Made by a program: the position numbers and the translations under genes. A DNA stretch of 42,187 nt. It comes from Bacteroidales bacterium. GTDB taxonomy: Bacteria > Bacteroidota > Bacteroidia > Bacteroidales > UBA932. Below are positions 1 to 42,187 of this stretch, piece after piece. The first letter of the stretch is position 1. Each line of letters begins with the position of its first letter. The notes beneath the pieces were generated by a model. That model saw only the letters and a list, made by a program, of their open reading frames with translations, was not told the origin of the DNA and did not search any database. The DNA is taken from contig JAGBNC010000002.1 of NCBI GenBank assembly GCA_017634595.1, positions 1-42,187 on the forward strand, in the 5' to 3' direction.

Positions 1-3000
1 GCCGCTCACGAACTTGAACAGGCCCACGTTGGCCTCGGGAAGGAGAGCCTTGTCGGTGCCTTCGGCTACATCGGCGGGGATCTTCTCGGTCACATCCAGG
101 GTGTAGGTGACGGTGAAGTTCTTGCCGTCCAGGGTGCCGCTCTGACGGCCGGGAGTGAACTCCTTGCCGGTCAGGTCGATGTTGGCGCCGAGCTCGGCAT
201 CCTTGGTAGGATCGGCAAGATAGGCCAGGAGCTGGTCGGCGGTCTTGATCACGCCGTCGTCCTGGGAACTGCCTTTGCCGTACATATCATAGTCGAACTT
301 CACATCCTTGATGGCGCTGTACACATTTGCGTCGATGTTATTGTCGAGCAGGTGCTTGTAAAGGCGCATCAAAAGGATGAGCTCACGCATAGGAGAGATG
401 AGTCCCTTATAGCCGGTGAGCATCAGCGATGAATCGTCATTGCCGAACTCCTGGAAGTTGCCGATCATGCCGAGAGGGTTGAATACTCCGGGGATACCCA
501 CCAGACCGCGGACAAGATGTCCGAGGGTTGCCTTGGTGATGACATCGACACCGGCCTCCTTAAGAGGCTCGCCATTATAGGTGACTCCGTCTTCCTCATA
601 CCAGGGGTATTTGCCCCATTTAGCATTGCTTGAAGGCACAGCAGCCACAATTTCAGAGAAGGCCTTGTTGTCGCCAAGAGTATAACCAGGTTTGTTGCGG
701 CTTGTCATCTTGCCAATATAATCCTGACCATCGGTCAGAACCATGTCGAGAAGACCGCGGATAGCGATTTCCCATGCCTGTGCTGAGGTAAACTGAGTAC
801 CTTTCACATTGAGGGTCCAAGGAGTGTACTTAGGATCGTGCTGGTTGCCGGGGTGGTTGTCATAGTCGCCGCCGGTCTTGCCAACGGGGATGAAATGGAC
901 GTTCTCCCAAGCTGTTCCCTTCTCCATAAGGTGCTTGTTCTCAGACTCGACGGTACCTACGGTTGCGGCCCACACGTCAAGACCCTTAACAAATTCCTTG
1001 GCGAAATCCTTCAGCATAATGTCAGCGGAAATACCCTCGCCCCAGAGGTCAGTGCTGACCTTAACTGCACTTATAGCTTCAGCTGTAGTGAGGTTTTTCT
1101 CGACAATCTCCCTGCAGAGGCGGGCAAGCATGATGAGGTTGCGCTCTATGCACACATATCCGTTATAGGTAGTGAGCACGGGATCCGACGTGCGGGGATA
1201 ACCGCAGACGTTGGGCCACTCACCATTGTTCTTAAGATAATTGGTGCAGCGAGTAGCGAAGTTAATGAGCAGATCTACACCGGCTTCTTTCTCCTGAAGA
1301 GGTTCATCATACTCATAGTAAGGGCTGGTTGCCTCCTTGTAAGAGCCGGGCTCGGTGACAGGCTCTGTGACAGCAGCTCCGCCGGCGATGGCAAGCAGTG
1401 AACGCATAGCCATCTCGTGCATCTGAAGCTTGTTATAAGATGTGCCGTTAAGGGTGATAGTAAAGTTCTCGGGAATGAAATGGACATTCTCATGCTTATA
1501 TTCTTTACCGTCACGTGTGAAGCTGACAGTACCTACATTGGTGTCCCATGCATCTGCAGCCTTGGCAAACTCCTTGATGAAGTCAGCAACAGTGGCCTTC
1601 GGAGTCTCGGGGACACCCTGTCCGTACATATCATAGTCGAACTTCACATCCTTGATGGCGCTGTACACATTTGCGTCGATGTTATTGTCGAGCAGGTGCT
1701 TGTAAACGCGCATCATAAGGATGAGCTCACGCATAGGAGAGATGAGTCCCTTATAGCCGTCAAGCATCAGCGATGAGTCGTCGCTTCCGAACTCCTGGAA
1801 GTTGCCGATCATGCCGAGAGGGTTGAATACTCCGGGGATACCCACCAGACCGCGGACAAGGTGTCCGAGAGTAGCCTTGGTGATGACATCGATACCGGCT
1901 TCCTTAAGAGGCTCGCCATTATAGGTGACTCCGTCTTCCTCATACCAAGGGTATTTGCCCCATGTGGCATAGCTGGAAGGAATAACGGTCATGATTTCAG
2001 AGAAGGCCTTGTTGTCACCAAGGGTATAACCAGGCTTGTTGCGGCTGGTCATCTTGGCAATATAACCCTGGCCATCGGTCAGAACCATGTCGAGAAGACC
2101 GCGGACTGCGATTTCCCATGCCTGTGCAGAGGTGAACTGAGTGCCGTTCACGTTGAGGGTCCAAGGAGTGTACTTGGGATCGTGCTGGTTGCCGGGGTGG
2201 TTGTCATAGTCGCCGCCGGTCTTGCCAACGGGGATGAAGTGGACGTTCTCCCATGCGGTACCTTTCTCCATAAGGTGCTTGTTCTCAGACTCGACGGTAC
2301 CTACGGTTGCGGCCCACACGTCAAGACCCTTTACAAACTCCTTAGCGAAATCCTTAAGGGATACGCTGCTGGGATCGACATACTTTGCCTGGGTAACGGC
2401 AATTGCGAGGCCATCGGTCACATTTCCGCCCTTGATGAGGACGGTTCCGGTGCGCTCTTCGCCCTTATTGGCGTCAGCTGAAATAGCAATAGTAGCTGCT
2501 TCGGAAGCACTTCCGCTTGCAGGTTCGATATGGATCCAACTGTCAGATGCAGTAGCGGTCCAGTCTTTCTTGGCAATGAAGGTAGCGTTGGCTGCAGTAC
2601 CTTCGGCGTCGATAGTAACGCTCTTGGTCCTGAGCTCGATGTCAGGCATCTCTACGCCGTAGAGGTCGGTAGAGAACTTGACGTCCTTAACTGCATCATA
2701 GACATTCTCAGTGATGTTGTTGTCAAGCAGATACTTGTAGAAGCGGGCTGCGATGAGCCACATACGCATTGAACTTACGAATCCGTTGACACCCTCTTCA
2801 ACAATGCATTCTGAAGGATCGGTACCGAATATCTGATAGTTACCTATCATTCCAAGAGGATTAATACCTGTAAGGCTCGCAGGAGCGCTCTGACGGGCAA
2901 GGAACCAAGTAGCCAGACGGGCGATCAGATTAGGGCCGATTTCAGTAAGGTTGATGGCGGGACCGTCGATAGTACTCTCATACCAAGGATACTTTCCCCA

Positions 3001-4014
3001 TATATCTTCGACGATGGTAGCAGGGATGGGCTCATTAAAGGCTGCACCATTGCCCATGGTGTGCTCAAACGGGTTCCTATGAGCTTGATACTTAGCCGAT
3101 CCTTCCTTGGTGATCATGTCAACGATACCACGGAGGGCGATACCCCAGGTCTGGGCGGATGTGTAGGTAGTGCCGTCAATGGTAACGGTGAAGTAAGGCT
3201 GATACTTAGGATCATACTGATCTACGCCGTCAACATATGCGCCTCCGGAATGAGGGATAGGCACGAAGTGGACGTTCTGCCATGCGCTGTTGTTGTCGGT
3301 GCAGTGGCTTCCGTCAGCAGAGACAGTACCCACAGTCTTCTCCCAGATGTCCAATATCTGGACAAACTGCTGAGCAAATCCCTTCAGGGTAGCTGCAGCT
3401 GAGAGATAGTCGGTAGAGATTGTCTGGGGAAGGGAGGATGCCTTCTTGTACCCTGCCAGTGCGCGAAGCAGACAGACGGTCAGACGGTTGGTCGAGAACG
3501 CCATAGCCTCGGCGCCCTTGCGCTGGACAAGGACCCTGTTGGGAATGGTGGTGTTCTTGTCCTTCTCGATGTCGGCCACGAAGCGTGTTGCAAGGCTCAC
3601 AAGGTCCTCAGTGCCCTCTTCAAGGGCTGATCCACCGGTAACGGGGATTTCCTTCTGGTCATAGCTGTCACGGTCGGGGTGGGTGGCTGGCTTGTAGTTG
3701 AGTACTACAATGTCATCCTTTTTCCCGTCAGCCAAGAGCGTAAGAGCTTTGGCCAGGGCGTACTGATACTGGGGGGCAGTAAGGGATATCTCACCGGCCT
3801 TGGTGAGAGCTGTTCCCTCCAGCGAGAGAGTCTCGGGAAGTACAGTCTCCTCTTCCCACTTGGCATAAGCTGATGCAGCGGCGTCAATAAGCGCCGACTG
3901 TGTCACCTTGTAAACTGCATTATCTGGATACTCCGGTTCCTTGGTCTGGTTACAGGAGCTCAAGAATGCAGCAGCGGCCAAAGCCGCGGTCAAATACAAT
4001 AAGACTTTCTTCAT
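1..4014 (-). CDS. Giant modular lipoprotein with BACON domain and PMBR-like repeat modules (partial)
   Basis: The start is the ATG at 4012-4014. The frame stays open for 1338 codons and leaves the window, so the C-terminus is missing. The N-terminus is a lipoprotein signal (hydrophobic stretch, then FLSSC), so it is probably surface anchored. Modules in order: unknown N-terminal region; module A about 210-458; a BACON-type beta-sandwich about 459-548; module B 553-805; a shorter divergent module C about 809-1000; module D 1001-1253, almost a copy of B; then the start of what looks like a GLUG/beta-helix region (GTLDGKNFTV, NVGLFKFVSG). Modules contain lines such as TLNVNGTQFTSAQAWEIA and ATRCTNYLKNNGEWPNV, which resemble pseudomurein-binding repeats (PF09373) of methanogens; this is by eye and unproven. 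It is the last gene seen in the locus, 38 bases after the TIM-barrel gene. The likely role is binding a cell-wall glycan. Confidence -1.
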   Translation of the reverse strand, partial: MKKVLLYLTAALAAAAFLSSCNQTKEPEYPDNAVYKVTQSALIDAAASAYAKWEEETVLPETLSLEGTALTKAGEISLTAPQYQYALAKALTLLADGKKDDIVVLNYKPATHPDRDSYDQKEIPVTGGSALEEGTEDLVSLATRFVADIEKDKNTTIPNRVLVQRKGAEAMAFSTNRLTVCLLRALAGYKKASSLPQTISTDYLSAAATLKGFAQQFVQILDIWEKTVGTVSADGSHCTDNNSAWQNVHFVPIPHSGGAYVDGVDQYDPKYQPYFTVTIDGTTYTSAQTWGIALRGIVDMITKEGSAKYQAHRNPFEHTMGNGAAFNEPIPATIVEDIWGKYPWYESTIDGPAINLTEIGPNLIARLATWFLARQSAPASLTGINPLGMIGNYQIFGTDPSECIVEEGVNGFVSSMRMWLIAARFYKYLLDNNITENVYDAVKDVKFSTDLYGVEMPDIELRTKSVTIDAEGTAANATFIAKKDWTATASDSWIHIEPASGSASEAATIAISADANKGEERTGTVLIKGGNVTDGLAIAVTQAKYVDPSSVSLKDFAKEFVKGLDVWAATVGTVESENKHLMEKGTAWENVHFIPVGKTGGDYDNHPGNQHDPKYTPWTLNVNGTQFTSAQAWEIAVRGLLDMVLTDGQGYIAKMTSRNKPGYTLGDNKAFSEIMTVIPSSYATWGKYPWYEEDGVTYNGEPLKEAGIDVITKATLGHLVRGLVGIPGVFNPLGMIGNFQEFGSDDSSLMLDGYKGLISPMRELILMMRVYKHLLDNNIDANVYSAIKDVKFDYDMYGQGVPETPKATVADFIKEFAKAADAWDTNVGTVSFTRDGKEYKHENVHFIPENFTITLNGTSYNKLQMHEMAMRSLLAIAGGAAVTEPVTEPGSYKEATSPYYEYDEPLQEKEAGVDLLINFATRCTNYLKNNGEWPNVCGYPRTSDPVLTTYNGYVCIERNLIMLARLCREIVEKNLTTAEAISAVKVSTDLWGEGISADIMLKDFAKEFVKGLDVWAATVGTVESENKHLMEKGTAWENVHFIPVGKTGGDYDNHPGNQHDPKYTPWTLNVKGTQFTSAQAWEIAIRGLLDMVLTDGQDYIGKMTSRNKPGYTLGDNKAFSEIVAAVPSSNAKWGKYPWYEEDGVTYNGEPLKEAGVDVITKATLGHLVRGLVGIPGVFNPLGMIGNFQEFGNDDSSLMLTGYKGLISPMRELILLMRLYKHLLDNNIDANVYSAIKDVKFDYDMYGKGSSQDDGVIKTADQLLAYLADPTKDAELGANIDLTGKEFTPGRQSGTLDGKNFTVTYTLDVTEKIPADVAEGTDKALLPEANVGLFKFVSG
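276..1014 (-). repeat. Internal duplication, copy 1 (module D)
   Basis: This stretch is nearly identical to 1620-2358 at a constant offset of 1344 bases (448 codons), with no insertion or deletion seen. The two encoded modules differ at about 16 of roughly 246 residues, clustered around SEIVAAVPSSNAKW. The copies are separated by module C, so the unit that duplicated may have been B plus C. Confidence -1.
1620..2358 (-). repeat. Internal duplication, copy 2 (module B)
   Basis: This is the partner of 276-1014. It encodes residues about 553-798 of the giant lipoprotein. The near identity at DNA level suggests recent duplication or gene conversion, and makes this gene prone to recombination and assembly collapse. 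Confidence -1.
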
Positions 4015-4052
4015 CTTGATTTTGGTGTTGGTTAATAATGTAGTGATAGTAA

Positions 4053-5387
4053 TTAATTCAAATCATTGACATCAGGGAAAGTGCCAAGTCCGTAACGGAA
4101 CAGCACTATGCCCGTGCCTCTGGTATCCATGAAAATGTTTATGTCCTTTCGTAAGGCATCAGCATCCATAGGTGTGACGCTCGAATCGTTGCCCATGTAG
4201 GTCTGTATTCCCGACCACATCTTGGCTCCGCCGGAGTTATCTGCAAACCAGTTGGCCACGCTCTTGCAACTTGCGTCGCTAAGGTGGTAACTGTACCTGT
4301 AAATCATGGGCATGAGTATGTGGATATACTGGCCCATAAGCGCAGGACTCTGTCCGTAGTACTGGGTGGAGCTGGGTTCAGGCATAAGGGCCGCGCTGGT
4401 CACGATCCCGGCGCCGAAGCTGTCAGCCACCTCGCGTATCTCGCGGCAGCAGCGGTTAACTGCTCCCACGGCATTTACCTCGGCGGATGGATTGTGCTTA
4501 TAGGCAGTGCCTCCAAAGCGTATGTAGTCAAGATGCAGGCCCTTGACTCCGAATTCCTCAATGTAGCGCCTTGCATTATTGCGGATACGCTCGAATACTT
4601 CTTCTTTGTACTTGTTATTAGCGTCGTCGATGGGATTCTCCCATCCTCCGTTATAAAAGCACTGAAGCCAGGCGTGAATGGTCCAGCCCATGTCTTCAGC
4701 CACACGCATGAACTCAATGGTCTTTCTCTTGCTGTTGGGGTGGAACGCGGCATAATTGAGAAGTATGTGCCTATATCCCAGGGAGTAAAGATTCTTAAGG
4801 GATGCATAGTTGTCAGCCGACATAGAAGCGATATGGCTGCTCCATGCCCAGATGGCCGTCGGCTTGGTGGCATCGACATCGAAAACTTCGTTGGGTCTGT
4901 CGGGACTGGCGTAAGGGAGTTTCTTCCACTCCTGCCCGCCGTCGGGTATGCGCTGCCACGAGCCACGCTCCGTAAGAGCCTCTGGGGTGATGTCGTCGCG
5001 CACGAACGTGTCCGTTGCTATTTCCTTGGTGCCCAGGCGCAACTCGAAAGGAGCATCTGAAGACACACCAGTGTACAAAGATTCATCGACCGTGCTCAAT
5101 ACCAGGCGGGCCCCGGGCTCAAGCACCCCGGTGGGAGATGCTATCTCGCGCCCGTTGAAATACTCGTCAGTCACGAAAAGGCCCACGCCGTCGAGTTTTA
5201 CCGCTTCGGAGCCGGAGTTGTAGATCTCCACCCAGCTCTCAGCGTCGGCCGTCTCTTCGTGCACCGATACTTCATTGATAACCAGCCCCTTGTAATTGTC
5301 CACAGCTTCGGGACCTTGGGTCTGATTGCAGGAGGCCGCCACCAACAGGCACGCGGATATCAGCAATGTGGATTCATAAAATCTCAT
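4053..5387 (-). CDS. Lipoprotein with lamin-tail domain and glycoside-hydrolase-like TIM barrel
   Basis: The 444-residue protein has a lipoprotein signal (LLVAASC). A lamin-tail (LTD) beta-sandwich follows at about residues 34-165 (LVINEVSVHE, WVEIYNSGS). The rest is a TIM barrel of the hypothetical glycoside hydrolase type, with GLHLDYIRFGGTAY, GIVTSAALMPEP, ILMPMIYRYSY, MWSGIQTY and a closing GTGIVLFRYGLGTF. The Asp of HLDYIRF is the best candidate catalytic residue. From memory, this barrel with the same landmark motifs occurs in methanogen surface proteins that also carry pseudomurein-binding repeats. It is translationally coupled to murQ: its ATG overlaps the murQ stop (ATGA). The likely role is hydrolysis or binding of a cell-wall glycan outside the outer membrane; the substrate is unknown. 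Confidence -1.
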   Translation of the reverse strand: MRFYESTLLISACLLVAASCNQTQGPEAVDNYKGLVINEVSVHEETADAESWVEIYNSGSEAVKLDGVGLFVTDEYFNGREIASPTGVLEPGARLVLSTVDESLYTGVSSDAPFELRLGTKEIATDTFVRDDITPEALTERGSWQRIPDGGQEWKKLPYASPDRPNEVFDVDATKPTAIWAWSSHIASMSADNYASLKNLYSLGYRHILLNYAAFHPNSKRKTIEFMRVAEDMGWTIHAWLQCFYNGGWENPIDDANNKYKEEVFERIRNNARRYIEEFGVKGLHLDYIRFGGTAYKHNPSAEVNAVGAVNRCCREIREVADSFGAGIVTSAALMPEPSSTQYYGQSPALMGQYIHILMPMIYRYSYHLSDASCKSVANWFADNSGGAKMWSGIQTYMGNDSSVTPMDADALRKDINIFMDTRGTGIVLFRYGLGTFPDVNDLN

Positions 5388-6211
5388 AATAAACCTTGTT
5401 GCTTAAGGTACTCTTCCGCCTTAACCAAACCGCCGGTCTTCTTGATCACTTCCTCACAGTACTCGTAGCTGAGCTGAGGGTTACGCTCCACCATGGTGCG
5501 GGTAAGACGGTCGATAACCTTGTTGTTGATGAGGTTGGCACATACCATACGGTTGCCCTGCACACGGCCCAGGCGTACCATGATGGTGGTGCTGATCATG
5601 TCGCAGAGGAGTTTCTGGGAGGTTCCTGACTTCATGCGGGTGCTGCCGGTGATGAACTCGGGGCCCATGACTACCTCGATGGGATAATCTACCCAGTCCG
5701 AAATGGGGGAACCGGGGTTGTTGCAAATGCTTCCGCAAGGGATTCCATGTTCCTTGCAAGCCTTCATGGCCGCCAGCACATAGGGAGTGTTGCCGCTGGC
5801 CGAAATACCTACTACTATATCTTTAGGGGTGATGTGGTGTTTGTCGCGGAGGGTTCTCCATCCTTCGTCCACATCGTCTTCTGCCTCTTCGAGATCAAGG
5901 ACCAGATTCTCGTTGCCGCCTGCCAGCACAGCCTGCCAGATTTCAGGATCTACGCCGTACGTATTGGGGACCTCTAGTACATCGAGAACGCCAAGTTTGC
6001 CGCCAGTTCCGGCGCCAAGCCAGAAGAAGCGTCCGCCGGCGCGGAGCTGTGTTTCAATTGCTGTACAAAGCTTTTCGATGTCGGGAAGTACCTTCTCGAT
6101 GGCCAGGGCCACTTTCTTGTCTTCCGTGTTAATGTCATGCAGCAGTTCTGCAACGGATTTGGTTTCGAGATGGTCGTACAACGACGGCTGTTCTGTTAAT
6201 CTTACGCTCAT
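5384..6211 (-). CDS. murQ: N-acetylmuramic acid 6-phosphate etherase (MurQ)
   Basis: MurQ is a cytoplasmic SIS-fold enzyme that cleaves the lactyl ether of MurNAc-6-phosphate to give GlcNAc-6-phosphate and D-lactate. At 275 residues it is a little shorter than E. coli MurQ. The sugar-phosphate site is GAGTGGKLG (about 66-74), and the family signature EFITGSTRMKSGTSQK is present. E80 (DVLEVP) and E111 (EEAEDD) are spaced 31 residues apart, like the catalytic pair E83/E114 of E. coli. The usual GTSGRLG is changed to GTGGKLG, so this may be a subfamily. It sits between genes for exported glycan-degrading proteins and overlaps the next gene by ATGA, tying the locus to MurNAc-containing material. 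No MurNAc kinase or transporter is seen in the window. Confidence -1.
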   Translation of the reverse strand: MSVRLTEQPSLYDHLETKSVAELLHDINTEDKKVALAIEKVLPDIEKLCTAIETQLRAGGRFFWLGAGTGGKLGVLDVLEVPNTYGVDPEIWQAVLAGGNENLVLDLEEAEDDVDEGWRTLRDKHHITPKDIVVGISASGNTPYVLAAMKACKEHGIPCGSICNNPGSPISDWVDYPIEVVMGPEFITGSTRMKSGTSQKLLCDMISTTIMVRLGRVQGNRMVCANLINNKVIDRLTRTMVERNPQLSYEYCEEVIKKTGGLVKAEEYLKQQGLL

Positions 6212-6266
6212 TTCCTAATATGCTTTAATAATTTTAAAATAATACCTTATAACTATTTGCTTTTTT

Positions 6267-6341
6267 AAACAGAGAGACGGTGCCCTCCGGGGCCCATAAA
6301 ACATGGGGAAAAGGGCCCCGGAGGGCACCGTCTCTTTGTTT
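6267..6341. repeat. Long inverted repeat between GH20 and murQ
   Basis: Arms at 6267-6295 and 6313-6341 pair over 29 bases with a single mismatch (core GGTGCCCTCCGGGGCCC), with a 17-base loop. The hairpin begins at the stop codon of the upstream GH20 gene. It lacks a clear T-run on the minus strand, so it could be a strong intrinsic-like terminator, an mRNA-stabilising 3' stem that lowers downstream expression, or a repetitive extragenic palindrome. The rest of this 128-base gap is AT-rich with no clear promoter. Confidence -1.
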
Positions 6342-8181
6342 AAAACTCTTTATATTTAATGTTTCCTATCATTTTGCCGTTACGGAATGCCGCAGCGGTA
6401 ACACGCTGCTGGCGGTTGATCGCAAAGGGGCCTTCATAGACCGGCGATGCGGACGTGGGAGCGCTGCCGTCAAGGGTGTAGCGTATCTCCGAACCGGGCG
6501 CATCGATGCTCATAGTCACCACCTTGCTGTGTTCGGTATCCTTATGGAACTCGATAAAGGGATCCCAGAAGTTGCGGCAGTAGCCTACGTGCATGCGGTC
6601 AAGCCTGTCGAGGTGAGTTTCGAGCCTCTGAGTGAAGTCTTCCCAGTCTTTGCCGGCCTTGGTCCAGCCCGACTCCGCGATGGCGCACATGCGCGGCCAG
6701 GCCATGTATTCTACACGGGCAGGCGTGGGCATGTACTCCGTCCACACGCAGCCCTCTACACCTATTATATACCTCTGCTCCTCGGGGCTGAGCACTTCGG
6801 GCACAGGATTGTACTCGTACATGGTACGCAGAAGCGTGGGGCCTCCCATAGCCAGCGGTTCGCTGTCCGGGTCACCCTGCCAATAGTCGAGGTAGTACTT
6901 GGGATAAGGAGACATGACCACCTCGTGATGCTGCTGGGCTGCCTTGATGCCGCCTTCTTCGCCGAGCCACGACATGACCTTGGCATTGGGGGCAAGGCCT
7001 CCCTGAAGAATCTCGTCCCAGCCGATGATCTGGCGGCCCTTGGAGTTGATGTACTTCTCCATGCGCTGTATAAACCAGCTCTGGAGCTCGAATTCGTCTT
7101 TGAGGCCAAGCTTCTTGATAAGGGCCTGGCAATGCGGACAGCGCTGCCAGCTGGCCTTGGGACACTCGTCGCCACCGATATGTATGAGTTCGGAAGGGAA
7201 GAGTTCGATGACCTCATCAAACACGTCCTCAAGGAACTTGAAGGTCTCTTCCTTGGGACAGTAAACCTGCCGGAATATACCCCAGCGGGTAGCGGTCTCA
7301 TAATGATCCTCAAGGCCGCAGCTTAGCTCCGGATAACAGGAGATAGCCGCAAGTGAGTGACCGGGGATCTCAATCTCAGGAATGATGGTCACATAGCGCT
7401 CGGCGGCATATTTCACCAGGTCCTTGATCTCTTCCTGACTGTAGTAACCGCCGTAAGGCTTGCCGTCGTACACGCCCGATGCAAGCGAGCCCACAACGGT
7501 CTCTTTGCGCCACTGTCCCTTCTCGGTGAGCAGCGGATATTTTTTGATCTCAATGCGCCAGCCCTGGTCTTCGGTAAGGTGCCAATGAAAGCGGTTTACC
7601 TTATGAAGGGCCATGAGGTCGATGTAGCGCTTGAGGAATGGAATGTCAAAGAAGTGCAGACAGCAGTCCAGGTGCATCCCCCTGTAAGGGAAACGCGGCT
7701 CGTCTTCGATTTCGCAGCAAGGGACGGCCCATTGCACGGAAGACTGTACGCTGTCGGAGAAAATCGCGGCCGGAAGCATCTGCAGAAGGGTCTGCAGAGC
7801 ATAGAACGCGCCGGCCCCGCTGCCATATTCAACCTTGATCATGTCGGGGCTGACACTGAGGCTGTAAGCCTCGTCTTTAAGCCCGGCGTCAAGCCAGAAA
7901 ATGCCCTTTTCCCCTCCGTGGGTAAGCGGATCGTCGCTTACAACAGGAAGGGTAAAGCCCGCGGCTTTCTTCAGCTGGTCGTTGAAGAAGCCTACTGTGC
8001 GCAGAACTGCCGAATCGCCGGTCTCGACGAAAAGCGTAGTTTTACGGTCGATGCGGAAAGTGCCATCTGTCAGCTGCAGGAAGGCCGGCTTTGGTATGAT
8101 TTGCGGCTTTGAGGCCTCCTGTACTTTAGCGCAAGAGGCCAACAGCAATGCCGCAATAACAATATAATATACTCTTTTCAC
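6340..8181 (-). CDS. Beta-N-acetylhexosaminidase, GH20, lipoprotein
   Basis: The 613-residue exo-acting enzyme releases terminal GlcNAc or GalNAc from glycans by substrate-assisted catalysis. The start is a GTG at 8179-8181, giving the lipoprotein signal LLLASC. A GH20b-type N-terminal domain comes first, then the GH20 barrel with HWHLTEDQGWRIEIKKYP, IPEIEIPGHS and the catalytic pair D338-E339 in HIGGDECPK. A chitobiase C-terminal-like domain (IRYTLDGSAPTSASPVYEG) ends the protein. It is the paralogue of the adjacent GH20 gene but has its own lipobox. It lies between two long inverted repeats, within the SusC/SusD-led locus. Acting on GlcNAc-MurNAc fragments is an inference from murQ next to it. 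Confidence -1.
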   Translation of the reverse strand: MKRVYYIVIAALLLASCAKVQEASKPQIIPKPAFLQLTDGTFRIDRKTTLFVETGDSAVLRTVGFFNDQLKKAAGFTLPVVSDDPLTHGGEKGIFWLDAGLKDEAYSLSVSPDMIKVEYGSGAGAFYALQTLLQMLPAAIFSDSVQSSVQWAVPCCEIEDEPRFPYRGMHLDCCLHFFDIPFLKRYIDLMALHKVNRFHWHLTEDQGWRIEIKKYPLLTEKGQWRKETVVGSLASGVYDGKPYGGYYSQEEIKDLVKYAAERYVTIIPEIEIPGHSLAAISCYPELSCGLEDHYETATRWGIFRQVYCPKEETFKFLEDVFDEVIELFPSELIHIGGDECPKASWQRCPHCQALIKKLGLKDEFELQSWFIQRMEKYINSKGRQIIGWDEILQGGLAPNAKVMSWLGEEGGIKAAQQHHEVVMSPYPKYYLDYWQGDPDSEPLAMGGPTLLRTMYEYNPVPEVLSPEEQRYIIGVEGCVWTEYMPTPARVEYMAWPRMCAIAESGWTKAGKDWEDFTQRLETHLDRLDRMHVGYCRNFWDPFIEFHKDTEHSKVVTMSIDAPGSEIRYTLDGSAPTSASPVYEGPFAINRQQRVTAAAFRNGKMIGNIKYKEF

Positions 8182-8196
8182 TATTAATCTGTTGAC

Positions 8197-8312
8197 TGTT
8201 CAGTGCCGGCAGGCTCCGGAAAAGTCGCTTCGCGACCCCTCCCACTTCGTGGGCCCCTCCCTCTTATGATGCCGAGGGTGGCACATTTTCCGGAGCCTGC
8301 CGGCACTGAACA
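8197..8312. repeat. Nested inverted-repeat element between the two GH20 genes
   Basis: The outer arms 8197-8223 and 8286-8312 are perfect 27-base complements. Inside lie two small hairpins with TTC loops and 5-bp stems: GTCGCTTCGCGAC (8224-8236) and CCCACTTCGTGGG (8241-8253). The fold would be a multi-branched junction. It fills almost the entire gap between the co-oriented GH20 genes. It may be a non-autonomous repeat of the REP/MITE kind or a structured operon RNA. No target-site duplication or transposase is visible. Confidence -1.
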
Positions 8313-8313
8313 T

Positions 8314-10128
8314 CTACTTAACATAGCTGCTGAAGAATTTTTTAGTAGTAATCTTCCCGAGAGGCTTGCCGTCACGCCCGAAGCCGCGTGCCTTGATCAC
8401 GGTATCCTTGTCCACCATGAAAGGATTGCCGTCGTAGCGGGGGCTCTTCAAGGTAGGCTCGGAACCGTCGAGGGTGTAATGCACCTCGCCCTCAGGATAA
8501 TCGAGCTCGAGATTCATCGGCTTGGGGAACGGCAGGCGGCGGTCATAATCGAAGATGACTTCGTAATACACCGGGCAGTAGTTCACATGCTTCATCTCAA
8601 GCCTGCGGAGAATCTTGGGCATACGCTCGAGGAAATTCTCCCAGTCCTTGTTGGGACGGCTGGTCCACGCCACTTCCGACGCGGCCACGTTGCGCGGGAA
8701 CGCAAACCACTCTGCCTTCTGTGAATCAGGGATATACTCTGTCCAGAGGCATGTCTCGTAACCTATGATGTACTTCTTGCTGAGGTCGGGAATAGAATCT
8801 ACGGCAGGATAGTAGTTGTACACCTTCTTGAGGGGCATGAAAACCTCCTGAGCCAGGTCGTCGGGCTGGTCGTCCTGATTGTTGTCCAGGTAGCACCAGC
8901 GGTTGGGGGTAAGCACTACCTTGATTCCACGGCGTATGCCGCGTGCTGCAGGAGCATGGCCACGGTAAGACATGGCAATGGGGTCGTCAAGAGCACCTCC
9001 GTCCAGGATCTCATCCCAGCCGATGCAGGTCTTGCCGTTGGCCTTGAGGAAGTCACCTATGCGCTTCACAAAGAAGGTCTGTAATTCCTCCACGTCCTTG
9101 AGTCCAAGAACTTTCATCAGGTCCTGGCAGTACTGGCTCTCACGATACACATCCTTCGGTGCCTCATCTCCTCCAATATGATAAATAGGTGAAGGGAAAA
9201 GCTCGAACAGTTCAGTGAACACATCTTCAAGGAACTGGAATGTGAAAGCAGTAGGAGCGTAAAGATTCTTCCATATACCCCAGCGGGTCTCGACCTCATA
9301 GTGACGGTCGGGGAAGCAGCTGAGCTCGGGATAAGCGGCAATAGCGGCGGTGCTGTGGCCGGGGATTTCGACCTCCGGAATAACAGTCACGCAACGCCTG
9401 CGGGCATATTCTACCACCTCGCGGATATCATCTTTGGTGTAGAAGCCGCCATGAGGGATGCCGTTGCCAATCCAAGTGTGGAAGGCTGTCTCCTTGCGCC
9501 ATGCACCGATCTCGGTCAGACGGGGATATTTGTCAATCTGGATTCGCCAGCCCTGGTCTTCGGTAAGATGCCAATGGAACATGTTCTGCTTGTGCATCGC
9601 CATAAGGTCGATGAACTTCAGCACCTCTTCTTTGGGGAAGAAGTAACGGCCGCAGTCGAACAAGAAGCCGCGGTAGGCAAACTCAGGTTCGTCGTCGATG
9701 GTGCAGCAAGGCGCGGTCCACTTGACTTTCTTCTGCAGTTTATCCGAATACACCTCGGCGGGGAGCAGCTGCAGAAGGGTCTGCAAGCCGTAGAAGGCGC
9801 CGTTGACCTCGGTGGCCTCGATCAGCACGCCGGAGGGCTTGACGGTAAGCCTGTAAGCTTCTTTTCCCATACCGGGGACCTTTCGCAGCAAAATCTCGTT
9901 ACCGCATCCTTCGAGCTTGAATCCTGTAGAAGTCGCTACCTGAGAGCGGAAATCGTCGGCAATCTCGCCGAATGTTTCATCCTCTACCTTCAGCGCCGTA
10001 TTCTTGCTGACGGTAAATACGCCCTCGGACGGCACAAGGCTCTTTGGGGTAGGTACTATATTATATACCGGAGGATTGGAAACCGGAGTTATAGCAAGAA
10101 GGGCTGAGATCAAAAGGGTTGTAATCAT
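8314..10128 (-). CDS. Beta-N-acetylhexosaminidase, GH20, secreted
   Basis: This 604-residue second hexosaminidase has the same layout as its neighbour: a cleavable-looking signal peptide without a Cys lipobox, an N-terminal GH20b-type domain, a barrel with HWHLTEDQGWRIQIDKYP and IPEVEIPGHS, catalytic D321-E322 in HIGGDEAPK, and a C-terminal chitobiase-like domain (VHYTLDGSEPTLKSPRYDG). The start ATG overlaps the stop of the ceramidase-fold gene (ATGA), so the two are translationally coupled. A likely division of labour is one periplasmic enzyme (this) and one lipid-anchored enzyme (the next gene). The linkage specificity cannot be read from the sequence. Confidence -1.
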   Translation of the reverse strand: MITTLLISALLAITPVSNPPVYNIVPTPKSLVPSEGVFTVSKNTALKVEDETFGEIADDFRSQVATSTGFKLEGCGNEILLRKVPGMGKEAYRLTVKPSGVLIEATEVNGAFYGLQTLLQLLPAEVYSDKLQKKVKWTAPCCTIDDEPEFAYRGFLFDCGRYFFPKEEVLKFIDLMAMHKQNMFHWHLTEDQGWRIQIDKYPRLTEIGAWRKETAFHTWIGNGIPHGGFYTKDDIREVVEYARRRCVTVIPEVEIPGHSTAAIAAYPELSCFPDRHYEVETRWGIWKNLYAPTAFTFQFLEDVFTELFELFPSPIYHIGGDEAPKDVYRESQYCQDLMKVLGLKDVEELQTFFVKRIGDFLKANGKTCIGWDEILDGGALDDPIAMSYRGHAPAARGIRRGIKVVLTPNRWCYLDNNQDDQPDDLAQEVFMPLKKVYNYYPAVDSIPDLSKKYIIGYETCLWTEYIPDSQKAEWFAFPRNVAASEVAWTSRPNKDWENFLERMPKILRRLEMKHVNYCPVYYEVIFDYDRRLPFPKPMNLELDYPEGEVHYTLDGSEPTLKSPRYDGNPFMVDKDTVIKARGFGRDGKPLGKITTKKFFSSYVK

Positions 10129-11474
10129 AGAGCTTCGTTTATGGTTTTATCTATGGCCTCGGAGTACACTGCCGGCATGGTCTCAGACAGAGGGTACGGG
10201 GCCTTAATATAAATGTGCATTTGTTCGATTTCATACTCATAGCCTTTGCGGTACTCGTAAGCGTGCGCAGAGGGGAGGTAAGAATTCTGGCCGTTGGTGT
10301 ATCCGGCAAAGATAACGGTCTTGCCGGGGAAATGCTTCCTGGCCTCCATCTGGTATTCGCAGAAAGGCTCGCCCTGGCTGAAGAAGAATATGATTCCGTT
10401 GATGTTGACCGCTCCGAGGGTGAAGTCGAGCGTATTATGCACCTTGCCTTCAGCAAAGCGGCTGAGAATCAACTCCTTCCACCCGAGGACATCTTCCTTC
10501 CAGCTCCAGTTGACCGAGAGCTCGTCGCTCCACTTGCCTATCAGTTCGGCAGCGTGGGCCTCAACAGCCTCTGGAGTCACTTGAGCGATACGGAACGGCA
10601 GTCCCACAGTATCATTGACCACTTTGAATTCACCGGTGGGGCGCACCTTTTCGAACTTCACCTTCAGAAGTGAATCGGCCAGGCAACGTCCGCACTCTTC
10701 GGCATACTCTTTCATTTTGGGCCCTTCTGCAGGATCCATGTTTCCGGCAGCGCCGGTGAGCTGGAACACGTCGCCGCCCCATGCTTCCTTAAGTATCTGC
10801 GAATACACACCCGGATAATCGGACGATACCAGCAGGCTCTTGGGACCCATGCAGACAGGGTGGCAGGCCAGATTGACCAGCGACACGATAGGTTTGCCCT
10901 TGGTATCAAGGAAACGGACCACATACACGTCGTGGTCCACGGGACCGGTCTTCTCGCAGCGATTGCCGTTGATACTTGTCTGGGCCTTGCCGACCTCCAT
11001 CTTGAACGGACGGAAGGCAGCCTCGTCGGTGATGGTCTTCACTGCATTCTCCACCAGCACCTTGTGCAGACGCTCTTTATGGGAATAATTGCTCCCGCCG
11101 GGCTCCGCTCTCCAGCCTCCGTTGCGCGGAGCTGAGTGGGTGTGGATACAATGCATGAAAATGCGGTCGAGGGGGAGTCCGCTCTGCGCGGAAATCTCCT
11201 TGCGCCATTCCAGCGACAGGTCGGGAGAAATCTCCATAAGGTCGTTGGAGATGATACACACCTTGTCTGCACCATTACCTATCACCAGACAATGGGTGTT
11301 AAGCGGGAGATGCAACTCGGTGGAGAGGTCGTTGCGTGCGGCAAATCCGGCGAGCATGGTATGCTCTTCAGGAGTAGTGGAAATGTCGGCAGCAGAGTAA
11401 TTGCACACCAGCTTTCCGTCCCTTGAACAAGCGACGGAAAGCAGTGCAGCAAATATTAAAAGCTTGAATTTCAT
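10125..11474 (-). CDS. Ceramidase-fold (neutral/alkaline ceramidase N-terminal domain) hydrolase, lipoprotein
   Basis: The 449-residue protein has a lipobox (LLSVAC). The fold is recognised from FMHCIHTHSAPRNGG, LVNLACHPVCMGP, SSDYPGVYSQ and FAGYTNGQNSYLP, which match the N-terminal catalytic domain of neutral ceramidases (PF04734), including the zinc-site histidines. True ceramidases carry GDxSPN with the catalytic Ser; here that place reads GAAGNMDP, so the Ser is not evident and ceramide is an unlikely substrate. Bacteroidota have many such proteins in carbohydrate loci, of unknown reaction. It begins 2 bases after the susD stop and overlaps the following GH20. A deacylase or amidase acting on an N-acyl group or peptide link of the glycan is possible but speculative. 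Confidence -1.
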   Translation of the reverse strand: MKFKLLIFAALLSVACSRDGKLVCNYSAADISTTPEEHTMLAGFAARNDLSTELHLPLNTHCLVIGNGADKVCIISNDLMEISPDLSLEWRKEISAQSGLPLDRIFMHCIHTHSAPRNGGWRAEPGGSNYSHKERLHKVLVENAVKTITDEAAFRPFKMEVGKAQTSINGNRCEKTGPVDHDVYVVRFLDTKGKPIVSLVNLACHPVCMGPKSLLVSSDYPGVYSQILKEAWGGDVFQLTGAAGNMDPAEGPKMKEYAEECGRCLADSLLKVKFEKVRPTGEFKVVNDTVGLPFRIAQVTPEAVEAHAAELIGKWSDELSVNWSWKEDVLGWKELILSRFAEGKVHNTLDFTLGAVNINGIIFFFSQGEPFCEYQMEARKHFPGKTVIFAGYTNGQNSYLPSAHAYEYRKGYEYEIEQMHIYIKAPYPLSETMPAVYSEAIDKTINEAL

Positions 11475-11476
11475 GA

Positions 11477-13459
11477 TCAGTTAGGATATCCAGGGTTCTG
11501 GAGAAGTTTTCCACCGCTCTTGGTGATTTCATTGCGGGGAATAGGCATAAGGTAGTTACGTCCGTCCTCGGGGAAATACCTTGGAGTAGGGTTCTGGTTG
11601 AGGATGCAGTCACCGTAATCGATGGTGTATTCCTTACCGAGCCACTTGTAAGTAATAATGTATTCGATAGGCTTGCCGTAACGAGGGTCGCCAGTATAAC
11701 CTGAATAGGTGTAGGTCTTGCTGGCGTCCATATTCGCCCAATAATAATTGGTGTTGTTCTTCGACTCATCGTACAGGCGGGCCACACGGTAAACGGTATC
11801 AACCTGTGAACCTTTCTGGATGACCATGGTCCTGGCGCTGCCCAGAGGCACATTCTCATAGAAATCAGCCAACTTCCAGCGGCGCAGGTCGAAGTAACGG
11901 AATGTCTCTGCATAGAGCTCCACACGGCGTTCGTTGACCAGACGTTGGAAGAGGAATTCACCACTCTCGGTAACGGGCGGCATATTCACGTCGGGACGCT
12001 GACGGATCTTGTTGATGTATTCGCGGCAGATGTCCTCCTTGCCCAGCATATATGCTGCCTCGGCATAGTTGAGATACATTTCAGCAAGACGGAACCATGG
12101 ATACAGCAAGCTGCCGGTCTGTGATTCGGAAATGTAGGATGTAGGAACATACCACTTGTAGAGCTCAAGTCCGCCGTGGTTGCCGGAAGCCATATGCTTT
12201 GCCCTTGAGGTGAAACCGGGCTCTTTAGGATTCTTGCTCACGAGGAAGTCATCCTTGGTCATGCCGTCATAGAGATAATACAGAAGCAGCTCGTCAGCCT
12301 GGGTTTTGCCATCCTTACCGGTGTTTTCGTAAGGGTAGAAGGGAGCGGCTATGCAATAGTAGAAGCGAGGGTCGCGGTTGGCATAAGGATGCTTCTCATC
12401 ATATCCCGAACCTTCCTCGAACCACTTCTTGCCATTAGCCATCTCGAAGTCGATCTGCGCGGCCTGAGTAGGATGGAAGGCTTCCCATCCATTGAAATAC
12501 TCCACAGTGTAAAGTAGCTGAGCCTTCTTGGTGTAGTTATCGTTGGCATCGGATGTGGCTACGAAGTATTTTGCCCAAATAAGCTCGGGAGAATCAACGT
12601 CTTTCCATATACCGTCGTAGGTGTCATCCAAAGAGTAAGCACCTTCAACATCGGCACGGTCCACAATGGCCTTGGCCGCGTCGAAAGCACGCTGCCACTT
12701 GTCCATGCTATAAGCGCCGCGGAAGATGCCTCCCTCGGGCTTTTCAGGGTCGTTAAACAACTTGGATGCAGCAACCAGGGTAAGCCTGCTGCGGAGAGCC
12801 AGGACTACGTCCTTGTTGATGCGGCCCTTCGGAGTGGAGTTCTTGTCGGGAAGCAAAGCATAGGCTTCATCAAGATCCTTAAGGATAAAGTCCACGCAGG
12901 TATCGAAGTCTGAGCGCTCGACGGTGAAGTCGTCATCGAGTTTGTGAGGCTTGGATATAATAGGCACGCCTGCATAGCGCTGAATGAGCAGGAAATAGGA
13001 CCATGCACGCAGGAAGTACACCTCGCCGCAGAGGCGGGCCTTGGCATCAGCGCTCATGGCGGATCCCTTATCATCTATGTACTGCAGGAAGTAATTCATC
13101 CTGTATATCCATTCGTATGTGCGGTTCCAGATGTTGAGGATGGTGGTACGGGTATTGTGTGCCTGACCGCCTTCCTTGATATACATCACGTTGTCAGGGT
13201 CCATATAGCCGGAAGCTATATAGCGGGTGGAAGTGCCTCCGTAGCGGAAGTAACCTTCGTCTGTGATACATCCCACATTGCCTTCCTGGAACGGGTCGGG
13301 AAGCACAGTATAGAGTGCGTTGACATACGCCTCCGCAAGAGCGTCGCTGTTGAATACGGCATCCTCGCTGAGTTTGTTCAGAGGCTTCTTGTCAAGAAAA
13401 GAGTCGTTGCAGGCGACAAGGGCAAGAGCGGCGGCGATGATTATATATATCTTTTTCAT
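11477..13459 (-). CDS. susD: SusD/RagB-like outer-membrane glycan-binding lipoprotein
   Basis: The 660-residue surface lipoprotein captures oligosaccharide and delivers it to the SusC-like channel. The lipobox is ALVAC, followed by the usual NDSFLDKKPLNKLSEDAVF start. TPR-like helices are suggested in the middle (RAWSYFLLIQRYAGVPII), and the C-terminal family signature is LMPIPRNEITKSGGKLLQNP. Its start lies 6 bases after the SusC stop. The SusC/SusD pairing defines the locus as a PUL. No hybrid two-component regulator or ECF sigma/anti-sigma pair is seen next to it in the window. Confidence -1.
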   Translation of the reverse strand: MKKIYIIIAAALALVACNDSFLDKKPLNKLSEDAVFNSDALAEAYVNALYTVLPDPFQEGNVGCITDEGYFRYGGTSTRYIASGYMDPDNVMYIKEGGQAHNTRTTILNIWNRTYEWIYRMNYFLQYIDDKGSAMSADAKARLCGEVYFLRAWSYFLLIQRYAGVPIISKPHKLDDDFTVERSDFDTCVDFILKDLDEAYALLPDKNSTPKGRINKDVVLALRSRLTLVAASKLFNDPEKPEGGIFRGAYSMDKWQRAFDAAKAIVDRADVEGAYSLDDTYDGIWKDVDSPELIWAKYFVATSDANDNYTKKAQLLYTVEYFNGWEAFHPTQAAQIDFEMANGKKWFEEGSGYDEKHPYANRDPRFYYCIAAPFYPYENTGKDGKTQADELLLYYLYDGMTKDDFLVSKNPKEPGFTSRAKHMASGNHGGLELYKWYVPTSYISESQTGSLLYPWFRLAEMYLNYAEAAYMLGKEDICREYINKIRQRPDVNMPPVTESGEFLFQRLVNERRVELYAETFRYFDLRRWKLADFYENVPLGSARTMVIQKGSQVDTVYRVARLYDESKNNTNYYWANMDASKTYTYSGYTGDPRYGKPIEYIITYKWLGKEYTIDYGDCILNQNPTPRYFPEDGRNYLMPIPRNEITKSGGKLLQNPGYPN

Positions 13460-13465
13460 AATCCC

Positions 13466-16400
13466 TTAGAATGTAAGTTTAACACCGGTATTGACAATAC
13501 GCATCTGCGGATATGTCTGGTAGCCTTCATCGGAGGTTTCCGGATCGACGAACTTGAGTTCGGAGAAGGTCAGCAAGTTGTAACCTGCAATGTAGAAGCG
13601 CAGGCCGCGCACACCGAGTCTGGGAGCGAATTTGCTTACAGGCAGTGTGTAGCCGATCTCGAGGTTCTTAAGACGCAGGAAAGCTGCGTTGCGGGAGTAG
13701 TAGTCGGAGCGGTTGACGCCGCCGTTGCTGACGGTAGAACCGATACGAGGATAATTGGAATTAGTGTTATCCTTGGTCCAGGCGTTGGTGGCCGCGAACC
13801 AGTCTAGGTTGCCGGACACAGGGTCCATCATAGGAGAGTAGTAATAGCGCGCAAGGCCCTGTCCCTGAAGCAACATGGAGAAATCGAAGTTCTTCCATGA
13901 TGCGTCGAAGCTCAGACCAAAGACTATCTGAGGGACTGCAGTGTACTGCAAGCGGTAGCGGTCAAGGTTGGTGATCTTGTTGTCTCCGTCGAGGTCTTCA
14001 AACCAGAAGTCGCCAAGGGTTGCACCGCTCATCTGCAGATGCTTGTCCAGATCTTCCTGGGTCTTGTTGATGCCTCCCACTTTGTAATAAAGCGATGAGC
14101 CCATAGGCATGCCCTCAAGCTTCATGTAATCGTGTCCTTCGGGCCAAGGGGCCTCGTCCATGTAAACGATGGTGTTCTTGGCGTACATGAAGTTACCGTT
14201 GATCCTGTAGCGAAGCTCGCCTCCGAGAATCTTGTTCTCATGGTTGAGCTGAAGCTCTATACCTCTGTTCTTGACGATACCTATATTTTCGTCAGGCAGG
14301 TTATTGGTAAGACCTGTATAATAAGGTATGGAGGCGTTGCGAGAGCAAAGGATGTTGGAACGGTGGGTGTAGAAGGCTTCCAGTTCCCATCCGAACAAAC
14401 CGTTGCGGATGTTACCGTCAATACCTACGTTCCAAGTCTTGGCAACTTCCCAAGTCACATTGGGATTAGGGATTGTTCCGGGGATGATGAAGTTGACCTC
14501 CTTGTTATCGAACATGGTCTTGTAGGAGTATGCGGATGTGTATCCGTAGGTGGTCATGTACTGGAACGCTTCAATCTGGTCGTTACCCTGCTCACCGTAA
14601 GAAGCACGGATCTTGAGGTTGGTCAGCCAAGGCCAGTTGTCCTTGATGAACGGTTCTTCGGAGATTCGCCAACCGGCAGAAACACCAGGGAAGATACCCC
14701 AGCGCTTCCCTGCGGGGAAGTTTTCACTACCGTCGAAACGGACAAGTGCCTGGATCATGTATTTACTCTTGTAGTCATAACCAACACGGGTGAAGAATGA
14801 ACGGCGTGCAGTCTCTTGTGCGTAGCCGTTGATCGTGTACCAGCTCTTGTCGGCGGTACCGGCGAAGAACTCATCCAGGATGTCGGATGAATACTGGTTG
14901 ATGCCTGCGCGGAAGTAGTCAAGCCTGAAGGAATTCTGCTCGAAGCCGGCGAGGGCAGTTACATGGTGGCCGGAGAAGTCGCGGTCGTAGTTGATGTTGG
15001 TATTGATCGCAACATTGGTGGTATGCCTCTGATACTCATGGAGTACAGGGGTAGGCCAATAGGAGTTGGAACGCTCCTCGAAGAGCTCGGTGATCTCATC
15101 GTAGCTGAAGTAGTTCCAGTTCTGCTGCCAGTTCTTGTTGAATGTGCTCACCACGTCGTATGCCAGATGACCGTTGACGCTCAGGCCCTTGGTTATACTG
15201 CTCAGGTCCCATGCTGCGGTGAAAGTGGTATTGATGGTGTTGATGGTAGTACGGTCGTAACCAGTCAGGTCCTGTACGAGCACGGCAGGGTTGGTGCCGC
15301 CGCGAAGCAGCCTGCGGTCGCCAAGTCCTTGTGATGCCCCGGAACCGGCGGGATAATATGCAGCTCCAGTAGGCCTCATGCGCATGGCTATGTAGAAGAT
15401 ACCATAGGAGTCACTCGGGAACGCAGAGTAGTTCTTGTGCTGCTGGCGGGCATTGATGTCAACGCCGAGCTTGAGGCTCTTGGTCACCTGGATATCCAAG
15501 TTGGAGCGGAGATTGAACTGGTTGTAGTTAGTAGCACTTTCGTAGTAGATACCGTCCTGATACTGACCGTTGAACTGTACGAAATAAGCAGCTTTCTCCG
15601 AACCTCCGTTGATGCTCACGCCATACTTGTGCTGCGCTGAGAGGGGCTTGATGATTTCATGAAGCCAGTCAGTATTGGGGTAGCTGATAGGGTCGTCCTG
15701 GTCAATGTAGTGCTGAATCTGGGTGTCGGTGTACACGGGAGCGCCGCCGCTGATGGCAAGGCTCTTGTTGTAAGCCGTAGTGTAGAGCACAGCGTCTGCA
15801 AGCTTGACCATCCTGGTAGGGCTCTGCAGACCAAGGTCGTAGTTAAAGGTCACTGTAGGGGCCTCATTGTACTTGCCTCGCTTTGTGGTGACCAGAATAA
15901 CACCGTTAGCCGAACGTGCACCGTAGATGGCTGCGGATGCATCTTTCAGTACGTTGATGCTCTCGATTTCGTCACCAGTCAAACGTCCGAACTCATCGCC
16001 TCGTCCCTGGACGCCGTCGATAATGATAAGCGGGCTGTTGTCGCCGAGAGTACTCCGGCCGCGAATAAACATGACCGCATCGTCTCTACCGGGCTCACCG
16101 GAACGGTTGTTGACGATAACACCGGACATACGGCCTGCAAGACCCTGGGAGAGGTTCACTGAGGAGTTCTTTACCAATTCCTCACCAGTTGTACTGGCGA
16201 CCGAACCTGTAAGGGTCAACTTGCGCTGGTTGCCATAGCCGATTGCCACAGCCTCTTCGAGAAGCATCTTGTCTTCGTTAAGCACGAAGTCAAGGGTAGT
16301 CTGGTCGCTGCCGAGTTTGACGGACTGTTCTTCATAGCCGAGCAAGCTAGCCGTGACCGTAGCTCCGGGAGCCACGTTGCCGAGTGAATAATTGCCTTTT

Positions 16401-16585
16401 TCGTCTGTCATGGCCCCGTTTTGGGTACCCTTGACGAGAACCATGGCTCCAACGAGCGCTTCGCCATTGGTATCTTTGACAGATCCTTGCAAGCGAATTC
16501 GACTCTGTGACGAAGCCTCAAACGACGGTAATGCCGTCATAATCAGCATCGAAAAGAGAATTAGAATAGTTCTGAATTTTTTCAT
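13466..16585 (-). CDS. susC: SusC-like TonB-dependent outer-membrane transporter
   Basis: The protein has 1039 residues from the ATG at 16583-16585. An upstream in-frame ATG at 16615 overlaps the -7 promoter element, so the shorter start is preferred. After the signal peptide comes a carboxypeptidase-regulatory-like domain (RLQGSVKDTNGEALVGAMVLVKGT is its start), then the plug (LSQGLAGRMSGVIV, IYGARSANGVILVTTKRG) and a beta-barrel ending in Phe (VNTGVKLTF). It imports oligosaccharides across the outer membrane, powered by TonB. It is the first gene of the minus-strand locus and diverges from msrA. Confidence -1.
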   Translation of the reverse strand: MKKFRTILILFSMLIMTALPSFEASSQSRIRLQGSVKDTNGEALVGAMVLVKGTQNGAMTDEKGNYSLGNVAPGATVTASLLGYEEQSVKLGSDQTTLDFVLNEDKMLLEEAVAIGYGNQRKLTLTGSVASTTGEELVKNSSVNLSQGLAGRMSGVIVNNRSGEPGRDDAVMFIRGRSTLGDNSPLIIIDGVQGRGDEFGRLTGDEIESINVLKDASAAIYGARSANGVILVTTKRGKYNEAPTVTFNYDLGLQSPTRMVKLADAVLYTTAYNKSLAISGGAPVYTDTQIQHYIDQDDPISYPNTDWLHEIIKPLSAQHKYGVSINGGSEKAAYFVQFNGQYQDGIYYESATNYNQFNLRSNLDIQVTKSLKLGVDINARQQHKNYSAFPSDSYGIFYIAMRMRPTGAAYYPAGSGASQGLGDRRLLRGGTNPAVLVQDLTGYDRTTINTINTTFTAAWDLSSITKGLSVNGHLAYDVVSTFNKNWQQNWNYFSYDEITELFEERSNSYWPTPVLHEYQRHTTNVAINTNINYDRDFSGHHVTALAGFEQNSFRLDYFRAGINQYSSDILDEFFAGTADKSWYTINGYAQETARRSFFTRVGYDYKSKYMIQALVRFDGSENFPAGKRWGIFPGVSAGWRISEEPFIKDNWPWLTNLKIRASYGEQGNDQIEAFQYMTTYGYTSAYSYKTMFDNKEVNFIIPGTIPNPNVTWEVAKTWNVGIDGNIRNGLFGWELEAFYTHRSNILCSRNASIPYYTGLTNNLPDENIGIVKNRGIELQLNHENKILGGELRYRINGNFMYAKNTIVYMDEAPWPEGHDYMKLEGMPMGSSLYYKVGGINKTQEDLDKHLQMSGATLGDFWFEDLDGDNKITNLDRYRLQYTAVPQIVFGLSFDASWKNFDFSMLLQGQGLARYYYSPMMDPVSGNLDWFAATNAWTKDNTNSNYPRIGSTVSNGGVNRSDYYSRNAAFLRLKNLEIGYTLPVSKFAPRLGVRGLRFYIAGYNLLTFSELKFVDPETSDEGYQTYPQMRIVNTGVKLTF

Positions 16586-16612
16586 TTGGTTGGATATTAG
16601 CTTTCTAATCTT

Positions 16613-16620
16613 CAAATATA
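16613..16620 (-). promoter_or_regulatory. -7 promoter element for the PUL
   Basis: TATATTTG on the minus strand matches the Bacteroidota -7 consensus TAnnTTTG and lies 27 bases before the chosen susC start. The -33 box is weak. It decides the susC start, because an ATG at 16615 would fall inside it. Confidence -1.
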
Positions 16621-16642
16621 AATATATTTTCGAAAAAAATGT

Positions 16643-16650
16643 TATGTTTG
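16643..16650 (+). promoter_or_regulatory. -7 promoter element for the msrA fusion gene
   Basis: TATGTTTG fits TAnnTTTG, 16 bases before the ATG at 16667. It is divergent from the PUL promoter in the same 81-base gap. Confidence -1.
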
Positions 16651-16666
16651 TAACCCTAATTATATT

Positions 16667-17572
16667 ATGAATAAGTCATTGTTTTTCGCCGGCGGTTGCT
16701 TCTGGGGCACCGAGCACTTCTTCAAAGGAATAGACGGAGTAGTACAGACTGCTCCGGGCTATGCCAATGGTTCCGTTGACGATCCGAGCTATGAACAGGT
16801 ATATACCGACACCACCGGCTATGCCGAGACGGTAAAAGTCGATTACAACCCTTCAAGGATCAGCCCGGGCAAGCTGGTGAAGCTGTTCTTTGCCAGCATC
16901 GACCCCCTGTCGCTCAACCGCCAGGGGCACGACTGCGGTACACGCTACAGGACCGGTGTGTATTATGATGACCCGTCCGTACTGCCTGAAATCAGGAAGG
17001 AATTCGCAGCTCTGGAGAGGCGCATCGGCGCCAAACCCGTCACCGAGCTCCTTCCCCTGCAGAACTTCTGGCCGGCGGAGGAAAGGCACCGCGACTATCT
17101 GGACAAAAACCCGGAAGGTTACTGCCACCTACCCCTCTCAGTATTTAGGTATCTGCGTCTGTATCAAGACCTTGGGCTAATGCTCGAAGGAGAGTCCGAC
17201 CCTGTGGCGCGTCAGGCCCAGACGGCGGCGCTCATAGCCGAAAGGATGAAGTTTTTCTGGACCGGATTCTACCGTGTCATGAACGGCCATCTGGTGCTAG
17301 GACCTTTCCAGGGGCCTCCAGCATGCTTCCGTATTGCCTACGGAAAAGGAGTGTGCGGCACCGCCTGGGAGCAGCGGCGCACCGTAGTGGTGTCTGACGT
17401 CGAAAAATTCCCCGGTCACATTGCATGCAGCAGTCTGTCCCGCTCCGAGATAGTGGTGCCGGTGATACGGGACGGAGTAGTCACCGCAGTGCTGGACATA
17501 GACAGCACAAGCGTCGGCACCTTTGACGGCACCGACGCAGTGTGGCTTGAGTTAATATGTGATCTTCTTTAG
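16667..17572 (+). CDS. msrA: Fused MsrA - free-methionine-(R)-sulfoxide reductase
   Basis: The 301-residue protein joins two repair enzymes. Residues 1 to about 165 are MsrA, which reduces methionine-S-sulfoxide, with GGCFWGTE (nucleophile C11) and GHDCGTRYRTGVYY. From about 170 the sequence is a GAF-fold free-Met-R-sulfoxide reductase (LEGESDPVARQAQTAALIAE, LVLGPFQGPPACFRI, FPGHIACSSLSRSEIVVPV). Its cysteines C220, C230 and C254 have spacings of 10 and 24, the same as C84/C94/C118 of E. coli fRMsr. The fusion would reduce both stereoisomers of free Met sulfoxide in the cytoplasm. MsrA-MsrB fusions are the familiar arrangement; this pairing is less so. No C-terminal resolving Cys of the MsrA kind is obvious. 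Confidence -1.
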   Translation: MNKSLFFAGGCFWGTEHFFKGIDGVVQTAPGYANGSVDDPSYEQVYTDTTGYAETVKVDYNPSRISPGKLVKLFFASIDPLSLNRQGHDCGTRYRTGVYYDDPSVLPEIRKEFAALERRIGAKPVTELLPLQNFWPAEERHRDYLDKNPEGYCHLPLSVFRYLRLYQDLGLMLEGESDPVARQAQTAALIAERMKFFWTGFYRVMNGHLVLGPFQGPPACFRIAYGKGVCGTAWEQRRTVVVSDVEKFPGHIACSSLSRSEIVVPVIRDGVVTAVLDIDSTSVGTFDGTDAVWLELICDLL

Positions 17573-18357
17573 AAGAGGTCAGAGGTCCTGTAGATTATTC
17601 CTGTGTTAGGAATGTTGTCCGCTATGTCCTCGAGGACATTCCAGGCGTAGTAGGTGCTGTAGGAGCTGCTGGGCTGGAAGCGGAGCACCGAGAAGCGGTT
17701 CGAGAGCACCGACTCGCGCCACTGTGCGGTTATTATCACCCTTATCCTGCCGTAGTTGCCGCTGATCTTGAAGTACATCTGGAACTGGTTGTGAGTCATG
17801 GGATTCGTCCAGTCGAACGGAGTCGGTATGAAGCTCACATCGCTGCGTATCCAGTTGTAGTTGTTGCCGTAGGAGTTTACTGTGTAGTAACGCTCGTCAA
17901 GCAGGCGTGCAATGTAGTAGTAGGCTTCCATCTTGGAGGTGAACAAGGTGTTGACCACGATCTCCGCCGCATTGGTACGCTCATAGACCTGAGTCCTGTT
18001 GTACTTGCGTACGTGAGGGAGAGGAGGACGGTTGCCGGGATAGGCATTGTTATATCCGGGGATATATCCTCCGTGGCCTCCTGCAGGAGGACGGTTGCTG
18101 CCGGAGCGGCTCTCCGAACCGTTACGCCTGCTCCCCTGAGTGTCAGGGAATTGACGGAGCCTGTTGTCGGTGGCCGGCTGGTGGGAGATGTTGGTCGGAG
18201 ACTGCACTTTATCAACCTTCATTTGTTTCCTTTCCGCCTTATTCTCCTGACGGGCCGAGATCGAGTTGTTGCGGCGGGCACCATCCTGTGCGGCAGCAGG
18301 CGCAGCCATGAAAGCTATGGCTAAGAGCGCCGGGAGAAGTCTGTAGATCGTTTTCAT
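17569..18357 (-). CDS. Secreted protein of unknown function, Gly/Pro/Arg-rich N-terminal half
   Basis: I do not recognise this 262-residue protein. It has a clear signal peptide (ending near APAAAQDG). A low-complexity basic stretch rich in Asn, Arg, Gly and Pro covers about residues 25-115, and an ordered C-terminal part has many Tyr (MEAYYYIARLLDERYYTV, NQFQMYFKISGNYGRIRVII). It probably acts in the periplasm or at the cell surface. Its stop codon overlaps the msrA stop in convergent orientation (17569-17572), and it diverges from the GH92 gene. No -7 element is obvious upstream. Confidence -1.
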   Translation of the reverse strand: MKTIYRLLPALLAIAFMAAPAAAQDGARRNNSISARQENKAERKQMKVDKVQSPTNISHQPATDNRLRQFPDTQGSRRNGSESRSGSNRPPAGGHGGYIPGYNNAYPGNRPPLPHVRKYNRTQVYERTNAAEIVVNTLFTSKMEAYYYIARLLDERYYTVNSYGNNYNWIRSDVSFIPTPFDWTNPMTHNQFQMYFKISGNYGRIRVIITAQWRESVLSNRFSVLRFQPSSSYSTYYAWNVLEDIADNIPNTGIIYRTSDLF

Positions 18358-18390
18358 AAGGCATTAACATTAAAAGGTTTCATAGCCACT

Positions 18391-21033
18391 ATGGCAAAGA
18401 CCTTGCCAAAGTGTCACTGCCGGTGCGGCCCCAGAAAGATGTTATTACAGAATAATTTATTATTTTTGTTCCGTATGTGTTCTGTGTTCGTCGCACTGGC
18501 TGCAGTACTTGCCGCGCTAGTCCAATATGTCAACCCCTTCGTGGGCACCGATGCCCACGGTCATACTTTCCCGGGAGCCTGCGCCCCGTTCGGCATGGTC
18601 CAGCTGAGTCCGGACACGCGCCCCCGTGCCGGTGACTGGGACGGATGCAGCGGGTATCACTACTCCGACAGCGTCATCTACGGCTTCAGCCACACGCACC
18701 TGAGCGGCACCGGCTGTGACGACTGGTGCGACATACTCATCACACCGGGCTCCGGACCGTCCCGCTTCAGCCACATGAGCGAGAACGCCTCACCCGGCTA
18801 CTACGAGGTATGGCTTGAAGACGCCAAGGTCCTGGCCCGCATGACCGCCGGACGGCGCGTGGGAATGCATGAATACACCTTCGAGGGCGACGGTCCATAC
18901 ACCCTCACGCTCAACCTCAGGCACCGCGACCCGCTTGACGACTTCGTCATCAATACCGGTCCGCGCTCCTGCAGCGGGAAGCGCATCTCAAGCAGCTGGG
19001 CAAGGGGGCAGGAACTTTACTTCTACATCGAATTCTCATCTCCCGCCACAAGCGAGCTGCAGGACGGCGGACGCAGGGCGGTGTTCACCTTCGACAAGCG
19101 CAAAATCACTCTCCAGGTGGCCCTCTCAAGCGTGTCGGAAGAGAACGCCAGAGCCAACCTTAAAGCCGAGGGCCGCCGGTCCTTCGCCTGCCAGAAAAAA
19201 GCCACCCGAAGGGCCTGGGAGGCCTATATGAGCAAGCTCAAATGCCCCTACGACGACCTCGAGCACCGGAGACGTTTCTACACAGCCCTCTACCATACCG
19301 GCATACACCCGTCGCTGTACTCCGACGCCAACGGCGAATACAGGGGCATGGACGGCAAAGTGCACCGGGCCGAGGGCTGGGAACGCTACACGGTGTTCAG
19401 CACCTGGGACACCTTCCGCGGCGAGCATCCCCTGCTCTTCGAGATAGAACCCGGACGCAGCGCCGACTTCATCAACTCAATGATCAGCATCTGGGAAGAG
19501 AACGGCAAACTACCCGTCTGGGAGCTCTCCGGCTATGAGACCGACTGCATGATAGGGTACAACTCCGCCCCCATCATAGCCGATGCCGTGGCACGCGGGA
19601 TCAAAGGTTTTGATGTACAGAAAGCGTTTGAAGCCATGGTCGCAAGCTCCCTGCGGCCTGAGCACGGGATGGAGAGCTTCAGGCGCAACGGGCTGGTGCT
19701 GGCCGATGACGAGCATGAGAGCGTGTCAAAGACTCTGGAGTTTGCTTACAACGACTGGTGCGTGGCGCAGGTGGCAAAGCACCTCGGCAAAGAAGCTGAA
19801 TATCAGAAATATATGACTTCGTCGCAGTACTGGCGCAACGTGTTCGACCCGGGCAGCGGCTTCATGAGGGCCAGGCTCAACGGACGCTGGTACACACCTT
19901 TCGACCCCCGCGAGGTGAACAACAATTACACCGAGGCCAACTCCTGGCAGTACAGCTTCTTCGTGCCCCATGATATCCCCGGACTGGTAGAGGCCATGGG
20001 CGGAAAAGAGGCCTTCGAGCGGCGTCTGGACAGCCTGTTCACGGCTCCGGAGGGCACTACCGGACGCACCCAGGCGGACATTACGGGCTGCATAGGCCAG
20101 TACGCGCACGGCAATGAGCCCAGCCATCATATTCCCTACTTGTACAATGCGATAGGACGGGAAGATAAGGCAAAGGCGACTGTGGACAGGATAATGGAGA
20201 CTCTGTACTCCTCGGCTCCCGATGGGTTGTGCGGCAATGACGACTGCGGGCAGATGTCGGCGTGGTATGTTCTGAGTTCGGTCGGGCGCTACCCCGTCTG
20301 CCCCGGCGCTGAGGACCCTGAGGAGGCGGCAGCAGCTATCGTGACTAATCCGTGGTTCGAGATGGACAGCGACATCTTCACCGATGAAGTACAAGTGGCG
20401 ATAGAAGGCGAAGGGAACATAAGTTGGAGGATAGCTGGACTGGGAGAATTCCATCCTTATACCGGTCCTTTCACAATCAAGCAGAGCTGCACTCTCGAAG
20501 CATATTCGGAGCGCGAAGGGAAACGCAGTTTCACCAGCCGGTGCACATTACACAAGGCATTCTGCGACAGGGACATAGAACTTCACTCCGAATATAGCGG
20601 ACAGTATTCCGCCGGCGGCCCAACCGGTCTTATCGACAACCGGAGAGGCAGCGTCAACTGGCGCACAGGCGGATGGCAGGGCTACCAGGACACAGATTTT
20701 GAAGCGGTAGTGGACCTGCGGGAAGCCAAGGAAATAATGTACATAGCAGCAGGCTTCCTCCAAGACGCCCGCTCCTGGATATGGATGCCCAGTGAAGTGG
20801 AATTTCTGGTGTCGGAAGACGGAGAAAACTACACCAGCAAGGCCCTCGTCAAAACTCCCGTTGACGAAAGGGACATGACAGTACAGACCTGGGAATGCAG
20901 CTGGGGCGGATGGCCCATCGCCAAAGCACGTTACGTCAAAGTCAAAGCCAAGAACTTCGGCGCAATACCCGAATGGCACCCGGGTGCTGGATATCCGGCA
21001 TTTATATTCATCGACGAGATAACAATTCAATAA
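18391..21033 (+). CDS. GH92 family alpha-mannosidase-like exported enzyme
   Basis: GH92 enzymes are calcium-dependent exo-alpha-mannosidases that trim N-glycans and yeast mannan. Family landmarks run in order: YVNPFVGTDAHGHTFPGACA, FSHTHLSGTG, STWDTFRGEHPLL, GYETDCMIGYNSAPII, YTEANSWQYSFFVPHD (Glu 515, likely acid), HGNEPSHHIPYLYN and GNDDCGQMSAWYVLSS (Asp 617/618 region, likely base). The last roughly 150 residues look like a discoidin-type (F5/8) carbohydrate-binding domain. The protein is 880 residues from 18391. That start gives a Cys-rich leader before the signal sequence; ATG 18439 or 18475 gives a more normal signal peptide, and a TAnnTTTG element at 18461 would favour 18475. It stands alone here, not in a mannan PUL. 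Confidence -1.
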   Translation: MAKTLPKCHCRCGPRKMLLQNNLLFLFRMCSVFVALAAVLAALVQYVNPFVGTDAHGHTFPGACAPFGMVQLSPDTRPRAGDWDGCSGYHYSDSVIYGFSHTHLSGTGCDDWCDILITPGSGPSRFSHMSENASPGYYEVWLEDAKVLARMTAGRRVGMHEYTFEGDGPYTLTLNLRHRDPLDDFVINTGPRSCSGKRISSSWARGQELYFYIEFSSPATSELQDGGRRAVFTFDKRKITLQVALSSVSEENARANLKAEGRRSFACQKKATRRAWEAYMSKLKCPYDDLEHRRRFYTALYHTGIHPSLYSDANGEYRGMDGKVHRAEGWERYTVFSTWDTFRGEHPLLFEIEPGRSADFINSMISIWEENGKLPVWELSGYETDCMIGYNSAPIIADAVARGIKGFDVQKAFEAMVASSLRPEHGMESFRRNGLVLADDEHESVSKTLEFAYNDWCVAQVAKHLGKEAEYQKYMTSSQYWRNVFDPGSGFMRARLNGRWYTPFDPREVNNNYTEANSWQYSFFVPHDIPGLVEAMGGKEAFERRLDSLFTAPEGTTGRTQADITGCIGQYAHGNEPSHHIPYLYNAIGREDKAKATVDRIMETLYSSAPDGLCGNDDCGQMSAWYVLSSVGRYPVCPGAEDPEEAAAAIVTNPWFEMDSDIFTDEVQVAIEGEGNISWRIAGLGEFHPYTGPFTIKQSCTLEAYSEREGKRSFTSRCTLHKAFCDRDIELHSEYSGQYSAGGPTGLIDNRRGSVNWRTGGWQGYQDTDFEAVVDLREAKEIMYIAAGFLQDARSWIWMPSEVEFLVSEDGENYTSKALVKTPVDERDMTVQTWECSWGGWPIAKARYVKVKAKNFGAIPEWHPGAGYPAFIFIDEITIQ
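18461..18468 (+). promoter_or_regulatory. Possible -7 element before GH92
   Basis: TATTTTTG fits TAnnTTTG and lies 6 bases before ATG 18475. If real, the GH92 protein starts at 18475 and its mRNA has almost no leader. No good -33 box is visible. Confidence -1.
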
Positions 21034-21039
21034 AAACCT

Positions 21040-21047
21040 TATATTTG
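21040..21047 (+). promoter_or_regulatory. Possible -7 element before the DUF6935-like gene
   Basis: TATATTTG lies only 4 bases before ATG 21052, so transcription would begin at or near the start codon. The -33 region is not convincing. Confidence -1.
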
Positions 21048-21051
21048 CCCT

Positions 21052-21657
21052 ATGGACAGCAAACTCAAGAACCTCTTTTCCAGCCTTACCCGCAGCCTCG
21101 GCGGCGGCAAACTGAACCTCGGAAACCTGGCCGGCAAGGCAGCATCCAAGCTTCAGAGCAAAACCAGCACCTTTACATTCCAGGCACTGCCCGCAAACCT
21201 CTCCGAGCTCCAGGCGTTGCCGGAAGCGGCCCTGACAGACCCTTACGCAACTGCGGCCCTCAGCCTCCTGGCACTCACCCGCTTCCAAGACTCACGCGAG
21301 GACAGCATCCAGATGCTGAACTTCCTCAAAGGGCCCGACAACTGCTCCCCCGCTGAGCTGCAGCAGATTTCGGACCGGTTCATGGACGGCAAGTTCTACA
21401 AGGTGAATTCATTCTTCGAGGGTGCGACTCCCGCCAACAACTACACTCCGGCCAAGCCTTTCAGGGTCAAGGTATCATCTACACCACATTCTTTCGACAA
21501 CGAAGGATGGGCAACCCTGTACCTGCACTCAGGCGGCTCCGACAGCCCCAGGCCGGTCAAGCTGCGCAAGAAGCCCAGCACCGGCCAGTGGTTCATGGTT
21601 GAGATTCAATATCTTGGCGACGTAAAGACTCCGGTCGCCCAAGACAAATGGGCCTAA
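21052..21657 (+). CDS. DUF6935-like protein
   Basis: This is a 201-residue protein without a signal peptide. The N-terminal 50 residues are Lys/Gly/Ser-rich and probably flexible. The rest carries patterns I associate from memory with DUF6935: LPEAALTDPYATAALSLLAL, MLNFLKGPDNCSP, DRFMDGKFY, FEGATPANNYTPAKP, LYLHSGGSDSPRPVKLRKKP and TGQWFMVEIQYL. No biochemical function is known to me. Its stop codon overlaps the stop of the convergent GH28 gene (21654-21657). Confidence -1.
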   Translation: MDSKLKNLFSSLTRSLGGGKLNLGNLAGKAASKLQSKTSTFTFQALPANLSELQALPEAALTDPYATAALSLLALTRFQDSREDSIQMLNFLKGPDNCSPAELQQISDRFMDGKFYKVNSFFEGATPANNYTPAKPFRVKVSSTPHSFDNEGWATLYLHSGGSDSPRPVKLRKKPSTGQWFMVEIQYLGDVKTPVAQDKWA

Positions 21658-23030
21658 TAGCCCAGGAGCTTCACATTATCCATTGTCAGCACCACTTCCT
21701 CCGCTACGTCTGAAAGGCACTCGGAGCAGAAGATGGTGCAGTCCTTCAGGGTCACATCGTGCACCGCTGAAGGGCCGCCGCTCACGCTGATGCCGATACG
21801 GGCATCGCGGCATACCACATTGCTTATGGAAATATCGCAGAACTCAGGCTGGAACTCCTCAGTTTCGGCCATAGAACCGGTCTCGCCCACGGACACGTTG
21901 ACATAGCCGGTCTCGAAGACTATCGCCTGGTCGCGGATGTCGCTCATTATCACATTGTCAATGAAGAGCTTGGATGTACGTCCTCCGCGCCCGCGGGCGC
22001 TCTTGAAGCGAAGTCCCGTATCGGTACCCGAGAATAGATTGTCAAGCACCGCCACATCGTGCACCCCTCCCGAGAACTCCGATCCAATGACAAATCCGCC
22101 GTGGGCATGGAATACAGTGTTGCCGCGCACAAGTATCCTGCTGCACGGGCCATCTTTCACTCCTGCGGCGCCGGCTCCCGCCTTGATGCAGATGCCGTCG
22201 TCACCGACATCGACAGTACAATCGGCTATGAGCACGTCGCTGGTATTCATCAGATCGATGCCGTCACCGTTCTGCGCATTCCAGGGGCAGCGGACAGTGA
22301 CGCCGACTATCGACACCTGACGGCAACGCTGAGGCACAATATGGAACTTAGGGGAGTTCTGCACGGTGACTCCGCTCACAAGCACCCTCTCGCAATCGGT
22401 GAAACGTATAAGGTGGGTACGCAGCTTCTCCTGCCGCTTGTAATCATCAGCTACATTGGGGTAATTCTTCAGGTCAAAGGGATACCACAGGCTTCCTTCT
22501 TCGGCATCGGTCCCTCCCATGCGGTGATAGTCTTTCCACTCCACATCGCTCACCTTGCCGCGTTTGACGGCACGCCACCATTCACCGTTGCCGTCGATCA
22601 CACCTTCTCCGGTGATACTCACGTCCTTACGCTTGCTGGCAGTGATGCCGGGAGCAGCTTTGCCGTCGGGACGAATGAACTGCCGCTTGTCGGGAGACAT
22701 AAGTATCATGGCGTTACGCTCGAGGTGCAGGTCGATACGGTCTTTGAGCACTATGGGGCCTGTAAGCCATATCCCGGCAGGCACTATGAGGTGGCCACCC
22801 CCTTTCTTCTCAAGCGCCGATACTGCTTTGCGGAAGGCTTCTGTATTAAGGGTAACACCGTCCGCCACGCCGCCGAAATCGCTCAGCAACACTGAGTTAG
22901 AAGGAATCACAGGTGCTTCCGGCACGTGCAGTTGAAGAGGCAGGTTCTGATAATAGCGGGCGTAGTCGCCGCCCCGGGCAGGCAATGCCGCAAGCAGACA
23001 CAACGCAAGGATTAATCTACTGATTTTCAT
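21654..23030 (-). CDS. GH28 polygalacturonase-like right-handed beta-helix protein
   Basis: The 458-residue secreted protein has a signal peptide ending near PARGGDYARYY. GH28 hydrolyses galacturonan or related uronic-acid links by inversion. Family motifs are present: SDFGGVADGVTLNTEAF, AQNGDGIDLMN (for NTD), VGDDGICIK (Asp 277/278), AHGGFVIGSE (for G-H-G) and GLRFKSARGRGG (for RIK). Its start overlaps the stop of the upstream lipoprotein gene (ATGA). It belongs to the minus-strand operon headed by the TerD-like gene, without a local SusC/SusD pair, so its substrate supply is unclear. Confidence -1.
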   Translation of the reverse strand: MKISRLILALCLLAALPARGGDYARYYQNLPLQLHVPEAPVIPSNSVLLSDFGGVADGVTLNTEAFRKAVSALEKKGGGHLIVPAGIWLTGPIVLKDRIDLHLERNAMILMSPDKRQFIRPDGKAAPGITASKRKDVSITGEGVIDGNGEWWRAVKRGKVSDVEWKDYHRMGGTDAEEGSLWYPFDLKNYPNVADDYKRQEKLRTHLIRFTDCERVLVSGVTVQNSPKFHIVPQRCRQVSIVGVTVRCPWNAQNGDGIDLMNTSDVLIADCTVDVGDDGICIKAGAGAAGVKDGPCSRILVRGNTVFHAHGGFVIGSEFSGGVHDVAVLDNLFSGTDTGLRFKSARGRGGRTSKLFIDNVIMSDIRDQAIVFETGYVNVSVGETGSMAETEEFQPEFCDISISNVVCRDARIGISVSGGPSAVHDVTLKDCTIFCSECLSDVAEEVVLTMDNVKLLGY

Positions 23031-23509
23031 TTCTTTGATATAATATCTGCCTCGGTAGCGGAATCGATGATACCTTGTATGTAGCTGTTGATGGCAGATA
23101 CCCCCGACCAGAGCTTCGAAGAAGGCCAGGCATTGCTGCCGCCAGAAGCGATATAGCCGTCTTCGTACTCTACAAACAAGGTCCAGCCATATCCATCAAG
23201 AATATCCATATTGGGTTGGTAAGAGCCTGCCAGCTTGTAAAGCTTATTGTCATTGACAAGGGCACCGATATGCTCGAGAGCATCGGCAGGTGCCTTGATG
23301 ACAGTTTTTTCCGGGCTGTCTGCCGAATGGCTGATCGTCATGGTGCCATCTTCGAGGCGGGTCACCTCATACCATGTGATGGGGTTAGCCATTGTGCCGG
23401 AATAAGAGTACTCGTAGCGCACCGGAGTCCCCTTCTGTGGTTTGTTGTCGGAGCTGTTGCCGCAGCCAAGCAGGGCAAGAATACAAGAAAGTGCCAAAAT
23501 ACTTCTCAT
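23027..23509 (-). CDS. Small lipoprotein of unknown function
   Basis: The 160-residue lipoprotein has lipobox LLGC at the N-terminus. The remainder looks like a single compact beta-rich domain with many aromatic residues (YEYSYSGTMANPITWYEV, GYGWTLFVEYEDGYIASGG). I do not recognise the family. It starts 4 bases after the TerD-like stop and overlaps the GH28 start, so all three are probably co-transcribed. Confidence -1.
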   Translation of the reverse strand: MRSILALSCILALLGCGNSSDNKPQKGTPVRYEYSYSGTMANPITWYEVTRLEDGTMTISHSADSPEKTVIKAPADALEHIGALVNDNKLYKLAGSYQPNMDILDGYGWTLFVEYEDGYIASGGSNAWPSSKLWSGVSAINSYIQGIIDSATEADIISKK

Positions 23510-23513
23510 GTTG

Positions 23514-25295
23514 TTATCTGAATAGTGCTATCAAACTGTCTTTGTCCAGTTTCCCCAAGTCAAGTTCCGGCATGTCCGACTCCACGAAGCCAGCCTTCAG
23601 CATCATATCTTTCAAGTCGATGAAAGACAGCGCCTTGCGGGCCATTATCAGTTCCTTTTCGCCTGGATGCAGCCCTCCGCTTACACGGTTGTTGCCGGCT
23701 CCGAGGTCCATAAGGTACGCCCTTGCCCCGCAGACGATTCCCAGCATTTTTTCCCTCGAATCCGACACCATCTCTTCATTGACGACTATTGAATCGGGGC
23801 GCACCATATAGCCGCGTTGCAGGTCAACTATATCTTCCTGGCCGAAGAAGAAACGGAAACGGCTGCCGGGTTCGCCGTCATATCGGTTGCACATAATAGT
23901 GCCGTCGGGGCATATATCGCTGCAGTACAGGATCTCGCTGGCGTCGGGATTGGCATCGGTAAGGTCACCCGAATAGATGGTGGATCCAGTGTTGTAATTC
24001 TGATTCCAGCCCACTTTCACGCCTTCCCAGTTGATAAAACTGATGTCAAAATCGCGGGTGCCCCATGCGTTGCGCCAGTAAATCCCGAAGAAGTTGTGCC
24101 CTCTAAGCTTGTAGCTGGATCCGAACGGCAGATTGCCCACGAAGTTCTTCTCGGAGCTCGGGCAGCAGAGCTTCAGGTCCGAGGGGAAACGCACGCGGCA
24201 GGCCTTGGGCGCGAGCCGGGCTGCAAGGCTGCGTTCCAGAAGAGCGGAGAGCGACTCCAAATATTCCTTCCCGGCTGCATCCGCATGCTCTGCGGGAGCC
24301 ACGAACACAGTGCCGTTGCGAATGATGTACATCTGCTTGGGACGCTTTTCGTCCAGCATGAGCAGGCGCTCACGTATGGTCTGGATAAGCGTAACAAGCT
24401 TGAATGACGAGGCCACGGGGAGCTTCTCTTCCACCTGCTGCAGCGGCGGGCGGGAACTCAGCAGCGTCTCCCAGAAGCCTTTTGACAAAGGCTTGTGAAA
24501 CTTCGGCGCCATACGCCTTATGCGGTTGATATACACCCTGTTGCGCGACTCCGCCAAGCCCCGGAAGGCAAGCATCAGCGGCTTGAAGCGATAGAAGATT
24601 GAAGCCAGTTTCTCAAGCTCGCCCGTGCTGAGTTCGCCAAAGTCGAAAGACCCGGCTTCGACTTTGATGCGTCCGACCAGATAATCGGAGTGGATAAGCA
24701 GCGTCTCCCCTGTGGCGGCATAGACAATGTAACGCAGCAGGGCCACCGGATCGGAAGGACGCCTACCGAGGGCCTTGCACAGCACCACCAAAGCCTCGCG
24801 GTTGCGGACTGCGTCAATGTCAAGCGTCCCGGTACCGTTCTTCACCCCCTCCAGCACGGCTTCGCAGAGCAGGCTGACTGTCTCGGATTTGAGCGCAATG
24901 CCTGAATATAGCATGTCGCGGCAGCGCGTGAACAGCTCGGACGGAGATATGACATCGATATAGGTATAGCTCGAATAGTCAGGAGCTTGCGAGCCCTGAT
25001 TGGGCACATAGGGCGTCTGCGTACGGTCAGATCCATAGGTGCTCGCATAGTGCCTTATCTGGTCCATGAAAAGCTCCAGCCTGTCCTTGGAGGTGACATC
25101 TTTCCAACTTGTGTAGAATGTAGAATTCGGGTCCAGCGTCTCAGCGGTCAGGAAGGCCCTCACATCCTCTCCGAGCACAAGCGGATGCAGGGCATAGCCC
25201 CTCATCAAGGCAGCCTTTTGCAGCGCATATGTATCCGTTGCCGGAGGGTCTGCCGGCAGCGCTGCGTGGAAGAACTTAATCAGCTTCGGATTCAT
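23514..25295 (-). CDS. Large cytoplasmic protein with TerD-like C-terminal domain
   Basis: This is a 593-residue protein with no signal peptide or membrane segment. Residues 1 to about 350 are mostly helical, with many Arg, Leu and Glu. From about 390 the sequence resembles the TerD/stress-response fold as found in large multidomain proteins of tellurium-resistance-type clusters: NLPFGSSYKLRGHNFFGIYW, then DFDISFINWEG (Asp 415 on) and STIYSGDLTDANPDASEI (Ser-Gly-Asp near 442-444). TerD proteins bind calcium through such Asp-rich loops. This assignment is by eye and moderate. It is the first gene of the operon with the small lipoprotein and GH28, under promoter 25373-25380 and behind a leader that folds into a hairpin. 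The function is unknown. Confidence -1.
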   Translation of the reverse strand: MNPKLIKFFHAALPADPPATDTYALQKAALMRGYALHPLVLGEDVRAFLTAETLDPNSTFYTSWKDVTSKDRLELFMDQIRHYASTYGSDRTQTPYVPNQGSQAPDYSSYTYIDVISPSELFTRCRDMLYSGIALKSETVSLLCEAVLEGVKNGTGTLDIDAVRNREALVVLCKALGRRPSDPVALLRYIVYAATGETLLIHSDYLVGRIKVEAGSFDFGELSTGELEKLASIFYRFKPLMLAFRGLAESRNRVYINRIRRMAPKFHKPLSKGFWETLLSSRPPLQQVEEKLPVASSFKLVTLIQTIRERLLMLDEKRPKQMYIIRNGTVFVAPAEHADAAGKEYLESLSALLERSLAARLAPKACRVRFPSDLKLCCPSSEKNFVGNLPFGSSYKLRGHNFFGIYWRNAWGTRDFDISFINWEGVKVGWNQNYNTGSTIYSGDLTDANPDASEILYCSDICPDGTIMCNRYDGEPGSRFRFFFGQEDIVDLQRGYMVRPDSIVVNEEMVSDSREKMLGIVCGARAYLMDLGAGNNRVSGGLHPGEKELIMARKALSFIDLKDMMLKAGFVESDMPELDLGKLDKDSLIALFR

Positions 25296-25302
25296 AAAAA
25301 AA

Positions 25303-25367
25303 GGACCGCGGAAAGTAGCGAGTCCGAAGACTCAAACTGATAAAAATAGGAACTTTCTGTGCGGTCC
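25303..25367 (-). promoter_or_regulatory. Structured 5' leader of the TerD-like operon
   Basis: Outer arms GGACCGC (25303-25309) and GCGGTCC (25361-25367) are extended by GAAAGT/ACTTTC (25311-25316 and 25352-25357). They enclose a second hairpin, GAGTC-CGAA-GACTC (25320-25333). The outer stem begins where transcription should start and ends 7 bases before the ATG, so nearly the whole leader is one folded unit. Confidence -1.
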
Positions 25368-25372
25368 GACCA

Positions 25373-25380
25373 CAAATATA
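25373..25380 (-). promoter_or_regulatory. -7 element of the TerD-like operon
   Basis: TATATTTG on the minus strand. The expected start of transcription, about 7 bases on, coincides with the first base of the leader hairpin. Confidence -1.
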
Positions 25381-25391
25381 ACAAAAATGAT

Positions 25392-25399
25392 TATATTTG
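25392..25399 (+). promoter_or_regulatory. -7 element of the EF-hand/gate-protein operon
   Basis: TATATTTG on the plus strand, back to back with the minus-strand element and 11 bases from it. It lies downstream of an in-frame ATG at 25387, so the true start of the next gene is ATG 25417. Confidence -1.
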
Positions 25400-25416
25400 G
25401 TAAAACTTTTACAATT

Positions 25417-25866
25417 ATGGCATCCATTCTTGATTTGATCTCCAGCAGGGTCAATACCGTGGCCGGCGGAGCGCAGATTCCTTCCAACATCAAAGACCAG
25501 GTCCTCGGCGGCCTCTCACAGTCCGTACTCGGAAGTCTCACTCAAACCGTAACGAAAGACGGTGGCGTGGATCAGATAAGGGACCTCGTATCCGGTAAGG
25601 TCAATGCCGCGGCATCTCCCATCACCGCTCTGGCAGGAGACATTTTCGACAAAGACATCTTGAGCAAGCTCAATCTGGGCGCTGCGGGCGGCTCCCTTAA
25701 GGACCTCGTTCCGCAGGTGATGGCTGGCCTCTCCGGCATAATCAAAGATCAGGACGGCGACGGCGACATTGATTTCAACGACTTGATACTGGCGCTCAAA
25801 GGGAACGGCAGCAACAGCCTGTTCAACACCGCCAAGGCCATACTCGGAGGAATACTCGGCAAATAA
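25417..25866 (+). CDS. Small protein with one EF-hand calcium-binding loop
   Basis: The protein has 149 residues from ATG 25417; the ATG at 25387 is upstream of the promoter and rejected. There is no signal peptide. It is low in aromatics and rich in Gly, Ala, Leu, Ile and Val, with amphipathic helices. A complete 12-residue EF-hand loop (DQDGDGDIDFND) sits at about residues 112-123 and suggests calcium binding. I do not recognise the family. The gate-domain membrane protein starts 2 bases after its stop, so the two are co-expressed. Confidence -1.
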   Translation: MASILDLISSRVNTVAGGAQIPSNIKDQVLGGLSQSVLGSLTQTVTKDGGVDQIRDLVSGKVNAAASPITALAGDIFDKDILSKLNLGAAGGSLKDLVPQVMAGLSGIIKDQDGDGDIDFNDLILALKGNGSNSLFNTAKAILGGILGK

Positions 25867-25868
25867 GA

Positions 25869-26996
25869 ATGAAGCGCAGTCACGTTGAAGCCGTGGTCCT
25901 GCTACTGGCGCTATGCGCCGTGTTCGGGACCCTTGGTTGGCGTATGGGTGGGGGCAACCTTATTAACACCCTCACCAACACAGCACATAACCTGTTGCTG
26001 AACACTGTGTTCTACCTTATGGGCATCACCGTGCTCACAGGGGCGTTGTCCAAGCTTCTTGCCGAATTCGGAGTGGTGAGCCTCCTGGAGAAGGTGCTGC
26101 GCCCGCTTATGAAGCCGATCTACAATCTGCCAGGAGTAGCAGCCCTGGGCGGAGTGATGACTTTTCTTTCCGACAACCCGGCAATCATTGCCCTGTCGAA
26201 AGACAAGACCTTCGCTTCATACTTCAAGAAGTACCAACTGGTGTCGCTCACCAATTTCGGCACAGCCTTCGGCATGGGCTTCGTGGTGATAGTCACCATG
26301 ATAAGCTTTGGGCAGGCCGGAGGAGCGCTGGTAGGCCTTTTCGGCGCCGTCTGCGGTTCGGTCATATCGACCCGCCTCATGCAGCGCAGCTGCAGGAAAG
26401 CGTTCCCCGAGATGGAAGAGCCGGTAATGGGCACGGTCAATGAGGCTGAGCCTGCCGAACTGCCGGAAGAAGAGAAGAAGCAGAGCGTGTTCATGCGTTT
26501 CCTCAATGCAATACTTGACGGAGGTAAGAACGGAGTGGAGCTGGGCCTTGCCATTATCCCCGGGGTTCTGATCATCACTACGGCGGTTATCCTCATTACT
26601 TTCGGCCCTGGCCCTGAAGGATATACGGGCGCAGCCAACCAGGGCGTACCCATGCTCCCGTGGCTGGCGGAAAAGATACACTGGGTGTTCGAGTGGCTGT
26701 TTGGCTTCGAAGACATGCGGCTTATTGCATTCCCCATGACAGCCCTTGGCTCCGTGGGCGCATCGCTCGGCCTGCTGGGCACATACAACGAGGCCGGCAT
26801 CCTCGACGGCAACGCTATCGCTGTGTTTACCGCGATAGGCATGTGCTGGAGCGGATTCCTGTCCACCCACACCGCCATGCTCGACTCTCTGGGCTACCGC
26901 AAGGCTATATCCAAGGCCCTCGGCGCCCATACGGTAGCCGGACTTTGTGCAGGGGTGATCGCCCACTTTGTTTACTTGGCTTTTTCGCTGCTGTAA
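25869..26996 (+). CDS. Gate-domain integral membrane protein (CD0519/CD1768-like)
   Basis: This is a 375-residue inner-membrane protein with roughly eight or more hydrophobic segments and a charged cytoplasmic loop near residues 180-210 (EAEPAELPEEEKKQ). Family features are GITVLTGALSKLLAEFG, LGGVMTFLSDNPAIIALSKD, GTAFGMGFVVIVTMISFGQA and a C-terminal MCWSGFLSTHTAMLDSLGYR. These resemble the nucleoside-transporter/FeoB gate domain (PF07670), specifically the CD0519/CD1768 group as I remember it. The transported substrate is unknown. It is co-transcribed with the EF-hand protein. Confidence -1.
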   Translation: MKRSHVEAVVLLLALCAVFGTLGWRMGGGNLINTLTNTAHNLLLNTVFYLMGITVLTGALSKLLAEFGVVSLLEKVLRPLMKPIYNLPGVAALGGVMTFLSDNPAIIALSKDKTFASYFKKYQLVSLTNFGTAFGMGFVVIVTMISFGQAGGALVGLFGAVCGSVISTRLMQRSCRKAFPEMEEPVMGTVNEAEPAELPEEEKKQSVFMRFLNAILDGGKNGVELGLAIIPGVLIITTAVILITFGPGPEGYTGAANQGVPMLPWLAEKIHWVFEWLFGFEDMRLIAFPMTALGSVGASLGLLGTYNEAGILDGNAIAVFTAIGMCWSGFLSTHTAMLDSLGYRKAISKALGAHTVAGLCAGVIAHFVYLAFSLL

Positions 26997-27008
26997 AATA
27001 TGATATTA

Positions 27009-27349
27009 TGAAATATTTGTTGTTTGTTTTGATTGCTGTTCTCGCAAGCGCGGCGGCAGCTTCGGCCCAGACGGTGTATTCCGTGTCGCACAAGAGCGAC
27101 GCCGACGTCAAGGTGTTCGTGACCACCCACAAATCCGACGCCGACCTGGTGGTGTACAAATGCAAGTACAAGTCCGACGCCCAAGGCACCAACAAGGGCC
27201 TGTGGTTCTTTACCGATTATAAGTCGGACGCCAAGAAGAAAATATACTTTGTGGACTACAAGTCAGACGCCGACATTGTAGTGTACTTCTGTGATTATAA
27301 GAGCGATGCCGGTTGGCGCAACCGCAGCAAAATGCATAAGATGCAGTGA
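27009..27349 (+). CDS. Secreted KSDA-repeat protein (DUF6150-like)
   Basis: The protein has 113 residues from ATG 27009, which gives a signal peptide (ending ASAAAASAQ); the much longer frame upstream overlaps the membrane protein and is rejected. The mature part holds six repeats beginning KSDA, spaced about 13-17 residues, with alternating aromatic and hydrophobic strands (DLVVYKCKY, KKIYFVDY, DIVVYFCDY). I associate this with DUF6150 proteins of Bacteroidota, where the repeat is often SQA or SEA. The role is unknown; a small periplasmic beta-repeat protein is likely. Its stop overlaps the GTG start of the antiporter. Confidence -1.
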
Positions 27350-28950
27350 CAAACCTATTTTTAATCCTAATAGCTGTCGTTATCCTGGCGAGTATATTCC
27401 TTAACAATATCTCGTCCAGGATAGGCATACCCGCCCTGCTCGCATTTATCCTGCTGGGCATGTTGTTCGCCAATACAGGTCTGTGGCCGGTAGAATTCGA
27501 CGACTACGAGCTGGCCAAAGAGACCTGTACTATAGCGCTGATTTTCATAATGTTCTACGGCGGATTCGGCACCCGCTGGCAGGCGGTCAAGCCTGTGGTC
27601 GTGGAAGCCGGACTCCTCGCCACGCTGGGCGTGGTGGCCACCGCGGGACTTGTGGGCCTGTTCTGCCATTTCGCCCTGCACTGGAACTGGCTGGAGAGTT
27701 TCCTTTTCGGCTCCGTGATGAGTTCCACCGATGCAGCATCGGTGTTTTCGATACTCCGAGGCAAGAAGCTCGGTTTGAAGAACAATACGGCGCCCATGCT
27801 GGAGGTGGAGAGCGGAAGCAACGACCCCGCCGCATATATGCTAACCTCCGTGTTGCTCTCCATTATGAATGGCTCTGCCACCGGTGGTTCGATCGTATGG
27901 GGTGTTTTCGCTCAGCTGGTATTCGGAGCAGGACTCGGCATTGTCATTGCCAGGCTCGCTTCGCTGGTATTCAAGCGCATCAATTTCAAGACCGACGGAT
28001 TTGACTCCATATTCCTCCTGGCCATAGCATTAGCATCATACGCCATCCCCACCCTTGTGGGCGGCAACGGCTACCTGAGTGCTTATCTGGTGGGCATTAT
28101 TCTCGGAAACGAGGATATCAAGAACAAGAAATCACTTGTGAACTTCTTCGACGGCCTCACGGGACTCATGCAGATGGTGATCTTCTTCCTGCTCGGTCTC
28201 CTGGCGCATCCCGCCAACTTCAGCAAAGCAATTGTCCCGGCACTGTGCATCTTTGCCTTCATGTTGCTGATAGCAAGGACCATCCCTGTGTTCTGCATCC
28301 TCACCCCCTTCCGCAAGTATCCGGTTAAGCAGCAGGCACTGATTTCGTTCGTTGGACTCAGGGGAGCCGCATCCATTGTGTTTGCTATCATGGCAATGGT
28401 GGCGTGTCCCTCTCTGGAAAACGACATCTTCAATATAGTCTTCTGCGTTGTGCTGATTTCAATCGCCTTCCAGGGGTCGCTCATTCCTTTTGCATCCAAG
28501 AGTCTTGACATGGTGGACCCGAAGGCCGATGTCATGAAGACCTTCAATGACTACACCGAGACCGCGGACATGAACTTCGGACGCATAACCATAACGGACG
28601 ACAGCACCTGGGCCAGAAAGTCTCTCATGGACCTGAACCTCCCGCGCAACGTGCTGATTGCTATGATATTGCGCGATGGCAACAGGATACAGCCCAAGGG
28701 CGATTTCGTGCTGCAGCCAGGAGACGACGTGATCACTCTCACCCACGGTTTCAAAGACAACGCCGCCTCGCTCTACGAGAAGACGGTAAAGGTCAGCAGC
28801 AGGCGTGTCGGGCGTCCTATCTCCGAGAACCCGGGCAAGGGACTCGTGGTGCTGGTGCGCCGCGGCGAAGAGAATATCATTCCCAACGGCGACACTATTC
28901 TGCAGGCCGGAGACAGATTGGTCATTTTATATTTGAAAAATGAGGCTTAA
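27346..28950 (+). CDS. CPA1-type K+/H+ antiporter with TrkA-C/RCK domains
   Basis: The 534-residue protein resembles NhaP2/CvrA potassium/proton antiporters. The GTG start overlaps the preceding stop (GTGA). About 12 membrane segments cover residues 1-390, with the exchanger motifs SSTDAASVFSILRGKKLGLK, ESGSNDPAAYMLTSVLLS and FVGLRGAASIVFAI. After a linker, two RCK_C-like stretches follow: WARKSLMDLNLPRNVLIAMI with VLQPGDDVITLTHG, and VVLVRRGEENIIPNGD with AGDRLVILYL. It would export K+ from the cytoplasm in exchange for H+, gated by a ligand at the C-terminal domain. Its end overlaps the start of the next gene by 11 bases. Confidence -1.
   Translation: MTNLFLILIAVVILASIFLNNISSRIGIPALLAFILLGMLFANTGLWPVEFDDYELAKETCTIALIFIMFYGGFGTRWQAVKPVVVEAGLLATLGVVATAGLVGLFCHFALHWNWLESFLFGSVMSSTDAASVFSILRGKKLGLKNNTAPMLEVESGSNDPAAYMLTSVLLSIMNGSATGGSIVWGVFAQLVFGAGLGIVIARLASLVFKRINFKTDGFDSIFLLAIALASYAIPTLVGGNGYLSAYLVGIILGNEDIKNKKSLVNFFDGLTGLMQMVIFFLLGLLAHPANFSKAIVPALCIFAFMLLIARTIPVFCILTPFRKYPVKQQALISFVGLRGAASIVFAIMAMVACPSLENDIFNIVFCVVLISIAFQGSLIPFASKSLDMVDPKADVMKTFNDYTETADMNFGRITITDDSTWARKSLMDLNLPRNVLIAMILRDGNRIQPKGDFVLQPGDDVITLTHGFKDNAASLYEKTVKVSSRRVGRPISENPGKGLVVLVRRGEENIIPNGDTILQAGDRLVILYLKNEA
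28928..28935 (+). promoter_or_regulatory. Possible -7 element inside the antiporter 3' end
   Basis: TATATTTG lies 4 bases before ATG 28940, but it also encodes antiporter residues YL in LVILYLK, so it could be chance. No good -33 box is seen. Confidence -1.
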
Positions 28951-29524
28951 GATTCTTGCCATAGGGCTCGCGCTGTGGGCACTCCCCTGCGCGGCTTTTT
29001 CCGGAAACTCCGAACCAAAGAAGCACCAGCTGCGCGTGGGCTGGGGCGACATGCTCTTTGAGACGCTTGCTTTCCACTCAAGCACCATGAACCTGTACCC
29101 TGAGAACACGCATGACTACAAGTACAGCGGTCACATCTTCGGAGAGTACCGCTACAACTTCAACAAAGTCACGAGCCTTGGCTTGCTCGCCGACTTCGAG
29201 AGCATCTGCTGGACCGTGGGTCCGGACACTCCGTCCAGGAACTATAACCTGACTCTGCTTCCCAATGTACGCTTCACCTATCTCAACAAGGAATGGGTCA
29301 AAATGTATTCGGGCGTGGGCATAGGTGCCCTGGCGGCCTTCGACAACCAAAGGAATATCGAAGCCGCTCCTGCTTTCAACCTCAACGCACTCGGGGTACA
29401 AGTCGGAAAGGGGCACTGGTCAGGTGCGATTGAACTTGGATTCATGGCAGCCATGCGGGGTGCGGATTGTATTTACATGCTTGGCTCCCGCCTTGTAAGC
29501 GTGAGCCTTAATTATTCTTGGTAG
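28940..29524 (+). CDS. Predicted outer-membrane beta-barrel protein
   Basis: The 194-residue exported protein has a signal peptide ending near PCAAFSG. The mature part alternates in the manner of a small barrel (HIFGEYRYNFNKVTSLGLLA, LLPNVRFTYLNKEWVKMYSG) and ends in an aromatic residue (VSLNYSW), the usual C-terminal mark for outer-membrane insertion. I do not recognise a specific family or ligand. It overlaps the antiporter end and is followed 3 bases later by the alpha/beta hydrolase gene. Confidence -1.
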   Translation: MRLKILAIGLALWALPCAAFSGNSEPKKHQLRVGWGDMLFETLAFHSSTMNLYPENTHDYKYSGHIFGEYRYNFNKVTSLGLLADFESICWTVGPDTPSRNYNLTLLPNVRFTYLNKEWVKMYSGVGIGALAAFDNQRNIEAAPAFNLNALGVQVGKGHWSGAIELGFMAAMRGADCIYMLGSRLVSVSLNYSW

Positions 29525-29527
29525 AAT

Positions 29528-30754
29528 ATGTGGAGAAGAGCATTGTTACTGCTGATGGCCGCCGCGGCCATGCTGGGTGCCTGCAAGCATCCGGAGATTG
29601 AATATGTAGATTTTGACAGTTTCAAGGTCACTTCCATCAAGACCTCGTCCGTGTTTATGGAAAGCGGAGAGTTGAATCCCGAGATCAAGCCTCTTGAGGA
29701 ACCCTACCCGGAGACCCCCGACACAAAAACCGCGCACACGAGCGGCATCAGCATAGCCCGCGACATGCTGGGCTCGCTTAGCAGCAACAAGGTCGTGAGC
29801 ATCTCCGGCACGTACACGGGACACGACATCGACGGCTCGCCGCTTACGCAGTCCGGCAAACTGCTGCTGCCTGCGTCAGGACCGGTAAAGAATCTCATAA
29901 TAGTCAGCCATTTTACGATAGGGGCCAACACCGAGGCTCCTTCAGAGACCTTCCCGTTCGAGGGAATATTTGCCTCAAAGGGATATGCGGTAGCCATTGC
30001 CGACTACATAGGCTTCGGCGTTACTGCCAAGCGGATACATCCTTATATGCACACCCACAGCACAGCCGAGAGCGTGGTGGACATGGCGCTGGCCGTGAAG
30101 CCTTACCTTGAGCACATAGGGCGCGCGCCTGAAAACCAGGAGGTTATCCTGTTCGGGTACTCTCAGGGCGGCTCCACTACAATGGCAGTGATGGAGATGC
30201 TGCAGCGCGAGCATGCCGACGTGTTCCCCATCAAAAAGACCTATGCCGGCGGCGGTCCCTATGACCTGGCGGCTACTTTCGATTTCTCCATGGCGGAAGA
30301 CAAGACTGGTATTCCGTGCGCGATTCCGATGATTGTCCAGGGAGTCAGCGAGGGCGAGATGCTCGGCCTGAAGATGGAAGATTTCTTCAAACCCAATCTG
30401 CTGGCCAACTATGATGAATGGATAAACTCCAAGAAATACACAGTCAAGGAGATCAACCAGCTCATCAATTCGAGAAGCCTGCACGAAATCATGACCGACG
30501 AAGGCCGCGACAAGACGAGCGCCAGCACTGCCCGTCTGTACAAAGCCATGATGGTCAATTCTGTGCTCAATTTCCGGCCTACGTCTCCAGTGTATATGTT
30601 CCACAGCCTTGACGATACCACTGTCCCATTCATCAATGCAAGCAGGGCCGAAGAGTATCTGAAAGGCAACAACATAGAATTCGACTTCGGCCATTACGGG
30701 ATTCACTCCATGGGATTCCTTCGTTTCATCATCAATGTCGCCAAAGAGTTATGA
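29528..30754 (+). CDS. Alpha/beta-hydrolase lipoprotein (secretory lipase/esterase-like)
   Basis: The 408-residue lipoprotein has lipobox MLGAC. An N-terminal linker precedes the hydrolase core. The nucleophile elbow is GYSQGG with Ser 212; Asp 362 in HSLDDTTVPF and His 393 in GIHSMG complete a plausible triad. ADYIGFGVTAKRIHPYMH resembles secretory lipase and esterase proteins of Bacteroidota. It likely hydrolyses an ester at the cell surface or in the periplasm; the substrate is not evident. Its stop overlaps the start of the next lipoprotein gene (ATGA). Confidence -1.
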   Translation: MWRRALLLLMAAAAMLGACKHPEIEYVDFDSFKVTSIKTSSVFMESGELNPEIKPLEEPYPETPDTKTAHTSGISIARDMLGSLSSNKVVSISGTYTGHDIDGSPLTQSGKLLLPASGPVKNLIIVSHFTIGANTEAPSETFPFEGIFASKGYAVAIADYIGFGVTAKRIHPYMHTHSTAESVVDMALAVKPYLEHIGRAPENQEVILFGYSQGGSTTMAVMEMLQREHADVFPIKKTYAGGGPYDLAATFDFSMAEDKTGIPCAIPMIVQGVSEGEMLGLKMEDFFKPNLLANYDEWINSKKYTVKEINQLINSRSLHEIMTDEGRDKTSASTARLYKAMMVNSVLNFRPTSPVYMFHSLDDTTVPFINASRAEEYLKGNNIEFDFGHYGIHSMGFLRFIINVAKEL

Positions 30755-31578
30755 GAAAGTGGTGTTTTGTTTTGATCAACCTTGGACTCCTGCTATGCAG
30801 CTGCGCGTCCAAAGAGCAATTGGCAAGCATGAAGAGCGACTTTGACATTCAAATCAAAGAAGTCAAAGGCACCAAAGTGAGTTTCTCCATAACTCCGGAA
30901 AACGAGTACGCCTATTATGTATATGGGGTTATCAATGAAGACACTCCGCAGTTTGACGCCAGTGACGCAGATCTGATTGAAGAGCAACTTAACATCCTGA
31001 ACGACATGTATGACATCTATCTTCATGAAGGGCAGGTAAGCGTGAGCTTTACCGACGTGTTCTGCTTCCGCGGGCCGCACGAGCTCACGAGTGTCGATCT
31101 CTCTCCGGGCAAGGATCACCTGCTGCTGGTGTTCCAGATAGATCCTAAGACCCAAAAAAGCATAGGCGAACTGCATAAAGTGCCTTTCCGCACCAAGGAT
31201 ATAGATTATACCGACCTGTCGTTTGACTTTGAATGGTGCGGCGACACGTTGAGAATCTATCCGTCCAAGAACGACGTTGCATATTTCTGGGACTACGAGA
31301 ACACCCAGGTGATTGATAATGAATACGGTTCTCCTTACCACTACTACTATTCTCTGGTGGATATGTACGAGAAGTACGGCTTCATGGACAGCCTTACAGA
31401 CAAGGGGATGACGGAATGGGTGTTCCCGCGTGACGACAAGTCCTTGATGGAAGGAGAACAATGCGATATGATACTGGCTGCCTACGGCGACGGTGAAATC
31501 AGATCAAAAGCAACGATTCTGCGATTCACCTGGCGCAAAGGCCGTTCAGTGGTGGACGAATACTTCGGGGAGTTCTGA
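30751..31578 (+). CDS. Lipoprotein of unknown function
   Basis: The 275-residue protein has a lipoprotein signal (LLLCSC). No known family is recognised. The middle is rich in Asp, Tyr and Phe and appears beta-sheet (VSFSITPENEYAYYVYGVIN, LSFDFEWCGDTLRIYPSKND), with two similar-looking halves that might each be an Ig-like sandwich. It is translationally coupled to the hydrolase gene upstream and is the last gene before tRNA-Leu. The 90-base gap that follows shows only the tRNA promoter. Confidence -1.
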   Translation: MRKWCFVLINLGLLLCSCASKEQLASMKSDFDIQIKEVKGTKVSFSITPENEYAYYVYGVINEDTPQFDASDADLIEEQLNILNDMYDIYLHEGQVSVSFTDVFCFRGPHELTSVDLSPGKDHLLLVFQIDPKTQKSIGELHKVPFRTKDIDYTDLSFDFEWCGDTLRIYPSKNDVAYFWDYENTQVIDNEYGSPYHYYYSLVDMYEKYGFMDSLTDKGMTEWVFPRDDKSLMEGEQCDMILAAYGDGEIRSKATILRFTWRKGRSVVDEYFGEF

Positions 31579-31651
31579 TCTGCTGGCGCCGGCAGGTATA
31601 GTGCGCTTTGCATGTAAATAGAATTATTTTTTACGAACCGCCAAGTTTTTG

Positions 31652-31659
31652 TATATTTG
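31652..31659 (+). promoter_or_regulatory. -7 element of the tRNA-Leu transcript
   Basis: TATATTTG ends 9 bases before the mature tRNA 5' end, with a T-rich -33 region at about 31626-31632, 19-20 bases upstream. It appears to be the only promoter for the downstream CDF and two-component genes. Confidence -1.
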
Positions 31660-31668
31660 CGGCTGCTT

Positions 31669-31751
31669 GCGGGCGTGTTGAAATGGTAGACAAGCAAGAC
31701 TTAGGATCTTGTGCCCTGTGCGTGTGGGTTCGAGTCCCACCGCCCGCACCA
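31669..31751 (+). tRNA. tRNA-Leu (UAG)
   Basis: The acceptor arms GCGGGCG and CGCCCGC pair fully. The anticodon stem CAAGA/TCTTG holds the loop CTTAGGA, giving anticodon UAG for CUN leucine codons. A class II variable arm of about 12 bases and the T-arm GTGGG-TTCGAGT-CCCAC are present. The discriminator is A and CCA is encoded. Confidence -1.
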
Positions 31752-31771
31752 TTCCGATCAAACGGGACAAC

Positions 31772-32695
31772 ATGGACAAAGAAAAGGCAATAGTCAAAGT
31801 GACGCTGGCCGGCAGCGCCGTGAACATGGCCTTGACATTGTTCAAATTCGCAGCCGGCATTATCGGAAGGAGCGCCGCAATGATGGCCGACGCCGTACAT
31901 TCGCTCTCCGATCTTCTCACCGACGCCGTGGTAATGATATTCGTACATATCAGCAACAAACCGGCAGACAGCAAATACGACTACGGACACGGCAAGTTCG
32001 AAACTCTCGCAACATCCATCATAGCAGTTGCCCTTATGCTTGTCGCGGGGGGCATTATTTTCAATGCATGCGATGTGCTGATTGGATGGTTCAAAGGGGA
32101 AGATATCCCCAAACCGGGCATGCTGGCACTCTGGGCTGCCATCGCATCCATTGTTTTCAAAGAACTTACATACCAGTACACGGTGCGCATGGGGCGCAAG
32201 CTCGGCTCTGAAGTGCTGGAAGCCAATGCCTGGCACCACCGCAGCGACGCCCTTTCGTCGCTGGGTACCCTCGTAGGTATAGGCGGCGCCATCCTGTTCG
32301 GCGAGCGCTGGACGGTGCTGGACCCGCTTGCATCGCTGGTGGTCGGCATCCTCATTGTCATACTAGCATGGAAAATGCTCCGGAAGTGCTTAGGAGACCT
32401 CATGGAGGCATCGCTGCCCCTTGATGTGGAGAAGGAGATTCTGGACATTGTACAATCTTTCCCCGATGTGTCCGACCCTCACAACCTGCGCACCCGGCGC
32501 ATAGGGAGCAACTATGCCATTGAACTGCACATAAGGATGGATCCGGAGATTTCCCTCCTTGAAGCCCACTCACGGGCACATTACATTGAACGTGCCCTGA
32601 AAGAGCGCTTCGGCGAAGGCACGCACATAGCTGTCCATGTAGAGCCCGTGAAGCCATTAAAAAAACTTGAAGATCATGTCATCAAGAACCGGTAA
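31772..32695 (+). CDS. Cation diffusion facilitator (CDF) family metal exporter
   Basis: The protein has 307 residues from ATG 31772. CDF proteins export Zn2+, Fe2+, Mn2+ or similar ions by proton exchange as dimers. Six membrane segments are evident. The metal site pairs D40-x-x-H43-x-x-x-D47 in DAVHSLSD with H155-x-x-x-D159 in HHRSD, the usual site-A arrangement. A cytoplasmic C-terminal domain (about 210-295, HLDV-like HIRMDPEISLLEAH) follows. His/Asp at the first position suggests zinc-like selectivity, but this is uncertain. It begins 20 bases after the tRNA-Leu 3' end with no terminator or promoter between, and overlaps the response-regulator start by 20 bases. Confidence -1.
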   Translation: MDKEKAIVKVTLAGSAVNMALTLFKFAAGIIGRSAAMMADAVHSLSDLLTDAVVMIFVHISNKPADSKYDYGHGKFETLATSIIAVALMLVAGGIIFNACDVLIGWFKGEDIPKPGMLALWAAIASIVFKELTYQYTVRMGRKLGSEVLEANAWHHRSDALSSLGTLVGIGGAILFGERWTVLDPLASLVVGILIVILAWKMLRKCLGDLMEASLPLDVEKEILDIVQSFPDVSDPHNLRTRRIGSNYAIELHIRMDPEISLLEAHSRAHYIERALKERFGEGTHIAVHVEPVKPLKKLEDHVIKNR

Positions 32696-34064
32696 AATAC
32701 TTGTCGTGGACGACAATCCCGGCATCCGTCGGGCACTCGAAATCTTGTTGCCCCTGCATTTCGCACAGGTGAAGACGATTCCGTCTCCAGCTACTTTGGT
32801 GTCCTCTCTGGAACAGTTCCGGCCCGATGTCGTGCTGCTCGATATGAATTTCAACACCAGCATCAATACGGGCAACGAGGGGCTATACTGGACAGGAGAG
32901 ATCAAGAAGATGACACCGAAGGTGGAAGTCGTGCTGTTTACCGCCTACGCCGATATTGCATTGGCAGTGGAGGGGATGAAGCGCGGTGCATTTGATTTCA
33001 TAGTGAAGCCGTGGGATAATGACAAACTTATCGAAGTGCTGACTGGGGCCCGGGACAAGGCGCGGAAGGCCATGGGAAGATCATTCTCCGGTGCTCAGGA
33101 TGACCACGCCGCCATTCTGAACGGAGCGCAGCGAAGCGAAGAATCAGTTTTCTGGGGGACTTCAAAGGCCATGGCCTCCATACTGAAAACCATTGAAAAG
33201 ATAGCCCCCACCGACGCCACGGTGCTCATTACCGGCGAGAACGGTACCGGCAAGGATGTGCTGGCCCACGAGATTCATGCCCGCAGCCTCCGCAGCAATA
33301 TGCCCATGGTGGCCGTAGATGCCGGAGCCATCACCGAGACCCTGTTTGAAAGTGAGCTCTTCGGCCATGTGAAGGGCGCTTTTACCGATGCTCATGCAGA
33401 CCACGCCGGCAAGTTCGAACAGGCCGACAGAGGCACGCTTTTCCTGGATGAAATCGGCAATATCCCCCTGCATCTGCAGGCCAAGCTGCTGCGTGCCATA
33501 CAGAACCGGAGCATCGTCAGAGTGGGCGGAAGCGAGACTCGACCTATTAATATCCGCCTGATTTGTGCCACCAATATGGACCTGGAAGCACTGGTGCGTG
33601 AAGGCCGGTTTCGCGAGGACTTGTACTATCGTATCAACACTGTGCATTTAGCACTTCCGCCACTTCGGGAGCGCAAGGAAGACATCACCCCGCTTGCGCA
33701 GCTGTTCCTGGAGCGCTTCGCCCTGAAGTATCACAGGCCCTTGACCGGGATTGCTCCTGATGCCGCGCAAATGCTCATGGAGGGCCGCTGGAGCGGGAAT
33801 ATCAGGGAGCTGCAGAACGTGATAGAGAAGGCTGTCATTCTATCCGATGGCACCGAGCTGACCGCAAATGATTTGGACATCGGGCCGGGGTCGGGCATGG
33901 CGGGTAACGTCATGGCCGGCAATGTCCATCACAATGCACAAGATGAAGAAAGGCTGGTGCGGGATGCCATGGAGCGCACAGGCGGCAACATTTCAGCCGC
34001 GGCAAAAATACTGGGCGTGAGCAGGCCAACTCTCTATGCAAAGTTGAAGAAATACGGACTATGA
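32676..34064 (+). CDS. Sigma-54-dependent response regulator (NtrC family)
   Basis: The protein has 462 residues from ATG 32676. The receiver domain comes first (VVDDNP, phospho-acceptor D56 in LLDMNF, VKPW). A central AAA+ domain has Walker A GENGTGKD, the sigma-54 contact loop GAFTDA (234-239; GAFTGA in the classic form) and Walker B TLFLDEIGN. The C-terminal Fis-type helix-turn-helix is NISAAAKILGVSRPTLYAKL. It activates transcription from sigma-54 promoters when phosphorylated. The kinase gene follows with a 4-base overlap (ATGA), and a sigma-54 promoter lies about 1 kb downstream, ahead of the efflux genes, which makes that operon the likely target. Confidence -1.
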   Translation: MSSRTGKILVVDDNPGIRRALEILLPLHFAQVKTIPSPATLVSSLEQFRPDVVLLDMNFNTSINTGNEGLYWTGEIKKMTPKVEVVLFTAYADIALAVEGMKRGAFDFIVKPWDNDKLIEVLTGARDKARKAMGRSFSGAQDDHAAILNGAQRSEESVFWGTSKAMASILKTIEKIAPTDATVLITGENGTGKDVLAHEIHARSLRSNMPMVAVDAGAITETLFESELFGHVKGAFTDAHADHAGKFEQADRGTLFLDEIGNIPLHLQAKLLRAIQNRSIVRVGGSETRPINIRLICATNMDLEALVREGRFREDLYYRINTVHLALPPLRERKEDITPLAQLFLERFALKYHRPLTGIAPDAAQMLMEGRWSGNIRELQNVIEKAVILSDGTELTANDLDIGPGSGMAGNVMAGNVHHNAQDEERLVRDAMERTGGNISAAAKILGVSRPTLYAKLKKYGL

Positions 34065-34942
34065 CCTTTACTGTCTGGCATATTGTTGGCGTCAGCATCA
34101 TCGTTGCTATCATTTCAGCGGTGATTGCCGCCGTCAGGACCAGACGGAAGGACATTAAGAAAGTGGCATACATGATGGATGCTCTGGAGGACGGGGAACT
34201 GAATTTCCGCTTCCAGGACAAGAACAAGTTCAACCGCACTCTCAACCGCATCAGGACTATTTTCGAGAGGCAGAGGCAGCAGCACGAACAGGATTCGTGG
34301 ACCAAACTGATACGTGTGTTGACGCACGAGATCATGAACACGGTGTCGCCTATCGCATCGCTGTCCGATGCCCTTGCCAAATCCGTCGATGAGAACGGGC
34401 GCAGTGAGCTGGATGTCAAAGCCGGGCTTGAGACCATCTCGGATTCTTCAAAGAATCTGATCGGCTTCGTCCAGACTTACCGAGAGCTTTCCGGAGTAGC
34501 CAAACCCGTGCGCAAAGCCCTTGTGCTTCAAGAGCTTATAGACGGAGTCATAGCCCTCAACAGTGAATTCACGGCAAGCACGGGCGCCGTATGCCGCTAC
34601 CTCCCGGAAGAGAAGGATCTGATGATATATGCCGACGAAGGGCAGATTGCACAGATCTTGATCAACCTCATCAAAAACGCCCTGCAGGCCGGCGCGAAGC
34701 ACATAGATATCACTGCCCGCATGGGCAAGGACGACGATTTAATTGTCCTGGTGGCCAACGATGGCGCCCCCATTCCCATTTCTGCCCAGGAGCAGATCTT
34801 CATCCCTTTCTATACCACCAAAAAAGATGGTTCCGGTATTGGCCTGAGTATTTCCCGCCAGATCATGCGCAACCACAACGGCAACATCGAACTTGTCCGG
34901 AGCGACGATCATCAAACCGTCTTCGAACTCCGCTTCCGCTAA
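34061..34942 (+). CDS. Sensor histidine kinase
   Basis: The 293-residue inner-membrane kinase has one N-terminal membrane segment (about 5-25) and almost no extracytoplasmic part, then a HAMP-like or coiled linker, and the dimerisation helix with phospho-acceptor H89 in LTHEIMN. The ATPase domain has N-box NLIKNALQA, G1 ANDGAP, F-box IFIPFYTTK and G2 GSGIGLS. With no sensor domain outside the membrane, it may sense membrane or envelope stress or an intracellular signal. It phosphorylates the response regulator encoded just upstream. Confidence -1.
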   Translation: MTFTVWHIVGVSIIVAIISAVIAAVRTRRKDIKKVAYMMDALEDGELNFRFQDKNKFNRTLNRIRTIFERQRQQHEQDSWTKLIRVLTHEIMNTVSPIASLSDALAKSVDENGRSELDVKAGLETISDSSKNLIGFVQTYRELSGVAKPVRKALVLQELIDGVIALNSEFTASTGAVCRYLPEEKDLMIYADEGQIAQILINLIKNALQAGAKHIDITARMGKDDDLIVLVANDGAPIPISAQEQIFIPFYTTKKDGSGIGLSISRQIMRNHNGNIELVRSDDHQTVFELRFR

Positions 34943-34943
34943 A

Positions 34944-34997
34944 TTGTAAAGAGTTGTAAAACAAAAGTGTAAAGTGCTTTACAACTTTACACTTTTG
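34944..34997. promoter_or_regulatory. Cluster of TGTAAAG half-sites, candidate enhancer for the response regulator
   Basis: Five half-sites lie within 54 bases: TTGTAAAG (34944), TTGTAAAA (34954) and GTGTAAAG (34967) on the plus strand, then CTTTACAA (34977) and CTTTACAC (34985) inverted. The pair TGTAAAG-TG-CTTTACA (34968-34983) is a perfect palindrome, and CAAAAGTGTAAAG/CTTTACACTTTTG (34962-34974 and 34985-34997) also pairs. Position 40-95 bases upstream of the sigma-54 promoter suits an activator site. No T-run follows, so a terminator role is less likely. Confidence -1.
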
Positions 34998-35037
34998 CTA
35001 TAATTCCTTATGGCTGAATATCAATCATTTACAAGTT

Positions 35038-35054
35038 TGGCACGGAGAGTGCTT
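35038..35054 (+). promoter_or_regulatory. Sigma-54 (-24/-12) promoter of the efflux operon
   Basis: TGGCACGGAGAGTGCTT matches the TGGCACG-N4-TTGCW consensus at all but one key base, with GG (35039-35040) and GC (35051-35052) exactly 10 bases apart. Transcription would begin near 35064, about 20 bases before the ATG at 35083. Confidence -1.
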
Positions 35055-35082
35055 CCATTGCTGCCGGTTAAACAATTATTGC

Positions 35083-36414
35083 ATGAAGAACAGTTTAATT
35101 AAGTGTGTAGTTTGGGCACTGGCGTTCGCAGTGAGTGCGCACGCCAGTGCCCAAACTACTATGACTCTAAAAGAATGCATGGAGTATGCTATCTCCAACT
35201 CCACCAAGGTCCGGATTCAGCAGGCGGCCATAGGCGATGCGCAGATTGACAGGCGCGATGCAGCACTGAAGCTCTTTACCCCGCAGATTACTGCGCAGAC
35301 CTATGCGTACTACAACTTCGGCCGCAGCATCGACCCACAGACGAATACGTATTTCAATACTACCTCGTTCCACAACAACTACGGCGTGAGCGCGGGGTAC
35401 GACCTGTTCGACGGCTTCCAGGCGGTAAACAACTACAAGATTTCCAAGACCGGGATGCTGATTGCCGACTCGCAGGAGAAACAGGTGGAGGCCGATATCT
35501 GCCTGGCAGTGATGGAGGCGTACTACAACGTGGTGTATTACAAGCGCTTATGTGATGTATATGAGGAGCAGGTGGCCACGGCTTCCCTGGCGCTTGCCAA
35601 GGCCCGTCGCCAGGAAGAACTGGGACAGAAAGGCCATGCTGACGTGGTCCAGATGGAGGCCGACCTGGCCGACCGCCAGTATGACCTCATCAATACTCGC
35701 AATATGTATCTGGGCCAGAAGATGACGCTTGCGGACCTGATGTTCTGGCCCGTGGATGAGGAACTGGTTATAGATACGTCGGTGCCCGAGTGGCAGGTGG
35801 AGCCGGTAACCACAAGCGCAGTGGTGGACTTCGCCCTGGAGCATAACCCCGGCATTCAGATCGCCTCCTGGCGGCAGTTGAACGCCAAGCGCCAGTTGAA
35901 CACGGCCAAGTGGCAGCTGATGCCCTCCGTAGGCCTTTATGCTGGTTGGACCACAAGTTACTATACTTATCAAGGATCGGCCACTGCCATCTTCCGTGAC
36001 CAGTTCCGAAACAATATGGGTGAATATGTGGAGGTCTCTTTGACCATTCCTATCTGGAATCGTCTGAGCAGGCACTCAGCTATTTCACGCCGGCAGCATG
36101 CGCTGGACAAGGCTACTGCCGAGCTGGACCAGAAGCGCCGCGATGTTGAATCAGAGGTGCGCCGTGCCGTTCAGGACCGCGACGGCGCCGCCACGGCCTA
36201 CCAGCAGGCGCAGCGTAAAGCTGAAGTGCAGGCCGAGGCTTACACGCTCAACCTCAAGAAGTTGGAGCAGGGGCTCATATCTCCGCTGGAGTTCCAGACC
36301 GCTGGCAACAACTTCCTCAAAGCCCAGGCCGATGAGATGAACTCCTTGTTCAAATACCTCATCAAGCAGGCGGTGGTGAAATATTACAACGGAATAGAAT
36401 ACGTTAATCAATAG
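35083..36414 (+). CDS. TolC-like outer-membrane efflux protein
   Basis: The 443-residue protein has a signal peptide (MKNSLIKCVVWALAFAVSAH...). It has two outer-membrane-efflux repeats with long coiled-coil helices (LTLKECMEYAISNSTKVRIQ-type start of the first; VVDFALEHNPGIQIASWRQL start of the second) and typical GYDLFDGFQAVNNYKISKT strand regions. It forms the trimeric outer-membrane duct of a tripartite exporter. It is the first gene behind the sigma-54 promoter, one base before the HlyD-like gene. The signal-peptide codons hold a perfect 19-bp inverted repeat, noted separately. Confidence -1.
   Translation: MKNSLIKCVVWALAFAVSAHASAQTTMTLKECMEYAISNSTKVRIQQAAIGDAQIDRRDAALKLFTPQITAQTYAYYNFGRSIDPQTNTYFNTTSFHNNYGVSAGYDLFDGFQAVNNYKISKTGMLIADSQEKQVEADICLAVMEAYYNVVYYKRLCDVYEEQVATASLALAKARRQEELGQKGHADVVQMEADLADRQYDLINTRNMYLGQKMTLADLMFWPVDEELVIDTSVPEWQVEPVTTSAVVDFALEHNPGIQIASWRQLNAKRQLNTAKWQLMPSVGLYAGWTTSYYTYQGSATAIFRDQFRNNMGEYVEVSLTIPIWNRLSRHSAISRRQHALDKATAELDQKRRDVESEVRRAVQDRDGAATAYQQAQRKAEVQAEAYTLNLKKLEQGLISPLEFQTAGNNFLKAQADEMNSLFKYLIKQAVVKYYNGIEYVNQ
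35107..35159. repeat. Perfect 19-bp inverted repeat in the TolC signal-peptide codons
   Basis: Arms 35107-35125 and 35141-35159 are exact complements (core TTTGGGCACTGGCGT with ACGCCAGTGCCCAAA), with a 15-base loop. It lies inside the coding sequence at codons 9-26. In mRNA this is a very stable stem 25 bases after the start codon. Confidence -1.
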
Positions 36415-36415
36415 T

Positions 36416-37672
36416 ATGGACAAGATTATAGAAAAGAAGACCGGATGGCGTGTAGCGTTTACCAAGAAAGCCCTGCCCTGGTGGCTGGGGGCGATGCTGC
36501 TGGTGTTTATCGTATATCTGATTGCCCGCCCAAATAACAAGACGCTGCGGGTGGATAAGGACAGCATCACGGTGAGCACCGCCGTGAATGGAGAATTCAA
36601 CGACTATATCCGCATCAGCGGGCGCGTGCAGCCCATGACCACCATCCAGCTGAGTCCGCAGGAAGGCGGCATTGTCCAGACCATCCTCATCGAGGAAGGC
36701 TCCAAGGTGAAAGTCGGCGACCCCATCCTTGTGCTGTCCAACGACAATCTGGACCTGCAAATCCTCAACTCCGAGGCCGAACTGGCCGAGAAGGAGAACA
36801 TCCTTCGCAATACCCAGATTCAGATGGAGCAGCAGAAGTTGGACGTGCGCCAGAACGTGCTGGAATACGGCATGCAGGTGGACCGCCTGCGCCGCGCCTA
36901 CGAGCAGCACAAGGCCCTGTACGAGGACAAGCTCATCGCCCGGGAAGAATATTTGAAGGCCGAAGAAGACTACAAGCTGGCCAAGCAGAAGTATGACCTC
37001 ATGGCCGAGCGCTCCAAGCAGGACAGCCTCTACCGCAGCACGCAGATTGACCGCATGGAAGAGAGCCTGGACAACATGCAGCTCAACATGCAGATGATCC
37101 GGAGGCGCAAGAGCAACCTCGTCGTGAAGGCGCCCATCGACGGCGAGCTGGGCCTGCTGGACGTGGTGCTGGGGCAGAGCATCGCCAGCGGCACCAAAAT
37201 CGGCCAGATTAACTCCGTTGGGACGTATAAAGTTGAGGCTCAGATAGATGAGCACTATATTGACCGCGTCGTGGCCGGCCTCTCTGCCACCTTCGAACGT
37301 CAGGGAGAGACCTTCTCCACCAGCATCCGCAAGGTGTATCCGGAGGTGCGCGACGGCAAGTTCAAGGCCGATTTTAAATTTAACGGCGAGCAGCCGGAGA
37401 ATATCCGCGCCGGCCAAACCTACTACCTCAACCTCCAGCTGGGTCAGCCGGAAGAGGCCGTCATCATCCCCCGCGGCACCTTCTACCAGAAAACCGGCGG
37501 AAAATGGATCTATGTTGTTAACAAAGAAGGCACCAAAGCCGTCAAAAGAGAGATACGCATCGGCCGCCAGAATCCGCAGTACTACGAGGTCCTCGAGGGC
37601 CTGGCCCCCGGCGAGAGAGTCATCACCTCAGGCTACGACACCTATGGCGACAGTGATGTGCTGGTGTTTTAA
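36416..37672 (+). CDS. HlyD/MacA-like periplasmic adaptor (membrane fusion) protein
   Basis: The 418-residue protein has one N-terminal membrane anchor (about 22-40, WWLGAMLLVFIVYLIA). The lipoyl half-motif GGIVQTILIEEGSKVKVGDP and its partner LVVKAPIDGELGLLDVVLGQ flank a long alpha-hairpin coiled coil (about residues 110-235). Beta-barrel and membrane-proximal domains follow. It bridges an inner-membrane transporter and the TolC-like duct. In Bacteroidota operons of this kind an ABC ATPase and FtsX-type permeases usually follow; here the next plus-strand gene is a permease, after an inserted toxin-antitoxin pair. Confidence -1.
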   Translation: MDKIIEKKTGWRVAFTKKALPWWLGAMLLVFIVYLIARPNNKTLRVDKDSITVSTAVNGEFNDYIRISGRVQPMTTIQLSPQEGGIVQTILIEEGSKVKVGDPILVLSNDNLDLQILNSEAELAEKENILRNTQIQMEQQKLDVRQNVLEYGMQVDRLRRAYEQHKALYEDKLIAREEYLKAEEDYKLAKQKYDLMAERSKQDSLYRSTQIDRMEESLDNMQLNMQMIRRRKSNLVVKAPIDGELGLLDVVLGQSIASGTKIGQINSVGTYKVEAQIDEHYIDRVVAGLSATFERQGETFSTSIRKVYPEVRDGKFKADFKFNGEQPENIRAGQTYYLNLQLGQPEEAVIIPRGTFYQKTGGKWIYVVNKEGTKAVKREIRIGRQNPQYYEVLEGLAPGERVITSGYDTYGDSDVLVF

Positions 37673-37674
37673 AC

Positions 37675-37983
37675 TTAAACAGGGATTTTAAAATGCCGCG
37701 TATAATCCATCTTCTCATGAAGGATCCTGACTATCAGGACACGACCGCTGTCCTGCAGAATGTAGAACAGCATATGCCGACGGACATGATATGCCCTGAG
37801 ACCAGGATATATTTCATCATAATGTTTGCCTATGCGCTCAGGAGCATCAGCCACTTCGTTCATACCAGCCTCCAAAAGGGTATAGTACGTATCGGCCTGC
37901 TTCTCAGACCAAGTGTCCACTGTGTATTCCCAAATGCGGTAGAGGTCTTCAGCAGCCTCCTTGGTAATGTCATACTTTGCCAT
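37675..37983 (-). CDS. parE: ParE/RelE-family toxin
   Basis: The 102-residue toxin of the ParE type is known from YDITKEAAEDLYRIWEYTVD, WSEKQADTYYTLLEAGMNEV, PGLRAYHVRRHMLFYI and VLIVRILHEKMD. ParE toxins poison DNA gyrase; relatives cleave ribosome-bound mRNA. It is encoded after, and overlaps by 14 bases, the antitoxin gene. Its stop lies 2 bases from the stop of the convergent HlyD-like gene. It is complete and appears intact. Confidence -1.
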   Translation of the reverse strand: MAKYDITKEAAEDLYRIWEYTVDTWSEKQADTYYTLLEAGMNEVADAPERIGKHYDEIYPGLRAYHVRRHMLFYILQDSGRVLIVRILHEKMDYTRHFKIPV

Positions 37984-38218
37984 GCTTGCGCGCTTTCATC
38001 TGCTGCAGGTGTTCCTGCGGATCGAAATCTTCTACAATACCACTGTTCATTCCCTCTTCGATGGCAGAACGGAGCACGGCAATTCTCTGCTCTTGGTCTT
38101 CCAGAAGGCGAAGGCCGGAGCGCACCACTTCGCTGGCGTTGTTGTAGCGCCCTCTCGTGATGCAGGCCTGGATGAAATCCTCAAAATGAGGGCCAAGTGC
38201 TACGGATGTCGTTTTCAT
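37970..38218 (-). CDS. parD: ParD-family antitoxin
   Basis: The 82-residue protein has an N-terminal ribbon-helix-helix DNA-binding domain (TTSVALGPHFEDFIQACITR, NNASEVVRSGLRLLEDQE), followed by a flexible toxin-binding tail (EDFDPQEHLQQMKARKHG). It neutralises the ParE toxin and represses its own promoter. The upstream promoter carries an AATATT inverted repeat as a likely operator. Confidence -1.
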   Translation of the reverse strand: MKTTSVALGPHFEDFIQACITRGRYNNASEVVRSGLRLLEDQEQRIAVLRSAIEEGMNSGIVEDFDPQEHLQQMKARKHGKV

Positions 38219-38238
38219 ATTTACTTTTTTAACAATAG

Positions 38239-38268
38239 CAAAGTTACCAATATTTCATAATATTCCAA
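38239..38268 (-). promoter_or_regulatory. parDE promoter and operator
   Basis: On the minus strand, TTG (38266-38268) and TAACTTTG (38239-38246) are separated by 19 bases, a good Bacteroidota -33/-7 pair. Between them lies AATATT-TCAT-AATATT (38249-38264), well placed for repression by the ParD dimer. The site ends only 6 bases from the divergent permease start codon. Confidence -1.
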
Positions 38269-38274
38269 CTCTTA

Positions 38275-40614
38275 ATGAAGTTTTTCAGAAAAACGGGCGT
38301 TTCGACGCTGATCAATATCCTGGGGATGAGCGTCGCTTTTGCGGCGGCGATGATCCTGATGGTGCAGGTGAAGTGGGACGCCACCTATGACAAGAACTTC
38401 GAGGGGCACGAGCAGGTGTTCCGCCTGGAGAACAACTGGATAGACCAAGGACTTTTCAGCACACATATCAGCAGGCCTTTTATAGAGCGCGCCAGGAGCG
38501 CCAGCCCGAATATCGAAGCCGTGGGGACGTTGTCCTACCAAGGGGATCAGGTATTCTACAAGGAGGGCGACAAGGAATCAGCCATAACGATTCCGGCCGT
38601 TCTGGTGGACAGCACATTGTTCTCGGTGTTTCCTTTCGAGTGGGTGGAAGGTTCGGCCAAAGACTTCAACGTCCCGGGTAACGCTGTTCTGAATGAGGCC
38701 TTCGCCAAAATGATATTCGGGGAAGAAAGCGCCATTGGAAAGACGCTCCATACCGGCGACATCTCCTCCCGTATCATCGGTGTATTCAAGAATACGCCAC
38801 GCAACTATAGCATGCATTGCGGGATTGTCGCGAATCTCGGGGACAATCATCTTGAGGACTTTAGCGAATGGTCTTACATTTCTTACTTCAAATTGAAAGA
38901 TCCTTCTCAAGCTAAGGAGACCGAGGACGCGATGTACGACGCTCTCCGGGAATATATTTCGTCCGATGAAGATACCCAGACCCAGTGGCGCAAGGGATTC
39001 AGGATCGCCCAAATCCATGACGCTCATTTTGAAAGGGATGTGAAGGCGAATGTTACCAGCGCCAACAAGGCGATAACCATCACCCTGGCCGCGATAGCCA
39101 TCCTGCTGATTCTCATCGCCATCATCAATTTCATCAACTTCGCTTTCGCCGAGATTCCGTTCAGGATTAAGAATATAAACACCCGAAAGGTCCTTGGCGA
39201 GAGCAGAGCCTCGCTCATCGGCCGACAACTCGCCCACGCCGGGCTGATCGCCCTGGCGGGATTCGGAGTGGCCTGCCTGACCGTACACATTGTGTCGGGG
39301 ACTTCCTGGGCATCCTACGTCTCTGATTCATTAAAACTTAAGGGTATTCCCGGGATACTCGCCCTGACCCTTTGCGTGGCTCTGGTCTCTGCGGTTGTCG
39401 CCGGATTAGCTCCGGCGCTATATTCCACCTCGCAACCGGCCGCCCTCGTGCTGAAAGGCTCCTACGGGACAAGCGTCAAGGGACGCGCGTTGAGAAACGC
39501 CCTGGTGGCGCTCCAGTTCGTGTTGTCTTTCATATTCATAATCATGGCGCTTTACGTCTCGGTCCAGACCAAGTTCATGATCCGCAAAGACATGGGGTTC
39601 GATCAGGCGAGAGTGCTGCAAGTTTGGTGCGGCTATTACGCCGGAGGCCAGCATGAAGCGTTGGAATCCAAACTACTCCAGAACCCTTCCATCGAGGCGG
39701 CGACTTTCTCCGACAACCTGATTGTCTCTGACCAGAAGATGGGCTGGGGCCGCACGGGTGACGACGGGAAACAGGTCTTTATGGAGGTACTTCCGGTCAC
39801 TGAGGACTTCCTGAGGTTCTTCGGCCTCCAGGTCTTGGAAGGTCGTGATTTTCAAGCCTCTGACAACCAGAGTGAGACTGGTGTTTTCATTGCCAACGAA
39901 AACTTTATCCAGAAATTCCCGCAGTACCATGTGGGTAGCCAGCTTGGCGGCCATGTGGACAATACAGAGATTGTCGGTATCGTCAAGGACTTCAATTTCA
40001 AGAGTCTCCAGCATCCGATGGAGCCGCTTGTGCTCCTGGTCTGGGGTAAGACTCAGTGGCGCAATTTCAGCACAATGTATGTCAGGATGGCTCCTGGTGC
40101 CGACTTCAAAGAGGTCTCCGAATTCCTAAAGAAAACGATCTGCGAGTTTGACAAGACAAGGGAGCCGGACCAGGTGAATGTCCGTCATCTGGACGAATGG
40201 ATCGAGAATATGTACAAAGAGGAAGAGTCGCTGGGGAAACTCATCACCATCGCTTCGTTCGTGGCCTTGCTCATCGCTATCATCGGAATCATTGGTCTGG
40301 TGTTCTTTGAGACTCAGTTCCTACGCAAGGAGATCGCCGTGCGCAGGGTCAACGGAGCGACTGTAGAGAGCATCCTTGGGATGATCAACCGGAAGTATTT
40401 GATTATGGCGGGAATAAGCTTCCTTATCGCCTCACCTGTAGCATACATGATCATCACCCATTGGCGGAAAGGCTTTGCCTATCAGGCTCCCGTGCCGGTG
40501 TGGATATTCCTTGTGGCACTGCTGGCCGTCGCCGCCATTACCCTGGCCATCGTCACCCTCCAGAGCTGGAGAGCCGCCAGTGCTAACCCTGTTGAATCAT
40601 TGAAGAGCGAATAA
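38275..40614 (+). CDS. FtsX/MacB-type ABC transporter permease
   Basis: The 779-residue inner-membrane protein has eight membrane segments in two MacB_PCD-FtsX halves: first segment (LINILGMSVAFAAAMILMV), a periplasmic domain, then segments near 265-390 and, after a second periplasmic domain, near 660-770 (ASFVALLIAIIGIIGLVFFE). FtsX-like motifs include NTRKVLGESRASLIGRQLA and EIAVRRVNGATVESILGMIN. There is no nucleotide-binding domain, so it needs a separate ATPase that is not in the window. The N-terminus is slightly short for the family, and only 56 bases separate it from parD, so the insertion may have replaced its upstream region. Confidence -1.
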   Translation: MKFFRKTGVSTLINILGMSVAFAAAMILMVQVKWDATYDKNFEGHEQVFRLENNWIDQGLFSTHISRPFIERARSASPNIEAVGTLSYQGDQVFYKEGDKESAITIPAVLVDSTLFSVFPFEWVEGSAKDFNVPGNAVLNEAFAKMIFGEESAIGKTLHTGDISSRIIGVFKNTPRNYSMHCGIVANLGDNHLEDFSEWSYISYFKLKDPSQAKETEDAMYDALREYISSDEDTQTQWRKGFRIAQIHDAHFERDVKANVTSANKAITITLAAIAILLILIAIINFINFAFAEIPFRIKNINTRKVLGESRASLIGRQLAHAGLIALAGFGVACLTVHIVSGTSWASYVSDSLKLKGIPGILALTLCVALVSAVVAGLAPALYSTSQPAALVLKGSYGTSVKGRALRNALVALQFVLSFIFIIMALYVSVQTKFMIRKDMGFDQARVLQVWCGYYAGGQHEALESKLLQNPSIEAATFSDNLIVSDQKMGWGRTGDDGKQVFMEVLPVTEDFLRFFGLQVLEGRDFQASDNQSETGVFIANENFIQKFPQYHVGSQLGGHVDNTEIVGIVKDFNFKSLQHPMEPLVLLVWGKTQWRNFSTMYVRMAPGADFKEVSEFLKKTICEFDKTREPDQVNVRHLDEWIENMYKEEESLGKLITIASFVALLIAIIGIIGLVFFETQFLRKEIAVRRVNGATVESILGMINRKYLIMAGISFLIASPVAYMIITHWRKGFAYQAPVPVWIFLVALLAVAAITLAIVTLQSWRAASANPVESLKSE

Positions 40615-40617
40615 GAG

Positions 40618-40638
40618 ATTCCCGGTCAAGCCGGGAAT
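40618..40638. repeat. Short palindromic extragenic element
   Basis: ATTCCCGG-TCAAG-CCGGGAAT forms an 8-bp stem with a 5-base loop and is followed by GACG. This resembles widespread short palindromic extragenic repeats seen in many bacterial genomes. It lies in the 36-base gap between the two permease genes. Confidence -1.
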
Positions 40639-40650
40639 GACGAAAAGAAT

Positions 40651-42187
40651 ATGATACTAAGAAACTTAAGGAGCCTTGTGCGCCGGTACCCGGTGGCGGT
40701 TGTCCTGAACTTCACCGGGCTGGTGGCGGCGCTGCTTGCCTTTGCCCTGATCTTCCTGCAGGCCGACTATGAGCTGTCGTTTGACAAGTGCCATCCGACG
40801 GCCGACCGGATATTCCGGGCCGATAAGAAAGGCGATGAGTCGCTGTTCAGGAATATCCTGCCGAGGGGCTTTGCCGATGATATCATCAGTTCGTCGGCCC
40901 ACATTGAGGCGGGATGTACGTTCATGCCTTTTATCGGGGAAATCTATTTTTCCGTGGCAGAGAACGGGAAGGCCCCTGTTGGTTACAAACGGGACCTGAT
41001 CTTCGTGTCGGAGCGCTTTATCGACGTGTTCGGCATCAAGATGGTGGAAGGGGATTCCCATGCGCTGGAAGGGCCCAATTCCGTCATCATCCCCCGGTCG
41101 CTGGCGGAGAACCTGTTCCCTGGAGAGCGGGCAACGGGCAAGCTCCTGAAAACGGATACCAAATATATGGAACTGCCCCGGGAAATCACGGTGACGGGCG
41201 TGTATGAAGATTTTCCGACGAACACGCAGCTCGGGAATGACCTGTACCTGACCATAGGCGATGTCCAGAAAGGGCAATACGGAGGAGCAAACTTTGTCTG
41301 TTATTTGCTGCTTGACGATGCCGGCAACGCGCAGGAAGTGGCCGATGAGTTCAACGCCCATTTCGACTTTCCGCCGCAAGGAGACTGGCTTACACCCATC
41401 GAACTGGTGCCGCTAACCAGCATCTACTTCCGGAACGAGGGTAATGTCTACAAGAGCGGCAGCCGGTCGCAACTGCTTCTGCTGATTGCGATTGCCATCC
41501 TGATCCTGGGCATCGGCTTGATCAACTTCACCAATTTCTACGTGGCGCTGACGCCGCTGCGCATCCGGAGCGTGAACCTGCAGAAGATCCTGGGGTCATC
41601 GACGCGGAGGTTGCGAGCCCTGGTAGTGGCGGAGGCCGTGATTTGGTGCATTTGCGCCTTTGTGGTGGCCGCCCTGCTGCTGGGTCCGGTTTCCGATGCG
41701 CTGCTGACCCGGGGCGTGCTGATGCAGGCCTTCTCCATCGGGAAGCATTGGGGACTGCTGCTGTTCGTCGGGACGGTTGCGGTGGCCACCGGTATCATTG
41801 CCGGTATCTGGCCGGGCATTTATTCCACATCGGGCCAGCCGGCGATGATTCTCAAGGGTAATTATGGACTTTCGGCGTCCGGCAAGACGCTGAGGAGTGT
41901 TCTTGTGGGCGTCCAGTTCGTGATTTCCACGGCGCTGCTCATCTTCGTGCTGTTTGTACAGCGGCAGAGCCGGTTCATGCAGGAGTATCCCTGCGGCTAC
42001 AACAAGAATAACCTGGCGGTGGTGAATATCGGCGGCGAGAACGGCCGGGAGAAGGCCGACTGGCTGCGGGAACAGCTGTGTGCGCTGCCGGAGGTGAAGG
42101 ACGTGGCCTACGCGAATGATCTCATCGGCGGGTCGGATACTTATATGACGGAGGGTGCGGATTTCGGAGACGGCCAGGTGTCGATGA
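40651..42187 (+). CDS. FtsX/MacB-type ABC transporter permease, second copy (partial)
   Basis: The frame is open from ATG 40651 to the window edge (512 codons), so the C-terminal half is missing. The layout matches the previous gene: first membrane segment (VAVVLNFTGLVAALLAFALI), MacB-type periplasmic domain (ISV-like VFGIKMVEGDSHALEGPNSV), then three membrane segments near 270-395 with the FtsX-like VNLQKILGSSTRRLRALVV and the GIYSTSGQPAMILKGNYGL hinge before the second half. It is probably a partner or paralogue of the first permease in the sigma-54-controlled operon. Confidence -1.
   Translation, partial: MILRNLRSLVRRYPVAVVLNFTGLVAALLAFALIFLQADYELSFDKCHPTADRIFRADKKGDESLFRNILPRGFADDIISSSAHIEAGCTFMPFIGEIYFSVAENGKAPVGYKRDLIFVSERFIDVFGIKMVEGDSHALEGPNSVIIPRSLAENLFPGERATGKLLKTDTKYMELPREITVTGVYEDFPTNTQLGNDLYLTIGDVQKGQYGGANFVCYLLLDDAGNAQEVADEFNAHFDFPPQGDWLTPIELVPLTSIYFRNEGNVYKSGSRSQLLLLIAIAILILGIGLINFTNFYVALTPLRIRSVNLQKILGSSTRRLRALVVAEAVIWCICAFVVAALLLGPVSDALLTRGVLMQAFSIGKHWGLLLFVGTVAVATGIIAGIWPGIYSTSGQPAMILKGNYGLSASGKTLRSVLVGVQFVISTALLIFVLFVQRQSRFMQEYPCGYNKNNLAVVNIGGENGREKADWLREQLCALPEVKDVAYANDLIGGSDTYMTEGADFGDGQVSM

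Follow-up and report, generated by a model that had tools for sequence, protein, structure and literature searches.

A Bacteroidales SusCD locus with two GH20 genes and a distinct murQ is a candidate system for harvesting MurNAc-containing cell walls

Does a SusCD locus that carries murQ beside two hexosaminidase-family genes serve to import cell-wall fragments, as a first-pass annotation of this DNA had proposed? We followed up this question in a window of 42,187 nucleotides, which is one whole contig (C18) of its source genome, a gut-type Bacteroidales bacterium.

A conserved gene run around a PUL-type murQ

All eight minus-strand genes that had been claimed are present, in the order given:

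susC: 13466..16615, minus strand, TonB-dependent outer-membrane transporter (TIGR04056, 854 bits, cut-off 368)
susD: 11477..13459, minus strand, glycan-binding outer-membrane lipoprotein (PF07980, E 1.8e-47; PF14322, E 1.1e-30)
Ceramidase-like gene: 10125..11474, minus strand, ceramidase-like zinc hydrolase lipoprotein (PF04734, E 2.4e-7, under cut-off)
GH20a: 8314..10128, minus strand, beta-N-acetylhexosaminidase family (PF00728, E 1.5e-103)
GH20b: 6340..8181, minus strand, GTG start (PF00728, E 2.5e-120)
murQ: 5384..6211, minus strand, PUL-type clade of the MurNAc-6-phosphate etherase family (NF003915, 286.7 bits, cut-off 168)
P0002: 4053..5387, minus strand, lamin-tail and TIM-barrel lipoprotein
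Giant repeat lipoprotein: 1..4014, minus strand, 3' end off the contig (BACON domain PF13004, E 2.2e-11)

With TIGR04056 and PF07980 above their cut-offs, susC adjoining susD and two GH20 genes in the run, the locus classifies as a SusCD PUL. The more likely start of susC is the first in-frame ATG at 16585 rather than the TTG at 16615. The ATGA coupling overlaps reported earlier held for the ceramidase-like and GH20a genes (10125-10128) and for murQ and the TIM-barrel lipoprotein gene (5384-5387), each of four bases, but not for GH20b and murQ, since a gap separates these two; from susC to the giant lipoprotein, the remaining intergenic gaps are 6, 2, 132, 128 and 38 bases. Because the window is the entire contig, the giant lipoprotein gene is cut off where the contig ends; within this gene, a 300-nt direct repeat occurs twice, with 95% identity between the copies. 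A GH92 gene lies 1.8 kb past susC on the opposite strand.

The gene run is a real, conserved module. We scanned 84,980 species genomes for PUL-type murQ, counting a locus as testable if 900 b or more of sequence lay upstream of this gene (n=51), and found GH20b no more than 600 b upstream in 46 of them. All scan loci come from Bacteroidetes by record title, and the three strain records among them, which are not MAGs, hold the locus from susC through an MFS gene. Four of the five loci that lack an upstream GH20b sit in clusters with other genes, and the fifth, L089, is that of genome G096, in which murQ is divergent from the rest of the locus. In the window, murQ belongs to one run with its neighbors, as had been noted, but across relatives it is not always co-transcribed with the rest of the locus. 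Ceramidase-like and GH20 genes share a stretch with PUL-type murQ in nine of nine related genomes. The ceramidase-like, GH20a and GH20b genes form a single frame of 1532-1535 aa in three of these relatives, and the first two are fused in two others, so that some ceramidase-like/GH20 fusion occurs in 5/9. Genome G003 has one GH20 and no adjacent SusCD, with a susC-like gene about 5 kb downstream.

Among 149 family genomes, the ten best GH20b matches lie in the ten genomes with PUL-type murQ. Since the score gap below this group is small (652-737 bits for its lowest four members, 646 for the next match, in G007), the grouping of GH20b leans on an arginine change, described below, and on the locus.

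The GH20 pair, the ceramidase-like protein and the MurQ branch

Both GH20 enzymes had been expected to remove terminal GlcNAc or GalNAc, and for GH20b this is probably not so, as it has lost the arginine of the -1 subsite. The position reads L175 in GH20b, with L406 in place of an R, and is L or S in all 46 readable copies, while GH20a keeps it as R161 (R in 32/32 readable copies). Control GH20s have the arginine in 29 of 30 cases, and so do all 18 close non-PUL GH20s that we read among the 20 matches ranking next after the GH20b group; overall this makes 47/48, the remaining one not being alignable. We ruled out that GH20b is a dead enzyme, as its catalytic D-E pair is kept in 100% of 56 rows, and its GH20 Pfam domains score over cut-off. 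In lacto-N-biosidase, the -1 GlcNAc bears a 3-O sugar. A GH20 survey describes the arginine as shared by every known GH20 hexosaminidase, whose place is taken by Gln190 in lacto-N-biosidase (PMC4449183). GH20b is thus set apart from ordinary GH20 beta-N-acetylhexosaminidases by the missing arginine, and from lacto-N-biosidases because its closest solved relative is the beta-hexosaminidase 6q63 (E 2e-163) and not 4h04 (E 5e-9). Judging from these residues, we lean slightly toward GH20b acting as an exo-N-acetylmuramidase, and we propose that GH20a is the GlcNAc remover. Among the matches listed in the open-licence PMC literature, we found no PUL with GH20 and murQ and no GH20 exo-muramidase.

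The ceramidase fold that had been assigned to the third gene product holds at the level of the family. The single protein fails the neutral ceramidase model PF04734 (30.2 bits, cut-off 32.1), but a profile of 21 ceramidase-like sequences finds the neutral ceramidases 2zws (E 3.9e-19) and 4wgk (E 6e-18). Residues H111, H113, H205, E369 and Y399 are invariant in these 21 sequences and match the H, H, E, Y zinc-ligand pattern of neutral ceramidase. By its sequence we file the protein as a member of a related family and not as a ceramidase; tentatively, it may be a muramoyl-peptide amidase.

PUL-type MurQ passes the MurQ subfamily model NF003915 but misses the equivalog cut-off of TIGR00274 (236.1 vs 302 bits), and it matches the MurQ entry 4s12 in the PDB (E 2.3e-56). 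Its rows separate from other MurQ with support of 100/100, albeit with a long-branch warning from the program. In an alignment of ten PUL-type sequences, the glutamates in E(V/L)PNTYG and EExEDD, which we take to be the two active-site residues E83 and E114 of E. coli MurQ, are present in all. Since one loop reads GTGG in this type and GTSG in the other, its substrate may differ. We file it as a subgroup of the MurQ family with a predicted etherase function. A second MurQ-family gene is found in the source genome, where it has a MurK-like neighbor, and likewise in each of the three strain genomes searched. This second gene, the 100/100 separation and nine loci of the other murQ type (5-20 kb), where none of the remaining window proteins had a match at E 1e-8, rule out that the PUL murQ is a shared recycling gene.

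A MurK-like kinase gene and an MFS gene lie close to murQ in many relatives. In the source genome these two adjoin each other on contig C32, which, by synteny only, appears to be the continuation of the window. The kinase orthologue at L038:14846-15712 matches 8ow9, titled 'Putative novel MurNAc kinase' (E 4.1e-53); the two best solved relatives of the kinase, 1zxo and 1zbs, have no assigned substrate. At the lactyl-pocket site, 17 of 18 PUL-type rows read D-S-(L/C), with one unreadable, compared to S-P-L in MurK (S133, P134, L135). The MurK paralogue K1058 is also described as differing at this site (PMC10465942). The MFS protein scores over the GluP cut-off and is nearest to NagP.

Surface lipoproteins and their relatives

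In a structure search, the fold of P0002 matched Cwp19, tied with PgaB, with 16% identity to Cwp19 over the aligned part; below rank 8 the matches were mostly GH18-type barrels. Its sequence gave nothing convincing against the PDB and no listed match to the GHL10 model PF02638 up to E 10. Cwp19 is described as a GHL10 lytic transglycosylase (PMC6016235). By fold, we propose that P0002 is a putative surface wall-glycan glycosidase of GHL10-like type.

The locus also includes a transglutaminase-like lipoprotein (TG-lipoprotein), outside the window on C32, in which PF01841 scores over cut-off. Its profile matches the pseudomurein-binding repeat protein of Methanobacterium virus Drs3 over 257 columns (Prob 100, E 2.5e-39), and its closest relatives among phage records are methanogen-virus proteins. 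The triad C280/C281, H313 and D328 of the transglutaminase-like domain is invariant in eight rows. Its best score against the pseudomurein-binding repeat model (PMBR, PF09373) is 21.1 bits, below the cut-off of 24.9, with a match of E 3e-4 in L099, and Peptidase_C71 (PF12386) gave no match in the four TG-lipoproteins scanned. Against the PDB, we took matches to designed repeat proteins as chance and that to the transglutaminase-like protein 3isr (E 1.9e-6) as real. A viral-contig scan with the same profile gave 38 pattern matches, none of them confirmed, and P0001 and P0002 had no match in phage records. The TG-lipoprotein is found in five of ten PUL-murQ genomes, compared to murQ and GH20b in ten of ten.

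The N-terminal profile of the giant lipoprotein matches the TG-lipoprotein profile (Prob 99.4, E 8.8e-22) and the Drs3 protein (Prob 92.9, E 3.7e-7), with no PMBR match in Pfam itself. We propose that the giant lipoprotein, with modules resembling pseudomurein-binding repeats, may be a wall-binding surface protein. The caution that the terminal lipoproteins hint at archaeal walls therefore has substance. Farther along, C32 carries ordinary peptidase families and a Glt symporter; the peptide-acting families nearby are transglutaminase-like, C45, C1, M20 and S46.

Probable substrate and rival readings

From the genes observed, their conservation, fusions and co-occurrence, the separation of the murQ clade and the residue changes, we infer the activities, compartments and substrate, and consider it probable that this PUL serves for wall fragments that contain MurNAc, with bacterial peptidoglycan as the likeliest kind. 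The original proposal of cell-wall fragment import is supported by the gene order, the arginine loss in GH20b, the MurK-family kinase, the clade-specific murQ and the P0002 fold, for which a murein lytic transglycosylase is a top match, tied with PgaB. In such a system, the surface lipoproteins (the giant PMB-like binder, the GHL10-like glycosidase and the off-window transglutaminase-like isopeptidase) would capture and trim wall debris, and SusCD would bring the pieces across the outer membrane. In the periplasm, the ceramidase-like hydrolase would cut the peptide from MurNAc, while GH20a and GH20b would alternate in removing non-reducing GlcNAc and MurNAc, respectively. The MFS permease would take the sugars in, the MurK-like kinase would form MurNAc-6-phosphate, and MurQ would convert this to lactate and GlcNAc-6-phosphate.

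The Bacillus ybb operon (AmiE-NagZ-NamZ-MurP-MurQ) divides the work in the same way, into amidase, GlcNAc remover, MurNAc remover, uptake and MurQ, but its families differ throughout save MurQ and it has no SusCD. The MurT, MurK, MurQ cluster of Tannerella forsythia, also of the Bacteroidales, likewise pairs etherase and kinase for exogenous MurNAc, but uses the transporter MurT in place of an MFS protein, and the accounts cited name no SusCD, GH20 or ceramidase-like gene in it (PMC7670621, PMC10465942). A murein PUL with SusCD pairs and murQ is in print for the Urechidicola symbiont of Idas mussels (PMC10199937), so a peptidoglycan PUL is not a wholly new kind, as the first-pass annotation had thought possible. 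The enzymes listed there are others (GH3, GH18, GH171, GH10, AmpG and AmpD), and the list includes neither a GH20 pair nor a ceramidase-like gene. The TG-lipoprotein resembles the pseudomurein endoisopeptidases PeiW and PeiP (PMC2989375) in its PMB-like repeats and its invariant C-H-D triad, but is a bacterial lipoprotein that misses the PMBR cut-off and, in the four copies scanned, has no C71 match. P0002 has low identity to Cwp19 (PMC6016235), PgaB scores equally well as a match, and the glycosidase activity of P0002 is putative.

Archaeal walls stay a rival target because of the homology between the TG-lipoprotein and the methanogen-virus protein, a relationship that extends to the giant lipoprotein. 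Methanogen pseudomurein would then be the target of the locus or of its surface module, with the giant lipoprotein binding, the TG-lipoprotein cutting isopeptide cross-links and the GH20s removing GlcNAc and talosaminuronic acid. Methanogens live in the rumen and omasum, and one or the other is named in 17/64 record titles. The sub-threshold PMBR match in L099 fits as well, as do the ordinary peptidases and Glt symporter on C32, since pseudomurein is described as having L-amino acids only (PMC11915815). However, the same source has talosaminuronic acid in place of MurNAc, which would leave murQ and the MurK-type kinase without work, so pseudomurein as sole target is not our first choice. The TG-lipoprotein is also present in only half of the PUL-murQ genomes and lacks a C71 match, and PMB domains are reported to bind lysozyme-treated bacterial spheroplasts too (PMC3124540). 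We regard this reading as unlikely. It is similarly improbable that the same SusCD system feeds on both methanogen pseudomurein and bacterial murein, being built around a new GH20 activity and having a surface module that shares stock with methanogen-virus lysins.

A host- or diet-glycan PUL, in which GH20b would be lacto-N-biosidase-like or act on other 3-O-substituted GlcNAc, as in mucin, and murQ would be a passenger, appears quite unlikely. GH92 enzymes are often seen on host N-glycans, and the GH92 gene beyond susC could be read in this way; the ceramidase-like family also has no prior tie to walls. Lacto-N-biosidase likewise lacks the arginine (PMC4449183), but GH20b is far from 4h04, the 10/149 genomes with this murQ are also those with GH20b, and the locus genes scanned matched no family of fucosidases, sialidases, sulfatases or galactosidases. 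All arguments from a 3-O-lactyl HexNAc would fit equally well a PUL for capsules or O-antigens with lactyl-ether amino sugars, for which peptides are not needed. The nearby peptide-acting families and the wall-type surface lipoproteins speak against this, and we hold it to be very unlikely.

Animal guts contain a large pool of sugar in the form of peptidoglycan, and we found little on the harvest of external peptidoglycan by Bacteroidota in the open-licence PMC literature. The locus makes such harvest testable in three named strains, among them Hallella multisaccharivorax DSM 17128 and Alistipes sp. An66, and offers two new predicted activities, exo-N-acetylmuramidase for a GH20 enzyme and wall amidase for a protein of ceramidase fold, with the arginine loss in GH20b as a one-residue marker by which loci of this kind can be recognized. 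Should pseudomurein lie within reach of the surface module, bacteria feeding on the walls of methanogens would be relevant to rumen methane.

Two murQ types and their neighborhoods

The source genome (2.59 Mb in 36 contigs, of which the window is C18 in full) carries a second murQ on contig C14, adjoining a MurK-like kinase gene; it scores 361 bits against NF003915, compared to 286 bits for the window murQ. Among the 149 family genomes compared, ten, including our own, possess the window-type murQ (61-100% identity to the window gene), many others have only a type of about 41-51% identity, and the remainder show weak SIS-domain matches or none. A tree of 78 rows split 69 window-type from nine other-type sequences by one branch with support of 100/100, with the program warning that long branches meet at this split and that the bootstrap is not settled. 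In the alignment, window-type MurQ reads GxGTGG(K/R)L...E(V/L)PNTYG, and the other type GAGTSGRLG...EIPPT(Y/F)G.

In the window, the features concerned are as follows:
1-16615, minus strand: susC, susD, ceramidase-like lipoprotein, two GH20 genes (GH20a and GH20b), murQ, lamin-tail/TIM-barrel lipoprotein and giant repeat lipoprotein
16667-17572, divergent from susC and upstream of it: msrA-GAF gene, a single gene joining MsrA to a GAF domain

Along the run from susC, the intergenic gaps are 6, 2, -4, 132, 128, -4 and 38 bases. On its downstream side, the giant lipoprotein gene is broken off by the contig end; it contains two 300-nt direct repeats (278-577 and 1622-1921, 95% identity), a recent internal duplication. 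Near the locus, on the opposite strand, lies a GH92 gene (18391-21033) with a weak F5/8-type C match under the cut-off.

In all nine relatives, the stretch fetched around window-type murQ (16-20 kb) also contains the ceramidase-like gene together with one or more GH20s, and a GH20 lies directly beside murQ in eight of them. In G096, murQ is oriented away, with the ceramidase-like and GH20 genes beyond divergent susCD. Nine other-type murQ loci (5-20 kb each) gave no match to any other window protein. Close SusC/SusD homologues occur in G114, G096, G118 and G107, a pair of a different kind in G034, G052, G067 and G140, and none adjacent to the locus in G003. The G034 locus continues (L035:3197-9097) with GH18+GHL10, C45+C1 peptidase and N-formylglutamate-amidohydrolase-like genes, and matches to the first two turn up again in several other loci.

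Scanning 84,980 species genomes with a degenerate pattern of the window-type MurQ loop returned 64 stretches (the genomes of two isolates each appear two times), whose titles place them in Bacteroidales, Bacteroidia or Bacteroidetes, or in a family or genus within these; rumen or omasum is named in 17 titles. Since this set and the 149 genomes overlap, several sharing identical MurQ rows, counts from the two collections are not independent. GH20b lies at most 600 b upstream of murQ in 46 of the 51 loci having at least 900 b of upstream DNA. Of the five exceptions, L089 is the G096 arrangement; the neighbors in L062, L063, L078 and L095 look by eye like DegT aminotransferases, oxidoreductases, ceramidase-like and nagA/nagB-like genes. 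Could these four represent a different MurQ-dependent pathway?

Altered active site of GH20b

The ten top GH20b matches in the 149 genomes fall in exactly the ten genomes with window-type murQ, a coincidence with a chance of 9e-16 if genomes were independent and unrelated, which their relatedness makes a rough guide only. The gap below this group is small (lowest 652 bits; next, in G007, 646 bits), but the G007 GH20 retains the first arginine.

In GH20 enzymes, this first arginine (Arg162 of SpHex) contacts O3/O4 of the -1 sugar; in lacto-N-biosidase, the -1 GlcNAc bears a 3-O substituent. In excerpts of PMC4449183, the arginine is described as conserved in all known GH20 hexosaminidases, with Gln190 of lacto-N-biosidase as its equivalent. 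L175 of the window GH20b occupies the position of R161 in GH20a. When the GH20s of the 64 loci were sorted by best match, independently of the residue at this position, GH20a had arginine in 32/32 readable sequences (10/42 not covered) and GH20b had leucine (38) or serine (8) in 46/46 (8/54 not covered). Arginine was present in 29 of 30 controls (28 from class genomes and two others of our own genome), the remaining one not being alignable, and in 18/18 close relatives of the family genomes, drawn from the next 20 matches under the GH20b group after omitting one GH20a and one in G143. The second arginine is also gone: L406 replaces the SWRG arginine in all 56 GH20b rows, which include duplicates from both collections, and arginine is found there in 23/29 controls and 17/18 close relatives. 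Both the H-x-G-G-D-E motif and WTE are retained in GH20b, as are the tryptophans. Loss of the first arginine fits a 3-O-substituted HexNAc, such as MurNAc.

Partner proteins and contig C32

In each of G034, G052 and G067, a single reading frame of 1532-1535 aa spans the ceramidase-like domain, GH20a and GH20b, and the first two are one frame in G118 (1013 aa) and G107 (1026 aa); these fusions argue that the three work on one substrate. A 21-row profile of the ceramidase-like protein, with H111, H113, H205, E369 and Y399 invariant, matches two neutral ceramidases (E 4e-19 and 6e-18). Ceramidases are zinc amidases, and our guess from gene position and the fusions is a putative amidase on muramoyl peptides.

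Kinase and MFS genes stand near murQ in many relatives (17 and 10, respectively, of the 64 loci at up to 8 kb each). The kinase's top solved relatives, 1zxo and 1zbs, are both of no known substrate; four chains follow (E 2e-56 to 4e-53), among them 8ow9, named 'Putative novel MurNAc kinase', and we infer that these are the Tannerella MurK/K1058 entries. Ahead of GFILGDE, 17 of 18 PUL-type rows read DSL or DSC, with one unreadable. By residue count, this place corresponds to S133-P134-L135 of MurK, where, according to PMC10465942, K1058 differs; the reading is no proof of MurNAc as substrate and no argument against it. The MFS protein is nearest NagP, far under that cut-off, and slightly above the GluP cut-off.

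In our own genome, the kinase and MFS genes are adjacent on contig C32 (72% and 54% identical to those of G118). Before them come an open frame truncated at the contig start, a transglutaminase-like lipoprotein and then a second TIM lipoprotein; after them lie genes for C45, a Glt symporter, M20 + C1 and S46. Alistipes sp. An66 carries on one contig the order susC-susD-ceramidase-like-GH20a-GH20b-murQ-giant-like-transglutaminase-like-TIM-murK-MFS-C45, and given this order and the synteny with strain loci, C32 probably continues the window. The locus spans susC to MFS in Hallella multisaccharivorax DSM 17128 and Prevotella sp. KH2C16, with the surface lipoproteins unmatched within the 20 kb fetched. 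By eye, anti-sigma/ECF sigma-like genes lie upstream of susC in both (L178:16241-17943 and L179:16060-17805, respectively). Within the family sample, every genome in which the transglutaminase-like lipoprotein was found also has this locus, and the protein did not turn up in 394 other genomes of the class. The C32 copy (L151:269-1336) has PMB-like repeats and is a homologue of a methanogen-virus pseudomurein-binding protein.

Relation to known systems

MurT, MurK and MurQ of Tannerella are already known, as PMC7670621 and PMC10465942 describe. For the Urechidicola symbiont of Idas mussels, a murein PUL that combines SusCD pairs with murQ has been published (PMC10199937). Among the papers listed by our literature searches, we recognized no GH20-type version of such a locus.
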